Positions 1 through 53,890 of a DNA stretch of 53,890 bases are shown here, one piece after another. How positions within the stretch are numbered: position 1 is the stretch's first letter; every line of letters begins with the position of its first letter. Position numbers and translations under genes: made by a program. The notes below the pieces were generated by a model. It was not told where the DNA came from. It made no database searches and saw only the letters and a program-made list of their open reading frames with translations. Source of the DNA: Lachnospiraceae bacterium (GTDB taxonomy: Bacteria; Bacillota; Clostridia; Lachnospirales; Lachnospiraceae); NCBI GenBank assembly GCA_017525525.1, contig JAFXSQ010000022.1, positions 1 to 53,890 on the forward strand, read 5' to 3'.

Positions 1-4
1 ATTC

Positions 5-23
5 TTGGGGGCTACACCCCCAA
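5..23. repeat. short perfect hairpin at the window edge
   Basis: Seven-base arms TTGGGGG and CCCCCAA enclose a five-base loop. No T-tract follows on the plus strand, so it is not a clear terminator. It may belong to the end of the mobile element whose decayed recombinases follow, but nothing here proves that. Confidence 0.4.
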
Positions 24-129
24 CCCCCTGTATAATTGCGGCTTAGAGATGGTTTGAAGGACAACCATTCCTAACCCACAATTCTGCAACTACCTACAAA
101 ACTACTTTGCAACTTTCTACATCAGAGTT

Positions 130-288
130 TTGCAACAAACAGATGCTGCAACGCCTCTCACCGCTGACATGGTAACCTGGGAGTTTCATAAAGTATGGGA
201 CTCTGTAAATACTGAAAATGCAGTTCCATATGATTTCAGGCACAACTACGCAATACAAAACATCAATTCAGGAACTGTAGTGCCGTAA
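130..288 (+). pseudogene. 3' remnant of a tyrosine recombinase
   Basis: One frame reads through to TAA at 286-288 and contains the segment VPYDFRHNYAIQNINS. This resembles the active-site HxxR region and the tail of tyrosine recombinases of tandem-recombinase transposons. There is no start, and the N-terminal and central parts are missing from the window. The stop falls right where the next recombinase fragment opens in another frame, which suggests a deletion fused the two. The call rests on this one motif. Confidence 0.5.
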
Positions 289-1082
289 CATGCAACAATC
301 GCCTTTCAGCAATACGTACCTTTGCCCGGTACCTTTCTTCGCGAGATCTGAAATATCTCGATCTGGATACATGTGCTTCGGCTGTTCCGTATCGGAAAAC
401 CGTGAAGAAAAAAGTCGTGGGTATGTCACGAGAGGCTGTAAAAGCCATCCTTGCGGAACCGGATTCCAAAACGAAGGTAGGACTTAGGGACCTTACTTTG
501 ATGATCACTTTATACGGAACAGCAGCAAGAATCAGTGAGCTTCTATCCATAAGAATAGGTGACCTGCATCTCGATGGTTCAAAGCCCTACGTTATAATCA
601 CCGGTAAGGGTGGAAAAATCCGTACACTGTATCTGCTTCCCAAGGCGGTCGGATTTCTTCGCCTTTATATGAAAAAGTATCACGGTTCTAATGGTGGTAA
701 GGAGGATTTCCTGTTTTACTCATCCATCAAAGGCAGAACTACGGCTTTTTCACAACAGGCCGTCTTTAAACTCCTCAGGAAGTACGCCGCAGCAGCGCAT
801 GAAAAGTGCGATGCCGTTCCCCTAGAGTTGCACGCACATCAGTTCAGGCATGCAAAAGCGACTCACTGGCTTGAGTATGGAATGAATGTCGTTCAGATAT
901 CTTTCTTGCTCGGTCACTCATCGGTGGAGACTACTATGGTCTATCTGGATATCACCACCGAACAGGAGATGTCAGCATTGGCAACAATCGAGGGAGAAAA
1001 AAATCAGAAAGTGTCGGCCAAATGGAATCCTAAAACGGATACACTTTCTGACTTGTGTGGTCTTCGAAGACCAAAATCATAA
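285..1082 (+). pseudogene. tyrosine recombinase/integrase, N-terminally truncated
   Basis: The frame is open from about 234 to TAA at 1080-1082. The part before the first usable start (GTG at 402) still reads as recombinase core-binding domain (CNNRLSAIRTFARYLSSRD), so the original start is lost and this is a remnant, or at best a 226-residue product. The catalytic domain is intact: R in ARISELLSIR, HQFRH as the HxxR box, GHSSVETTMVYL with the last His and the nucleophilic Tyr. The family cuts and rejoins DNA through a 3'-phosphotyrosine. Neighbouring remains of a second recombinase fit a decayed tandem-recombinase transposon. Confidence 0.7.
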
Positions 1083-1107
1083 AACAAAATCTTCACCTCT
1101 TTGCAAC

Positions 1108-1135
1108 GGGAATACCTTTTTTAACAGGTATTCCC
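1108..1135. terminator. hairpin between convergent genes
   Basis: Ten-base perfect arms GGGAATACCT and AGGTATTCCC enclose an eight-base T-rich loop. It lies 25 bases after the recombinase stop, so it may end that transcript, but the T-run is in the loop rather than after the stem. A transposon-end palindrome is the alternative. Confidence 0.4.
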
Positions 1136-1187
1136 CAAAGGTGTGGATATGCTTTTAGTTGTGATAAATGGATGCGTTTTAACTAAC

Positions 1188-1221
1188 AAAAAAGAATGAT
1201 CGGTTATGACCATTCCTTTTT
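1188..1221 (-). terminator. probable terminator of the DUF3800 gene
   Basis: Read on the minus strand, GAATG and CATTC arms surround a loop that holds the stop codon of the DUF3800 gene, and six T follow. The stem is short, with extra A-T pairs only if one base is bulged. Confidence 0.45.
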
Positions 1222-1881
1222 GCCAAGAGGTTTTAGATAGTTCTTTTTCAGGTCTCGGATGTTTCCAAAGAACATCATTTCAGATTTGGAAAACAAGTTG
1301 TTCTCATATTTAAGCTTTACAAGTTCCAGGGTACACAACAGATCTGCTACCTGGAAGAGTTTATACTCCTTCGGCATCACCTTACGGAAGATAGGATTTG
1401 GAAGTAAGGCGTTGAATACGGATGAAAGAATCTTGCTGACTTCTACCTGTCCGTTATCATAATAGATTTTTACATCATCAAAAGAAAGGAATTCTTCGTA
1501 GTGGTCACGTACAAACTGGGATATCTGTTTGGAAAGCTTTCCGGTTGCCTCGACAACATCATCTATGTGGCGTTTTTCGATATAAAAGCATTTATATCGA
1601 ATATCGATCTGTCGTATGAAGGCAACCATTTTGTTGAATATGCGTCGTCTCTCGTCGATTCCCATTTCTGAGTATATCTCTTCTTTGCGGATGATAGGAC
1701 CGGTATGAATGCATATGTTGTCAAGTCCAAGAAAGGAAAGCTCCTGATTCAGTTTTGTTATGGAGGCTTGAATATCTACATTTTGGTCATGGAAGACCAT
1801 GGTAATGATGTAGTATGGCGAATGCGGTGCGTACTCACCAAAGTCTCCGGATTCATCAATAAATATGCTGAGTTCTTTCAA
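1204..1881 (-). CDS. DUF3800 domain protein
   Basis: A 225-residue protein that fills the whole DUF3800 family. The N-terminal FIDESGDFG motif, the central YYDNGQ and the C-terminal FQVADLLCTLE supply the spaced acidic residues typical of the family, which is thought to have an RNase H-like fold. Its biochemical role is not established; members often travel with mobile or defence genes. The start is taken as TTG at 1881 with a GAGG ribosome-binding site eight bases upstream. The gene is preceded on the same strand by its own promoter and a structured RNA ending in a terminator 22 bases before the start codon, so expression probably depends on readthrough. Confidence 0.75.
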   Translation of the reverse strand: MKELSIFIDESGDFGEYAPHSPYYIITMVFHDQNVDIQASITKLNQELSFLGLDNICIHTGPIIRKEEIYSEMGIDERRRIFNKMVAFIRQIDIRYKCFYIEKRHIDDVVEATGKLSKQISQFVRDHYEEFLSFDDVKIYYDNGQVEVSKILSSVFNALLPNPIFRKVMPKEYKLFQVADLLCTLELVKLKYENNLFSKSEMMFFGNIRDLKKNYLKPLGKKEWS

Positions 1882-1902
1882 ATAGTGTTACCTCGTTACT
1901 GT

Positions 1903-1982
1903 AAAAAAATGGCGGGGAACTTCCCCGCCCATGATGGACCTGGGTCTTTCGACCAGCCCAAATGAAATCACTGATTTCAGTG
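1903..1982 (-). ncRNA. structured RNA ahead of the DUF3800 gene (DUF3800-motif candidate)
   Basis: Read on the minus strand, three hairpins follow one another from a predicted 5' end near 1982. The first is TGAAATC/GATTTCA (plus coordinates 1963-1979). The second is a stem capped by GGTC-GAAA-GACC (1943-1954) with outer pairs to 1935 and 1960. The third is a GC-rich stem GGCGGGG/CCCCGCC (1911-1929) followed by A and seven T, an intrinsic terminator. Conserved RNA structures named DUF3800-I onwards are known upstream of genes of this family; I cannot tell which class this fits. It could act as a leader or as a separate RNA of about 75-80 nt. Confidence 0.6.
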
Positions 1983-1987
1983 CATTA

Positions 1988-2016
1988 AGTATATAACAAA
2001 AACAAAGAAAAAGCAA
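1988..2016 (-). promoter_or_regulatory. promoter for the structured RNA and DUF3800 gene
   Basis: On the minus strand TTGCTT (2011-2016) and TATACT (1988-1993) are separated by 17 bases. The expected start, six or seven bases further on, falls exactly at the first hairpin of the RNA. Confidence 0.6.
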
Positions 2017-2047
2017 TGATTTTTTTCGGGAAGGAGGGAGCAGAAAA

Positions 2048-2905
2048 ATGGCTGGGCGAATTCAGGGCGTGACGGTGGAGATTGACGGCAGCACGTCAAA
2101 ATTGTCTGCCGCATTGAAGCAGGTCAATTCTGAAATCAAAAATACCGAAAGCCAGCTTCGCGACGTCAATAAGCTCCTCCGCCTCGATCCGGGTAATACG
2201 GAGCTGCTAGCGCAGAAGCACAGGCTTTTAGGGGATGCTGTCAAGGAGACGAAGGAAAAGCTGGAAACCCTGAAGACGGCAGCGGAGCAGGCAAATACGG
2301 CTCTTGCAAACGGGGAGATATCACAGGCTCAGTATGATGCTCTGCAGAGGGAGATTGTTGAGACAGAGCAGAAGCTGAAATCCCTGGAGGAGCAGGCGAA
2401 GCAGTCCGCAACAGCGGTTCAGAAGATTGCCGCTTCCGGGGAGAAGCTCAAAACTATGGGTGACAATGTCACCAATGTCGGAAAGAAGTTCATGCCGGTG
2501 ACCGCTGGAATAGTTGGACTTGGTACAGCTGCCGTGAAAACTGCGGCGGACTTTGATACCGGTATGAGCAGGGTATCGGCGATATCCGGGGCTACGGGCT
2601 CTGAGCTGGATAAGCTTAGGGATAAAGCCCGTGAGATGGGAGCGAAAACAAAGTTCTCCGCTTCAGAGGCCGCATCTGCCATGGAATACATGAGCTTGGC
2701 CGGGTGGAAGACGGAGGATATGCTGTCCGGTATTGAAGGCGTAATGAACCTTGCAGCAGCTTCCAGAGAGAATCTGGCGACTACCTCGGATATAGTGACT
2801 GATGCTTTGACGGCTTTTGGTCTTTCTGCGGAAGACAGCGGACACTTTGCGGACATTCTTGTGGCGGCTTCGAGTAATGCAAGCTTGCTATTGATCCGGA
2901 GGTAG
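2048..2905 (+). pseudogene. phage tail tape-measure protein, N-terminal fragment
   Basis: The first 277 or so residues are typical of a phage tape-measure protein, which sets tail length. They hold a coiled-coil N-terminus with LRDVNKLLRLDPGNTELL, long alternating Lys/Glu/Gln helices, and the start of the tape-measure domain (FDTGMSRVSAISGATGSE, AASAMEYMSLAGWKTEDML). A good ribosome-binding site (AAGGAGGGA) precedes ATG 2048. Homology breaks off after AASSNA at about 2880, and seven unrelated codons lead to TAG. Full-length proteins are normally several hundred to over a thousand residues, so this cannot work. No other tail gene is present; the fragment is stranded prophage DNA. Confidence 0.8.
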
Positions 2906-3945
2906 GACATGTGGTAAAAGAAATATTTGATGCGGCAATTAGCGGAAAGCGAGTATCAGAAATTATAAAGCTGCTGAACGAGAAGGGTTATGAAACACCG
3001 TCGCAATACTATCAGAGAAAACACCCTGACGATAAGAAATTCAGGAAGGTATCCAATATGGCCTGTTGGAATAACTGTTCTGTCCGGCGCATCCTGCATT
3101 GCGAAATGTATTACGGTGTAGTGGTTGGACATAAGCGTCAGAGTATTGGCAGGGGATGGAAACACTCAGCCAAGACGCCTGAGGAAGAAAAAATCATTGT
3201 TGAGGGTAAACATCCGGCGATAGTCTCGAAAGAAGAGTTTCTGGAAGCACAGAAAGTCTTTGGCAAGAAGGCGGAAACGAAATTTGTGACGGATAAGACG
3301 TATCCTTTGCGAGGTAAAGTGTCGTGCGGAACCTTTGGGAGAGCTTTATGGACGCATTGGAAAAGGGTTAAGGACGGAGGCTACAGGTACTTCTATTGCT
3401 CACATGTTGCAGACCAGATTCGGGATGATGGTTGTAGCAGGAAATGGCTGAGGGAGGACGAGTTGAATGCTGTAGTGTGGGATTCTGTCAAGGGATTGAT
3501 AAAAGTAGCCGCAGGAGCAAAAAAGTCAGTCATTGAAAGAATGTCAGCTACCAAGAGGTGTAATGATATACTGGTAAAAAAGCTGGCAGAGCTTCAGAAA
3601 GAAAGGGCTGTGCATGAGGCTGAACGCTTCACGAATATGGATCAGTTCATGGCAGGTAATCTGGATAAGGAAAAATACCTGGACAGACATAAGGAACTGA
3701 CAGAAAAGATTGAGAAATTAGAATGTAAGATCTCAGAGCTGGAAACAAGTCTTCGTGAAGCTGAAGCGCTCAGGGATGACAGGATTCAGGAAGCTTTGGA
3801 GACATTGGAAAGCTTCTCAAGGGCAACAGAGCTTGATCAGGGTATTGTAGGTGCTATGATAGAAAAGGTGCTTGTGTATGATCCGAAGCATATAGAGATC
3901 AGGTGGACCTTTCCGGACGAAGTGATGAAATTACTTAATGGATGA
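2884..3945 (+). pseudogene. large serine recombinase, C-terminal part
   Basis: The frame resumes at about 2884 inside a serine-recombinase linker: reading through gives AIDPEVGHVVKEIFDAAISG, the usual entry to the Recombinase domain. A GTG at 2911 would give 344 residues. The Recombinase domain, a zinc-ribbon region and a long coiled coil (about residues 205-295) follow. The whole N-terminal resolvase domain with the catalytic Ser is absent. The zinc ribbon has CGTFG where CxxCG is expected, so one ligand is lost. The product cannot catalyse recombination. It is joined directly to the tape-measure fragment; an AAGCTT lies at 2881-2886, at the joint. Confidence 0.8.
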
Positions 3946-3951
3946 AGGTAT

Positions 3952-3986
3952 GGAGTCGGTTGGAGAAATCTGACCGGCTCCTTTTT
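3952..3986 (+). terminator. intrinsic terminator after the recombinase remnant
   Basis: GGAGTCGGTT pairs with GACCGGCTCC over ten positions (two G-T pairs), followed by TTTTT. It begins seven bases after the stop codon. Confidence 0.8.
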
Positions 3987-4065
3987 CTGGCTATTCAGAA
4001 GGGCTTTCTTCTGCTATAATGGATTGAAGTATAATTCAATTAGTTGAAACGTCAGCAGGGAACGG

Positions 4066-4092
4066 AATTGTCCAATCGCCGATTGGACAATT
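4066..4092. repeat. perfect 12-bp palindrome
   Basis: AATTGTCCAATC and GATTGGACAATT flank a GCC loop. It sits between the recombinase terminator and a broken acetyltransferase gene. No T-tract follows, so it is more likely a protein-binding site or element end than a terminator. Confidence 0.55.
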
Positions 4093-4144
4093 AACAGTTG
4101 ATCATTAGAAGAAGAAAAATATAAAAATTATTTGTCCCTATTGA

Positions 4145-4402
4145 CAGTACGCTGATGATATCCAGCCGACAGACCTTACTCCCTGGATGGGATTTGTCTA
4201 TACATTTCCGGAGCACAGGGGACATCGTTATGTGGGAATACTTATGGGAGAAGTAGAAAGACTTGCAAGAGAGGAAGGCATTTCAGAAGTCTTTATATCG
4301 ACAAACCACATCGGACCCTATGAAAAAAATGGTTGCGAGTTCAAAACAGAAATGAAGGACATGAACGGAGAACTATCAAGGGTATATGTGAAGAAGATAT
4401 GA
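4145..4402 (+). pseudogene. GNAT N-acetyltransferase, C-terminal remnant
   Basis: An in-frame reading from 4145, just after a TGA, gives YADDIQPTDLTPWMGFVYTF and then PEHRGHRYVGILM, a GNAT acetyl-CoA-binding loop (R/Q-x-x-G-x-G/A form). It ends with EKNGCEFKTEMKDMNGE near the stop at 4402. The N-terminal half of the fold is missing. ATG 4187 would give 71 residues, but no ribosome-binding site precedes it. Confidence 0.65.
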
Positions 4403-4560
4403 GAATAAATATGCTATAAATAGAGTTCGGCTTTTCGGCAATGTCGGATGCATCGGGAAACTGGCATGTTGTTTGTATAACAGAAGTAGCAAAAAATCAA
4501 CTGATGATTTATGGAGATAATATCCGCGTATGTGTACAATGACTGCGGAGGTGATGGAAA

Positions 4561-5232
4561 ATGGTTTTTTCAGAAAAACTGCAGATACTCAGAAAGAATA
4601 AAGGTTATACACAAGAGGGACTTGCGGAAAAGCTTGGTGTTTCAAGACAAGCTGTTGCAAAATGGGAATCAGGTCACATTTATCCTGATATTTCCAATCT
4701 TATTCAGATAAGTGACCTTATGAGTGTCAGTGTTGATTATCTGGTTAAGGATCAGGATTGTGCTATGAATATTAAGTCACAACCGGATACGGAGCTTGAT
4801 GAACTGATTGCATTCAGACTTGAAGCAAATGTCAATACCTACGCAGCATATAAGAATGAGGTTGATGCCACCAGACCGGCTTCTCATGATTTCAGATATG
4901 AGAATGGCAAGTACATGTATCATGACACATATGTCGGCGGAGAGGAATTTGCAGGAGAGGAAGCGGTATGGAAAGACGGACAGGCTGTCTATGCCATGAA
5001 TTATATGGGGCGTGTATTGGCGGACGGCTTTAGTGGTAATTTCTTGAAAGAAGCGCTTAGAGCAGCAGATAAAAAGATGCCATATAGGGGACCGGAGATT
5101 TATCAATCAGGAGAATACACATACAGATGTAAAGTGACCGGAGATTTTACCTGGTTTCAGGGATATGAAGAAATCTATCATGGTAATTTAAAAGTATATG
5201 AATGCGTGTTTCATGGTGGATTGCTGAAATAA
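4561..5232 (+). CDS. XRE-family regulator with DUF5680 domain
   Basis: A 223-residue protein. Residues 1-62 are a Cro/C1-type helix-turn-helix (KLQILRKNKGYTQEGLAEKL, then VSRQAVAKWESG) of the kind that binds operator DNA. Residues 80-220 match the DUF5680 domain often fused to such helices (HDFRYENGKYMYHDTYVGGE and a closing YHGNLKVYECVFHGGLL); its role is unknown. GGAGGTG ends five bases before ATG 4561. The next gene, an isochorismatase-GNAT fusion, begins 64 bases downstream and may be a target or operon partner. Confidence 0.85.
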   Translation: MVFSEKLQILRKNKGYTQEGLAEKLGVSRQAVAKWESGHIYPDISNLIQISDLMSVSVDYLVKDQDCAMNIKSQPDTELDELIAFRLEANVNTYAAYKNEVDATRPASHDFRYENGKYMYHDTYVGGEEFAGEEAVWKDGQAVYAMNYMGRVLADGFSGNFLKEALRAADKKMPYRGPEIYQSGEYTYRCKVTGDFTWFQGYEEIYHGNLKVYECVFHGGLLK

Positions 5233-5296
5233 AACAGAATGCTGACCAAGGCACAGCTTCAATCAAATTATGATTTCAACTCGAGAAAGGGAAAAA

Positions 5297-6412
5297 ATGG
5301 TTTTACTTGTTATAGATGTTCAAAAAGGAATAACGGATGAGAGGTTGTATGGATTTCAGCAGTTTGAGGAGAATCTGAAGACTTTGATTGATGCATCCCG
5401 TAAATGCGGGGTTGAAGTGATCTATGTCAGACATGATGACGGTCCCGGTTCAGGCTTTTCAAAGGGAGATGCTGATTTTGAAATCTATGAAGGAATTGCA
5501 CCCATAGCCGGGGAGATGATTATTGATAAGAAGGTCAACAGTGCATTTCATGAATCTGTCGGACTTGATCTGTATCTGAAATCCCAAAAAGTAAAAAGTG
5601 TGATAGCGGTTGGGCTTCAGACAGACTACTGCGTGGATGCCACCGTAAAGAGCGGTTTCGAAAAAGGTTATGAAATGATCGTTCCGGAGTATTGTAATTC
5701 CACGCGTAGCAATTCGTATATGGATGCGAGGACAACATACGAATTCTATAATAAGAATATGTGGCCCGGCAGATACGCAACATGTCCGACTGTTTCTGAA
5801 ACATTGGAAATGATACACAACTATAAAAAAAGTGAGAACCCCTTCAGGATCACCGGATGCGGTACTAAAGAGATTGAAACGGAAAGATTACTGCTGCGTC
5901 CGTTTCTGTTAAGTGATGCGAAGTCTGCACATCATAACTGGGCAGGAGATGAAGAAGTCCAGAAAATGTATGGTGAGCCGGTGTACAAGACTGTAGAAGA
6001 TGTGCAAGGTCATCTTGAGAAATACATTACTGCGTACAAATCAGATTATTATTACCGATGGGCAGTTGTTGAAAAGCAGTCCGGTGAATGCATCGGGCAG
6101 ATTGCTTATTTTCTTGTGGATAAGCTTAACAGCTGGGGCGAGATTGAATACTGTATCGGAAGCGCGTATCAGGGAAAGGGTTATGCGACGGAAGCAACAA
6201 AAGCGATTATCAGGTATGGTTTCGATGAAATCGGATTTAACAAGGTGCAGATCTGTGTCCGACCGTCTAACATAAAGTCCAAGAGAGTGATTGAGAAATG
6301 TGGCTTTGAGTATGAAGGCACGCTCAGAGATTATTTCTTTATAGACGGTGAATACGAAGGAAGAATGTATTATTCTATATTGAAAGACGAAATAGCCGGG
6401 AAGAAAGAATGA
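5297..6412 (+). CDS. isochorismatase-like hydrolase fused to a GNAT acetyltransferase
   Basis: A 371-residue two-domain protein. Residues 1-175 are a cysteine hydrolase of the isochorismatase superfamily: Asp7 in VIDVQ, Lys78/79 in DKKVNS and Cys112 in TDYCVDAT form the expected Asp-Lys-Cys triad. Such enzymes hydrolyse amides such as nicotinamide or carbamoyl compounds; the substrate here is unknown. Residues 195-365 are a RimJ/RimL-type GNAT domain (ETERLLLRPF, GSAYQGKGYATEA, RPSNIKSKRVIEKCGF). The start is placed at ATG 5297, seven bases after GAAAGGG; an in-frame ATG at 5270 has no ribosome-binding site. Both active sites look intact, so it is probably a genuine fusion. Confidence 0.8.
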   Translation: MVLLVIDVQKGITDERLYGFQQFEENLKTLIDASRKCGVEVIYVRHDDGPGSGFSKGDADFEIYEGIAPIAGEMIIDKKVNSAFHESVGLDLYLKSQKVKSVIAVGLQTDYCVDATVKSGFEKGYEMIVPEYCNSTRSNSYMDARTTYEFYNKNMWPGRYATCPTVSETLEMIHNYKKSENPFRITGCGTKEIETERLLLRPFLLSDAKSAHHNWAGDEEVQKMYGEPVYKTVEDVQGHLEKYITAYKSDYYYRWAVVEKQSGECIGQIAYFLVDKLNSWGEIEYCIGSAYQGKGYATEATKAIIRYGFDEIGFNKVQICVRPSNIKSKRVIEKCGFEYEGTLRDYFFIDGEYEGRMYYSILKDEIAGKKE

Positions 6413-6436
6413 AGAAGAATCGACAAGAGGACTGTT

Positions 6437-6523
6437 ATGAGTGTAGAGTTGAAAGCTGTAAAGCGTGATGATATTGAAACGGTCTGGAAGATGCAGGTTG
6501 AGGCATTCGCCGGACTTTTATGA
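6437..6523 (+). pseudogene. GNAT acetyltransferase, frameshifted N-terminal remnant
   Basis: ATG 6437 opens a 28-residue reading MSVELKAVKRDDIETVWKMQ, a standard GNAT N-terminus, ending at TGA 6521. Removing one G near 6511 continues the homology for a few residues (DFYEKD) before another stop. The rest of the gene is gone, and an inverted repeat begins 22 bases later. Confidence 0.6.
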
Positions 6524-6544
6524 AAAGGACTGAGAAGAAATCGG

Positions 6545-6593
6545 TGTTAAGGCGGTATTTTTGCGGGAAAATCAAAAAAATACCGCCTTAACA
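6545..6593. repeat. 18-bp inverted repeat
   Basis: Perfect arms TGTTAAGGCGGTATTTTT and AAAAATACCGCCTTAACA around a 13-base loop. The stem reads as a bidirectional terminator (runs of T at the arm ends) or a very small transposon-like palindrome. It separates the broken acetyltransferase from the ATPase gene. Confidence 0.65.
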
Positions 6594-6643
6594 TTGAAAT
6601 AACGGCGCTGATATGTTATTATTTCCGTACGGAGGATAATGGT

Positions 6644-7873
6644 ATGAGGCTGTATCATAGGGAAATATATCTTGAGAAAATCCGTGGGTTTTACCACGAG
6701 ACTGATTTAATAAAGGTAATTACCGGAATCAGACGTTGCGGAAAATCATGTCTGATGCAAACGATATCTGAAGAGCTGGTAGCATCAGGTGTGAATGATG
6801 AGAACATTATATACATAAACCTGGATAAAAGGGGATATAAATCCATTAAAACTCCGGACATGCTGGAAAAAGCAATCGATGAAATGTCGGGAGCGAAAGG
6901 AGTGAAATATCTCTTTATTGACGAGATTCAAAATGTTGAAGGTTTTGAAGAGGTAATAAATGCTTATCGAGAGGAAGAAGAGTATTCGATTTTTATTACC
7001 GGATCAAATTCATATCTGTTGAGTGGCGAACTGATTACGAAACTGACCGGACGATATCTGGAATTTGAAATGTATCCGCTGACATTTGATGAATATATTG
7101 GGATGAAGAAATTTCTAAAGCAGGGTGTCAGTGAAAATGTTTTTGAGGAATTTGAAAAGTACATTACGGAAGGGGGATTCCCCAGGTCATTAGGTTTTCA
7201 AAATCCGGAGGACAAGCGTAATTATGTACGTGGGATAATTTCGGAAATCTTTGAGAAGGATATCCGTAAGCGTGTAAAAATTCGAAATGTATCAGTGTTT
7301 AACATGATTCAGACATATATAATCAATAATTTCGGAGCTACTACCAGTTTGACCAATATCCTGGATGATCTTCATAAATCCGGGAGTGATATCAGAAGAG
7401 AAACATTGAGTAAGTACATACAGATTTTGATAGATGCAAAGATTATTCACAAATGCGATAGATTTGATCTAAAGTCCAGAAGGTCAATTGGAGGAGAACA
7501 GAAATACTATTTGGCTGATCTTGGATTCTATTTCGCAACAAATACTGACAACAGGATTAATTATGGTCCGGTTCTTGAAAATATAGTCTATATATATGCA
7601 AAATCCAGAGGATATTCTGTCAGCGTCGGACGTATCGGGAAACTTGAATGCGACTTTATTGTTCGTAAAGAAGCGATGCAGTATTCATATATTCAGGTGG
7701 CAATGACGATATTAAGCAGCAAGGAAACAGAAGACAGAGAATACAGACCGTTGGAATCCATAAAGGATAACTATCCCAAATATGTTGTTACAAGGAATGA
7801 TCTTATACAGAAAAGAAACGGGATCATTCATGTAAATATTGGTCCGTTCATGGAGAGGGGAACCTTATTTTAG
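6644..7873 (+). CDS. AAA-type ATPase with DUF4143 C-terminal domain
   Basis: A 409-residue protein of the AAA_14/DUF4143 family. It has Walker A TGIRRCGKSCLM near residues 28-39, Walker B YLFIDEIQNV near 90-99 and a sensor-like FITGSNSYLLSG near 120. The C-terminal DUF4143 half (about 195-400) has a restriction-nuclease-like stretch ENIVYIYAKSRGY with ECDFIV. These genes are abundant in anaerobes, move between genomes and have no settled function. A strong ribosome-binding site (GGAGG, eight bases before ATG 6644) fixes the start. It appears monocistronic. Confidence 0.85.
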   Translation: MRLYHREIYLEKIRGFYHETDLIKVITGIRRCGKSCLMQTISEELVASGVNDENIIYINLDKRGYKSIKTPDMLEKAIDEMSGAKGVKYLFIDEIQNVEGFEEVINAYREEEEYSIFITGSNSYLLSGELITKLTGRYLEFEMYPLTFDEYIGMKKFLKQGVSENVFEEFEKYITEGGFPRSLGFQNPEDKRNYVRGIISEIFEKDIRKRVKIRNVSVFNMIQTYIINNFGATTSLTNILDDLHKSGSDIRRETLSKYIQILIDAKIIHKCDRFDLKSRRSIGGEQKYYLADLGFYFATNTDNRINYGPVLENIVYIYAKSRGYSVSVGRIGKLECDFIVRKEAMQYSYIQVAMTILSSKETEDREYRPLESIKDNYPKYVVTRNDLIQKRNGIIHVNIGPFMERGTLF

Positions 7874-7896
7874 TTAGAAAAATGAAGGAGACGAAA

Positions 7897-8295
7897 ATGC
7901 AATTTAAGCAGGGTGACGGCTGGAAAGCCTGTTATGATGAAGAGCGTGGATTATACACGGCACAACGCGGAGGCTGCGGGTATTATCATCTGTACGAGAT
8001 TACGGAGGATATTTTTAACGCGCTGACGGATGGGATGAATGATGCGGATTCATACCATCTTATGGACAAAGGTAGGCATCTTTACATGGATGTGAACGAC
8101 CGCTGCGGTCCGCCGTACACAGTTGTTTTGGATCATGATTATGAAAAGCTTTGTCCCTGGGCAGATATTGTACAAAGTGGCAAGGTATGGTCCGATGAAC
8201 TTACAGATGCCGCAGTGGAACTGTTCGCATCCGAAGAAAACAATCGTGAGCAGAGACGAAAAAAGCGGGAAGAACGAATGAAGAAGGACATTTGA
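7897..8295 (+). CDS. hypothetical acidic-aromatic protein
   Basis: A 132-residue protein I do not recognise. It is rich in Tyr, Asp and Gly in the first 100 residues (KACYDEERGLYTAQRGGCGY) and ends in a very basic tail (NREQRRKKREERMKK). No signal peptide or membrane segment is seen. GGAG lies six bases before ATG 7897, which is why this start is preferred to ATG 7882. It begins 23 bases after the ATPase gene and may be co-transcribed with it. Confidence 0.6.
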   Translation: MQFKQGDGWKACYDEERGLYTAQRGGCGYYHLYEITEDIFNALTDGMNDADSYHLMDKGRHLYMDVNDRCGPPYTVVLDHDYEKLCPWADIVQSGKVWSDELTDAAVELFASEENNREQRRKKREERMKKDI

Positions 8296-8338
8296 TCAAG
8301 ACAGGATAGTGGTAAATAAGGGGCGAGGGAAGATAGAT

Positions 8339-8707
8339 ATGAGTTTTATTTTTGTAGCACTTGGCGGTGCGCTTGGGGCTGTGGCAAGATATGCCATAAG
8401 CCTTATTCCGTTCAAGTCGGAGTTTCCGGTATTGACATTGATAACAAATATACTTGGCGCGCTTCTGATAGGATTTATTGTAGGCGTTACGAGTGAAAAG
8501 GATGGTATCTCGGAGAATACTGTCCTGTTCTGGAAGACCGGAGTATGTGGCGGTTTTACGACTTTTTCAACATTCTCTCTTGAAGCATATAATCTGATGG
8601 AGAAAAAGCAATATGTGCTTGGTGGGACATATGTGGTACTAAGCTGTGTCTGCTGTATCGCAGGCGTTTTTATCGGAAATAAATTATTGACATTGGTCAG
8701 GTTGTGA
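8339..8707 (+). CDS. crcB: fluoride ion channel CrcB/Fluc
   Basis: A 122-residue membrane protein with four hydrophobic segments, the length of a single Fluc subunit. Diagnostic motifs are present: GGALGAVARY near the N-terminus, LITNILGALLIGF (the pore Asn), and GGFTTFSTFSLE with the phenylalanine box that lines the fluoride pathway. Fluc dimers form two antiparallel pores that let toxic fluoride leave the cell. GAGGGA precedes ATG 8339. No fluoride riboswitch was found upstream. Confidence 0.9.
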   Translation: MSFIFVALGGALGAVARYAISLIPFKSEFPVLTLITNILGALLIGFIVGVTSEKDGISENTVLFWKTGVCGGFTTFSTFSLEAYNLMEKKQYVLGGTYVVLSCVCCIAGVFIGNKLLTLVRL

Positions 8708-8786
8708 TGCTCCTTGGCGAATTGTGTGAGTGAAGATTGTGTAATGCATATTTTGAAGATAATTAATAAAAAAGGGTGAAGCATAT

Positions 8787-9272
8787 ATGATAGAGCATCC
8801 GATACCGCCAATATATGATGACAATTCAACAATCCTGATACTCGGGAGTTTTCCTTCGGTGAAATCGAGGGAAGAGGGCTTCTTTTATGGCCATCCTCAG
8901 AATCGATTTTGGAAGGTGACCTCTGCAGTGTTTGGGGAAGATGTGCCGTACACTATCCCAGAAAAGAAGGAGTTCCTTTTGCGCAATCATATCGCTCTTT
9001 GGGATGTGATAGGTTCGTGCGATATAGACGGCTCGGCGGATTCGAGCATCAGAAATGTGTCAGTGAATGATCTGAGCTTGATACTGGAGCATGCCGATAT
9101 TCGGCAGATATATGTAAACGGCAAGACGGCATATAGATACTATCAAAAATATTCAGAGAAGGAAACAGGCAGGTCGGCAATCTGCCTTCCGTCCACCAGC
9201 CCTGCGAATGCTGCATGGTCTGTCGAACGTCTGATAACCGCTTGGAGCAGGATAAAGGGAGGTATTCTATGA
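8787..9272 (+). CDS. DNA glycosylase of the uracil/deoxyinosine family
   Basis: A 161-residue single-domain protein of the uracil-DNA glycosylase superfamily, closest in pattern to the MUG-like DNA-deoxyinosine glycosylases. The N-terminal ILGSFPSVKS and FYGHPQNRFW correspond to the active-site and base-recognition loops. LPSTSPANAAW near the C-terminus is the DNA-intercalation loop. It would remove deaminated bases from DNA to begin base-excision repair. Ribosome-binding site AGGGTGAAG precedes ATG 8787. Confidence 0.85.
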   Translation: MIEHPIPPIYDDNSTILILGSFPSVKSREEGFFYGHPQNRFWKVTSAVFGEDVPYTIPEKKEFLLRNHIALWDVIGSCDIDGSADSSIRNVSVNDLSLILEHADIRQIYVNGKTAYRYYQKYSEKETGRSAICLPSTSPANAAWSVERLITAWSRIKGGIL

Positions 9273-9290
9273 GAACAAAGAGGAGAGATT

Positions 9291-10331
9291 ATGTATAACG
9301 AGTACTTGGAAAGAACCGAATATGTGGATTATGACGAGCCGGGTGTCAAAAGCTTAGCTGAAAGATTGAAAACTGAGTCACAAGATGAAATATCGCTTAT
9401 AAGGAATGCATATTATTATGTGAGAGATGAAATAAAGCATTCCTGGGATGTACAGGACAGGCGGGTTACGATTTCGGCGAGCGATACACTCCGCGAAGGC
9501 GTCGGAATCTGCTGGGCCAAGGCGAATCTTCTGGCAGCGCTTCTTCGTGCCAACGGAATTCCGGCCGGGTTTTCTTACCAGCGCCTGACGCTGGGTGACA
9601 CACCGGATACCGGCTTCTGTATTCATGCCATGAATACGGTATATGTGGCTTGCTTGGACAAGTGGATCAGGCTTGACGCAAGAGGAAATAAGGATGGTGT
9701 ACATGCTGAGTTTTCGACGGAAGAAGAGCAGCTTGCTTTTGAAATCAAGAGCGAAGGCGAGATAGATTATCATGATAATCATTCGTATCCGGATCATGGA
9801 CTTATGAAGGTATTACGGGAAAGCACGGATGCCATGGATATGTATCTTCATCATTTGCCGGACCAACTTTCCTATAGTGTTACATACAAGCTTGCAACAC
9901 CTGATGACATGGAAGATCTGATGAGCAGTCGCCTTGAGATGCTCAAGGTGGTAAATAATCTTGATTTTGCTTACGAATTCAGTGATGAAATCGTGGAAAG
10001 CAGCATAGAATACTTTAAGAACGGAGATCATACCACAGTACTTGTGATGGATGGCAATCGTGTTATAGGTTGTGCGACGATATGCTACATATACATCATG
10101 CCGACATTCTCGCATCCTGCGGGAAAGCGGGCTCATCTTATGAATGTGCATACGATGAAAGAATGGCAGAGACAAGGCATTGCGAAGAAAATGGTATCGA
10201 TGCTGATTGATGAAGCATGGAAACGCGGAGTTACGGAAATCAGTCTTGATGCGACTGAAGAAGGGCGTCCTTTGTATAAAAAGCTTGGATTTGTAGATAC
10301 GACAGAAGGCATGGTCCTTACAAGAGGATGA
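9291..10331 (+). CDS. transglutaminase-like domain fused to a GNAT acetyltransferase
   Basis: A 346-residue fusion. Residues 20-165 are a transglutaminase-like cysteine protease fold with the catalytic Cys in GVGICWAKANLLAALLRANG, His in FCIHAMNTVYV and Asp in RLDARGN. Residues 198-345 are a GNAT domain (YKLATPDDMEDLMSSRLEML, EWQRQGIAKKMVSMLIDEA, EEGRPLYKKLGF). Microbial transglutaminase-like domains of this sort are usually proteases or amidases with unknown targets. It starts 19 bases after the glycosylase gene, so the two may share a transcript. Confidence 0.8.
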   Translation: MYNEYLERTEYVDYDEPGVKSLAERLKTESQDEISLIRNAYYYVRDEIKHSWDVQDRRVTISASDTLREGVGICWAKANLLAALLRANGIPAGFSYQRLTLGDTPDTGFCIHAMNTVYVACLDKWIRLDARGNKDGVHAEFSTEEEQLAFEIKSEGEIDYHDNHSYPDHGLMKVLRESTDAMDMYLHHLPDQLSYSVTYKLATPDDMEDLMSSRLEMLKVVNNLDFAYEFSDEIVESSIEYFKNGDHTTVLVMDGNRVIGCATICYIYIMPTFSHPAGKRAHLMNVHTMKEWQRQGIAKKMVSMLIDEAWKRGVTEISLDATEEGRPLYKKLGFVDTTEGMVLTRG

Positions 10332-10362
10332 AATTGAAACAAGAACCTCAGTGAAAATGCAC

Positions 10363-10414
10363 TTGACATCGGATAGGTAATATGTTACACTATGCAAGAA
10401 AAGTAACATGTTAC
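10363..10414 (+). promoter_or_regulatory. promoter and twin operator of the MarR-flavodoxin operon
   Basis: TTGACA (10363-10368) and TACACT (10386-10391) are spaced 17 bases. Two copies of one palindromic site lie on the promoter: AGGTAATATGTTAC at 10375-10388, inside the spacer and -10, and the inverted copy centred on GTAACATGTTAC at 10403-10414. Binding by the MarR product encoded next would block RNA polymerase, so autorepression is likely. Confidence 0.75.
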
Positions 10415-10446
10415 CTATTTCTGTTTGCTGAAACGGAGAGATGAAA

Positions 10447-10926
10447 ATGAACTACGATAAAGAAATGAACATGAACAATGTGGAATTTGGCGATATGCCG
10501 CCACAGGCTTTTCTGCTGGGACTGCTCAGCGCCTTTGATAATAGGTATCAGGCAGCTGCGGATGCGTTCTTTAAGGAGATTACATGGAAACAGTTCTTTG
10601 CAATCATCTGCATAAACCTTTGTAAAGAGGCTCCGACTATAAACGAACTGTCGGATGTGATGGGGAGCTCGCATCAGAATGTGAAGCAGATACTGTTAAA
10701 GCTGGAAAAGAAGGGCTTTATCTCGATGTTGCCGGATGAGAAGGACAAAAGAAAGCAGCGAATCAAAGTAACTGATGCAGCAAGAGAGTTTCTGGAAGAG
10801 AATGATAACAACGGGCAGCAGAGTCAGTATATCATCGGACGGATCTTTGGCGGAATCGGAGAGAAGGAGCTTATGACGACGATACAGACTATCATGAAAA
10901 TGGAAAGGAATCTGAGTGAATTATGA
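10447..10926 (+). CDS. MarR-family transcriptional regulator
   Basis: A 159-residue winged-helix repressor. The recognition region is ELSDVMGSSHQNVKQILLKLEKKGF and the wing is MLPDEKDKRKQRIKVTD, both characteristic of MarR. ATG 10447 lies eight bases after GGAG; ATG 10441 is only two bases from it and less likely. It overlaps the flavodoxin gene by four bases (ATGA), so the two are translationally coupled. The twin palindromes upstream are probable operators. Related regulators respond to oxidative or phenolic signals; the ligand here is unknown. Confidence 0.85.
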   Translation: MNYDKEMNMNNVEFGDMPPQAFLLGLLSAFDNRYQAAADAFFKEITWKQFFAIICINLCKEAPTINELSDVMGSSHQNVKQILLKLEKKGFISMLPDEKDKRKQRIKVTDAAREFLEENDNNGQQSQYIIGRIFGGIGEKELMTTIQTIMKMERNLSEL

Positions 10927-11468
10927 AAACGCTTATCATTTATACCTCACAAACAGGATTTACAAAGAGATATGCCGAGTGGATAGCGGAAAGGATGAGC
11001 GCAGATCTTCTTGATCTTAAGGAAGCGCGGAAGAAGAAAGACGAGTTCTTCGAACCGTATGATGCCATTGTTTACGGTGGCTGGGTCATGGCGGGAAATC
11101 CGGTCAAGTCAAAATGGTTTCTTGATAAGGCTTCCGCATGGAAGAATAAGCGTCTGGCGGTGTTCTGTGTCGGAGGAAGCCCTGATGACAATCCGGATGT
11201 CGAAGTTTTTCTTAGCAAGATGCTCACGGATGAGCAAAGGAAGTATATCAAAGCATTTTACTGCCAGGGAGGGTTTAATTACGAGAAGATGAATGGACCT
11301 TCAAGGCTGGCCATGAAGATGTTCGTTGGTTCGCTCAAGAAAAAGAAGGATGCGACCGAGGCCGAGAAGACGATGGCAGAGATGATCTCTTCATCGTATG
11401 ATATTTCGGACATCAAGTACATAGAGCCTATTGTTGAATACCTTATATCAAGAAACCCCGAGAATTAA
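10923..11468 (+). CDS. flavodoxin-domain protein
   Basis: A 181-residue protein with a flavodoxin fold. The N-terminal YTSQTGFTKRYAEWIA is the FMN-phosphate-binding loop (TxTGxT-like), YDAIVYGGWVMAG is the second flavin loop, and FCVGGSPDD follows the third strand. It is of the flavodoxin_5 type that includes protoporphyrinogen oxidase-like proteins, but no heme function is implied by the neighbours. Its coupling to a MarR regulator suggests induction by a redox or xenobiotic signal. Confidence 0.8.
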   Translation: MKTLIIYTSQTGFTKRYAEWIAERMSADLLDLKEARKKKDEFFEPYDAIVYGGWVMAGNPVKSKWFLDKASAWKNKRLAVFCVGGSPDDNPDVEVFLSKMLTDEQRKYIKAFYCQGGFNYEKMNGPSRLAMKMFVGSLKKKKDATEAEKTMAEMISSSYDISDIKYIEPIVEYLISRNPEN

Positions 11469-11478
11469 GCTCGGGGTT
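11454..11478 (+). terminator. terminator overlapping the end of the flavodoxin gene
   Basis: AACCCCGAG and CTCGGGGTT form a nine-base stem with the flavodoxin TAA codon in its loop. Only a short pyrimidine tail (CTT) follows, so efficiency is uncertain. Confidence 0.55.
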
Positions 11479-11482
11479 CTTG

Positions 11483-11527
11483 ATGCGCAGGGGCACCGAG
11501 ATGTAGATGTCAGCTAAAGCTGACCGG
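11483..11527. repeat. dispersed palindromic repeat, copy 1
   Basis: A 45-base unit identical to 20638-20682. It contains the perfect inner hairpin GTCAGCT-AA-AGCTGAC. Two identical copies nine kilobases apart, both intergenic, point to a repetitive extragenic palindrome family. Confidence 0.85.
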
Positions 11528-11532
11528 CACCG

Positions 11533-12057
11533 TTATGCCTTAACCTGTCCCTTGCGATAGCGTCCGAAGAAGATGCCGTCGTCAACATATTTGTCCGTTT
11601 CCGAAACCCACATTGGGAACTTTCCTGTAGCTACTGCGGTCTGGCCGTTCAGCATGCCGGTATGGAAGGACAGATGTCTGTACTGGCGAAGAACAAGCTC
11701 CATACGGGTATAGATGCATTTCTCGGGTTTTTCGTACAGCATGTCATCTGTAAGCGAATTCAGATAATCCATTGTCTTCTGCTCTATTCGGTCAAGGTAG
11801 GCCAGTAGCTCTTCGTCCGACAAAACGACGCTTGTGGGATTGTCGGGATTATCCATTCCGTCCTCATGGAATGATGGCTCTTCGTAAACAAACGGATTGA
11901 TGAACCATTTGTCGGCCGAGTGGAGGGCGTGATACGCCCATCTCCAGCAGGGAGCTCCGCAACAGAGCGCATCCCTGTCATAGGTCTGGAGTGAAGTGCG
12001 GATGTTTAAGAAATTCGGTTTTACAGTGTCTTTAATTATCATACATAGTTCGTTCAT
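11533..12057 (-). CDS. DinB-like four-helix-bundle protein
   Basis: A 174-residue protein with the helical pattern of the DinB/YfiT superfamily. YHALHSADKW near residue 45 and RHLSFHTGMLNG near residue 130 supply the histidines of the usual metal site. Members are metal-dependent transferases, often for bacillithiol or mycothiol conjugation, but the substrate here is unknown. It is transcribed divergently from the LysR regulator at 12201, with AAGGAGG on the minus strand before ATG 12057, so LysR control of this gene is plausible. Confidence 0.65.
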   Translation of the reverse strand: MNELCMIIKDTVKPNFLNIRTSLQTYDRDALCCGAPCWRWAYHALHSADKWFINPFVYEEPSFHEDGMDNPDNPTSVVLSDEELLAYLDRIEQKTMDYLNSLTDDMLYEKPEKCIYTRMELVLRQYRHLSFHTGMLNGQTAVATGKFPMWVSETDKYVDDGIFFGRYRKGQVKA

Positions 12058-12200
12058 GAGAAATCCTCCTTGTGTTTTTCTGATTATGGTTGTATAATAG
12101 CACTAAATTTAACATCAGTAAAATTGAAATAAATGAAACAATAGTTCAAAAAAATCGAACAGATAGAAAAGGGAAAGACTCTCTTGCACGGAGGTCCAAT

Positions 12201-13076
12201 ATGACAATTACACAGTTAGGTACATTTTTGAAAATCACGGAATTAAACAGTTTTTCTGCTGCGGCCAATAGCCTGGGGTATGCTCAGTCAACTGTCACAA
12301 CGCAGATTAGGCAGCTGGAGGAGGAACTGGGCTGCGTGCTTTTTGAGCGCCTTGGGAAAACGATTTCGGTTACCTCGTCGGGAGAACGGCTGATAGAATA
12401 CGCGGAGAAGATGCTTCAGATAGAGAGGGATATCCGACTTGAGGTGACGGATGAAGAGAACCCCGCGGGTGTTTTGAAGTTAGGGGTGTCGGAGTCGCTA
12501 TGCATAAGCCGGTTTCCGCAGATTCTGATGGAGTATAACAAGAACTATCCGCGGACCGAAATCAGAATACAGTTTGTTACGCACGAAAGCATACCCGAGC
12601 TTTTACAAAAGGGAGAGCTTGACATGGTTTATACGTTAAACCCTCTTATTGAAGATGAGCGGGTTAAGCTTCTGCACAAGAAAAGAGAAAAGCTTGGATT
12701 CTATGCATCGCCCAATCATTCCATGGCGGGTAAAACCGTTCGGGAGGAGGACTTGAAAGATGTTCCACTTCTTCTGACGGGACACAACTGTAATTTCAGG
12801 CATATGCTGGTAGCCGATCTCGAGAAGCATGGAATCTCTCCGAATATAGTGCTGGAAACGAGCAGCAAAGAGGTATTGAAGCAATTTGCGGCGGGAGGTT
12901 TCGGTGTAGCGTTTATACCTGACATGACAACGGAAGCAGAAGTAAAGAACGGCAAACTGAAACGCCTTGCCTGGAAGGGCGCGGACTTTCCGGTTTATTC
13001 ACAGGTACTTATTCATAAAGATAAACATCAGAACAAAGCAATCAACGGATTGGCTGATATGATTAAGGACTCATAA
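12201..13076 (+). CDS. LysR-family transcriptional regulator
   Basis: A 291-residue protein. Residues 1-60 are the LysR winged helix (FLKITELNSFSAAANSLGYA, VTTQIRQLEEELGCVLFERL). Residues 88-290 are the periplasmic-binding-like effector domain (GVLKLGVSESLCISRF to the end). ATG 12201 is preceded by GGAGG at the right distance; the frame is open upstream to 12090 but without a ribosome-binding site. Regulators of this type usually control the divergent gene, here the DinB-like protein, and themselves. Confidence 0.85.
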   Translation: MTITQLGTFLKITELNSFSAAANSLGYAQSTVTTQIRQLEEELGCVLFERLGKTISVTSSGERLIEYAEKMLQIERDIRLEVTDEENPAGVLKLGVSESLCISRFPQILMEYNKNYPRTEIRIQFVTHESIPELLQKGELDMVYTLNPLIEDERVKLLHKKREKLGFYASPNHSMAGKTVREEDLKDVPLLLTGHNCNFRHMLVADLEKHGISPNIVLETSSKEVLKQFAAGGFGVAFIPDMTTEAEVKNGKLKRLAWKGADFPVYSQVLIHKDKHQNKAINGLADMIKDS

Positions 13077-13094
13077 AAACGAATTATGAAAAAA

Positions 13095-13280
13095 TTGTTA
13101 CTATTCACAGCCGCGTAACCCACGACCCGTCCGCTGCGCGTCCGTCGCGGCTGCGCCGCTTATGGTCATGGGTATGCGCGGAGTTACTGCTTCGCAGTAT
13201 TATCAAAAAGCAAGTGTTGGTTCTTATGTGCAAGCACAACGAACATACACTTGCTTTTTGATAACTGTGAATAGTAACAA
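13095..13280. mobile_element. MITE-like inverted-repeat element upstream of glnN
   Basis: Perfect 16-base terminal inverted repeats TTGTTACTATTCACAG and CTGTGAATAGTAACAA bound 186 bases with no gene. Inside are two further hairpins: ACCCACGACC with GGTCATGGGT, and TATCAAAAAGCAAGTGT with its complement ending at 13263. A run of A flanks both ends, so a target duplication cannot be proved. It lies between lysR and the glnN promoter, 18 bases before the -35 box. Confidence 0.65.
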
Positions 13281-13297
13281 AAAATTAAATTTAGGTA

Positions 13298-13326
13298 TTG
13301 ACAAATAAAAAATACAAGCGTATACT
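13298..13326 (+). promoter_or_regulatory. glnN promoter
   Basis: TTGACA at 13298-13303 and TATACT at 13321-13326 with 17-base spacing. The nine bases GCGTATACT are identical to those at the gltB promoter. The transcript should begin near 13333. Confidence 0.8.
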
Positions 13327-13337
13327 ACGCGGGTGTA

Positions 13338-13385
13338 AAGGCAATGGCGTCTTAAAGAACAGTGGTTCTTTGAGGCGCCTTTTTT
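13338..13385 (+). promoter_or_regulatory. glnN leader: AATGGC antiterminator hairpin overlapping a terminator
   Basis: AAGGC-AATGGC-GTCTT (13338-13353) is a five-pair stem with an AxxGxx hexaloop, the second hairpin of an ANTAR target. Its loop and 3' arm form the 5' arm of a 15-pair terminator (13346-13360 with 13365-13379, then six T). The two structures exclude each other. A proper first hairpin is missing: the only candidate (TATAC/GTGTA with a seven-base loop TACGCGG) overlaps the -10 box, ahead of the predicted transcription start. Confidence 0.75.
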
Positions 13386-13462
13386 GTTTTTCTGAAGACA
13401 GCAACGGAGCTGTTCTGAATAATACCGAAACATTATATAATTAAGTAAAGGAGAATAAAGCT

Positions 13463-15565
13463 ATGGAAAAGAAGAATGTACCTGAACTTTTTGGTTCTCT
13501 CGTATTCGATGACAGAGTTATGAGAGCGAGACTTTCGGACAAGATATACAGCTCGCTTAAGAAAACCATCGACGAGAATGTAGGGCTGGAGGATGAGGTT
13601 GCGGACGCAGTTGCAACCGAGATGAGAGACTGGGCTATAGAGCACGGAGCAACTCACTTCACGCATTGGTTCCAGCCACTTACGGGAGTTACCGCAGAAA
13701 AGCATGACAGCTTTATCGCTCCTTCACCGGACGGCGGAGTGATCATGGAGTTCTCGGGCAAGGAGCTCATCAAGGGTGAGCCGGATGCTTCATCCTTCCC
13801 TTCGGGAGGCTTGAGAGCAACCTTCGAGGCAAGAGGCTACACAGCCTGGGACCCGACCTCCTATGCATTTATCAAGGATCACACGCTGTGCATACCGACG
13901 GCATTCTGCTCCTACTCGGGAGAAGCGCTCGATAAAAAAACCCCGCTTCTTCGTTCAATGCAGGCGCTTAACCGCCAGGCAAAGAGGATCCTGAAACTGT
14001 TTGGAAATGATGATGTAAAGTATGTAAGAACCAGCGTCGGTCCCGAGCAGGAGTATTTCTTAGTAGACAAGAAGGTGTTCGATCAGCGTCCTGACCTGAT
14101 TTACACCGGAAGGACACTTTTCGGAGCTATGCCTCCGAAGGGACAGGAGCTCGACGATCACTATTTCGGAGTTATCAAGCCGAGGGTATCCGCTTTCATG
14201 GAGGATTTGAACGACGAACTTTGGAAGCTCGGAATTCTTGCCAAGACCGAGCACAACGAGGTTGCTCCGGCACAGCATGAGTTAGCTCCGATTTTCTCCA
14301 CCACCAACGTGGCAACGGATAACAACCAGCTGATGATGGAGATCATGCAGAAGGTTGCCAAGAAGCACGGCATGGTATGCCTGCTTCATGAGAAGCCTTT
14401 CGCAGGGGTAAATGGTTCGGGTAAGCACAACAACTGGTCCATGGCGACCAACACCGGCGCGAACCTTCTCTCCCCCGGAGATACACCTTACCAGAATGCA
14501 CAGTTCTTACTGTTCTTATGTGCGGTAATCCAGGCAGTAGACGATTATCAGGATCTGCTTCGTCTCTCGGTTGCAACAGCCGGGAACGATCACAGATTAG
14601 GCGCAAATGAGGCGCCGCCGGCAATCATCTCCGTATTCCTCGGAGACGAGCTGACAGCAATCTTAAATGCGATAAAGACCGATACTCCTTATGAGGGTAC
14701 CGAGAAGGTGGTTATGAAGCTCGGCGTTCATGCAATACCGAGGTTCTCAAGGGATACCACAGACAGAAACAGAACGTCACCCTTCGCATTTACAGGTAAT
14801 AAGTTCGAGTTCAGATCACTCGGTTCTTCGAACAGCATAGCATGCTGCAACATCATGCTGAATGCAGCGGTTGCCGAGAGCTTAAAGCAGTATGCGGATG
14901 AGCTTGAGCAGTCAGATGATTTCGAAACCGCGCTTCATGACCTGATTAAGAGGGTTATAAAGGAACATGAGAGAATTCTCTTCAACGGCAACGGCTACGG
15001 TGAGGATTGGGTTAAGGAGGCAACCGAGGTCAGAGGACTTCTTAACTTAAAGACCACAGCGGATGCAATGCCTAAGCTGTTAGACAAGAAGAATGTCGAC
15101 ATGCTTACCGCTCATAAGGTATTTACCGAGACAGAGCTCAAGTCAAGATGTGACATCATGCTTGAGAATTACTGCAAGACGGTTAACATAGAAGGACTTA
15201 CCATGGTAGATATGGTCAGGAAGAATTACCTTCCGGCCATGGAAGGTTACCTTTACAGCTTAGCTAAGACCACATCACTTATGAAGTCGGTCAGCAACAA
15301 TGTAAAGTGCAACTACGAGGTCAGCACCATGGAGAGATTGTCAGAGCTTACCGATTATATACTCGAGGCTGTTGAGAAGCTTGAGACAGCGCTTGAGGAT
15401 CTTAAGAAGTATGACGACGTGATCAAGACTTCAGAGGCGATAAGGGATGATGTGCTTCCGAAGATGGATGTACTCAGAGGCTATGTGGATGAAGCAGAGA
15501 TGCTTACCTCCGAGCGTTACTGGCCGTTCCCGAGCTACGGCAAGATACTTTTCTCGGTTCAGTAA
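13463..15565 (+). CDS. glnN: glutamine synthetase type III
   Basis: A 700-residue type III glutamine synthetase, full length for the family. It makes glutamine from glutamate, ammonia and ATP in the cytoplasm, as a large oligomer. Family signatures include [10 protein letters not shown] and [20 protein letters not shown] near the N-terminus, [10 protein letters not shown] for metal binding, [26 protein letters not shown], and [14 protein letters not shown] late in the catalytic domain. The type III-specific C-terminal helical extension is present. AAGGAG lies ten bases before ATG 13463. Expression is expected to depend on the leader attenuator just upstream; amt follows, with no clear promoter between. 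Confidence 0.95.
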
Positions 15566-15575
15566 CCCACTCGGT

Positions 15576-15693
15576 CGTCACCGGGGACGGGGGTTGATGA
15601 CGAGAGACAAAAGATGTAAATGAATTTCAAAAGGAGCTTTTCCCACAATGGCGTGGACCTGACAGTGTTCTGTATGTGGGAGAAGCTCCTTTT
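15576..15693 (+). promoter_or_regulatory. amt leader: two-hairpin ANTAR antiterminator and terminator
   Basis: First hairpin CGTC-ACCGGG-GACG (15576-15589) and second hairpin CCAC-AATGGC-GTGG (15643-15656) are four-pair stems with AxxGxx hexaloops. The 5' arm of the second lies inside the 5' arm of a 14-pair terminator (15633-15646 with 15676-15689) followed by TTTT. Antiterminator and terminator cannot coexist. The first hairpin begins 11 bases after the glnN stop, so the same terminator also sets how much glnN transcript continues into amt. Confidence 0.8.
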
Positions 15694-15725
15694 CTGATTA
15701 AAATAACTACAAAGGAGAGATCATT

Positions 15726-17483
15726 ATGGATGAAATTATGAATGCTATGAACGGACAACTTTTTGCGGTATGGTTCCTTATCGGAGCTGCCCTGGTGTTC
15801 TGGATGCAGGCAGGATTTGCAATGGTCGAGTCAGGCTTTGCAAGAGCTAAGAACGCCGGAAATATACTTATGAAGAACCTTATGGACTTTTGTATAGGAT
15901 GTTGTGTATTCATCCTGATAGGATTTTCTTTTCTCCTCGGAGAAGATATGATCGGTCTTATCGGTAAGCCGGGCTTTGATATATTCACGGCCTATGAGAG
16001 CTTCGACTGGTCGAACTTTATATTCAACCTTGTGTTCTGTGCCACAACGGCAACCATAGTATCGGGTGCCATGGCAGAGAGAACCAAATTCTTAAGCTAC
16101 TGCGTATACTCAGGTATTATCTCAGCACTCATCTACCCGATCGAGGCACACTGGATCTGGGGCGGCGGCTGGCTTGCAGAGATGGGCTTCCACGATTTCG
16201 CGGGTTCATGTGCGATCCACATGGTAGGCGGTATCTCAGCTCTTATCGGCGCGAAGATGGTTGGTCCGCGTATCGGTAAATTCGAAAAAGACGAGAACGG
16301 CAAGGTGGTCAAGGTCAATGCCTTCCCCGGCCACAACATAGTAATCGGCGCCTTAGGTGTATTCATCCTCTGGCTCGGCTGGTACGGTTTCAACGGCGCA
16401 GCTTGTACCTCAGTTGATCAGCTTGCATCGGTATTCGTTACAACAACAATAGCTCCTTCAATCGCAACTGTAGTATGTATGATATTCACTTGGATCCGTT
16501 ACGGCAAGCCTGATGTATCCATGTGTCTCAATGCTTCACTCGCAGGTCTTGTAGCAATCACAGCTCCTTGTGATGTTACGGACGCATTTGGTTCAATCAT
16601 TATCGGCGCTGTAGCCGGTCTCCTCGTAGTATTCGGTGTATGGCTTCTTGATTACAAGCTTCATATAGATGATCCCGTCGGTGCGGTAGCAGTTCACTGT
16701 CTCAACGGTATCTGGGGAACAATAGCAACAGGACTTTTCGCAACAACTTCAGCTCCGGGCAACGACAGTGTAGTAGGTCTCTTCTACGGCGGCGGATTTG
16801 ATCAGCTTGGAAAGCAGCTCATCGGTTTTGCAGCAGTTGCAGGCTGGACAACAGTTACTATGATCATCGTATTCTTAGTTATTAAAGCAATCTTCGGACT
16901 TCGTGTAAGCGAGGAGGAAGAGCTTGAAGGACTTGATCCTACAGAGCATGGTCTTGCATCGGCTTATTCAGGATTTGCTATCATGGATATGTCAAATGCA
17001 GCAATGGTTGCAAATGAGAACACCAACCTCGGCGTAAGCGATTACGACAAGGCAAGCGAAGCTCAGAAGAATGCTTCGGTACCTGTAGTAAATGCATCGG
17101 AGGCCATGGCGGGAACCATACCCGACACGGGAATCCACAAGGTTGTCATCATTACAAAGCTTTCACGTTACGACAAGATAAAGAGAGCCTTAAACAACCT
17201 CGGTGTTACAGGTATTACCGTTACCCAGGTAAGCGGCTGCGGTATCGAGAAGGGTGCCGGTGAGATGTACCGTGGAGTTGAGATGGATATGACACTCCTT
17301 CCGAAGATTAAGCTTGAGGTAGTCGTAAGCGGCATACCTGTTGACAGTGTAATCGAGGCTGCAAAGAAGACACTGTACACCGGTAAAATCGGAGATGGTA
17401 AGATATTTGTCTATCCGGTTAGTCGGGTTGTCAAGATAAGAACAGGTGAAGAGAACTACGCGGCTCTTCAGGATGTAGAGTAA
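15726..17483 (+). CDS. amt: ammonium transporter fused to a PII signalling domain
   Basis: A 585-residue fusion. Residues 1-400 are an Amt channel with about eleven membrane segments. The channel motifs are FAGSCAIHMVGG, with the first pore His, and VAVHCLNGIWGTIATGLFA, with the second. After a 60-residue linker, residues 465-580 are a complete PII (GlnB/GlnK) domain: HKVVIITKLSRYDKIKRALN, GCGIEKGAGEMYRG and GKIGDGKIFVYPV, the ATP loop. In the T-loop the usual uridylylated Tyr (RGAEY in Escherichia coli) is Met (RGVEM). The channel thus carries its own gate, normally a separate protein, and uridylylation at that site is excluded. AAGGAGAG precedes ATG 15726. Confidence 0.95.
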   Translation: MDEIMNAMNGQLFAVWFLIGAALVFWMQAGFAMVESGFARAKNAGNILMKNLMDFCIGCCVFILIGFSFLLGEDMIGLIGKPGFDIFTAYESFDWSNFIFNLVFCATTATIVSGAMAERTKFLSYCVYSGIISALIYPIEAHWIWGGGWLAEMGFHDFAGSCAIHMVGGISALIGAKMVGPRIGKFEKDENGKVVKVNAFPGHNIVIGALGVFILWLGWYGFNGAACTSVDQLASVFVTTTIAPSIATVVCMIFTWIRYGKPDVSMCLNASLAGLVAITAPCDVTDAFGSIIIGAVAGLLVVFGVWLLDYKLHIDDPVGAVAVHCLNGIWGTIATGLFATTSAPGNDSVVGLFYGGGFDQLGKQLIGFAAVAGWTTVTMIIVFLVIKAIFGLRVSEEEELEGLDPTEHGLASAYSGFAIMDMSNAAMVANENTNLGVSDYDKASEAQKNASVPVVNASEAMAGTIPDTGIHKVVIITKLSRYDKIKRALNNLGVTGITVTQVSGCGIEKGAGEMYRGVEMDMTLLPKIKLEVVVSGIPVDSVIEAAKKTLYTGKIGDGKIFVYPVSRVVKIRTGEENYAALQDVE

Positions 17484-17506
17484 TATACAATTACATGACG
17501 CATAAT

Positions 17507-17592
17507 ACGCTGTCATATATCATGAGGTGAAGACTACCTCGACAAGAGTTTCTAAGTCTCGTCCGTAGTCACCATCATGATATATGCAGCGT
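17507..17592. repeat. long imperfect palindrome ahead of purF
   Basis: ACGCTG/CAGCGT, CATATATCATGA/TCATGATATATG, GGT/ACC and GACTAC/GTAGTC pair in order, with small bulges at T513, GAA529-531 and A574 (last three digits). An inner 27-base loop can itself pair (GAC/GTC, GAG/CTC). No T-tract follows, so it is not a terminator. It could be a small transposon-like insertion or a structured purF leader. It does not match the purine riboswitch consensus. Confidence 0.6.
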
Positions 17593-17636
17593 TTTGTGCG
17601 TTTGCAAAAAGACTACTAAACGATAGGAGAAACATT

Positions 17637-19013
17637 ATGGTAGATTGTGATAAGCTCCATGAAGAGTGCGGTGTGTTCGGGATATACTCGCCATCGGGGG
17701 CGCAGGTTGCGAAGGATATATATTACGGGTTGACGGCGTTGCAGCACCGTGGGCAGGAGTCTGCGGGCATGGCGGTGTCGGATACCCGGGGCGAGATGGG
17801 GAACATCTCCATGAAGAAGGAGATGGGACTTGTGAGTGAGGTATTCTCGAATGAGGATATCGAGAGACTGAAAGGCAATATCGGCGTCGGTCATGTGCGT
17901 TATTCCACGACCGGCGGAAGCAATGTAAGCAACGCCCAGCCCATAGCCATGAATTACATCAAGGGAAGCCTGGCGGTGGTCCATAACGGGAATATCGTGA
18001 ATGCCGAGGAAATAAAGCGTGAACAGCTATACCGCGGGCAGGCGCATTACACGACCTCGGACTCGGAGGTTTTGGCTTACGAGATAATCAGCGCCAGGGT
18101 GAACTCGGCTTCTATCGAGGAGGCTTGCATGCGCGCCTCCGCCAGGCTTAGGGGCGGCTTTGCAGTGATAGTCATGAGCCCGAGGAAGCTGGTAGCCATA
18201 AGGGATCCGTACGGGATAAAGCCACTCATACTCGGGAAGAGGGATGACACTTATATCATCGCGTCGGAGAGCGCAGCCATCAGCTCCGTGGGCGGTGAGG
18301 TGATAAGGGACATAGAGCCCGGTGAGCTTGTGTCGGTGACAAGCGAAGGCGTTAATTCAGACAAGAGCCTGTGTACCGGTAAGCGCGCGCACTGCATATT
18401 CGAGTACATTTACTTCGCAAGAAATGATTCGGTCATAGACGGCGTGGAGGTTCACGCCTCAAGGATAAATGCGGGTCGCGCCTTAGCGCAGAGGGACAAG
18501 GTGGATGCGGATATTGTTGCGGGAGTTCCGGACTCCGGGCTTGCGGCGGCCGAGGGATATGCGGTAGAGTCGGGCATCCCATTCAGGCTTATCTTTCACA
18601 AGAACAGCTATGTCGGACGAAGCTTTATCAAGCCCACGGACGAGGAGCGAAGAGCTGCGGTGGATATGAAGCTTGCGGTGATCAAGGAGACGGTAAAGGA
18701 CAAGAGGATAGTCCTGATCGACGATTCCATAGTGCGAGGGACCACCATGCGCAGGCTGATAGGCATGCTCAAGGGCGCCGGCGCAAAGGAGGTTCATGTG
18801 CGCATAAGCTCGCCGCCGTTCTTATATCCCTGTTACTACGGTACGGATGTTCACACGGCAAAGCAGCTTATCGCCTCGGAGCACTCCTATGAGGACATAC
18901 GGCAGAGCATAGGGGCGGATTCATTAAGCTATCTTAGGATAGAAGACTTTAAAACCATGGTCGGAGACCTGCCGCTCTGCACGGCGTGCTTCGACAACAA
19001 TTATCCGGTGTAG
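17637..19013 (+). CDS. purF: amidophosphoribosyltransferase
   Basis: A 458-residue glutamine PRPP amidotransferase, the first committed step of purine synthesis. A ten-residue propeptide precedes the nucleophilic Cys11 (HEECGVFG). HVRYSTTGGSN and the rest of the class II glutaminase follow. The PRTase domain has VLIDDSIVRGTT. Four cysteines in RAHCIFEY, PCYYGTD and LCTACF match the 4Fe-4S site of the Bacillus subtilis type. ATG 17637 lies seven bases after AGGAGA; the frame is open upstream from 17577 through the palindrome but without signal. Its position ties purine synthesis to glutamine supply. Confidence 0.95.
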   Translation: MVDCDKLHEECGVFGIYSPSGAQVAKDIYYGLTALQHRGQESAGMAVSDTRGEMGNISMKKEMGLVSEVFSNEDIERLKGNIGVGHVRYSTTGGSNVSNAQPIAMNYIKGSLAVVHNGNIVNAEEIKREQLYRGQAHYTTSDSEVLAYEIISARVNSASIEEACMRASARLRGGFAVIVMSPRKLVAIRDPYGIKPLILGKRDDTYIIASESAAISSVGGEVIRDIEPGELVSVTSEGVNSDKSLCTGKRAHCIFEYIYFARNDSVIDGVEVHASRINAGRALAQRDKVDADIVAGVPDSGLAAAEGYAVESGIPFRLIFHKNSYVGRSFIKPTDEERRAAVDMKLAVIKETVKDKRIVLIDDSIVRGTTMRRLIGMLKGAGAKEVHVRISSPPFLYPCYYGTDVHTAKQLIASEHSYEDIRQSIGADSLSYLRIEDFKTMVGDLPLCTACFDNNYPV

Positions 19014-19123
19014 GGATAACAGGAGGGGTTAACAGTCCCGCCGCAAAGCAGAGTTTTACTTAAAACCCTGTCTTGTGATGGGACTTTTTGTATGGTATTA
19101 TCTTGTGTAGAACAGGAGATGAA

Positions 19124-19185
19124 AAGATTCTTCGGGCTTTATTAAGCCCTCAGAATGACACATGTCACTCTGAGCAACAGGAAGA
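19124..19185. repeat. dispersed palindromic repeat (TTCGGGC family)
   Basis: AGATTCTTCGGGCTT, AAGCCCTCAGAATGACA and GTCACTCTGAGCAACAGGAAG resemble segments at 25308-25371, 34823-34948 and 39970-40163. Stems GGGCTT/AAGCCC and GACA/TGTC are visible. It lies 110 bases after purF. Confidence 0.6.
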
Positions 19186-19209
19186 GTTTTACTAAGGAGG
19201 GGGTAGCCT

Positions 19210-20385
19210 ATGAAAACAACCATGAATGACGGAAAGCTTGTAATTGCGCTTTCGGGAAGGCTTGACGCAAGCAATGCGAATGATATCGAAGCGGAAATAA
19301 TGGCAGCTGTAGCCGGGCATGAAAGCGATAAGATTTGTTTTGATTTTGAAGAGCTCGAATACATTTCCAGCGCCGGGCTTCGCGTGCTTATGAAGCTGCA
19401 GAAAAAATCGGCGCAGCGGATTGATATAATCAATGTTTCTAGAGATGTATATGAGATATTCGATACCACGGGCTTTACGGATATGTTCAATGTTAAGAAA
19501 GCCTATCGCAAAATAAGCGTGGACGGACTCGAGATAATCGGTACGGGCTTTTTCGGAACGGTGTACAGGCTTGACCGAGAAACTATTGTCAAGGTTTACA
19601 AGGGGCAGGACAGTATCCCGATGATTGAGAACGAAAAGAAGATGGCGCAAAAGGCGTTCCTTGCGGGAATACCGACTGCGATATCCTACGACATAGTAAA
19701 GGTCGGAGAGGATTATGGCTCGGTTTTTGAGCTTATCGACTCCCAGACCTTTAACGAGATGGCCAAAAATGAAGAGGAGCCTTTAGAGGATGTAATGCGC
19801 AGGTATACCGACCTTTTGAAGAAGGTTCATCAAACTGTGATGGAGCCGGGGGAGCTGCCCTCGTTCAAGGAGAGATTTCTGGATTATCTCGAGGTTATAA
19901 AGAAGCACCTGAAGGATGAACACTACGAAGGGCTAAAAAAGCTTCTTTCAGCCATGCCGGATGAGAACACTGTAGTTCACGGCGATATGCAGATGAAAAA
20001 CGTCATGAGCTCCGCAGACGAAGCTATGCTGATTGATATGGATACCATAGGGCTCGGCAATCCGGTCTTCGACCTTGCAGCTCTTTTTGTCACATATCAG
20101 GAATTCAGCGAGGACGATCCTGACAACCCCATGTATTTCCTGCAGATGCCGAACGAAAAGGTGGACCGGATATGGGAGCTGATCATACAATACTACTTCG
20201 ACTTCAAGGATGATAAGGAAAGATGCGACACAATGACAAAGATCAGACTTGTGGCAGGGATACGCTTCCTGTTCATTTTAGAGACCACAGATCTTAAAAA
20301 CAGCGATCTCGGCAGAAGAAGGATAGAGCACACGATAGAGCATTTCGATGAACTGCTGGGGACAGTGGATAGTTTGGAGATATAA
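19210..20385 (+). CDS. STAS domain fused to an APH-like small-molecule kinase
   Basis: A 391-residue fusion. Residues 1-100 are an anti-sigma-factor-antagonist STAS domain (VIALSGRLDASNANDIE, then YISSAGLRVLMKL, where Ser53 corresponds to the serine phosphorylated in SpoIIAA). Residues 110-385 are an aminoglycoside-phosphotransferase-like kinase: a short glycine loop GTGFFGTVYRL, Lys in ETIVKVYKG, catalytic HGDMQMKNVM (His257) and metal-binding LIDMDTI. The kinase substrate is unknown; it may not be an antibiotic. GGAGG precedes ATG 19210. It is placed between purF and gltB and shares neither start nor stop with them. Confidence 0.8.
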   Translation: MKTTMNDGKLVIALSGRLDASNANDIEAEIMAAVAGHESDKICFDFEELEYISSAGLRVLMKLQKKSAQRIDIINVSRDVYEIFDTTGFTDMFNVKKAYRKISVDGLEIIGTGFFGTVYRLDRETIVKVYKGQDSIPMIENEKKMAQKAFLAGIPTAISYDIVKVGEDYGSVFELIDSQTFNEMAKNEEEPLEDVMRRYTDLLKKVHQTVMEPGELPSFKERFLDYLEVIKKHLKDEHYEGLKKLLSAMPDENTVVHGDMQMKNVMSSADEAMLIDMDTIGLGNPVFDLAALFVTYQEFSEDDPDNPMYFLQMPNEKVDRIWELIIQYYFDFKDDKERCDTMTKIRLVAGIRFLFILETTDLKNSDLGRRRIEHTIEHFDELLGTVDSLEI

Positions 20386-20397
20386 AACGAGAGGCCT

Positions 20398-20511
20398 ATG
20401 TTACTCGGTGAAATGCCGCTCAAGAAACTATCCAAGGAGGAAAAGATCATTCCTGCTGAGGAGAAGGTTGAGTATGAAGCTGAGGCTGTAAAAGAAAAGA
20501 AAAAGAAGTAA
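20398..20511 (+). CDS. possible 37-residue charged small protein
   Basis: ATG 20398 opens a short frame beginning MLLGEMPLKKLSKEEK and ending in AEAVKEKKKK before TAA at 20509. A weak GAGAGG lies just upstream. It follows the STAS-kinase stop by 12 bases and ends eight bases before the gltB -35 box. High Lys and Glu content and correct spacing make it credible, but no family is recognised. Confidence 0.4.
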   Translation: MLLGEMPLKKLSKEEKIIPAEEKVEYEAEAVKEKKKK

Positions 20512-20519
20512 AAATCAGC

Positions 20520-20547
20520 TTGACATTTCGATTAAAAGGCGTATACT
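20520..20547 (+). promoter_or_regulatory. gltB promoter
   Basis: TTGACA at 20520-20525 and TATACT at 20542-20547 with 16-base spacing. Transcription should begin near 20554, exactly where the first antiterminator hairpin begins. Confidence 0.8.
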
Positions 20548-20554
20548 TGTCTTG

Positions 20555-20637
20555 ATGTGCAAAGAGGCACGTATGTTTTTATATTGAATTTGAGGCAATG
20601 GCGCTTCAGGCTTTAAAAGCTTGAAGTGCCTTTTTTT
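20555..20637 (+). promoter_or_regulatory. gltB leader: two-hairpin ANTAR antiterminator and terminator
   Basis: First hairpin GTGC-AAAGAG-GCAC (20557-20570, two more pairs outside) and second hairpin GAGGC-AATGGC-GCTTC (20592-20607) both have AxxGxx hexaloops. GGCGCTTCA at 20600-20608 can instead pair with TGAAGTGCC at 20622-20630, followed by seven T, as an intrinsic terminator. This is the cleanest ANTAR target in the window and lies 115 bases before the gltB start. Confidence 0.85.
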
Positions 20638-20682
20638 ATGCGCAGGGGCACCGAGATGTAGATGTCAGCTAAAGCTGACCGG
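20638..20682. repeat. dispersed palindromic repeat, copy 2
   Basis: Identical over 45 bases to 11483-11527. Here an outer stem GGGGCACC/GGTGCCCC (20645-20652 with 20681-20688) is complete. A separate hairpin CGAACAGGT/ACCTGTTCG follows at 20694-20724. Both lie in the gltB leader between the terminator and the ribosome-binding site. Confidence 0.85.
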
Positions 20683-20751
20683 TGCCCCGCGCGCGAACAG
20701 GTTTCGACTTCGTCGACCTGTTCGAAAGAAGTTTTGAAGGAGGAACATGAG

Positions 20752-23700
20752 ATGAAACTTGAAGAGGTTCAGCAGCGTGGCCTTTATAATCCGCAGTTTG
20801 AGCATGATAACTGTGGTATAGGCGCGATAATCAGAGTGGACGGAAGGGCTGACCACGGAATAGTGGCAGATGCTCTTTCAATAGTCGAGAACTTAGAGCA
20901 CAGAGCAGGTAAGGATGCGGAAGGAAAGACCGGTGACGGTGTAGGTATACTTACGCAGATCCCGCACAAGTTCTTAAAGAAGAAGCTTAAGTCCGAAGGC
21001 GTGACACTTCCCGAGAAGAGGGGCTACGGCGTAGGCGTGTTCTTCTTCCCTGCAGACGAATTAAAGCTCAGACAGGCTATGTCCATGTTCGAGATCATCG
21101 TGAGAAAGGCCGGCCTTTCGATCATTTGCTGGAGAAAGGTGGACATCGCTCCTGAGGTTTTAGGCAGCAAGGCAAGAGAGTGCATGCCGGATATCAGACA
21201 GGTATTCATCGAGCGTCCTTCGGGCTGCGAAACCGACCTCGACTTTGACAGAAAGCTTTATCTTATAAGAAGAGAGTTTGAGCTCTCAAATGTGGACACC
21301 TACGTTCCTTCTCTTTCCTGCAGGACCATAGTTTATAAAGGCATGTTCCTTGTGGGACAGCTTCGTACCTTCTTTACCGACTTAAACGACAAGGATTATG
21401 AGTCTGCCATAGCCATGGTACACTCGAGATTTTCAACAAATACAAACCCGAGCTGGAACCGCGCTCACCCGAACCGTCTTATGGTTCACAACGGCGAGAT
21501 TAATACCATAAAGGGAAATGCGGACAAGATGCTTGCCCGTGAGGAGACCATGCATACCAATGCGTTCTCCGAGGAGGACATGACCAAGGTGCTTCCGGTT
21601 ATCTTAAGCAGCGGTTCGGACTCGGCTATGCTGGATAACACCCTTGAGTTTTTATACATGAGCGGCATGGAGCTTCCGCTTGCGGCCATGATCGCAATCC
21701 CCGAGCCCTGGGCTCACAACGAGACCTTGTCCCGTGAGGAGAGGGACTTCTACCAGTACTACGCAACCATGATGGAGCCCTGGGACGGCCCTGCTTCCAT
21801 CCTTTTCTCCGACGGAGATGTGATGGGCGCAATCCTTGACAGGAACGGCCTGAGGCCTTCGAGATACTATGTGACCGACGACGGAAGGCTTATCCTTTCA
21901 TCGGAGGTTGGAGTGCTCGAGATAGACGAGAGCCACATTTTGAAGAAGGAGAGGTTGCACCCCGGCAAGATGCTTCTTGTGGATACGATCAACAAGAAGA
22001 TTATGTATGATGAGGAAATAAAAGAAAAATATGCCAAGAAGGAGCCGTACGGTGAGTGGCTTGACAGCAACCTGCTTGAGCTTCGCGATATCAAGATTCC
22101 GAACATCAAGGTTCCTTCATATAATGATGAGCAGAGAAAGAGACTCTTAAAGGCCTTCGGCTACAGTTACGAGAATTACTACAATGGCATAAGAAATATG
22201 GCATTGAACGGTATAGAGCCGATAGGCGCGATGGGCGTGGATATCCCGCTTGCCGTTCTTTCGGACAAGTACCAGCCGTTGTTCTACTACTTTAAGCAGC
22301 TCTTCGCGCAGGTTACAAACCCGCCGATTGATGCCGAGAGAGAGAAGATTGTTACATCGAGATCTGTCTATGTGGGCAAGCACGGCAACCTCTTAGAGGA
22401 AAAGCCGGAGAACTGCCACGTATTAAAGATACACAATCCGATACTTACTGACCTTGACCTCCTTAAGATCGCGAACATGAAGAAGGACGGCTTCAAGGTA
22501 GCCAAGGTTTCAACCCTTTACTACAAGGGCACTCCGATGAAGAGAGTTATAGATCATCTTTTTGTAGAGGTTGACAGGGCCTACAAGGAGGGCGCAAGCA
22601 TACTGATCCTTTCCGACAGAGGCGTGGACGAAAACCATGTTGCCATTCCCTCACTGCTTGCAACCGCAGCGGTTCACAAGCATCTTGTAGACACAAGAAA
22701 ATGTACCGCCATGTCACTCATTTTAGAGACAGGCGAGCCCAGAGAGGTGCACCATTTTGCGACGCTTCTCGGTTTTGGAGCTTCGGCAGTCAATCCGTAT
22801 CTTGCACATTCTGCAATCGGCAAGCTTGTGGATGAAGGATTGCTTGAGAAGGATTATTATGCAGCTGTTGAAGATTATGACTATGCCATTTTAAACGGCA
22901 TAGTCAAGATTGCTTCGAAGATGGGAATCTCGACCATACAGTCATATCAGGGCTCGAAGATATTTGAGGCCATAGGTATAGCCGAGGATGTGATAAATGA
23001 ATACTTTACGGGCACGGTAAGCCGCGTGGGCGGTATCGGCCTCGATGATATAGGACGTGCTACGGATGAGCAGCACAGCAGAGCGTTTGATCCCCTCGGA
23101 CAGAATACCGACCTTGAGCTTACGGCTGTCGGAAGACACAAGGCAAGAAGCCAGGGCGAGAACCACCGTTACAATCCGAAGACTATACACATGCTTCAGC
23201 TTGCAACAAGGATAGGCAGCTATGAGAGGTTCAAGGATTACACCGCCATGGTCGATGCAGAGGAGACCGGCTACTTGAGAAGCCTTATGGATTTCAATTA
23301 TCCGGAGGCCGGAATACCGATAGATGAGGTTGAGAGTGCGGCAGAGATAGTTAAGAGATTTAAGACCGGCGCCATGTCCTACGGCTCAATATCCGAGGAG
23401 GCTCACCAGACCTTAGCCATAGCCATGAATCATCTTCACGGTAAGTCAAACAGCGGTGAGGGCGGTGAAAGCGATGAGAGAATTGCTTCGGCCGGTACGG
23501 ACCACGACAGAAGCTCAGCTATAAAGCAGGTGGCGAGCGGACGCTTCGGCGTAACAAGCAGATACTTAGTAAGCGCAAAGGAAATCCAGATAAAGATGGC
23601 CCAGGGCGCAAAGCCCGGTGAGGGCGGACATCTTCCGGGCAGGAAGGTGTATCCGTGGATAGCGAAGACAAGACACTCAACTCCGGGCGTGAGCTTAATC

Positions 23701-25296
23701 TCTCCGCCGCCGCACCATGACATCTATTCTATAGAGGATTTGGCGCAGCTTATCTACGACCTTAAGAATGCGAACAAGAATGCAAGAATATCCGTAAAGC
23801 TTGTGTCGGAGGCGGGAGTGGGAACCGTTGCGGCAGGTGTTGCAAAGGCCGGAGCGCAGGTAATACTTGTGTCGGGCTACGACGGAGGAACCGGCGCGGC
23901 GCCGCTTTCATCGATACACAATGCGGGACTTCCCTGGGAGCTCGGACTTGCGGAGACACACCAGACACTCCTTGCCAACGGCCTCAGAAATCAGGTTGTT
24001 ATAGAGACGGACGGAAAGCTTATGAGCGGACGTGACGTGGCTATAGCTGCAATCCTCGGCGCGGAGGAGTTCGGCTTTGCAACAGCTCCCCTTGTAACTA
24101 TGGGATGTGTGATGATGAGGGTATGCCACCAGGATACCTGCCCGATGGGCGTTGCCACACAGAACCCTGAGCTTAGAAAACGTTTTATCGGAAAGCCTGA
24201 GTATGTGGAGAACTTCATGCTTTTTGTAGCAGAGGAGTTGAGGGAGTACATGGCTAAGCTCGGCGTGAGAAGCATAGACGAGCTTGTGGGAAGAACAGAC
24301 CTGATTAAGGTTAAGGACGAATTAAATGATAACGAGGAGAGGCTTGACTTAAAGCGCATCCTTATGGATGTATCAAAGATAGACCGCGAGCAGCAGACCT
24401 TCCATCCGGAGCTTGCCTATGACTTTAAGCTTGAGACCACGAAGGACGAGAGCGTGCTGTTAAAGTCGAAGGAGATAAAGCAGGCTATAGAGAAGGGCAC
24501 GAACGCAACGGTTGATATCAGGCTTTCAAATACAGACAGAACCTTCGGAACCCTGCTCGGCGCACAGATTACCAGAAAGCATCCAGAGGGCATGAGTGAG
24601 GACGCCATCACCGTGAACTGCACGGGAGCCGGCGGACAGAGCTTCGGCGCATTTATCCCCAAGGGACTTACGCTTGATTTGACCGGTGACAGCAACGACT
24701 ACTTCGGTAAGGGACTTTCGGGCGGAAAGCTTATAGTCAAGGCTCCGGCTAACGCAGCCTACGATCCCGAGGAGAATATCATAATCGGAAATGTAGCGCT
24801 CTACGGCGCAACCTCCGGTGAGGCCTTCATAGCAGGTATGGCAGGCGAGCGTTTCTGCATAAGGAACTCCGGCGCAACGGCAGTTGTCGAGGGTGTCGGA
24901 GAACACGGATGCGAGTACATGACCGGCGGTATAGCGGTTATCTTAGGACCGACGGGCAAGAACTTTGCGGCGGGTATGAGCGGCGGAGTTGCTTACGTGC
25001 TCGACGATGAGAACAAGCTCTACAGGAACCTGAACAAGCAGCTTGTGGACATGGAGAGCGTGGAGCTTAAGAAAGATAAAGAGGACTTAAAGACTATCAT
25101 AGAAAAGCATGTGGCTGCGACAGGCTCAGCAAAGGGAAAGAAGATACTTGAGAATTTTGACGAATACGTTAGACACTTCAAGAAGATCATCCCTGCGGAT
25201 TACAAGGAGATGATGAAGCTCATCGCCAAGAACGAAGAGCAGGGTATGAGCCGCGAGCAGGCACAGATAGAAGCGTTTACTGAGTTAGTGGGTTAG
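20752..25296 (+). CDS. gltB: glutamate synthase large subunit
   Basis: A 1,514-residue NADPH-type glutamate synthase alpha subunit, full length. It takes the amide nitrogen of glutamine and transfers it to 2-oxoglutarate. A 20-residue propeptide precedes the nucleophilic Cys21 (HDNCGIGAI). The class II glutaminase, the central domain, and the FMN synthase domain (GEGGESDERIASAG, AKPGEGGHLPGRKV) follow in order. The 3Fe-4S cysteines are in CHQDTCPMGVA, and a GXGXG-rich beta-helix forms the end. ATG 20752 has AAGGAGG eight to fourteen bases upstream. The ANTAR leader before it should make expression respond to nitrogen state. Confidence 0.95.
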   Translation: MKLEEVQQRGLYNPQFEHDNCGIGAIIRVDGRADHGIVADALSIVENLEHRAGKDAEGKTGDGVGILTQIPHKFLKKKLKSEGVTLPEKRGYGVGVFFFPADELKLRQAMSMFEIIVRKAGLSIICWRKVDIAPEVLGSKARECMPDIRQVFIERPSGCETDLDFDRKLYLIRREFELSNVDTYVPSLSCRTIVYKGMFLVGQLRTFFTDLNDKDYESAIAMVHSRFSTNTNPSWNRAHPNRLMVHNGEINTIKGNADKMLAREETMHTNAFSEEDMTKVLPVILSSGSDSAMLDNTLEFLYMSGMELPLAAMIAIPEPWAHNETLSREERDFYQYYATMMEPWDGPASILFSDGDVMGAILDRNGLRPSRYYVTDDGRLILSSEVGVLEIDESHILKKERLHPGKMLLVDTINKKIMYDEEIKEKYAKKEPYGEWLDSNLLELRDIKIPNIKVPSYNDEQRKRLLKAFGYSYENYYNGIRNMALNGIEPIGAMGVDIPLAVLSDKYQPLFYYFKQLFAQVTNPPIDAEREKIVTSRSVYVGKHGNLLEEKPENCHVLKIHNPILTDLDLLKIANMKKDGFKVAKVSTLYYKGTPMKRVIDHLFVEVDRAYKEGASILILSDRGVDENHVAIPSLLATAAVHKHLVDTRKCTAMSLILETGEPREVHHFATLLGFGASAVNPYLAHSAIGKLVDEGLLEKDYYAAVEDYDYAILNGIVKIASKMGISTIQSYQGSKIFEAIGIAEDVINEYFTGTVSRVGGIGLDDIGRATDEQHSRAFDPLGQNTDLELTAVGRHKARSQGENHRYNPKTIHMLQLATRIGSYERFKDYTAMVDAEETGYLRSLMDFNYPEAGIPIDEVESAAEIVKRFKTGAMSYGSISEEAHQTLAIAMNHLHGKSNSGEGGESDERIASAGTDHDRSSAIKQVASGRFGVTSRYLVSAKEIQIKMAQGAKPGEGGHLPGRKVYPWIAKTRHSTPGVSLISPPPHHDIYSIEDLAQLIYDLKNANKNARISVKLVSEAGVGTVAAGVAKAGAQVILVSGYDGGTGAAPLSSIHNAGLPWELGLAETHQTLLANGLRNQVVIETDGKLMSGRDVAIAAILGAEEFGFATAPLVTMGCVMMRVCHQDTCPMGVATQNPELRKRFIGKPEYVENFMLFVAEELREYMAKLGVRSIDELVGRTDLIKVKDELNDNEERLDLKRILMDVSKIDREQQTFHPELAYDFKLETTKDESVLLKSKEIKQAIEKGTNATVDIRLSNTDRTFGTLLGAQITRKHPEGMSEDAITVNCTGAGGQSFGAFIPKGLTLDLTGDSNDYFGKGLSGGKLIVKAPANAAYDPEENIIIGNVALYGATSGEAFIAGMAGERFCIRNSGATAVVEGVGEHGCEYMTGGIAVILGPTGKNFAAGMSGGVAYVLDDENKLYRNLNKQLVDMESVELKKDKEDLKTIIEKHVAATGSAKGKKILENFDEYVRHFKKIIPADYKEMMKLIAKNEEQGMSREQAQIEAFTELVG

Positions 25297-25307
25297 CAAA
25301 AAAGAAA

Positions 25308-25371
25308 GATCCTTCGCTTCGCTCAGGATGACATCGTGTCATTCTGAGGGCGTTAGCCCGAAGAATCTTAA
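25308..25371. repeat. dispersed palindromic repeat between gltB and gltD
   Basis: Contains CCTTCGCTTCGCTCAGGATG, then CATTCTGAGGGCGTTAGCCC and GAAGAATC. Its arms pair loosely across the unit (AGATCCTTCG with CGAAGAATCT). Related stretches occur at 19124, 34823 and 39970. It fills most of the 92-base gap between gltB and gltD. Confidence 0.65.
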
Positions 25372-25388
25372 ATTGGAGGAATACTATA

Positions 25389-26873
25389 ATGGGAAAACCG
25401 ACAGGCTTTTTGGAATATGAGAGAATGGACGGCCCGGTTGTTAAAGAGGCCGACAGAGTAAAGAACTTTAACGAATTCCACGGGCTCCTTCCTAAGGAGA
25501 AGCAGTGCGAGCAGGCGGGAAGATGCATGGATTGCGGTGTGCCCTTCTGCCAGGCGGGACTTATGATAGCAGGCATGGCTTCGGGCTGCCCGCTTCACAA
25601 TCTGGTTCCCGAGGTCAACGACCTTGTCTACAGAGGCAATCTTGAGCAGGCCTATACAAGACTTGCCATCACACACAGCTTCCCGGAGTTTACTTCGAGA
25701 GTATGTCCGGCGCTTTGCGAGGCGGCCTGCACCTGCGGGCTTCATGCTGCGCCGGTTGCAACAAAAGAAAATGAGAAGACGGTAATAGAGTATGCATATG
25801 AGAACGGACTTGTAACTGAGCCGGTGCCGGCATCCAGAACAGGCAAGAGGGTAGCGGTTGTGGGAAGCGGACCTTCGGGACTTGCGGCTGCCCAGCTTCT
25901 TAACAGAAGAGGCCATGACGTGACCGTGTTCGAGAGAAATGACAGGGTAGGCGGACTGCTTAGATACGGTATCCCTAACATGAAGCTTGACAAGAGCGTG
26001 ATAGACAGGCGCGTGAAGCTCATGGAGGAAGCGGGAGTAAAGTTTGAAGTCAATGCGGATGTGGGCAATACTATCAGCGCAGACAAATTGTCTAACGAGT
26101 TCGACGCTGTGATACTTTGCTGTGGCGCATCTAACCCGAGAGATATTAAGGCCCCCGGAAGGGACGCGTCCGGCATATACTTTGCGGTTGATTTCTTAGG
26201 ACAGGTTACGAAGAAGCTGCTTGACAGTGAGTTTAAGAGCTTCCCTTACGAGATGGCCAAGAATAAGGATGTTGTGGTTATCGGTGGCGGTGACACGGGT
26301 AATGACTGTGTCGGTACCTGCATAAGGCTCGGCGCAAAGAGCGTAACACAGCTCGAGATGATGCCTAAGCCGCCCGAAGCAAGAATGGATTCAAATCCAT
26401 GGCCCGAATGGCCGAAGGTCTTAAAGACCGATTATGGCCAGGAAGAGGCTATATGGAAGTTCGGCGAGGATCCGAGAGTATATCAGACAACGGTCAAGGA
26501 ATTCATAAAGGATGAGAACGGAGCATTGAAGGAGCTTGTGCTTGTGTCCCTCGAGCCGAAGAAGGATGAGAAGACAGGCAGGATGAACATGGTACCGGTT
26601 GAGGGTTCGGAGAGAACAATCCCGGCTCAGCTAGTTCTTATAGCGGCAGGCTTCCTCGGAAGCGAAAGCTATGTCACCGAGGCCTTCAAGGTTGAGGTGG
26701 ACGGAAGAACTAACGTGAAGACCGCTCCCGGAGCGCACGCTTCATCGAAGGAAAAGATCTACACCGCTGGCGACATGCACAGAGGACAGTCCTTAGTTGT
26801 ATGGGCTATAGCCGAGGGCCGTGAAGCGGCAAAAGAGGTTGACAGGGATCTGATGGGCTACACCAATCTATAG
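25389..26873 (+). CDS. gltD: glutamate synthase small subunit
   Basis: A 494-residue beta subunit that passes electrons from NADPH through FAD and 4Fe-4S clusters to GltB. Cluster cysteines lie in CMDCGVPFC and CPALCEAACTCG in the first 115 residues. VVGSGPSGLAAAQLLNRRGH is the FAD Rossmann motif, VVVIGGGDTGNDCVGTC binds NADPH, and YTAGDMHRGQSLVVWAIAEG closes the flavin site. Ribosome-binding site TTGGAGGAA precedes ATG 25389. It probably shares the gltB transcript. Confidence 0.95.
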   Translation: MGKPTGFLEYERMDGPVVKEADRVKNFNEFHGLLPKEKQCEQAGRCMDCGVPFCQAGLMIAGMASGCPLHNLVPEVNDLVYRGNLEQAYTRLAITHSFPEFTSRVCPALCEAACTCGLHAAPVATKENEKTVIEYAYENGLVTEPVPASRTGKRVAVVGSGPSGLAAAQLLNRRGHDVTVFERNDRVGGLLRYGIPNMKLDKSVIDRRVKLMEEAGVKFEVNADVGNTISADKLSNEFDAVILCCGASNPRDIKAPGRDASGIYFAVDFLGQVTKKLLDSEFKSFPYEMAKNKDVVVIGGGDTGNDCVGTCIRLGAKSVTQLEMMPKPPEARMDSNPWPEWPKVLKTDYGQEEAIWKFGEDPRVYQTTVKEFIKDENGALKELVLVSLEPKKDEKTGRMNMVPVEGSERTIPAQLVLIAAGFLGSESYVTEAFKVEVDGRTNVKTAPGAHASSKEKIYTAGDMHRGQSLVVWAIAEGREAAKEVDRDLMGYTNL

Positions 26874-26905
26874 TGCACCAGGGTTATAAATAATCGGAGG
26901 ATACT

Positions 26906-28513
26906 ATGACTAAGTACATTTTCGTAACCGGAGGAGTTGTATCCGGACTGGGAAAGGGAATAACGGCGGCTTCGCTCGGAAGACTGCTCAAGGCCAGAGG
27001 CTTGAAGGTGGCAGCGCAGAAGCTCGATCCTTACATTAATGTGGATCCGGGTACCATGAGCCCCTACCAGCACGGTGAGGTGTACGTGACCGAGGATGGC
27101 GCGGAGACCGATCTTGACCTGGGGCATTATGAGCGTTTTATAGATGAGGATTTGAATAAATATTCCAATCTTACCTCGGGTAAGGTGTACTGGAATGTGT
27201 TGAATAAAGAGAGAAGAGGCGAGTATCTCGGTTCGACGGTTCAGGTGATACCGCATATTACAAATGAGATAAAGGATTTTGTCTACAGAGTCGGAAATGA
27301 GACAGATGCTGATATAGTTATCACGGAGATAGGAGGAACCATAGGCGATATCGAGTCCCAGCCCTTCTTGGAGGCTGTAAGACAGATATCTTTAGAGGTT
27401 GGAAGGGAGAACAGCCTCTTTATACATGTAACCTTAGTACCCTATCTCCACGGCTCGGACGAGCACAAGTCAAAGCCGACGCAGCATAGCGTTAAGGAGC
27501 TTCAGGGAATGGGTATAAACCCGAACATCATAGTTCTTAGATGTGACGAACCTCTTGAGGATTCCATTTTCAAGAAGATTTCCATGTTCTGTAATGTAAA
27601 GGAGGACTGCGTCATAGAGAACCGCACGCTTCCGAATCTGTACGAGGCGCCCCTCATGCTTGAGGAGTCCGGCTTCTCGAAGGTGGTGTGCAGAGAGCTT
27701 AAGATAGAGGCTCCGGAGCCGGATCTTACCGAGTGGAAGAACCTTGTGTGCGACATAGCAAGTTGCCGGCACGAGGTGACTATAGGATTAGTTGGGAAAT
27801 ATGTACAGCTTCACGACGCGTATCTTTCAATAGCCGAGGCGCTGAATCATGCGGGTTTTGCGTTAAAGGCGCATGTGAATATCGAATGGATAGATTCGGA
27901 AGAATTAAATAAAGAGAATTGTGAGTTGCGCTTGAAGGGTCTTAGTGGCATAATAGTTCCCGGCGGATTCGGAGACAGAGGAGTGGATGGCATGATCTAC
28001 GCGGCAGAGTACGCAAGGACACACGGCATTCCTTACTTCGGCATCTGTCTAGGAATGCAGATAGCGGTTATAGAATATGCGAGAAATGTTGCGGGCATCG
28101 CGGATGCATGCTCCGGAGAATTCCATGATGCGGGTGAGCATAAGGTAATAGATTTCATGCCCGGCCAGTCTGATGAAGTAGACAAGGGCGGCACCTTAAG
28201 ACTCGGCAGTTATCCCTGTGTAATCAAAGAGGGAACTCTTATGGAGAAGTGCTACGGAGCTAAGGAGATAAAGGAACGTCACAGACACAGATACGAGTTT
28301 AACAACGAGTATCGAGATGCGCTTGTTCAAAATGGGCTAATCATCTCCGGACTTTCACCGGATGAGAGACTTGTGGAGACAGTTGAAGTTTCGGGACATC
28401 CCTTCTATCTCGGCGTTCAGTTCCATCCAGAGTTTAAATCGAGGCCGAACAGACCGCATCCCATATTCAGGAAGTTTACCGCGGCAGCGCTTGAATGCAG
28501 TGAAAAGGAATGA
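26906..28513 (+). CDS. pyrG: CTP synthase
   Basis: A 535-residue enzyme that aminates UTP to CTP with glutamine. The N-terminal synthetase domain starts with [20 protein letters not shown] (P-loop-like) and contains the conserved [15 protein letters not shown]. The C-terminal class I glutaminase has [16 protein letters not shown] with the catalytic Cys, and HPEFKSRP with the His-Glu pair. GGAGG precedes ATG 26906. It starts 32 bases after gltD and is probably in the same operon. Confidence 0.95.
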
Positions 28514-28537
28514 TCTTAGTACTCGGAGGAACACACA

Positions 28538-29638
28538 ATGGAGGTTTTTAAGAAAAAACTGATCTTAGAGGACGGAAGCGAATATATCGGATACGGCTTC
28601 GGCGCTGAAACCGATGCCGTATGCGAGATAGTTTTCAATACATCAATGGTCGGATACCAGGAGATAGTATCCGATCCTTCATACACATATCAGGCAGTTG
28701 TGATGTCCTATCCCCTTATCGGTAACTACGGTATCACGGATGAGGATTTCGAGAGCAGGAGTGTTGCGATTGGAGGGCTTATCGTGCGCGATTTGAACGA
28801 TGATCCCTCTAATTTCAGGTTTACGAGAACCTTAAATGAACTCCTGACCGACTACGGCGTGCCGGGTGTGTACGGGATAGATACAAGAAAGCTTGTGAGA
28901 AGCATAAGGGATATAGGTTCAAGAAGAGTACTGATTACCGGCGAGGACACAAGCGTCGAAGAAGGCTTGAAGATAATAGCCGATACCCCCATAAAGCATG
29001 ATGCGGTATCACAGGTAAGCTCAAAAAAGAAATGGTACGCCCGCACCGCAAACCACCGTTTCAATGTGGTTGCGATAGATTGCGGCATGAAGACGAACAT
29101 AGTCAGGATGCTCAATAAGCACGGCTGCAATGTAACGGTTGTGCCTTATGATACGAGCTGCGAGGACATACTTGCCATGAAGCCCGACGGAGTATTTATC
29201 TCCAACGGTCCGGGCGATCCCGAGGATGTTCCCTGCGTGATTGAAGCCCTGAAGGGGTTGAGAGGAAAGCTGCCGTTGTTCGGAATCTGTCTCGGACATC
29301 AGCTTATAGCTCTTGCCTGCGGCGCCAAGACCTACAAGCTTAAGTTCGGACACAGAGGCGGAAATCATCCGGTAAAGGATGTGAGAACCGGCAAGATAGA
29401 GATTACCAGCCAAAACCACAGCTATGCGGTAGACGATAAGTCGGTTGAGGGCACGGGACTCAAGGTATCGCACATCAATCTGCTTGACGACACGGTAGAG
29501 GGACTTTATTCCGACGAGGAGCTCATATTCTCGGTGCAGTACCATCCGGAGAGCGCTCCCGGTCCGCAGGACAGTGAATACTTATTCGATACATTTACAG
29601 GCAACATGATTAAAGCAGCTGCAGGGAAAGTGAGGTGA
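28538..29638 (+). CDS. carA: carbamoyl-phosphate synthase small subunit
   Basis: A 366-residue glutaminase subunit that supplies ammonia to CarB for carbamoyl phosphate, the precursor of pyrimidines and arginine. The N-terminal CPSase domain has LEDGSEYIGYGFGAE and FNTSMVGYQEIVSDPSY. The class I amidotransferase domain carries GICLGHQLIALACG with the nucleophilic Cys and QYHPESAPGP with the catalytic His-Glu. It starts 24 bases after pyrG and ends six bases before carB. Confidence 0.95.
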   Translation: MEVFKKKLILEDGSEYIGYGFGAETDAVCEIVFNTSMVGYQEIVSDPSYTYQAVVMSYPLIGNYGITDEDFESRSVAIGGLIVRDLNDDPSNFRFTRTLNELLTDYGVPGVYGIDTRKLVRSIRDIGSRRVLITGEDTSVEEGLKIIADTPIKHDAVSQVSSKKKWYARTANHRFNVVAIDCGMKTNIVRMLNKHGCNVTVVPYDTSCEDILAMKPDGVFISNGPGDPEDVPCVIEALKGLRGKLPLFGICLGHQLIALACGAKTYKLKFGHRGGNHPVKDVRTGKIEITSQNHSYAVDDKSVEGTGLKVSHINLLDDTVEGLYSDEELIFSVQYHPESAPGPQDSEYLFDTFTGNMIKAAAGKVR

Positions 29639-29644
29639 GTCCGG

Positions 29645-32600
29645 ATGCCGAAGAGAACTGACTTAAAGAAGATACTGGTTATAGGCTCGGGCCCCATCGT
29701 TATAGGCCAGGCCGCAGAGTTTGACTACGCGGGAACACAGGCTTGCCTTGCCTTGAAGGAGGAGGGCTACGAGGTGCTCCTCGCCAACTCCAACCCGGCG
29801 ACGATCATGACCGACAACTCCATAGCCGACAAGGTCTACATGGAGCCCCTTACATTAAAATATCTTGCAAGGATAATCAGATACGAGAGACCGGATGCGA
29901 TAGTTCCGGGAATAGGCGGACAGACGGGCCTCAACCTGGCCATGCAGCTCTATGATAAAGGAGTGCTTGCGGAGTGCGAGACCGAGCTTCTCGGAACGGA
30001 CGCTGAGAGTATAAGGGCTGCCGAGGACAGAGAGGGCTTCAAGGAGCTCTGCGAAAGCATAGGCGAGCCGGTGGTTCCCTCGGAGATAACATACTCCGTT
30101 GAGGAGGGACTTACGGCAGCAGAAAAGATTGGCTATCCGGTCATCCTTCGCCCTGCTTACACCTTGGGCGGTACCGGCGGCGGCTTTGCTTACAACGAGG
30201 AAGAGATGCGCGACATGATGAAGAACGCCCTCTCCCTTTCGCCGGTTCATCAGGTACTGGTAGAGAAGAGTATAAAGGGATATAAGGAGATAGAGTACGA
30301 GGTAATCCGTGACGCCAACGATACGGCTATCGCGGTCTGCAACATGGAGAACCTTGATCCGGTCGGCATACACACCGGCGACTCGATAGTCGTTGCGCCG
30401 AGCCAGACGCTTACCAACAGGGAGTACCACATGTTGAGAGACAGTGCTTTGAGGATAATCAGGGCGCTTAAGGTAAAGGGTGGCTGCAACGTGCAGTTTG
30501 CGCTCGACCCCGAGTCATTCTCCTACTATGTGATAGAGGTTAACCCCAGAGTTTCAAGGTCTTCGGCCCTTGCTTCAAAGGCAACAGGCTACCCCATCGC
30601 AAGGGTATCCGCGAAGATCGCTGTAGGCATGAACTTAGACGAGATTATGCTTGCAAATACTCCGGCCTGCTTCGAACCCTCGCTCGACTATGTGGTTACG
30701 AAGATGCCGAGATTCCCCTTCGACAAGTTCACCCTCGCTTCCAACACACTTTCAACACAGATGAAGGCCACAGGTGAGGTTATGAGCGTCGGAAGGACAT
30801 TTGAGGAAAGCTTGCTTAAGGCAATCAGTTCACTAGAGGACGGAAAAAACCATATCCACCTTGAAAAGTTCGATGTGAAAAGCTTATCGGACAAGCCCGA
30901 GCCCGAGTGCAGGCAGGAGGCAATTGATAAGCTGCTCAAATATATCGAGGAAGGAACGGACGACAGGATCTACGCAATCTCTCAGCTTATGTGGCTCGGC
31001 GTGGATCACCAGACTATCTGCGACAGAACAAAGATAGATATGTTCTTCCTCGACAAGATAAAGAAGATAGTTGATTTCGAGAGAGTAATAGAGGAGAAGA
31101 AGGGTGCCAAGCTTGATAAAGAAACCCTTTACGAGGCAAAGCGCATGGGCTTCTCCGATTCCTACATAGCCGAGCTGCTTGAAAGGGATGAGGAGGAGAT
31201 AAGGCTTCTTCGCGCCGAGTACGGTATCCGTCCGGTATTCAAGATGATTGACACCTGCGCGAGCGAATTTGAGAGCTACGTTCCTTACTTCTATTCAACC
31301 TATGAGGATGAAAACGAGTCCATAGTATCGGACAAGAAGAAGATCATAGTCTTAGGCTCCGGCCCGATAAGGATAGGCCAGGGTGTTGAGTTCGATTATT
31401 CGACCGTACACGCGGTTAGGACCATAAGAGAGAGCGGATATGAGGCGATAGTCATAAACAACAACCCTGAGACCGTTTCCACTGATTACACGACGGCAGA
31501 TAAGCTCTACTTCGAGCCGCTTACGGTCGAGAGGATCATGGACATAATCGATTACGAGAAGCCTGAAGGAGTGATAGTTACACTCGGAGGCCAGACTGCG
31601 GTCAACCTTGCCGAGCCCCTTGCAAAGCGAGGCGTGAAGATAGTCGGAACCGGTGTCGAGGCTATAGACAAGGCTGAGGACAGAGACCTCTTCGAGGGTG
31701 TGATAAGAGAACTCGGCGTTCCGCACCCGGCAGGCGAGGCCGTGACCGATATAGAGAGCGGTGTCCGCGTTGCAGAAAAGATTGGCTATCCCGTACTGGT
31801 TCGCCCGAGCTTCGTCTTAGGCGGAAGGGCCATGGAGATAGTCGCAAATGAGACGATGCTCAGGCATTACCTTAAGACCGCCGTTGAGGTGGATACGGAC
31901 AAGCCTGTTTTGGTAGATAAATACGTAGTCGGAAAAGAGGTCGAGGTCGATGCGGTGTGTGACGGTGAGGAGGTCTTCCTTCCGGGCATAATGGAGCTTG
32001 TGGAGAGGACGGGAGTTCACTCAGGAGACAGCACCAGCGTGTATCCGCCGTTTTCCATTTCCGATAAGGTAAGACAGACTATCGTGGAATACACGAGAAA
32101 GATTGGTTTAGGGATCGGTATCCTCGGGCTTTACAACATACAGTACATAGTCGACAAGGATGACAGCGTGTACATAATCGAGGTCAATCCGAGAGCTTCA
32201 AGAAGCGTGCCGTTCTTATCGAAGTCTACAGGCTTCTCGCTTGTCGACATAGCGGTTAAGGCAATGCTCGGCATAAGCTTGAAGGAGCAGGGCATAACCG
32301 ACCTGATTCCGCCGGACAAGAACTTCTGGTATGTAAAGGCACCGGCCTTCTCGTTTGCAAAGCTTAACGGAATGGATGCTTACCTTTCACCGGAGATGAA
32401 GTCTACGGGAGAGGCAATAGGCTATGACAGGAAGCTCAAGCGCGCGTTCTACAAGGCACTTGAGGCATCGGGCATAAAGATGAAGGGTTACGGAACGGTT
32501 ATGGTAACCCTGGCCGACGAGGATAAGGAGGAGGCGTTGCCTTTGGTAAGACGCTTCTACGAGCTCGGCTTCAACATAGAGGCGACGATCGGTACGGCAG

Positions 32601-32866
32601 AGTTCTTAAAGGAGCGCGGCATAAGGACGAGAGTCCGCGGCAATGCTCAGGACAGAAGCACCGAGGTTCTAAAGTCTATCAAGGCGGGTTACGTGAGCTA
32701 CATAATCAACACAAGAGCCATACTCTCGGGTATACATTACGAGGATGGAGTGGCCATTCGTCAGTGCGCCGTGGCCAACGGAGTAACGATGTTTACCTCA
32801 TTAGACACAGTGAGGATTCTACTGGATGTGCTCGAGGAGATAACGCCCGAGATTTCACCAATATAG
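29645..32866 (+). CDS. carB: carbamoyl-phosphate synthase large subunit
   Basis: A 1,073-residue protein, full length, with two homologous ATP-grasp halves. The first has [20 protein letters not shown] and the second [20 protein letters not shown], one for bicarbonate and one for carbamate phosphorylation. The oligomerisation region lies between. A C-terminal MGS-like allosteric domain follows (about residues 930-1070: [37 protein letters not shown]). ATG 29645 follows closely after carA, with a GTGAGGTGAG ribosome-binding site that overlaps the carA stop. Confidence 0.95.
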
Positions 32867-32877
32867 CAGTAAATTAC

Positions 32878-33006
32878 GAATTCAGCGCATGAAAAAACAA
32901 AAGTTTATTCGAGGCGCGACGGGAAAGTATTTCAGGTGGCATTTCAAAGCCGCCTGAAATACTTATCCCAGGCAGCCGAGCCGTATACTTCATAGGCGCT
33001 GAATTC
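32878..33006. mobile_element. MITE-like palindromic element in front of glnA
   Basis: The outer arms GAATTCAGCGC-ATGAA and TTCAT-AGGCGCTGAATTC pair with a two-base bulge. Inside, AAGTATTTCAGGTGGC pairs with GCCGCCTGAAATACTT (one G-T), extended by GGGA/TCCC. The pentamer ATTAC stands directly outside both ends (32873-32877 and 33007-33011), as a target-site duplication would. A TATACT at 32984-32989 inside the right arm could serve as a -10 box for the gene downstream. A structured leader RNA is the alternative reading. Confidence 0.65.
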
Positions 33007-33026
33007 ATTACTATAAAGGAGTTAAC

Positions 33027-34202
33027 ATGGAATATACATTAAAGGAAGTCCTCGAGTACATCGAGGAGGAGGATGCTAAGTTCATAAGGCTGGCCTTCAG
33101 GGATGCGTACGGCGTTCAGAAGAACATATCCGTTATGCCCGGCGAGATTGCGAAGGCATTTGAGGACGGTATCCCGATAAATGCAAGCGAGATAGCGGGT
33201 TTCGAGGGAAGCACGCTTTCCAAGCTCTTCTTAAAGCCGGATCCCTCTACTATGGCTGTGCTGCCGTGGAGACCGGACAGCGGAAGAGTTGTTAGGATGT
33301 TCTGCGACGTCTATACCTACGACGGCGTGCAGTTTGCCTGCGATACAAGAGGCATCCTCAAGGCTGCGGAGAAGAAGGCAAAGGATGCAGGCATCAATTT
33401 CAAGTTCGGTTCTGAGTCCGAGTTTTATCTCTTCAACAAGGATGACTACGGCAACCCGACGGACATCCCTTACGACAATGCGGGCTACATGGACATTGCG
33501 CCCTTGGACAGAGGCGAGAACATAAGAAGAGAGATTTGCCTTACCATAGAGAAGATGGGGCTCATACCCGAAAGGTCGCACCACGAGAGAGGTCCCGGAC
33601 AGAATGAGGTGGACTTCCACTACGGCAAGCCTCTTAAGGCAGCAGACCAGATGACAACCTTTAAGATGGTTGTGTCTACCGTGGCAGACAGGAACGGACT
33701 TTACGCCGATTTTTCGCCCATGCCCCTTCCGGGCAAACCGGGCAACGGCTATCACATCAACATTTATACAGAGGACAGTGAGGGCAACGACTTAGGCGAG
33801 TATGTGGCAGCGGGTATTTTAGACAAGATTAGGGAGATGACAATCTTCTTAAATCCTATGGATTCGTCCTATGCGCGCTTTGGCAACGGCAATGCCCCCG
33901 ACAGGATCAACTGGTCCTCGGGGAATTCCAGTACACTGATGCACATTGATAGTCTGTACGGAAAAAGAAGGGTTGACCTTCGCTCTCCGGACGCACTTTC
34001 AAATCCGTATCTCGTGTACGCGCTTTTGATAAATGCCGGACTGTATGGTATAGAGAACAAGCTCTCGCTTCCGCCCGAGCTTGAGGATGAGGGAGCTTAT
34101 CTCCCGCAGTCAAAGAAGGAGGCTGGCAGCATAGCCCTTACCAGTGATTTTATAAAAGGCATAATCCCTGCAGATATCATAAACAGGTATGTGAAGCAGT
34201 AA
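33027..34202 (+). CDS. short, divergent GlnA-type glutamine synthetase-like protein
   Basis: A 391-residue member of the type I glutamine synthetase fold, about 50 residues shorter than usual. Kept motifs include SESEFYLF (131-136), SHHERGPGQNEVDF (184-197) and GNGYHINIY (239-247). The stretch that normally reads RNRSALIR is GNSSTLMH (299-306), losing two nucleotide-binding arginines, and the metal-ligand Glu of IEVR is Asp (VDLR, 316-319). It may have low activity, another substrate or a sensing role; a canonical GlnN is encoded nearby. It lies one base ahead of the ANTAR gene, the same order as glnA-nitR in clostridia. AAGGAG precedes ATG 33027. Confidence 0.8.
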   Translation: MEYTLKEVLEYIEEEDAKFIRLAFRDAYGVQKNISVMPGEIAKAFEDGIPINASEIAGFEGSTLSKLFLKPDPSTMAVLPWRPDSGRVVRMFCDVYTYDGVQFACDTRGILKAAEKKAKDAGINFKFGSESEFYLFNKDDYGNPTDIPYDNAGYMDIAPLDRGENIRREICLTIEKMGLIPERSHHERGPGQNEVDFHYGKPLKAADQMTTFKMVVSTVADRNGLYADFSPMPLPGKPGNGYHINIYTEDSEGNDLGEYVAAGILDKIREMTIFLNPMDSSYARFGNGNAPDRINWSSGNSSTLMHIDSLYGKRRVDLRSPDALSNPYLVYALLINAGLYGIENKLSLPPELEDEGAYLPQSKKEAGSIALTSDFIKGIIPADIINRYVKQ

Positions 34203-34203
34203 G

Positions 34204-34791
34204 ATGGCAAAGAGCGATTTAAGACAGTATTCTGTGCTTATAGTCTCGGGCACGGAACAATTTAATATGATCGCCTCGGGGGCTTTGCCGGGGAATCGCT
34301 TTTCGGTAAAGGAGATAAGGAAGAGCGCTTCCATGGCAAGAAGAGAACTGCTTGACCGTGATTACGACATCGTGATCATACAGACGCCGTTGCCTGATGA
34401 GCTGGGTATAGAACTGGCTATAGATGCTGCGGTAAAGCATTCAGCGCTTTGCCTGCTCGTAACACCTGCGGAGATATTTGATGAAGCCGTGGACAACCTG
34501 GTTGACTACGGTGTATTTGTGATGTCTAAGCCCGTAGACAAAATGAGACTTGGCCGGGGCATAAAGCATCTTTTGGCCGTGCGTGACAAGATAGAAGAGG
34601 AGAGGCGAAAGAGCCGCAAGCTGGAGGAAAAGCTGGCGGAGGAAAAGCTGGTCTCAAGGGCCAAGTGCCTTCTTATAGAGAAAAAGCACATGACCGAGGA
34701 GGAAGCCCACAGGTTCATAGTTAAGCAGGCCATGGATCTTTCACTTTCCAAGAAAAGAGTTGCGGAGAATGCAATCGACGACTTGGATTAA
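34204..34791 (+). CDS. ANTAR-domain RNA-binding antiterminator (NitR-like)
   Basis: A 195-residue protein. Residues 1-125 have a receiver-like fold, but the strand that should end in the phosphorylated Asp reads YDIVIIQTPL, with Gln in its place, so it is a pseudo-receiver. A charged coiled coil (about 128-150) leads into an ANTAR domain (about 148-193: RAKCLLIEKKHMTEEEAHRF, then MDLSLSKKRVAENAI). ANTAR dimers bind pairs of small AxxGxx-hexaloop hairpins and stop terminators forming. Such hairpins lie ahead of glnN, amt and gltB. One base separates it from the GlnA-like gene, which suggests the two proteins act together. Confidence 0.9.
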   Translation: MAKSDLRQYSVLIVSGTEQFNMIASGALPGNRFSVKEIRKSASMARRELLDRDYDIVIIQTPLPDELGIELAIDAAVKHSALCLLVTPAEIFDEAVDNLVDYGVFVMSKPVDKMRLGRGIKHLLAVRDKIEEERRKSRKLEEKLAEEKLVSRAKCLLIEKKHMTEEEAHRFIVKQAMDLSLSKKRVAENAIDDLD

Positions 34792-34822
34792 GAAAAATGA
34801 TAAAGTACGTGTCATGACTTAC

Positions 34823-34948
34823 GCGAAGCGACGCTGACCGTAATGCGTAGCGTTACGGTGCCGGCCTTCGATGTCATAAGGAATCCACCGCAAACGGTAC
34901 CCCTTATGACGAAATGCGAGGGCTTGCGAAGCAACAGGAAGAATCTTA
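34823..34948. repeat. 126-bp dispersed palindromic repeat, copy A
   Basis: Matches 40038-40163 along its full 126 bases with only a handful of differences. It contains the stems CCGTAATGC/GCGTTACGG and GTCATAAGG/CCTTATGAC. It fills the gap between the ANTAR gene and dapL and ends 24 bases before the dapL start, inside its leader. Confidence 0.9.
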
Positions 34949-34972
34949 CATAAATATAAGGAGAGAACAATT

Positions 34973-36187
34973 ATGGCTAAGATTAACAACAATTATTTAA
35001 AGCTGCCGGGAAGCTACCTCTTCTCGACGATAGCAAAAAAGGTTAAGACATACGGCGAGGCCAATCCCGATAAGGAGATAATAAGGCTTGGCATAGGAGA
35101 TGTGACACAGCCTATAGCCCCGGACATCATCAAGGCGCTTCACGCGGCCGTCGACGAGATGGGTAACGCCGATACATTTCGCGGCTATGCGCCCGACCTC
35201 GGCTACGATTTCTTAAGACACGCGATAGCGGAGTTTGATTTTAAGTCCCGCGGTTGCGACATATCCGAGGACGAGATATTCGTCTCCGACGGAGCTAAGT
35301 GCGACTGCGGCAACATCCAGGAGATTTTTTCCACAGACAATGTGATTGCGGTCTGCGACCCGGTCTACCCCGTGTATGTGGATTCAAATGTAATGGCCGG
35401 CAGGACAGGTAAATACGATGACGAGTTAAAGCAGTTCAAAGGCGTAATATACATGCCCTGTACTAAGGAGAACGATTTTGTGCCCGAATTCCCGAGTGAG
35501 GTTCCGGACCTTATCTACCTCTGCTTCCCGAATAACCCCACGGGAACCGTGATCAAGAAGAATCAGCTTCAGGCCTGGGTTGACTATGCGTTAAAGAACG
35601 GTTCGGTTATTCTCTACGATGCTGCATACGAGGCGTACATTTCCGAGGAGGATGTACCGCACAGCATCTATGAGTGCGAAGGCGCTTACGACTGCGCGAT
35701 AGAGCTGAGGTCCTTCTCAAAGACCGCCGGCTTTACCGGCTTGAGACTCGGTTACACCGTAATCCCGAAGCGTCTTAAGGTTGACGGCACCGCTTTGTGG
35801 GACCTCTGGGCGAGACGCCACGGAACCAAGTACAACGGCGCTCCGTACATAGTTCAGAGAGCCGGCGAGGCTGTCTACTCTGAGGAAGGAAGAAAGCAGA
35901 TCACTGCTCAGATCGCATACTACATGGAGAACGCAAAGCTTATCCTCAACGGTTTAAAGGATTTAGGCTACGAGGCCTTCGGCGGAGTGAATGCTCCCTA
36001 CATCTGGCTTCACACTCCGGACGGTATGACAAGCTGGGAGTTCTTCGATCATCTTCTTGAAAAGGCAAATGTTGTCGGCACCCCGGGCGTAGGCTTCGGT
36101 CCTCACGGCGAGAATTACTTCAGGCTCACAGCCTTCGGAAGCCGCGAGAATACCATCAAGGCGATGGAAAGATTCAAGGCGCTGTAA
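34973..36187 (+). CDS. dapL: LL-diaminopimelate aminotransferase
   Basis: A 404-residue PLP-dependent aminotransferase of class I/II that converts tetrahydrodipicolinate directly to LL-diaminopimelate for lysine and peptidoglycan. Family signatures include the N-terminal NNNYLKLPGSYLFSTIAKKV, LGIGDVTQPI, CFPNNPTGTV (PLP-binding Asn), and the Schiff-base Lys in SFSKTAGFTGLRLGY. Its length equals known DapL proteins. AAGGAGAG precedes ATG 34973. It uses glutamate as amino donor, which links it to the hub upstream. Confidence 0.92.
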   Translation: MAKINNNYLKLPGSYLFSTIAKKVKTYGEANPDKEIIRLGIGDVTQPIAPDIIKALHAAVDEMGNADTFRGYAPDLGYDFLRHAIAEFDFKSRGCDISEDEIFVSDGAKCDCGNIQEIFSTDNVIAVCDPVYPVYVDSNVMAGRTGKYDDELKQFKGVIYMPCTKENDFVPEFPSEVPDLIYLCFPNNPTGTVIKKNQLQAWVDYALKNGSVILYDAAYEAYISEEDVPHSIYECEGAYDCAIELRSFSKTAGFTGLRLGYTVIPKRLKVDGTALWDLWARRHGTKYNGAPYIVQRAGEAVYSEEGRKQITAQIAYYMENAKLILNGLKDLGYEAFGGVNAPYIWLHTPDGMTSWEFFDHLLEKANVVGTPGVGFGPHGENYFRLTAFGSRENTIKAMERFKAL

Positions 36188-36200
36188 TTATATAGTATGG

Positions 36201-36244
36201 AATCGAGTAGGGTTCGACAGTGGCTTCACCTACTCGATTTTTTT
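36201..36244 (+). terminator. intrinsic terminator of dapL
   Basis: AATCGAGTAGG and CCTACTCGATT form an 11-pair stem with a 17-base loop, ending in a run of T. It lies 13 bases after the dapL stop. Confidence 0.85.
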
Positions 36245-36249
36245 GTATC

Positions 36250-36278
36250 TTGCAATTAGTTTGGGCTTGTGTTATAAT
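36250..36278 (+). promoter_or_regulatory. tRNA-Thr promoter
   Basis: TTGCAA (36250-36255) and TATAAT (36273-36278), spaced 17 bases, lie 37 bases before the tRNA. Confidence 0.75.
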
Positions 36279-36314
36279 TCCAAAACGTGTGAGGCTTTTT
36301 AGGCTTCGCGCAAT

Positions 36315-36387
36315 GCTTCTGTGGCCCAGTTGGTAGGGCAACTGATTCGTAATCAGTAGGTCACGGGTTCGAGTCCCGTCAGGAGCT
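36315..36387 (+). tRNA. tRNA-Thr (anticodon CGT)
   Basis: A 73-base cloverleaf: acceptor GCTTCTG/CAGGAGC, D-stem GCCC/GGGC, anticodon stem ACTGA/TCAGT around loop TTCGTAA, and T-arm ACGGG-TTCGAGT-CCCGT. The discriminator base is T and CCA is not encoded. The anticodon CGT reads ACG threonine codons. Confidence 0.95.
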
Positions 36388-36388
36388 T

Positions 36389-36616
36389 GAGCGATAAGCG
36401 ACGCAAGCGACCGGCTTAGAACAGGCGAGTCGAGCTTGCTCGAAATCGCATGTTATGAGACGGTCATTTGCGTGCAACGGACACCGAGCGCGAAGCGCGA
36501 GGTGGACTTGCGTCGCTTATCAAAAGAGTGTAATGAATCCTGAACAGCCGCGAAGCGGGTGTGAAGTGAGCTCTCGTCGTTTGTATTGTGAGCTGAGCTT
36601 GCGTCGCTTATCGCTC
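36389..36616. mobile_element. inverted-repeat element between tRNA-Thr and the LCP gene
   Basis: Perfect 20-base terminal inverted repeats (36389-36408 and 36597-36616; core GCGATAAGCGACGCAAGC) bound 228 bases. A third, shortened copy of the right end (CTTGCGTCGCTTATC) lies inside near 36508. Short palindromes such as GCGCGAAGCGC fill the middle. No gene is evident. Its left end starts two bases after the tRNA. Confidence 0.6.
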
Positions 36617-36642
36617 GGGAGAGCGGCTTATAAGGAGGTACC

Positions 36643-37737
36643 ATGGCAAAGAAAAAGAAAAAAGGCTTAAGCTCCAATGCAAAGCTTGCAATCACGCTTT
36701 TGGTGGAGCTTATTGTGTTAGTGGGGATGGGCGTCGGCTACTTCTTCTACTACACCAACAGTAAAATAGAAAAGATAGTTCACGTAGAACTCAAGAAGGA
36801 AGACCTTGCGATAAACGAAGGCGCAAATGAAGCTCAGAAGGGCTTTACCACTATAGCGCTTTTCGGTATCGATTCGAGAGATATGGATTCCATGATGCAG
36901 GGTAACCGAAGCGATTCAATCATGATTGCCAGCATCAACAACGATACCAAGGAGGTAAAGATAGCCTCGGTATTCAGAGATTCCCTCTTCCAGGTGAATG
37001 ACGACGGAGCGGTAACCACCAAGGTTACCAACGCCTACTCCTACGGCGGTCCGGAGCTTGCGATTCAGACGCTGAACGCGAACCTTGATCTTCAGATTGA
37101 GGATTTCATAACCGTCAACTTCTACGCGCTTACTCTTGCAATAGATGACTTAGGCGGTATTGTGATAAATGTGCGTGAGGAGGAGCTTTCGGTGCTCAAC
37201 ACCTGTATCACCGAGCAGGTTGCTCTGACGGGCATCTACTCTGACGGCGTGTTCTCAACCGGCGAGCAGCTCCTGAACGGAACGCAGGCTACAGCCTGGG
37301 CCCGTATCCGAAGCACCGACATGGGTGACATAACAAGAACCGAGCGTCAGAGAACGGTCATCGCGAAGATGGTTGCGAAGGCTAAGGAAGCTGGGCTCGG
37401 AACGGTCGACAAGATAATCGATGATGTATTCCCAAACATAGCCACGAGCCTGGATAAGGGCGAGCTTTATGATATGATGAAGAACATCTTCAGCTACAAG
37501 TTCGGCGATACGGTCGGTTTCCCGTTTGCATACGAGTTTGTGAACCACGACTCAAAGGGCGCGATAATCGTTGCGGCTGATATGGCAACAAATGTATCGG
37601 CGCTTCATAAGTTCTTATTCAATACGGATGACTACACTCCTACCAAGATGGTGCAGGATATAAGCGACAGCATCGTGTACGAGATTGGTGTCGGAGCAAA
37701 AGAAATAGATATGAATATCTTTAATCCACCGGATTGA
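36643..37737 (+). CDS. LytR-CpsA-Psr (LCP) family cell-wall glycopolymer ligase
   Basis: A 364-residue type II membrane protein: a basic cytoplasmic start (AKKKKKG), one membrane segment (about residues 14-36) and an extracellular LCP domain. Motifs are FGIDSRDMDS, RSDSIMIASIN, ASVFRDSLF and ARIRSTDMGDITRTERQR, with the arginines and aspartates that hold the polyprenyl pyrophosphate. LCP enzymes transfer wall teichoic acid or capsule polymers onto peptidoglycan. Ribosome-binding site AAGGAGGT precedes ATG 36643. Confidence 0.9.
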   Translation: MAKKKKKGLSSNAKLAITLLVELIVLVGMGVGYFFYYTNSKIEKIVHVELKKEDLAINEGANEAQKGFTTIALFGIDSRDMDSMMQGNRSDSIMIASINNDTKEVKIASVFRDSLFQVNDDGAVTTKVTNAYSYGGPELAIQTLNANLDLQIEDFITVNFYALTLAIDDLGGIVINVREEELSVLNTCITEQVALTGIYSDGVFSTGEQLLNGTQATAWARIRSTDMGDITRTERQRTVIAKMVAKAKEAGLGTVDKIIDDVFPNIATSLDKGELYDMMKNIFSYKFGDTVGFPFAYEFVNHDSKGAIIVAADMATNVSALHKFLFNTDDYTPTKMVQDISDSIVYEIGVGAKEIDMNIFNPPD

Positions 37738-37747
37738 TATAACAGAT

Positions 37748-37782
37748 AAAATCGCTCAGGCCTTGCGGCTTGGGCGATTTTT
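37748..37782 (+). terminator. intrinsic terminator of the LCP gene
   Basis: AAAATCGCTCAGGCC and GGCTTGGGCGATTTT pair along 15 positions (two G-T pairs) around a TTGC loop, ending in five T. Confidence 0.85.
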
Positions 37783-37975
37783 CATAATTTGCACACCTTG
37801 TTTTAGTGATATTGCTATATGTGAATAAAATATGAACAAAACCCTTGCGTTTATGTAAACTATATAGTAGAATTAACAAGCTTTCCCATTTTAACAAGTT
37901 TCATATTGTAACAATGGCGCTTATGTTTCGGCGTTTTTTTGACGGGATTTTTGCGCTCTATTTACGGAGGATTTA

Positions 37976-39898
37976 ATGCAGTACTACACTCAATATAGTA
38001 CCGCTTCGGTGGCAGCAACTCTGGTGCTTGTCGCCATGTGTTTTTTGAAGCAGAACTATTCTACAAAGCAGAATAAGATATTCAGGTTTATGGTCTTCGT
38101 GAACCTTTTTGTGTCGGGCACCAATATTGGCGCGCTTCACTCGATGGCTCATCCCGAGGACTATCCTTTGTGGTTTGACTGCCTCATTAACATGGTGTAT
38201 CTTTTTTCATTCAGTATGATGGCCGTGTTGTTGCTGGTATATATCGATTCCATAGCAAAGATTGGCAAGTATAAGGTGGCGGTTGAGATGATATCGGCCG
38301 TTATTACCATAGTGCTTGCAATCGTCATATTCACTTCTCAACAGACCAAGATGGTTGTCTATTTCGACAATAATATGGAGTATCACAGAGGCGCCTACAT
38401 GAAGCTGATCTACATAATCACCGCGGCTCTTATCGTGATTGCGGATGTTATGTTCATGTATTCGAGCAAGCGTTTTTCAGGCTATCAGGTGTTCTCGATG
38501 AACTGCTTCATACTTCTTATATACGGAAGCGTTATGTTCCAGAAGTTTTATCCGCATCACGCGATATCCGCGCTTTCGCTTTCGCTGATGATGATATTCT
38601 TATATTCGGCTTTCGAGAATCCGGCGTATTTCTTATATAAGGATACGAGGTGCTTTAATCGTAGGGCCTTTCTTGCAACTGTCAAGAAACACAGGAAGAA
38701 GGAAATTCCTTATGTGGTCATTGCGATTAAGATAATCAACTACGATTTTATGCGTCATGACCTCGGTCAGAGCAAGACCGAGAACTTGATTTCAAGAGTG
38801 GCTGAGCACCTGAATAATTGCTACAAGAGAAAGGTATACAACTTAAATGATGACTGCTTTGTACTGATTCTGGACGCCGATACGGATATCAAGCTTCAGA
38901 GGACAAGACTCAAGAAGCTCTTCGAGGAGCCCTTCGAGATAGGCGACAGGGAGAATACTATCAAGCTTCCGGTTTCCATAATGGTAAGTGTGATACCGGT
39001 AGAGAATCCGAATATCGACGAGAAGGAAATGGAGATGGTCGTTCACTCCGTGCAGCATGATGAGAAGGAAATAGCGACCGCAGAGGATATACAGGATGTT
39101 ATAAATAAGCTTCACAGACAGGAGAAGCTTGCAACAATCATAGATAATGCGATAGAAAACGACGGCTTTGAAGTTTATTATCAGCCCATACGTGACGTGG
39201 TAACGGGTACCTATCCGAGCGCTGAAGCGCTTATCAGACTCAAGGACAAGGAGCTCGGATTTATAAGTCCGGAGGAATTCATTCCGATAGCCGAGAAGAA
39301 CGGCCGTGTTATAGAGATAGGAGATATGGTGTTCTCTCGTGTGTGCGACTTTATAAGCAGAAGCCGCGGCATGAACCTCGGAGTGGACTACATAGAGGTC
39401 AATCTCTCTCCGGTTCAGTGCTATCATGAGGAGCTTGCAAGAAAGTTCTTAACAGAGCTTGGGAAGCATGACCTTGATCCCTCAAGCGTGAACCTCGAGA
39501 TAACCGAGACCGCCGAGCTTGAAACCAGGAAGGTTAAGATACTTCAGAGAAACCTAGACAATATGAACGAGCAGGGCGTTACATTTTCGATAGATGATTT
39601 CGGCTCGGGTTTTGCGGCCATAGATTATCTGTTGAGACTGCCCGTAACGATAGTTAAGATAGACAAGAGCATACTTTGGCAGGCCATGAAGGATCAGAAT
39701 GCCATGAAGGTTCTGACCGGTACCATGCGCATGCTCAAGGAGATAGGAAAGCACATAGTGGTTGAGGGCGTTGAGACCGAGGAGATGGCAACTATTTTAA
39801 GAGAGAACGGCTGTGATTATATGCAGGGTTATCTGTACTCAAAGCCGGTGCCCGAATCGCAGTATGTAGAGTTCTTAAAGACGTACAATGTTGCGTAA
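37976..39898 (+). CDS. c-di-GMP phosphodiesterase (membrane sensor, degenerate GGDEF, EAL)
   Basis: A 640-residue protein. The first 220 residues contain about seven hydrophobic segments and act as a membrane sensor. A degenerate GGDEF domain follows (about 225-375; NDDCFVLIL stands in place of GGDEF), so no cyclase activity is expected. Residues 385-640 are an EAL domain with its essential residues: EALIRLKDKELG (the EAL motif), VNLSPVQC, DDFGSGFAAIDYL, VKIDKSI and VEGVETEEM. It should hydrolyse c-di-GMP and so favour motility over attachment. GGAGG precedes ATG 37976. Confidence 0.9.
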   Translation: MQYYTQYSTASVAATLVLVAMCFLKQNYSTKQNKIFRFMVFVNLFVSGTNIGALHSMAHPEDYPLWFDCLINMVYLFSFSMMAVLLLVYIDSIAKIGKYKVAVEMISAVITIVLAIVIFTSQQTKMVVYFDNNMEYHRGAYMKLIYIITAALIVIADVMFMYSSKRFSGYQVFSMNCFILLIYGSVMFQKFYPHHAISALSLSLMMIFLYSAFENPAYFLYKDTRCFNRRAFLATVKKHRKKEIPYVVIAIKIINYDFMRHDLGQSKTENLISRVAEHLNNCYKRKVYNLNDDCFVLILDADTDIKLQRTRLKKLFEEPFEIGDRENTIKLPVSIMVSVIPVENPNIDEKEMEMVVHSVQHDEKEIATAEDIQDVINKLHRQEKLATIIDNAIENDGFEVYYQPIRDVVTGTYPSAEALIRLKDKELGFISPEEFIPIAEKNGRVIEIGDMVFSRVCDFISRSRGMNLGVDYIEVNLSPVQCYHEELARKFLTELGKHDLDPSSVNLEITETAELETRKVKILQRNLDNMNEQGVTFSIDDFGSGFAAIDYLLRLPVTIVKIDKSILWQAMKDQNAMKVLTGTMRMLKEIGKHIVVEGVETEEMATILRENGCDYMQGYLYSKPVPESQYVEFLKTYNVA

Positions 39899-39969
39899 GC
39901 GCGCAATCAAAGGCAATCTTGCCGGCGCATATTAAGGTAGTGTAAAGTAGATTATAAAAAAGATTAAAA

Positions 39970-40163
39970 AATGATTCTTCGGGCTGAAGCCTTCGGAATG
40001 ACACCGTGCAAAAAATGAAAGCGGAGTGTCATCCCGAGCGAAGCGACGCAGACCGTAATGCGAAGCATTACGGTGCCGGCCTTCGATGTCATAAGGAATC
40101 CACCGCAAGCGGTACCCCTTATGACGAAATGCGAGGGCTTGCGAAGCAACAGGAAGGATCTTA
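39970..40163. repeat. composite dispersed repeat including 126-bp copy B
   Basis: A TTCGGGCTGAAGCC unit (39970-40037, of the 19124/25308 type) runs directly into a 126-base unit at 40038-40163 that matches 34823-34948 with few differences. Its end is 18 bases before the zinc-ribbon gene. Confidence 0.85.
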
Positions 40164-40180
40164 ACGAGGGGGAAAAAGTG

Positions 40181-40918
40181 ATGAAATGTAGTGGATGTGG
40201 AACAGAAGTTGCGGAGGGCGTATCATTTTGCCCGGTGTGCGGAGCCAAGATAGAAGGAGGCGTTAAGTCGGGCTTGAAGCTTGCGACGATGGAACCGGAG
40301 CAGACGACCTCAGCGGGCGGTATGGCTTACAGCAACGCGCCTGCAGGAAATATGGCTTACCAGAGCACGGCATCAAACAACATGATGTATGGTTACAACG
40401 GAAATCCGGTAATCGCCGGAGACATAACCAGGACAGCAGGCAATGCGGGCTATAGCACCATCGCTATGGATGCAAATGAACCGCTTATGGATTTGGAGGA
40501 GTATTACAGAAAGGACTGCTCGCCAAAGACAAAGCAGTTTGTAAAAACCGGCTATGTTATCTTATATATTCTCGGAGCGCTTAACCTTATCCTGGCTTTT
40601 GTGGCCATGGGTAACAGCGATTTGTTCATGTGGAAGAGTTCAACGGGAGACGGAATGCTTTACCTCGATTCTACGATGTCGCTTATCGGCGGAGCGGTTC
40701 TGCTGATAGGGGCTATAGGGGTTCATAAGCTGAAGAGCAGGGTATTTGCGGCAGTGGTTCTTGCCTATGCAATATTCTCCGCAGTGAGAGGATTCATTAT
40801 TTCGCACAGAATAAGCGGATGGCTTTTGCTGCTTGCAGGCGTGTACGCACTCTACGGAACCTGGCAGCTTCATAAGGATTATGAAAATTACAAGACAATG
40901 AAGACTATGATAAGATAG
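40181..40918 (+). CDS. zinc-ribbon membrane protein
   Basis: A 245-residue protein. It starts with a zinc ribbon (CSGCGTEV and CPVCGAK, two CxxC pairs), followed by a Gly/Ala/Asn/Met-rich spacer (about 30-110) and then four hydrophobic segments (about 125-235). Such proteins are common in clostridia and are of unknown role. ATG 40181 follows GAGGGGGA; the frame is open further upstream but only through the repeat. An 11-pair terminator lies downstream. Confidence 0.75.
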   Translation: MKCSGCGTEVAEGVSFCPVCGAKIEGGVKSGLKLATMEPEQTTSAGGMAYSNAPAGNMAYQSTASNNMMYGYNGNPVIAGDITRTAGNAGYSTIAMDANEPLMDLEEYYRKDCSPKTKQFVKTGYVILYILGALNLILAFVAMGNSDLFMWKSSTGDGMLYLDSTMSLIGGAVLLIGAIGVHKLKSRVFAAVVLAYAIFSAVRGFIISHRISGWLLLLAGVYALYGTWQLHKDYENYKTMKTMIR

Positions 40919-40967
40919 AGGCGTGCCACGCAGTGAATTATTTCTGACGCACGAGTGCGCATAAAAT

Positions 40968-41033
40968 CGGACAGCTTGTCTGTCCGCAAACAGACGGCGG
41001 TGAGATATTCAAATCCAACCGCCGTCTGCTTTT
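40968..41033. terminator. hairpins between convergent genes
   Basis: CGGACAG/CTGTCCG (40968-40986) is followed by CAGACGGCGGT/ACCGCCGTCTG (40991-41028), then CTTTT on the plus strand. The second stem includes the last codons of the oppositely directed SDR gene, so it probably serves the zinc-ribbon gene. Confidence 0.75.
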
Positions 41034-41707
41034 ATTATATCACCTGTTACATATAAGGGAAGCTCCGCTACTTTGAGAATAATTTTTGCGGCCTCGTTCG
41101 CGCTGAGCATGCGCCCTATGGGGATTTCCTCTTCGAGCAGCTGCTTTTCCTCGGGGCTTAAGTGCTTGTTCATGCTTGTATCGACTGCTCCGAAGGCAAT
41201 GGCGTTGACCGCTATGCCCGAGGGCGCCAGCTCCTTGGCAAGAGCCTGGGTAAAGGCGTTGATTCCGCCCTTTGTGGCTGAGTAGGCTACCTCGCAGGAT
41301 GCGCCTGCCAAGCCCCATACGGATGATATGTTGATCACTCTGCCCTCTTTTTGATGAACCATGTGAGGAATCACTTCGTGGCAGGTGTTGAACACGGAAC
41401 TCAAGTTAACCGATACGGTTTCCTGCCAGTCGGCATCTGTCATGTCCGTCAGCAGGCCCACGTAAGAAACCGCTGCATTGTTGATAAGCAGGTCTATCTG
41501 TCCGGTTGCCTCGACAATTTGTTTAATGCTTTCGACAATAAAGTCATGCTTCGCAACCGAACCCTCGAATATATGGATGTTAGCGATATCCTCAAAGCCG
41601 GTTGACCCCCTGCTTAAAGCCGCTACATAGTCGTATTTTTTTGCGAGTTCAAGGGCGGTGGTGTGGCCTATACCGCCGGATGTTCCCGTAATGATTGCTG
41701 TGGTCAT
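41009..41707 (-). CDS. short-chain dehydrogenase/reductase (FabG-like)
   Basis: A 232-residue classical SDR. TGTSGGIGHTTALELAKKYD is the NAD(P)-binding loop, NNAAVSYVG follows it, and the catalytic set is Asn (NLSSVFNTC), Ser (NISSVWG), and Tyr-x-x-x-Lys (YSATKGG). C-terminal ADGGWI is typical. It reduces a keto group or oxidises an alcohol; the substrate cannot be deduced. GGAGGAATAAAT on the minus strand precedes ATG 41707. Confidence 0.85.
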   Translation of the reverse strand: MTTAIITGTSGGIGHTTALELAKKYDYVAALSRGSTGFEDIANIHIFEGSVAKHDFIVESIKQIVEATGQIDLLINNAAVSYVGLLTDMTDADWQETVSVNLSSVFNTCHEVIPHMVHQKEGRVINISSVWGLAGASCEVAYSATKGGINAFTQALAKELAPSGIAVNAIAFGAVDTSMNKHLSPEEKQLLEEEIPIGRMLSANEAAKIILKVAELPLYVTGDIIKADGGWI

Positions 41708-41814
41708 ATTTATTCCTCCAAACTTAGTTACTATTATCACATATCATCTTGAAAAGTTCAACAATATTTGGTATTATATCCTTTAATTGATTTATTCGGA
41801 GGAAATATAACACG

Positions 41815-42363
41815 ATGGAAAAGGAAAAGCAGAGCGCGGGAAGCATATTCCTGAATATGTTTCTGAAAACGCTTGTCATAATATTTGGTTTACTGATAGT
41901 AGTCTTCGGTGTATTCTTCATAACCCAGGTGGTTAAGAATAAAGCAAAGAAGACTGAGCCTGTGACAACGGCAGGCGAGAACCAGCTAACGGAGGTTGAG
42001 GCGCCGGACGACCTTATTACAGGTGAGATAACCGAAGCCGCAACCGAGGAAGAGGTTGTGGATACCAAGGATTCGAAAGCTTGTAAGATTGCGGTATTGA
42101 ACAGCACGGATGTAGGTGGTCTGGCCGGCAGATGGTGCGCAACTCTCGAAGAGGACGGTTACACAGATGTTGAGGCCTCGGACTACGCGTACAATACTGA
42201 GAACACTGCGATTTATGCAAAAGAAGACGGACTCGGCAGGGAGCTTGTTGATTATTTTGCAGGTGCTTCATACAGCACCGACAGCGTTCCTGAGGGAGCT
42301 TCGGTCGATACATCGGCATATGATATAATCATAATAATCGGAAATTCCGACAGCGATCACTAA
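41815..42363 (+). CDS. LytR_C domain membrane protein
   Basis: A 182-residue protein with one N-terminal membrane segment (about 12-40), an acidic Thr/Glu-rich linker (45-90), and a LytR C-terminal domain (ACKIAVLNSTDVGGLAGRWC, YDIIIIIGNSD). This domain usually ends LCP proteins; the LCP protein at 36643 lacks it. It may help or tether cell-wall assembly outside the membrane. GGAGG precedes ATG 41815. Confidence 0.75.
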   Translation: MEKEKQSAGSIFLNMFLKTLVIIFGLLIVVFGVFFITQVVKNKAKKTEPVTTAGENQLTEVEAPDDLITGEITEAATEEEVVDTKDSKACKIAVLNSTDVGGLAGRWCATLEEDGYTDVEASDYAYNTENTAIYAKEDGLGRELVDYFAGASYSTDSVPEGASVDTSAYDIIIIIGNSDSDH

Positions 42364-42853
42364 AAAAGATGAAAAACAGTGCTGATTATTGGTAAAAATG
42401 TGCATTTTTAGGATGATTTTCACAAATTATTCAGAAGTGTATTTGAGATATTTTTATGAAAGAATTTAGTGAGATATACATATGCATAATCCGTATAAAT
42501 CATTGTTTTATGAGGGTTTTTACGTAGTTTGGAAAATGACTATTCGTTATATTTAGGGTATAGTCAGTATGTTAATGGGATCAAAAATGGCGTAAAAAAT
42601 GGCGTAAAACATAATGCTGAAATAATTGAAATCAGCCCGACACAGATTCCTAATTGTTATAAAAATCAACGTTTAAGCAACAGTTATTATGGACTGTTGC
42701 TTTTTTATGTGCACGACCGCGTAATGTAATCAGCCGCTTTGCGGCACGCGGTCGGCACGGCGAGTAGGGTGCGACTGCGTCTTCCCTACTCGATTATGCG
42801 CAAGGGACGGCATTTCCTTCCTTGCGTAATCGTAAAAGTAGGAGGAAACAAAA
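42364..42853. other. AT-rich stretch at the chromosome-element border
   Basis: No credible gene here. The first 350 bases are notably AT-rich. A 16-base-period direct repeat (AAAAATGGCGTAA twice, near 42586-42612) and a terminator-like hairpin at 42675-42706 are present. Then GC-rich palindromes follow: GACCGCG/CGCGGTC, GAGTAGGG/CCCTACTC, and GATTATGCGCAAGG with CCTTGCGTAATC, just before the first element gene. The element border is probably here, but no attachment site or flanking duplication was found. Confidence 0.5.
42675..42706 (+). terminator. intrinsic terminator with no gene upstream
   Basis: AAGCAACAGT and ACTGTTGCTT form a ten-pair stem with an eight-base loop and a run of six T. 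The nearest upstream stop is more than 300 bases away, so it may end an untranslated RNA or be part of a leader. Confidence 0.7.
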
Positions 42854-43153
42854 TTGCTTAAGATTAGATTACAGGGAACCACGTATGACATCAAGTGGTT
42901 CATAAGGTTGCTCTCGAGGGATGACAGGTTCTGGCTCGCGGAACCATCGGAGATACTGGATAACAACGGCTCGGTGAAGTACAAGCGGCTTTACACGGAG
43001 ATCTACAGGGATCCGGAGGAGTATCACAGAAGCAGGAAGAAACCTTCTGAAAGAAAGAGGTACTACGGCACGGGTACGGTGTTCCTGGAGGAAAGAAATA
43101 ATCATAGGGAAAAGAATAATACAGCGGAAAGGCGGAATGAAAATGGAATGTAA
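42854..43153 (+). CDS. small DUF3970-like protein upstream of parA
   Basis: A 99-residue protein. Its N-terminus, KIRLQGTTYDIKWFIRLLSR, resembles the small DUF3970 family; the tail is very basic (RKKPSERKR, EERNNHREKNN). The start is TTG 42854, nine bases after AGGAGGA. It overlaps parA by 11 bases, so the two are probably coupled. A role in partition or plasmid control is a guess. Confidence 0.6.
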   Translation: MLKIRLQGTTYDIKWFIRLLSRDDRFWLAEPSEILDNNGSVKYKRLYTEIYRDPEEYHRSRKKPSERKRYYGTGTVFLEERNNHREKNNTAERRNENGM

Positions 43154-43931
43154 GGTTATAGGTTTCATATCACAGAAAGGCGGAGTCGCTAAGACAACGA
43201 GTGCGGTGAATACTGCCATAGGACTTTCAATGAAGGGCTTCAGGGTTCTTCTGGTGGATACGGATCCTCAGGGATCTGCGACTTCGATACTTGGCAGAGC
43301 TAACCCGGATGCAATCGATAAGACGCTCGCGAGCATATTTGAGAAGGAGATAAACGATGCGATATACAACAGAGCGAGATATGCGGTGAACCATAACGAA
43401 GAAGGGATTGACTATATCCCCGGGAACATAGAGCTCTCGGGTGTAGAGGTATCGCTTGTGAGTGTGCTTGGCAGGGAAACTATATTAAAGGGCTACCTTA
43501 ACGAGATGCGGGAGTATTACGATTACATAATCGTTGACTGTCCTCCGTCACTTGGACTGATCACGATAAATGTACTCTGTGCGGTGGATAAGGTGATAAT
43601 CCCCACGACAGCAAGCTATCTTTCCCTGAAGGGCATGGAGCAGCTTATGAAGACCGTTGGGAAGATCAAGAAGGGCTTTAATTCAAAACTCGGGATAAGC
43701 GGAATACTCGTGACCATGTACTATGAGAGGACTAATCATTCGAAGCAGGTAGTTGAACTGCTGGAGAATAATTATGCAGGAAAAACCAGAGTGTTTGAAA
43801 CAAAGATACCCCATTCAATAAGGGTGTCCGAGGCTGCGGCAGAGAAGAAGAGTATCTTCAGTTACGAGGCAAAGGGAAAGGTTGCTGAGGCTTATACAGA
43901 TTTTGTCGGGGAGGTGCTTGCATATGTCTAA
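43143..43931 (+). CDS. parA: ParA-family partition ATPase
   Basis: A 262-residue Walker-type ATPase. The deviant Walker A is SQKGGVAKTTSAVN, switch I VDTDPQGSAT, and Walker B YDYIIVDCPPSLG. Without an N-terminal helix-turn-helix it resembles chromosomal Soj and type Ib ParA. ATP-bound dimers on the nucleoid position DNA carried by ParB. ATG 43143 has GGCGG five bases upstream; ATG 43137 is an alternative. It overlaps parB by eight bases. Confidence 0.92.
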   Translation: MECKVIGFISQKGGVAKTTSAVNTAIGLSMKGFRVLLVDTDPQGSATSILGRANPDAIDKTLASIFEKEINDAIYNRARYAVNHNEEGIDYIPGNIELSGVEVSLVSVLGRETILKGYLNEMREYYDYIIVDCPPSLGLITINVLCAVDKVIIPTTASYLSLKGMEQLMKTVGKIKKGFNSKLGISGILVTMYYERTNHSKQVVELLENNYAGKTRVFETKIPHSIRVSEAAAEKKSIFSYEAKGKVAEAYTDFVGEVLAYV

Positions 43932-44820
43932 GGGTAACAGCGCTGAGAAGATAAAACTTTCAAGCTTTGACGATCTCTTCGAGATGAGTGATGAGAAAAA
44001 GAATATGGTTGAGAAGAAGGAAATCCCTCTTGAGGAGCTGCATGAGTTTAAGGATCATCCCTTTAAGGTCAGGGAGGACGCCAAGATGCTGGAGATGGTC
44101 GAGAGCATAAAGGAGCGAGGAGTTCTTGTACCGGGCATATGCAGAATCAGGCCACAGGGCGGATATGAGATTATTGCGGGGCACTGCAGGAAGAGAGCGT
44201 GCGAGATAGTCGGGCTTAAGTCCATGCCGATGTTCGTTTATAATCTTACAGATGATGAAGCCGTGATAACAATGGTAGATACGAATATTCAGAGGGATGA
44301 GCTTTTACCGAGTGAGAAGGCGAAGGCGTACAAGATGAAGTATGAGGCAATTAAGCACCAGGGCAAGAAGGGAAGAAGCCTTGAGGCTATAGCTGAGACA
44401 TCGGGGGACAGCAAGACTTCGGTTCAGAGGTATATACAGCTTGCCAAACTTACGGATGAGCTGCTCAATCTGGTAGATGAGAAGAAGCTACAGATTGGAA
44501 CGGCGATTGACCTTTCATGTCTTGATACAGCTGAGCAGGTGAAAGTTCTTGCTGCTGCGAAGAAAAACAGTGTGACAATCAGCGCTGAACAGGCCGAAGA
44601 GCTGAAGAAAGCTTCTGAGAACGGAGCCTTAAACGACGAGGTGATTTGGGCCGTGCTGGAACCGGAGGCGGCACCAGTGAAGGTTAAAAGGGTTGTCTTC
44701 AAGTCTAAGAAGATGGATAAGAGACTTGATGAGTTCTTCCCTGACAATTTTACGGTGCAGGATATCGAGGAGCTTATCATTTCGTTACTTAAAAAGTGGA
44801 AGCAGGAAGCGGAGGTGTGA
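43924..44820 (+). CDS. parB: ParB-family partition protein
   Basis: A 298-residue protein. Residues 30-130 are the ParB/Srx CTPase domain (HPFKVREDAKMLEMVESI, GHCRKRACEIVG as the GxRR-type box, NIQRDELLPSEKAKAYK). A helix-turn-helix follows (AIAETSGDSKTSVQRYIQLA), and the C-terminal dimerisation part is short. It loads on a centromere-like parS and stimulates ParA. No 16-base chromosomal-type parS was spotted in the window. It overlaps parA, and the rep gene starts one base after its stop. Confidence 0.9.
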   Translation: MSKGNSAEKIKLSSFDDLFEMSDEKKNMVEKKEIPLEELHEFKDHPFKVREDAKMLEMVESIKERGVLVPGICRIRPQGGYEIIAGHCRKRACEIVGLKSMPMFVYNLTDDEAVITMVDTNIQRDELLPSEKAKAYKMKYEAIKHQGKKGRSLEAIAETSGDSKTSVQRYIQLAKLTDELLNLVDEKKLQIGTAIDLSCLDTAEQVKVLAAAKKNSVTISAEQAEELKKASENGALNDEVIWAVLEPEAAPVKVKRVVFKSKKMDKRLDEFFPDNFTVQDIEELIISLLKKWKQEAEV

Positions 44821-44821
44821 C

Positions 44822-46471
44822 ATGGGAGAGATATTATCCGTGATTCCGGAAAGGTTTTACTTTCATGGAAATGAGGTAGATAATTTTATCTATATTCAGA
44901 TACCGAAGCCCCTTATCAAGGATCCGGTGTTCAGTACTCTTACGGATTCGGCAAAGATATTGTACGCGCTGCTTCTTAATCGAACAGGCGAGTCCAGAAA
45001 GAATGGCTGGGTTGATGAGAGAGGGAAAGTATATATAAACTACAGCGTCAATAGTATCGTGGAGGAATTTGGTGTATGCCAGGCGAAGGCCAAGGCACTC
45101 TTTGCTGAGCTTGTTAATGTAAATAGAACTGGGATAGGACTCATAAAGAAGGTTCGTGTGGCAGGCAGTCCAAGCCGTATATATGTCATGAATTTCAAGA
45201 AGGTAATGAACCGACTTACCGAGCTTGCGATAGAGAAAACGTTCAAAGGAAACATATCGCAGTCTGATAATACAGAGGATAAAGGTTGTGAAATGGATAT
45301 GGATCCGCAGGAGCCGTATTATTTCCGCGGAGATGAGATTGACGACTTTATATATTTGAAGCTTCCGATTTCTCTTGTGAATAAAAAAGTCTTTAGTGAT
45401 ATATCTTCATCTGCAAAGATTCTTTACGCAATCCTGCTTGATCTTTCGGGAAAGTCCATGCGTAACGGCTGGCTTGATGATGACGGAAGGGTTTATGTTA
45501 AGTACACCATAGAGGAGCTCGTGAAGGAGTTTGGTGTGAAGAAGAGGAAGGCAATCATGCTTTTTAAGGAGCTTACGGACATAAACGGTAGAGGAATAGG
45601 GCTTATTAAGAAAAAGCATATGGCTAATAGGCCAAGCAGAATCTATGTGATGAACTTCACAGAGGTTTATGATTATCTCATCGGTATTGATGAAAAAGCA
45701 GGACGCTCCGGAAAGCGCAGTATATCAAGGGGTGTCACCAGGGATTCTATGGAAGTGCATGAAAACAGCCCAAGGAGGTGCACGAAAACAGCTCAAGGAA
45801 GTGCACGCAGGCAGCCTATGGAAGTGCATGAAAACAGCCCAAGGAGGTGCACAGAGATAGCCCAAGAAAGTGCACTCAGGCAGCTTATGGAAGTGCATGA
45901 AAATAGCCCAAGGAAGTGCACGCAGACAGCTGAAGGAAGTGTATATCTACAGCCTATGGAGGTGCATGAGGGTAGCCCAAGGAAGTGCATCGTGACAGCC
46001 GAGAATAATAAAGACTTTAGTAAGACTGACAGGAGTAATAATCATCTTATCTCATCATATCCAGATAATGTCGCGTATGCGGATGAGCCTGTTACGAAGA
46101 TGGATAAGATGATATATGCACGTGATATCATCAAGGAGAATATAGAGTATGATGAGCTCGTGTTCAGGCATGAAGATGACGCGTCTTACAAAGGGCGGCT
46201 TGATGAGCTTTTGGAGATAATGGTCGAAGTGTGCGCAAGCGACAAAGAGTATTACTCCATAGGGGATGATAAGGTTCCGAAGGGATTTGTTGAATCTGCG
46301 ATGTTTCATTTCGATTACGGCATGATGGAGTATGTCATGGACTCTCTTGAAAGGTGTACGAAGAAGGTTAAAAACCCAAAGGCATATCTGATAGCAACGC
46401 TTTACAACGCTACAAAGACCTATAGGAATCATGAGAAGATAATGGTAAATCACACCATGTACGGGGCGTGA
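44822..46471 (+). CDS. replication initiator with two tandem RepA_N-type domains
   Basis: A 549-residue protein. The first domain (about 8-125) and the second (about 163-285) repeat one another closely: FYFHGNEVDNFIYIQI with YYFRGDEIDDFIYLKL, SAKILYALLLNRTGESRKNG with SAKILYAILLDLSGKSMRNG, and SRIYVMNF in both. Each resembles the N-terminal DNA-binding domain of RepA_N plasmid initiators, which is normally single. A repetitive linker (about 311-394) is encoded by DNA iterons. A C-terminal helical domain (about 410-549) recalls the RepA_N/DnaD-like end that recruits host replication proteins. It is cotranscribed with parAB. Its presence shows that the element replicates, at least transiently. 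Confidence 0.85.
   Translation: MGEILSVIPERFYFHGNEVDNFIYIQIPKPLIKDPVFSTLTDSAKILYALLLNRTGESRKNGWVDERGKVYINYSVNSIVEEFGVCQAKAKALFAELVNVNRTGIGLIKKVRVAGSPSRIYVMNFKKVMNRLTELAIEKTFKGNISQSDNTEDKGCEMDMDPQEPYYFRGDEIDDFIYLKLPISLVNKKVFSDISSSAKILYAILLDLSGKSMRNGWLDDDGRVYVKYTIEELVKEFGVKKRKAIMLFKELTDINGRGIGLIKKKHMANRPSRIYVMNFTEVYDYLIGIDEKAGRSGKRSISRGVTRDSMEVHENSPRRCTKTAQGSARRQPMEVHENSPRRCTEIAQESALRQLMEVHENSPRKCTQTAEGSVYLQPMEVHEGSPRKCIVTAENNKDFSKTDRSNNHLISSYPDNVAYADEPVTKMDKMIYARDIIKENIEYDELVFRHEDDASYKGRLDELLEIMVEVCASDKEYYSIGDDKVPKGFVESAMFHFDYGMMEYVMDSLERCTKKVKNPKAYLIATLYNATKTYRNHEKIMVNHTMYGA
45751..46003 (+). repeat. eleven 23-bp iterons inside the rep gene (probable oriV)
   Basis: Eleven head-to-tail copies of a 23-base unit, consensus GGAAGTGCATGAAAACAGCC plus CAA, start at 45751, 45774, 45797 and every 23 bases to 45981. 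GTGCA is nearly invariant (copy 9 has GTGTA). Because 23 is not a multiple of three, the encoded peptide repeats every 69 bases (MEVHENSPRRCT and relatives). RepA_N plasmids are known to carry their origin as iterons inside rep, so this is the likely replication origin. Confidence 0.9.
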
Positions 46472-46517
46472 TGAAAGAGTTGTAAGGTAATTATAAGAAA
46501 ATAGATTGCGCACAACC

Positions 46518-46596
46518 TTTACCCAAATGGGTAAAAGTTTAGAAAGGAACAGGGCGTCTGCGTGACGGTAACAATACTGCACGTAGGCGCCTTTTT
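46518..46596 (+). terminator. two-hairpin leader ending in an intrinsic terminator
   Basis: TTTACCC-AAAT-GGGTAAA (46518-46535) is followed by the 12-pair stem GGCGTCTGCGTG/CACGTAGGCGCC (46553-46564 with 46580-46591) and five T. The T-run ends 28 bases before the next start codon, so no promoter fits between. It may both end the rep operon and attenuate the next gene. Confidence 0.75.
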
Positions 46597-46624
46597 ATTG
46601 CAGATTCAATGGAGGATGTGGGAA

Positions 46625-47221
46625 ATGAACAGCATAACGGACGACGAGATTACAAATGTGCTCGAGAAGCACGAAGCACTTGAGCAAAGCTTAAAGCTTA
46701 GGCTTGAGCAGGCTATGGTCGAGCACAGGGAAGCTATGAGTGAGGTTGAGGTAAGCTTCATCAAGTCGCACGATTACAGTAACAGTAAGCTAAGTGAGTC
46801 GTACCACATAAGCGATCCGGTATATGACATCTATATCAGGCTTATGGATACCGGTTACAGTGAGAAGGTGAAGCAACTTGAATATGAGATTGATGACATA
46901 AGGAAGAGGCAGGCGCATATAGCCAGAGTGTGCACGGCGTACCATCGTTTGGCGAGCATTGTGCCGAAGGCATACTATATGATGTATGAGCTGCACTACA
47001 TTCCGATCAATGTCCGCCGTCATTCATGGCGTACCATGATGAAGGAAATGGACCGGTCGCGTAGGTATGTGAGTGAAGGGCTTGCTCTTGTTGTAGAATT
47101 GATAAGGCAGCTTTATGAGAGTGAATACGGAACAAATGAATTCACCATGATAAGTGACGAGGCATTGCGGGATATGTTCTCACAGGAGGGGAAAGCAGGC
47201 AAAAAGATGCGGAATTATTAG
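46625..47221 (+). CDS. hypothetical element protein (helical)
   Basis: A 198-residue protein not recognised. It has a long N-terminal charged helical part (NVLEKHEALEQSLKLRLEQA, VKQLEYEIDDIRKRQAH, likely coiled coil) and a C-terminal part (SWRTMMKEMDRSRRYVSEGL) with a helix-turn-helix-like spacing similar to phage ArpU/sigma-like proteins. ATG 46625 is preceded by GGGAA; an earlier in-frame ATG at 46562 lies inside the terminator and is rejected. Confidence 0.65.
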   Translation: MNSITDDEITNVLEKHEALEQSLKLRLEQAMVEHREAMSEVEVSFIKSHDYSNSKLSESYHISDPVYDIYIRLMDTGYSEKVKQLEYEIDDIRKRQAHIARVCTAYHRLASIVPKAYYMMYELHYIPINVRRHSWRTMMKEMDRSRRYVSEGLALVVELIRQLYESEYGTNEFTMISDEALRDMFSQEGKAGKKMRNY

Positions 47222-47340
47222 GAGTTACGCGGGTTTAATGTGGATGCGACAGCCAAAGTAGATGTCGGAAAAATGAGACCGTTTGGAACTATTCAACGGT
47301 TTTGGGATATGGTAATATATAATTGTTCTTTTCCCACGAA

Positions 47341-47377
47341 ACGAGGGCGACAAGCGTACGATGTCGTCCTCGTTTTT
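47341..47377 (+). terminator. leader terminator 18 bases before a start codon
   Basis: ACGAGGGCGACA and TGTCGTCCTCGT form a 12-pair stem (one G-T) with a nine-base loop and five T. A TATAAT at 47318-47323 could start a transcript only about ten bases upstream. The next gene begins at 47396, so its mRNA must cross this terminator. Confidence 0.8.
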
Positions 47378-47395
47378 ATATTGTTTGGAGGTCTT

Positions 47396-47986
47396 ATGGA
47401 TTACAAGAGATACAGGTTCCGGCTTGATCCGGAGAACGAAAAAGACAGGTTGGTGATGGAGTACATCGAGCGTGACGGCCGTATCAATTCTGATGAGATA
47501 GGCGAGCTATTGTATAAGGGGCTGACAACTGAAAATGTTTCGCAGCGTGCTTCTGAGGTGGTTGATGACAAGGATGAAAACTTGGCGCGTATGGAGCAGC
47601 TTTTGTTATTGATTGTTCAGAGAATAGATGATCTAGAAAGCTGTTTGCGGGAATGCAGGACTTCGTCATTAAGCTACAAGTCGGTTGTAAGATTGGAACC
47701 TGAGAAACGGAAGAAAAAACTCTTCTCAAAGAACTCGCCCAAGGACAAGGTTGTCTATGAAACGCAGGCAAGGCAGATTGAGGATTACAAAGGTTTGCTT
47801 AAATACATGGTGGAAAAGAATATGTCTAAAGAGGTGTGGAATGCTGTTACAAACGCTGTTCGTTACGGCATACCGGACGAAGAGATAATTTCCTGGGTTG
47901 AGGATAATATGGAGGCATATCAGATAAATGAAGCGGTACAGATAACACTTCACAGGAGAGAGCAGGAGGGAAAAACACAAAAATGA
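47396..47986 (+). CDS. hypothetical element protein
   Basis: A 196-residue protein. The N-terminal half (YKRYRFRLDPENEKDRLVME, then DEIGELLYKGL) looks like a small plasmid-type regulator with a ribbon-helix-helix-like strand and helix. The middle is a coiled coil (NLARMEQLLLLIVQRIDDLE), the end two more helices. Function unknown; partition or copy control is possible. GGAGG lies six bases before ATG 47396. The frame continues upstream through the terminator to 47240 but carries no start signal there. Confidence 0.65.
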   Translation: MDYKRYRFRLDPENEKDRLVMEYIERDGRINSDEIGELLYKGLTTENVSQRASEVVDDKDENLARMEQLLLLIVQRIDDLESCLRECRTSSLSYKSVVRLEPEKRKKKLFSKNSPKDKVVYETQARQIEDYKGLLKYMVEKNMSKEVWNAVTNAVRYGIPDEEIISWVEDNMEAYQINEAVQITLHRREQEGKTQK

Positions 47987-48020
47987 CAATGACGATATAA
48001 TGACGATAAACAAAATATAA

Positions 48021-48049
48021 TTGACAAATGTATAATATCGTACTATTAT
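48021..48049 (+). promoter_or_regulatory. promoter with adjacent palindrome
   Basis: TTGACA (48021-48026) and TATTAT (48044-48049) have 17-base spacing. Just downstream, ATATTGTC-AAAG-GACAATAT-like arms near 48068-48088 form a probable operator around the transcription start region. It drives the gene at 48118. Confidence 0.7.
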
Positions 48050-48117
48050 GCAAGTATAAACCAATGGTATATTGTCAAAGACAATATTAGCAATGGATGA
48101 AAGAGAGGTTGATACTT

Positions 48118-48570
48118 ATGAAGTATAATTACACGATATTGCTTGAACTTGAGTCGAAGGAGAAGAACGCAGGAAAGAGGCTTCAGGAGTACGCTGGTCT
48201 GCTTCAGGGTGAGGCTGTGGAGCATTTTAACGACAAGGCGGCGAGAACAAGGAAGCCTAAGGAGATAAGGGATGTAAAGGTGGCTGATTACACAGTAACT
48301 ATCGAGCTTGAAAGCGCCGAACAGCTTGTAGCGCCGTTTAAGTCCATGAGATCGTACAGCCAGTATCTTATGAACAACGGCATGGGTGAGCTTGCCGACG
48401 ATAACGCACTTTTCAGAAGCGTGTCCGTTAAGGAAGTCGAGATTGAAGACGAAGGCATGACGGATGAAAGGCTGCTCAATTATATGTTGCATATGGTATT
48501 GCGAAGGAGCAAGAAAGATCTGGAATTGATAGAGGAGATAAAGAAGCTGATTAGTGAAAGAGCGGGGTGA
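48118..48570 (+). CDS. hypothetical element protein
   Basis: A 150-residue soluble, charged protein with no family that I recognise. Visible stretches are TILLELESKEKNAGKRLQEY, VADYTVTIELESAEQLVAPF and a helical end (RRSKKDLELIEEIKKLISER). AGAGAGGT lies nine bases before ATG 48118. It has its own promoter and leads directly into the secreted protein gene at 48576, so the pair is probably one operon. Confidence 0.65.
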   Translation: MKYNYTILLELESKEKNAGKRLQEYAGLLQGEAVEHFNDKAARTRKPKEIRDVKVADYTVTIELESAEQLVAPFKSMRSYSQYLMNNGMGELADDNALFRSVSVKEVEIEDEGMTDERLLNYMLHMVLRRSKKDLELIEEIKKLISERAG

Positions 48571-48575
48571 TTTGG

Positions 48576-49472
48576 ATGAAGAAGATTTATCTTATCGTTG
48601 CGACGATAGTTCTTCTTTGCGCCGGAGGAGTGGCGGTGGCAGTCGGAAACAATATTAACAGGAGTGCAAATGAAACTGCGGTTTCCGAGGAAACACCACC
48701 GGTTATGGCTGAGGCTGTTGAGGTAGCGTCAATCAACACAACAGAAAGAACTGAGTGTGAAAAGGTTTCGGAGCAAAAGGCTGCTGATAATAAGAAGAGT
48801 ATTGTAGGACAAAAGGTGCTTAAGGTTGCTACGGTACAGTCGAAGGAAACTGTAATTGAGGAGACGACTAAAGAGGTTAGTTCATCGGCAAAGCAATCTG
48901 AAACTAAGAGAGCAACCACTGAGCAGATTGGTATAGAGAAAACAATCACAGGACAGAAATCTTCGGAGCAGTGTGTTGTAGAGCATACCACGACGGACCG
49001 TCTTACAACGGAGATAGCAATTACAGAAGCTGTTAGTGAGGAAGTAAGTACAGAGCAGCGTTCCGTGGAGCAGCCCATAACAGAACAGACTATTGCGGTA
49101 CAGGATGTAAATGAGCAGTGTACTACGGAAACAATTATTACAGAGACAACAGAACGCCCAAGGATATGGCATGAACCTGTGACAGAGCAGGTGTGGGTAG
49201 TGGATCATGAGGCGTGGACAGAGACATGGGAAGATGTTGAGACGGAGTATCATAGTGTATGCAATTCGTGTGGTGCAATCATAACAGGTCATGCCGGACA
49301 ACATCTTGATGAGTCGTGGGATAAGTACATCAATGGCGAGATAGCATATGAGGATACTTGTGTGAGTTATAGGACCGGGGTGCCATTTGAGACTACTGTG
49401 AAAAGAACCGATGATCACCCGGAAGAAGGACACTATGAAACAGTTGTGATAAAAGAAGGCTATTGGGAATAG
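48576..49472 (+). CDS. membrane-anchored Thr/Glu-rich protein with C-terminal Cys-x-x-Cys domain
   Basis: A 298-residue exported protein. Residues 5-25 form an N-terminal signal anchor (IYLIVATIVLLCAGGVAVAV). Residues 30-195 are a low-complexity stalk of Thr, Glu, Val and Gln with irregular TE and EQ repeats. The last 100 residues are a compact aromatic domain: WVVDHEAWTETWEDVETEY, then CNSCGAIITGHAGQH, where CxxC and His suggest a metal-binding ribbon, then HYETVVIKEGYWE. Similar proteins accompany VaFE surface proteins on clostridial elements. The role is unknown; display on the cell surface is inferred from layout. Confidence 0.65.
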   Translation: MKKIYLIVATIVLLCAGGVAVAVGNNINRSANETAVSEETPPVMAEAVEVASINTTERTECEKVSEQKAADNKKSIVGQKVLKVATVQSKETVIEETTKEVSSSAKQSETKRATTEQIGIEKTITGQKSSEQCVVEHTTTDRLTTEIAITEAVSEEVSTEQRSVEQPITEQTIAVQDVNEQCTTETIITETTERPRIWHEPVTEQVWVVDHEAWTETWEDVETEYHSVCNSCGAIITGHAGQHLDESWDKYINGEIAYEDTCVSYRTGVPFETTVKRTDDHPEEGHYETVVIKEGYWE

Positions 49473-49484
49473 GATAATTGAATA

Positions 49485-49540
49485 AAGCGAGGAACTAAAG
49501 GACATTTTGACAGATATGGTCAGAGTGTCCTTTTTCGCTT
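49485..49540 (+). terminator. intrinsic terminator before the surface-protein gene
   Basis: A 15-pair stem (49497-49511 with 49519-49533, several G-T) with a seven-base loop runs into five T; AAGCGA and TCGCTT extend it outside. It closes the 48118-49472 operon. Confidence 0.85.
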
Positions 49541-49609
49541 GTCAAAAAAGATGCCCCAGGGCTTTATGTTATAGATGATTACGAAAATGAAATGGAGGAA
49601 AAGAAAGTA

Positions 49610-52600
49610 ATGAAACTAAGACAAAGAGTAATAGCATTTCTGTTGGTGATAGCATTGGCGATACCGCTTGTTGGAGGTAACGCAACTATGACAGTTAATG
49701 CGGAAGAAGCAGTCGAGAATACAGAAGAAGTAACGATAACCGATGAGACTGCTCAAGAGATTATGGAAGATAAGGAGACAGTGGGTGAGGCTGATTCAGT
49801 GTGTGAAGAAACTCAGCAAGTTGACGAAGATACGGAAGGAATAAAAGCGACAACTGAAACCGAATTGGATGATACTCTTACGAGTGTTCTCGAAGAATAT
49901 GAAGATCTTGAAGAAGCTAATCTGAATGAACAGAAGCTTATAGCAGACAATGCAGAAGTAGTGGAGAGAAGGTTAGAAGACAGCACGGAAGAGTTGTATA
50001 TCGAAGAAGGACCGGAGATCAATGCTGCGGACTCAACTAAGTTCTATGCTTCAGATGCAATAGTACCGGGAGTTGGTTTTCATTACTTCGCTACATCTGA
50101 GCCTGCGAGCGAGAGCAACTGTAACGCCTTCTGCGTTATTCCTTCCGGTGATAACCCGAGTGGAAGTGATACATACTCGACAGGATACGGCATATCGGAT
50201 GCTGCTGTTATCAAGATGGTTTATTATTCGTTCGGTGCTCCGGGATATAAGATTTTGATTAAGAGAGACTGGACGTTCATAACCAACATGGTAAATGCGA
50301 TAAACACCTACGGAAACAATGCTCCTTCAGCGACAACCGAGAGCATACCATCAGCGTCAGCTTACGCTGTGTCGGACAGAGCCCTCGCTTACGCCTGCCA
50401 GATTGCTGGCATAACCAATAAGAACTGGAAGGCAAAGCTTATCGGGGATGATTATACCGAGATACCTGCAGCTTCTGCGAATGCGATTGTAGACTGGTAT
50501 AACTATGTGCAGACCTTGCCGGATGTACCTGCGATAAATCTGCAGGTGTGGATCCATCACCCGCAGAACAACAAGATAAAGCAGTCAATGCTTTCGTATA
50601 CATATGACAGTATTGCTTCTGTAAGAATAGCGAAAACTCCGATGGATGACGGAAAAGTGTTGACTGAAGAAGAGACGGCTAAAATCATCAAGGGATTGGG
50701 ATACAGTAAATCGGTTCAGGAGTCGATAATCGGTGCTCATTATGCATTGTCTTATTCTAAAGAATTGGATGAGAACGGCTTTTTGAAGAACCGAGATCTG
50801 CTTCTTGGGTTCAACGGTACATTTGATAATAATCTGTCTGATTGGGTAAATGTCGAACCTGGTAGACACTTTTGGATACAAGAGATAATTGTGCCTAGTA
50901 GTGGGCTTTACGAGCTTAGCGGTTATCTTTATGGCGGTGATGAAGGCTTTGTTGTTGAGAATGGGCAGACGCTGACTATTGGCGTTACATTTAAGCCTGT
51001 TGAAAGCAGTTTTATAAATGTTCATGATGAAACGGTGATAGGAGAAAGCATAATCCACCCTGGGTATATGACGCTTTCAAAGAAAAGCAGCAATACTTCG
51101 ATAACTAAGAATAACCGTTGCTATGATCTTGCGGGTGCGGAATATGAGGTGTACAAGGTATCATCGAATACGGACAGTTCTACGACGGATCTAAGAGGAA
51201 GGTTCAGGGTAGACAGTGACGGAAAAGGGCATGTGGTCTACGAGAAGGCGAGCGGATATGTACTAAAGAGCGGTTACTCAAAGAGATACACGATGAAGCT
51301 TGAAGTTGGAAACTATATGATCAAAGAGACCAAAGCTCCGACTAACGGTTCTTACGCGCTGGATAAGACTGTATACAGGAAAACCGTGACAAAGAATAAT
51401 ACCGAGGAAAATCCTATCGCTATTGCAGCTACAGACTCGCCGAATGGAGATCCTGCGAGGATGCTTGTGAAGAAGAAGGATGCGAAGAAAGAAAAGTATC
51501 TTGACGGAGCTGTATATGAGGTAAAGTATTATGATGTGTATTCGACTAAGAACCCTGCAAAGTCCGGTGAGAATGCAAAAGCGACATGGTATTTCAAAAC
51601 TGATAAGAAAGGCTATGCGAGATATGGTTCGGAATGGCTTGATAAGTCAAAAAAGAATAGTGCTATTATAGTAAACGAAGACAATGATCCGACCATTCCT
51701 TATGGAACCATAACTGTAAGGGAAGTTGAAGCGCCTGAAGGTTATGTGCTTGATAGTACGATGAGCGTATATAAGATAGATGCAGAGACTGTTGAGGAAT
51801 CGGATACGGTTCGTGAGAATAAAGCAATTAAGACAAATACTCCTATAAAGCAGCCGTTCTCTCTAATCAAGCTCGGTGAGACCGGAAATGGCACTGAGTA
51901 CCTTGAAGGCGCGGGTTTCTCGGCTTGTTGCATAAAGAGTGTGACAGGGCAGAAGGTGCTTGATAAGGTTGCGGTAGACTATGAGGCAAAGAAAGGAGAA
52001 GTTGTTGTTAAGGACGAGGAAGGAAACTCTTACCTATGGGATGACAGTAAGAGAGTAGCGCTTACTAAGGACGGTGGTAAGGAACTCTTCACTGACAAGC
52101 ACGGTTATGCTTTGTCTACTGAGTTAGACTACGGCACCTATATCGTGCGTGAGACCACGGTTCCGAACAATCACTTTAAGGTGGATGATTTTACGGTTGT
52201 TATAGATAAGGACAGTCGTGAGCCAAAGGAACTTGGGTACTTTACGGATGAGAGCTTCAAGGCCTACCTGAAGATAATCAAGAAGGATAGTAAGTCGGAT
52301 AAGAGCATACTGAACAATCCTGCGACATTCAAGATATGGGATTACGGTACGAAAGAGTATGTGTCTTTCGAGGTGGACGGTGAGCAGGTGTCGGAGTTCA
52401 AGACTGATGAGAACGGTATTCTTATGACACCGGATGTTCTGTACCCCGGAAGCTACATGATTGAGGAGACCGAGAACCCGAAGGGGTATTATAGTAAGCG
52501 AGCGCCATTCTACGACATAGAGATAAATTCTGATGCAGTGTACGTGCCTTATGTGGATGCAGATGGGAATCAGACCAAGATAGGAGTGTTTACGGTTGAG

Positions 52601-53890
52601 TTCGACAATACGCCGATATACGGCAAAATCCTTGTCTCAAAGAAAGGCGGCATACTTGTATATGACGAGAAGCTGAAGGAGTTTGTCATAACTGAAGAGA
52701 AACTCTCGGACATCAAGTTTGATGTGGTAGCTGATGAGGATATCAAAGCACCGTATGATGAGAATGAGGTTATCTATAAAAAGGGCGAAGTGGTAACGCA
52801 GCTTGTTACGGATAAAGAGGGTAATGCAGAGACAGACCTGCTTCCGCTCGGAGCATATCTGCTCAAAGAATACACGCCCGCTGAGTATGAGGAAATTGAA
52901 CCTGTTAAAGTGACTATCACATTAGACAGTGATTTCGTAAGTACATCAACTGATGAAGAGGATTCGGTTGAAACAAGATATGTGTATGAAAAGGTTGATG
53001 TAGTTAACAAGCCGAAGGTACCGGAGATTAAGACAAAAGCCTGGGAGAAGAAGAGCGGCAGCTCATACGCAAAGCAGGATGAGAAGATCACGGTGGTTGA
53101 CAGGGTTGAGTATAAGAACCTTGTGACAGACGGAAGGGAGTACACGCTTAAGGGCAAGCTTTACCTGGTAGACAAGCAGACACCACTTTTGGTGGATGGC
53201 AAAGAGGTAACAGCCGAGAAGACGTTTATACCTAAGAAAGCGGATGGGTATGAAGAGCTGGAGTTTACATTTGATGCTTCTGCTCTTAAGGGAACCGTAA
53301 CGGTTGTGTTCGAAGATTTGTATGAAGATGAGAAAAAGGTTGCTACACACTCAGAGATTACAGACCGTCCACAGCAGATAGCATTTCCGTCTTTGAAGAC
53401 GACCGCAAGGGACTCCGAGACAGGAACTCAGAAGGCAAAGGTATCGAAGACAACAAAAATCATAGACACGGTCTGCTATGAGGGTGTGTTCCCGAATGAG
53501 AAGTTTATCCTTAAGGGCAAGCTCTATGACCGGGCTACAGGCAAACCGTTGTTGGTAAACGGTGCAGAGGTTACTTCTGAGTTGGAGGTTGTGCCGGAGA
53601 ATAGCAATGGCATAGTTGAGGTGGAATTCGTGTTTGACTCAACAGGGCTTGAAGGTATGGAGGTTACAGTGTTTGAGTATGCTTATACTCCGGATAATGA
53701 ACTGATAGTATCTCACGAGGATCTGACAGATGATTATCAGACCATAACCTTCGATAAGAAACCGGAGTTACCGCCGGATACTCCGAAGACCGGAGATAGT
53801 ACGAAGCCATTGGCAATAATGATAGTAATGTTTGTATCTGCTATAGCGGGTGGCATTGTTCTTGCGTACAGAAGACGTAAGCTGAAGTAG
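49610..53890 (+). CDS. sortase-anchored thioester surface protein (TQXA/VaFE type)
   Basis: A 1,426-residue cell-wall protein. It has a signal peptide (RVIAFLLVIALAIPLVGG, cut near VNAEE) and an acidic Glu/Thr spacer to about residue 140. A thioester-domain region follows, with Cys175 (NAFCVIP) and Gln264 (YACQIAG) as the likely crosslinked pair. Four or five Cna-B/SpaA-like domains come next (GAEYEVYKV, GAVYEVKYYD, GSYMIEETENPKGYY), then two VaFE/Thr-Gln ester domains (starting near TKAWEKKSG and TTARDSETG). The sortase signal TPKTGD, a membrane segment and RRRKLK end it. Such proteins bind host or neighbour-cell surfaces covalently. The start is ATG 49610, after GGAGGAAAAG; ATG 49592 overlaps that site. 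TAG is the last codon of the window. Confidence 0.9.
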   Translation: MKLRQRVIAFLLVIALAIPLVGGNATMTVNAEEAVENTEEVTITDETAQEIMEDKETVGEADSVCEETQQVDEDTEGIKATTETELDDTLTSVLEEYEDLEEANLNEQKLIADNAEVVERRLEDSTEELYIEEGPEINAADSTKFYASDAIVPGVGFHYFATSEPASESNCNAFCVIPSGDNPSGSDTYSTGYGISDAAVIKMVYYSFGAPGYKILIKRDWTFITNMVNAINTYGNNAPSATTESIPSASAYAVSDRALAYACQIAGITNKNWKAKLIGDDYTEIPAASANAIVDWYNYVQTLPDVPAINLQVWIHHPQNNKIKQSMLSYTYDSIASVRIAKTPMDDGKVLTEEETAKIIKGLGYSKSVQESIIGAHYALSYSKELDENGFLKNRDLLLGFNGTFDNNLSDWVNVEPGRHFWIQEIIVPSSGLYELSGYLYGGDEGFVVENGQTLTIGVTFKPVESSFINVHDETVIGESIIHPGYMTLSKKSSNTSITKNNRCYDLAGAEYEVYKVSSNTDSSTTDLRGRFRVDSDGKGHVVYEKASGYVLKSGYSKRYTMKLEVGNYMIKETKAPTNGSYALDKTVYRKTVTKNNTEENPIAIAATDSPNGDPARMLVKKKDAKKEKYLDGAVYEVKYYDVYSTKNPAKSGENAKATWYFKTDKKGYARYGSEWLDKSKKNSAIIVNEDNDPTIPYGTITVREVEAPEGYVLDSTMSVYKIDAETVEESDTVRENKAIKTNTPIKQPFSLIKLGETGNGTEYLEGAGFSACCIKSVTGQKVLDKVAVDYEAKKGEVVVKDEEGNSYLWDDSKRVALTKDGGKELFTDKHGYALSTELDYGTYIVRETTVPNNHFKVDDFTVVIDKDSREPKELGYFTDESFKAYLKIIKKDSKSDKSILNNPATFKIWDYGTKEYVSFEVDGEQVSEFKTDENGILMTPDVLYPGSYMIEETENPKGYYSKRAPFYDIEINSDAVYVPYVDADGNQTKIGVFTVEFDNTPIYGKILVSKKGGILVYDEKLKEFVITEEKLSDIKFDVVADEDIKAPYDENEVIYKKGEVVTQLVTDKEGNAETDLLPLGAYLLKEYTPAEYEEIEPVKVTITLDSDFVSTSTDEEDSVETRYVYEKVDVVNKPKVPEIKTKAWEKKSGSSYAKQDEKITVVDRVEYKNLVTDGREYTLKGKLYLVDKQTPLLVDGKEVTAEKTFIPKKADGYEELEFTFDASALKGTVTVVFEDLYEDEKKVATHSEITDRPQQIAFPSLKTTARDSETGTQKAKVSKTTKIIDTVCYEGVFPNEKFILKGKLYDRATGKPLLVNGAEVTSELEVVPENSNGIVEVEFVFDSTGLEGMEVTVFEYAYTPDNELIVSHEDLTDDYQTITFDKKPELPPDTPKTGDSTKPLAIMIVMFVSAIAGGIVLAYRRRKLK

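Follow-up and report, generated by a model that had tools for sequence, protein, structure and literature searches.

Leader regions of glnN, amt and gltB

The window, a 53,890-nt stretch of DNA from a Lachnospiraceae genome, carries the following genes and features, all on its forward strand. glnN (13463..15565) encodes a type III glutamine synthetase (Pfam GSIII_N, 8.6e-79), amt-PII (15726..17483) encodes an ammonium transporter fused to a P-II domain (PF00909, 1e-120; PF00543, 5.1e-23), and gltB (20752..25296) encodes the large subunit of glutamate synthase. The start of gltB was placed at 20752 from a GGAGG-like site; the list of open reading frames gives 20662. As an earlier note on this DNA had described, each gene is preceded by a hairpin with the hexaloop AATGGC, and each hairpin excludes an overlapping intrinsic terminator. 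At glnN, a promoter (TTGACA-17-TATACT, 13298..13326) ends 11 nt 5′ of the stem of a single hexaloop hairpin (AAGGC-AATGGC-GTCTT, 13338..13353), a candidate antiterminator, and the 5′ arm of the terminator (13346..13379, extending to 13385 with the T-run) starts at position 4 of the hexaloop. The amt hairpin (CCAC-AATGGC-GTGG, 15643..15656) shares its 5′ strand with the terminator (15631..15691), which was obtained by folding, with coordinates read from the sequence. At gltB, the promoter (TTGACA-16-TATACT, 20520..20547) is followed by the hexaloop hairpin (GAGGC-AATGGC-GCTTC, 20592..20607) and its terminator (20600..20630, extending to 20637 with the T-run). The further upstream hairpins described at amt (loop ACCGGG at 15580, hairpin 15575..15590) and gltB (loop AAAGAG at 20561, hairpin 20555..20572) were also found.

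In folding predictions without protein, the terminator was favoured in every leader: −26.6 kcal/mol against −14.5 with the hexaloop forced for glnN, −36.6 against −28.8 for amt, and −32.5 against −25.9 for gltB. These predicted energies fit, rather than prove, an "off" default for the three leaders. A scan of the leaders against Rfam, which the earlier note had proposed as a check, produced no match at glnN, amt or gltB at E values up to 5; no ANTAR-target family appeared in the output, and the library may hold none. A pattern scan of the genome for additional leaders returned 35 forward and 32 reverse matches (25 and 20 in the control), among which glnN and gltB alone were convincing by eye. 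Four further terminator-like matches, with stems of 2, 3, 2 and 4 pairs, were set aside, although the last, a weak case, may be a leader.

A leader class marked by the loop signature

The three loops have A at position 1 and G at position 4 (A1/G4). A survey of 81 sequences, for which the best 80 of at least 592 sequence matches were retained, yielded 211 distinct hexaloops that overlap a terminator, and 94 of them carried A1/G4. Each of the other 15 letter combinations at these positions occurred 4–17 times, making them 5.5–23 times rarer per combination. The glnN and amt hexaloops are included in the 94, and that of gltB was excluded by the G-U limit of the detector; before repeated terminator predictions were merged, the count was 102 of 219. 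The heptamer AATGGCG alone was not enriched (10 in the window, 7.3 expected). Thus it is the A1/G4 hexaloop coupled to a terminator that exceeds chance, and not the heptamer by itself. In 77 amt leaders, a strict detector picked up the element 39 times and missed at least one case (L035) that is visible by eye.

A covariance model of the leader, R1, was used for wider searches; the A1/G4 letters are built into the model, and its training and test loci came partly from the same species, with identical elements. Over a set of 55 loci, R1 gave 67 matches. Nine were antisense and were dropped from the count, leaving 58 sense hits, all with A1/G4 and 57 with a stem of at least four pairs. The search for this set covered 55 of the 58 loci L141–L198, leaving out L153 (the source genome itself) and L166 and L167, which are weak hits from ANTAR-negative genomes. 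Covariation was judged on alignment A2, which retains the antisense matches, because counts from alignment A1 are partly circular, its elements having been picked for pairing, and because the 5′ strand of the hexaloop was not modelled as paired in A2. For the A2 hexaloop stem, the covariation score and the number of cells changed on both sides beat all 500 shuffles; the number of pairs changed on both sides was at chance (252 of 500 shuffles), as was that of pair types (215 of 500). The three leaders are members of a leader class that is widespread in Clostridia.

Co-occurrence of the leaders with ANTAR genes

The window also contains an ANTAR gene at 34204..34791, in agreement with the earlier note (PF03861, E = 7.8e-15; 54.8 bits, above the curated cut-off of 27.3), and this is the only PF03861 match in the genome. 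Within the genus, R1 at E < 1e-4 was found in 24 of 24 genomes with an ANTAR match over the cut-off and in 1 of 13 other genomes; the lone exception (G092) is 71% complete. At E ≤ 0.01, R1 occurred in 3 of the 13 genomes without ANTAR, adding G061 and G066. Across 293 genomes of the class, ANTAR was present in all 41 R1-positive genomes at E ≤ 1e-5, and at E ≤ 1e-3 in 85 of 93 R1-positive against 71 of 200 R1-negative genomes (Fisher p = 8e-21, which overstates the association because related genomes are not independent; some of the R1 E values in this count were rounded). At E ≤ 1e-3, 8 of 93 R1-positive genomes of the class showed no ANTAR gene, and no R1 hit was obtained in 71 of 156 ANTAR-positive genomes; at E ≤ 0.01, R1-positive genomes without a detected ANTAR gene numbered 10 of 111. 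Among the matches listed, 28 of 56 genomes, the source genome included, had R1 within 15 kb of the ANTAR gene.

The hexaloop–terminator element was seen in the amt leader of all 18 ANTAR-positive genus genomes in which amt was found; R1 missed that of the source genome. In two species with amt and no detected ANTAR gene (G077, 99% complete in one contig, and G084, 98% complete), the amt leader lacked the element. gltB had a hexaloop leader of its own in only 3 of 20 ANTAR-positive genus genomes. The regulon proposed in the earlier note, with glnN, amt-PII and gltB under the only ANTAR protein detected in this genome, is well supported; the paired-hexaloop reading in that note was not.

One hexaloop or two

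Recognition through a pair of hexaloops was not supported, since glnN lacks an upstream partner hexaloop (P1), the one at amt overlaps a repeat, that at gltB has a long linker, and P1 is not enriched at EutV-like spacing. According to the EutV reports, antitermination in vivo requires both hexaloops and a longer linker abolishes it in vitro (PMC8934654; PMC3369931); linkers in the Enterococcus faecalis eut leaders are 5–12 nt long, and one of 14 nt strongly reduced induction (PMC3369931). By the description of the dual-hexaloop element (Ramesh 2012), an A1/G4 hexaloop excluding a terminator was present in all three of our leaders, and a second upstream hexaloop at a 5–12 nt linker in none. The ACCGGG hairpin of amt overlaps a dispersed repeat (15584–15603; 11 copies in the genome with up to two mismatches, 0 in the control) and is separated by a linker of about 52 nt, and is probably not a functional P1. 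A plausible partner was seen only at gltB, where the AAAGAG hairpin, of 6 bp, begins 7 nt past the −10 box and is followed by the terminator-overlapping hexaloop (P2) after a long linker of 16–19 nt. Of the gltB leaders examined, the two closest have no P1.

The search for P1 with at least three pairs examined 139 upstream regions. EutV-like P1 hexaloops (linker 2–15 nt, at least three pairs) numbered 6 of 116, with 7.1 expected. Strong P1-like hexaloops, with at least five pairs, numbered 4 of 23, with 1.4 expected, and given this excess a minority of leaders may be paired; two A1/G4 hexaloop–terminator units were detected by the strict detector in 3 of 77 amt leaders. The −10 box ended 8–12 nt before the hexaloop stem in 47 of the 58 sense R1 hits, so that in most of these leaders the promoter leaves no room for P1 and would set the start of transcription just ahead of a single hexaloop.

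The ANTAR protein and its glutamine synthetase-like partner

The ANTAR protein consists of a receiver, a long helix and the ANTAR domain. We aligned 36 proteins, from the window and 35 of 58 loci (the remaining loci gave no tblastn hit or failed a length filter); three were plain response regulators, leaving 33 ANTAR proteins. The phospho-acceptor Asp was present in none of the 33 receivers, and the source protein has Gln at the site, lacking the Asp and acid pair of an EutV-type receiver. Control by aspartyl phosphorylation is unlikely. At the hexaloop-contact sites, K148, R152, H169 and M177 of the source protein fit EutV, and E147 stands at the position of EutV R142. The equivalent of EutV Met172 is Met in 32 of the 33 ANTAR proteins (one is truncated), and at the position of Tyr164 31 have His and 2 have Phe; the sites of K143 and K147 are Lys or Arg in only 22 and 18 of the 36 aligned rows. 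The predicted fold matches RNA-bound EutV (6ww6_B, TM 0.74) and AmiR (1qo0_D, 0.67), with weaker matches to 6wsh_A and 1qo0_E (0.55 each).

A glnA-like gene for a type I glutamine synthetase (33027..34202) lies directly upstream. Such a gene adjoined the ANTAR hit in 50 of 54 loci (58 loci less L137–L140). The source partner lacks the complete type I active site, that is, the flap Glu and the NRS and IRIP arginines, residues which we take to be catalytic; aligned with 7tdp, the changes are E to N at the flap, R to S and R to H. It scored 264 bits against a GlnA cut-off of 429. Among 51 aligned partners, the flap Glu was missing in 23 and kept in 28, several of which look canonical, and seven partners, all from the source genus, lack about 17 residues at the flap. 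An AmiR-type system would have a receiver without Asp and a co-encoded partner that binds a ligand and controls it; the receiver and a candidate partner gene were found.

Proposed mechanism and alternatives

It would appear that the source genome switches its ammonia-assimilation genes by a small terminator-blocking RNA hairpin. RNA synthesis at glnN would start from an ordinary promoter and stop by default at the intrinsic terminator of the leader, and amt and gltB would follow the same pattern. A hairpin of 4–6 bp with the loop AAnGGn, at the transcript's 5′ end or close to it, would compete with the terminator; the two are mutually exclusive because the hairpin shares bases with the terminator 5′ arm. 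Under nitrogen shortage, the ANTAR protein would bind and hold this single hexaloop, allowing RNA polymerase to read through. The GS-like protein could sense the glutamine or nitrogen state and hold or release the ANTAR protein, much as AmiC does with AmiR. We regard a single-hexaloop ANTAR switch on the nitrogen genes as likely. The role of the GS-like partner as a sensor we place slightly below an even chance. The whole scheme is proposed tentatively, at somewhat below even: one 5′-end hexaloop, a phosphorylation-independent ANTAR protein and a GS sensor that is a pseudoenzyme in several lineages, with catalysis by the controlled type III enzyme.

The gltB hairpin pair, the three double amt leaders and the excess of strong P1-like hexaloops would suit a canonical dual element of P1 and P2, as read in the earlier note. 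This is nevertheless unlikely, given that P1 candidates with three or more pairs are not enriched, that most of the 58 leaders have no room for one after the promoter, that the proposed amt P1 overlaps a repeat and is far from P2, and that the two closest gltB leaders have none. It is also improbable that the attenuators respond to a small ligand or to some other RNA-binding factor and that ANTAR is merely co-inherited with nitrogen genes. Such a reader might explain the 10 of 111 R1-positive genomes without a detected ANTAR gene; however, the loops bear the A1/G4 letters that ANTAR proteins require (PMC3369931), no Rfam family matches the leaders, and the two near-complete species lacking ANTAR have amt without the leader. 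Intergenic terminators are common, and the amt element lies just past glnN, so that the hexaloops might be a by-product of ordinary terminator sequence. The rarity of every other letter combination at these two loop positions makes this very improbable, as does the finding that most R1 elements lie directly 3′ of consensus promoters and track the presence of ANTAR.

A last alternative keeps the single-hexaloop switch and treats the GS-like partner as a co-regulated enzyme, the receiver being set by PII, a metabolite or its own abundance. We consider this a real possibility, if short of even. It would account for the flap Glu in 28 partners, several of them canonical in appearance, and for the amt-PII fusion within the regulon; it accounts less readily for a gene pair kept in 50 of 54 loci even though the flap Glu is missing from 23 of 51 partners, or for the flap deletion in seven partners of the source genus. 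Its RNA half is common to both readings.

Comparison with known systems

The proposed single-hexaloop switch resembles EutV/EutW and its eutP-type targets in E. faecalis in the ANTAR domain and fold, the A1/G4 hexaloop and the terminator-excluding hairpin. It differs in having one hexaloop near the 5′ end where EutV targets have two joined by a 5–12 nt linker, in the absence of the phospho-acceptor Asp, and in the neighbouring genes scanned, which include a GS-like gene and no kinase. With AmiC–AmiR of Pseudomonas aeruginosa it has in common a pseudo-receiver ANTAR protein of similar fold (TM 0.67), His at the stacking position and a co-encoded candidate sensor; here, however, the partner is GS-like and not an amide-binding protein, and the hexaloop is single. 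A link between glnA and nitR is known in clostridia, and the NitR or GS-linked ANTAR genes of these bacteria are likewise found beside GS and with a nitrogen assimilation regulon. nitR of C. acetobutylicum and an ANTAR gene within a GS-GOGAT cluster of C. thermocellum are mentioned in PMC4676874. Our literature search found no description of a single 5′-terminal hexaloop or this class of ANTAR leader, nor of a pairing between a receiver without Asp and a GS devoid of catalytic residues.

Single hexaloops outside the dual rule have been noted as ANTAR targets: EutX RNA has an additional one, and the stem-loops of M. tuberculosis are not always dual (cited in PMC8934654). Those belong to a sequestering RNA or lie over ribosome sites and 5′-UTRs, whereas ours overlap intrinsic terminators. 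The 2022 EutV structure paper left the reach of single hexaloops in ANTAR regulation as an open question, predicting them for settings in which a transcribing polymerase imposes no time limit (PMC8934654). The many natural leaders described here, coupled to terminators and apparently with one hexaloop each, make this question directly testable, and provide a concrete candidate nitrogen switch for Lachnospiraceae and related Clostridia. If true, the sensor role would suggest a new use of glutamine synthetase, as the sensor for an RNA regulator. In Bacillus, feedback-inhibited GS is the partner of TnrA and GlnR, and so acts as a nitrogen sensor controlling a regulator. That GS is an active enzyme and its regulators are DNA-binding proteins; in our case the target would be RNA, and some of the GS partners look inactive.

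Terminator-coupled hexaloops upstream of glnN, amt and gltB

Hairpins with an identical AATGGC loop had been proposed to precede glnN, amt and gltB, and were found at 13338–13353, 15643–15656 and 20592–20607, respectively, each sharing bases with an intrinsic terminator. The genes behind them encode a type III glutamine synthetase (glnN), an Amt-PII fusion (amt) and GltB. For glnN and gltB, loop position 4 is the first base of the terminator 5′ arm, so that G4 lies exposed when the hexaloop forms and is paired when the terminator forms; for amt, the strand in common is the hexaloop 5′ strand. Between amt-PII and purF (17500–17600) lies a long hairpin with a T-run, where the hexaloop scan listed no hairpin with A at position 1 and G at position 4 (A1/G4).

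As the heptamer AATGGCG was not rare within the window, every terminator-overlapping hexaloop was surveyed instead, whatever its letters, across the window plus 80 amt-homologue loci (the 80 best among at least 592 matches). The closest amt relatives among the matches listed were Lachnospiraceae and Eubacterium genomes, many of them rumen-derived. A1/G4 accounted for 94 of the 211 distinct hexaloops in this sample, and the remaining fifteen position-1/4 combinations for 4–17 each. Before repeated terminator calls were merged the count was 102/219, with AAAGGC (46), AAGGGC (12) and AATGGC (11) the most frequent loops. Two or three tandem hexaloop–terminator units, ~60–120 nt apart, were seen in some leaders (L173, L196, L032, L050, L111).

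A covariance model of the leader, R1, was trained on 42 elements, pairing being specified for the terminator alone, and 67 of its matches, 9 antisense included, were aligned and compared with 500 shuffles. In the hexaloop stem, 93.2% of cells were paired, versus 81.7% when shuffled, and 38 were changed on both sides, versus 13.4. The latter count and the covariation score exceeded all 500 shuffles; two further counts, pairs with changes on both sides and pair types, were at chance. The antisense matches came from nine elements, and some terminators may thus have a hexaloop-like form whichever strand is read. A strong Rfam match, DUF3800-XI RNA (69.1 bits), was noted at 1914–1960 on the minus strand.

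Co-occurrence with ANTAR genes

The ANTAR gene reported at 34204 was confirmed (34204–34791) as the sole PF03861 match of the 3.19-Mb genome (99.7% complete, 75 contigs). Within the genus, ANTAR scored above cut-off in 24 of 37 genomes, and R1 matched at E<1e-4 in 24/24 of these versus 1/13 others (p = 7e-9, inflated by shared ancestry of the genomes). The lone exception, G092, is 71% complete; at E≤0.01, weak matches appeared in two further ANTAR-negative genomes. A hexaloop–terminator preceded amt in all 18 ANTAR-positive genomes where amt was found. Three genomes without detected ANTAR comprised two near-complete ones lacking this element and G092, which has one.

Among 293 Clostridia genomes of ≥90% completeness, ANTAR was detected in 156 (E≤0.001) and R1 in 111 (E≤0.01). 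ANTAR was present in 85/93 R1-positive genomes at E≤1e-3 and in 41/41 at E≤1e-5. Where both places were listed, an R1 match lay ≤15 kb from the ANTAR gene in 28/56 genomes. This co-occurrence (24/24 versus 1/13; 41/41) supports the earlier note's ANTAR regulon of glnN, amt-PII and gltB; that the regulon is real, with a mechanism of known kind, is well supported by comparative sequence evidence.

Genes 3′ of R1 matches were mostly glnN, and also amt, gltB, purF and pyrG; elements precede purF in some relatives. gltB had its own element in 3/20 ANTAR-positive genus genomes; in seven or more further genomes the element was instead 5′ of pyrG, gltB following ~2 kb downstream in the same orientation. 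In the window, gltB shares its orientation with gltD, pyrG, carA, carB, the glnA-like gene and the ANTAR gene, so transcription of the last may also be under the gltB leader.

One hexaloop or two

The earlier note held that paired hexaloops are recognised. Upstream A1/G4 partners with a 2–15 nt linker were sought in 139 distinct upstream regions, with expectation taken from base composition. No enrichment was found with ≥3 pairs (6/116 versus 7.1 expected); counts were 4/47 versus 2.9 with ≥4 pairs, and 4/23 versus 1.4 with ≥5. An upstream partner is thus not general among the leaders, though true pairs may occur in a minority. A promoter scoring ≥9 of 12 was present in 53/58 sense R1 matches, and the −10 box ended 8–12 nt 5′ of the stem in 47/58. 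With a typical start 6–8 nt past the −10 box, the RNA 5′ end is predicted to fall a few nucleotides before the hairpin. The window's glnN agrees (promoter-to-stem spacing 11 nt). The exception is gltB, where the second hairpin described earlier does exist: a 6-bp AAAGAG hairpin close to the 5′ end, followed after 16–19 nt by the terminator-overlapping one, and absent from the two closest gltB leaders. The ACCGGG hairpin of amt overlaps a 20-bp dispersed element (15584–15603) with 11 genome copies at ≤2 mismatches (control 0).

PMC3369931 already describes, in general, how ANTAR proteins regulate glutamine genes and those for ammonium transporter, PII and glutamate synthase, with a dual-hairpin motif. 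PMC8934654 reports that one hexaloop is bound at a time, although antitermination still requires the two; EutX, with a lone hexaloop, and M. tuberculosis, with irregular motifs, are mentioned there, and further study of single hexaloops is urged. Unlike the dual-hexaloop EutV system, the present one would combine a single, predicted 5′-terminal hexaloop, an aspartate-less receiver and a glutamine-synthetase-like partner, and these would be its new features. A search mostly outside the subscription literature turned up no publication describing either terminator-coupled leaders with one hexaloop or such a partner with a degraded site.

The ANTAR protein and its partner

NitR of clostridia is an ANTAR regulator linked to glutamine genes. 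The predicted structure of the window's ANTAR protein (seven-sequence model; pLDDT 87.8, pTM 0.66) resembled RNA-bound EutV (6ww6_B, TM 0.74) and AmiR (1qo0_D, TM 0.67), with 0.55 to another EutV entry and 0.55 to the other AmiR chain. K148, R152, H169 and M177 occupy EutV contact sites, and EutV R142 is replaced by E147. The phospho-acceptor Asp was found in 0/33 aligned ANTAR proteins, occurring only in three plain response regulators of the same alignment; phosphorelay control is therefore unlikely, judged from these sequences.

A type I glutamine-synthetase-like gene adjoined the match in 50/54 loci; of the others, one ends at a contig end and three are from genomes without a PF03861 match. 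The window's copy (33027–34202) scored below the GlnA cut-off and, relative to 7tdp, carries flap Glu to Asn, NRS Arg to Ser and IRIP Arg to His changes. The flap Glu was retained in 28/51 aligned partners, and ~17 residues across the flap region were missing in seven genus loci, probably through one event. Retention of the gene pair despite active-site losses suggests that the partner may act as a sensor. Inspection by eye of the gap 5′ of the glnA-like gene (32867–33026) showed a long hairpin with imperfect pairing and no T-run.
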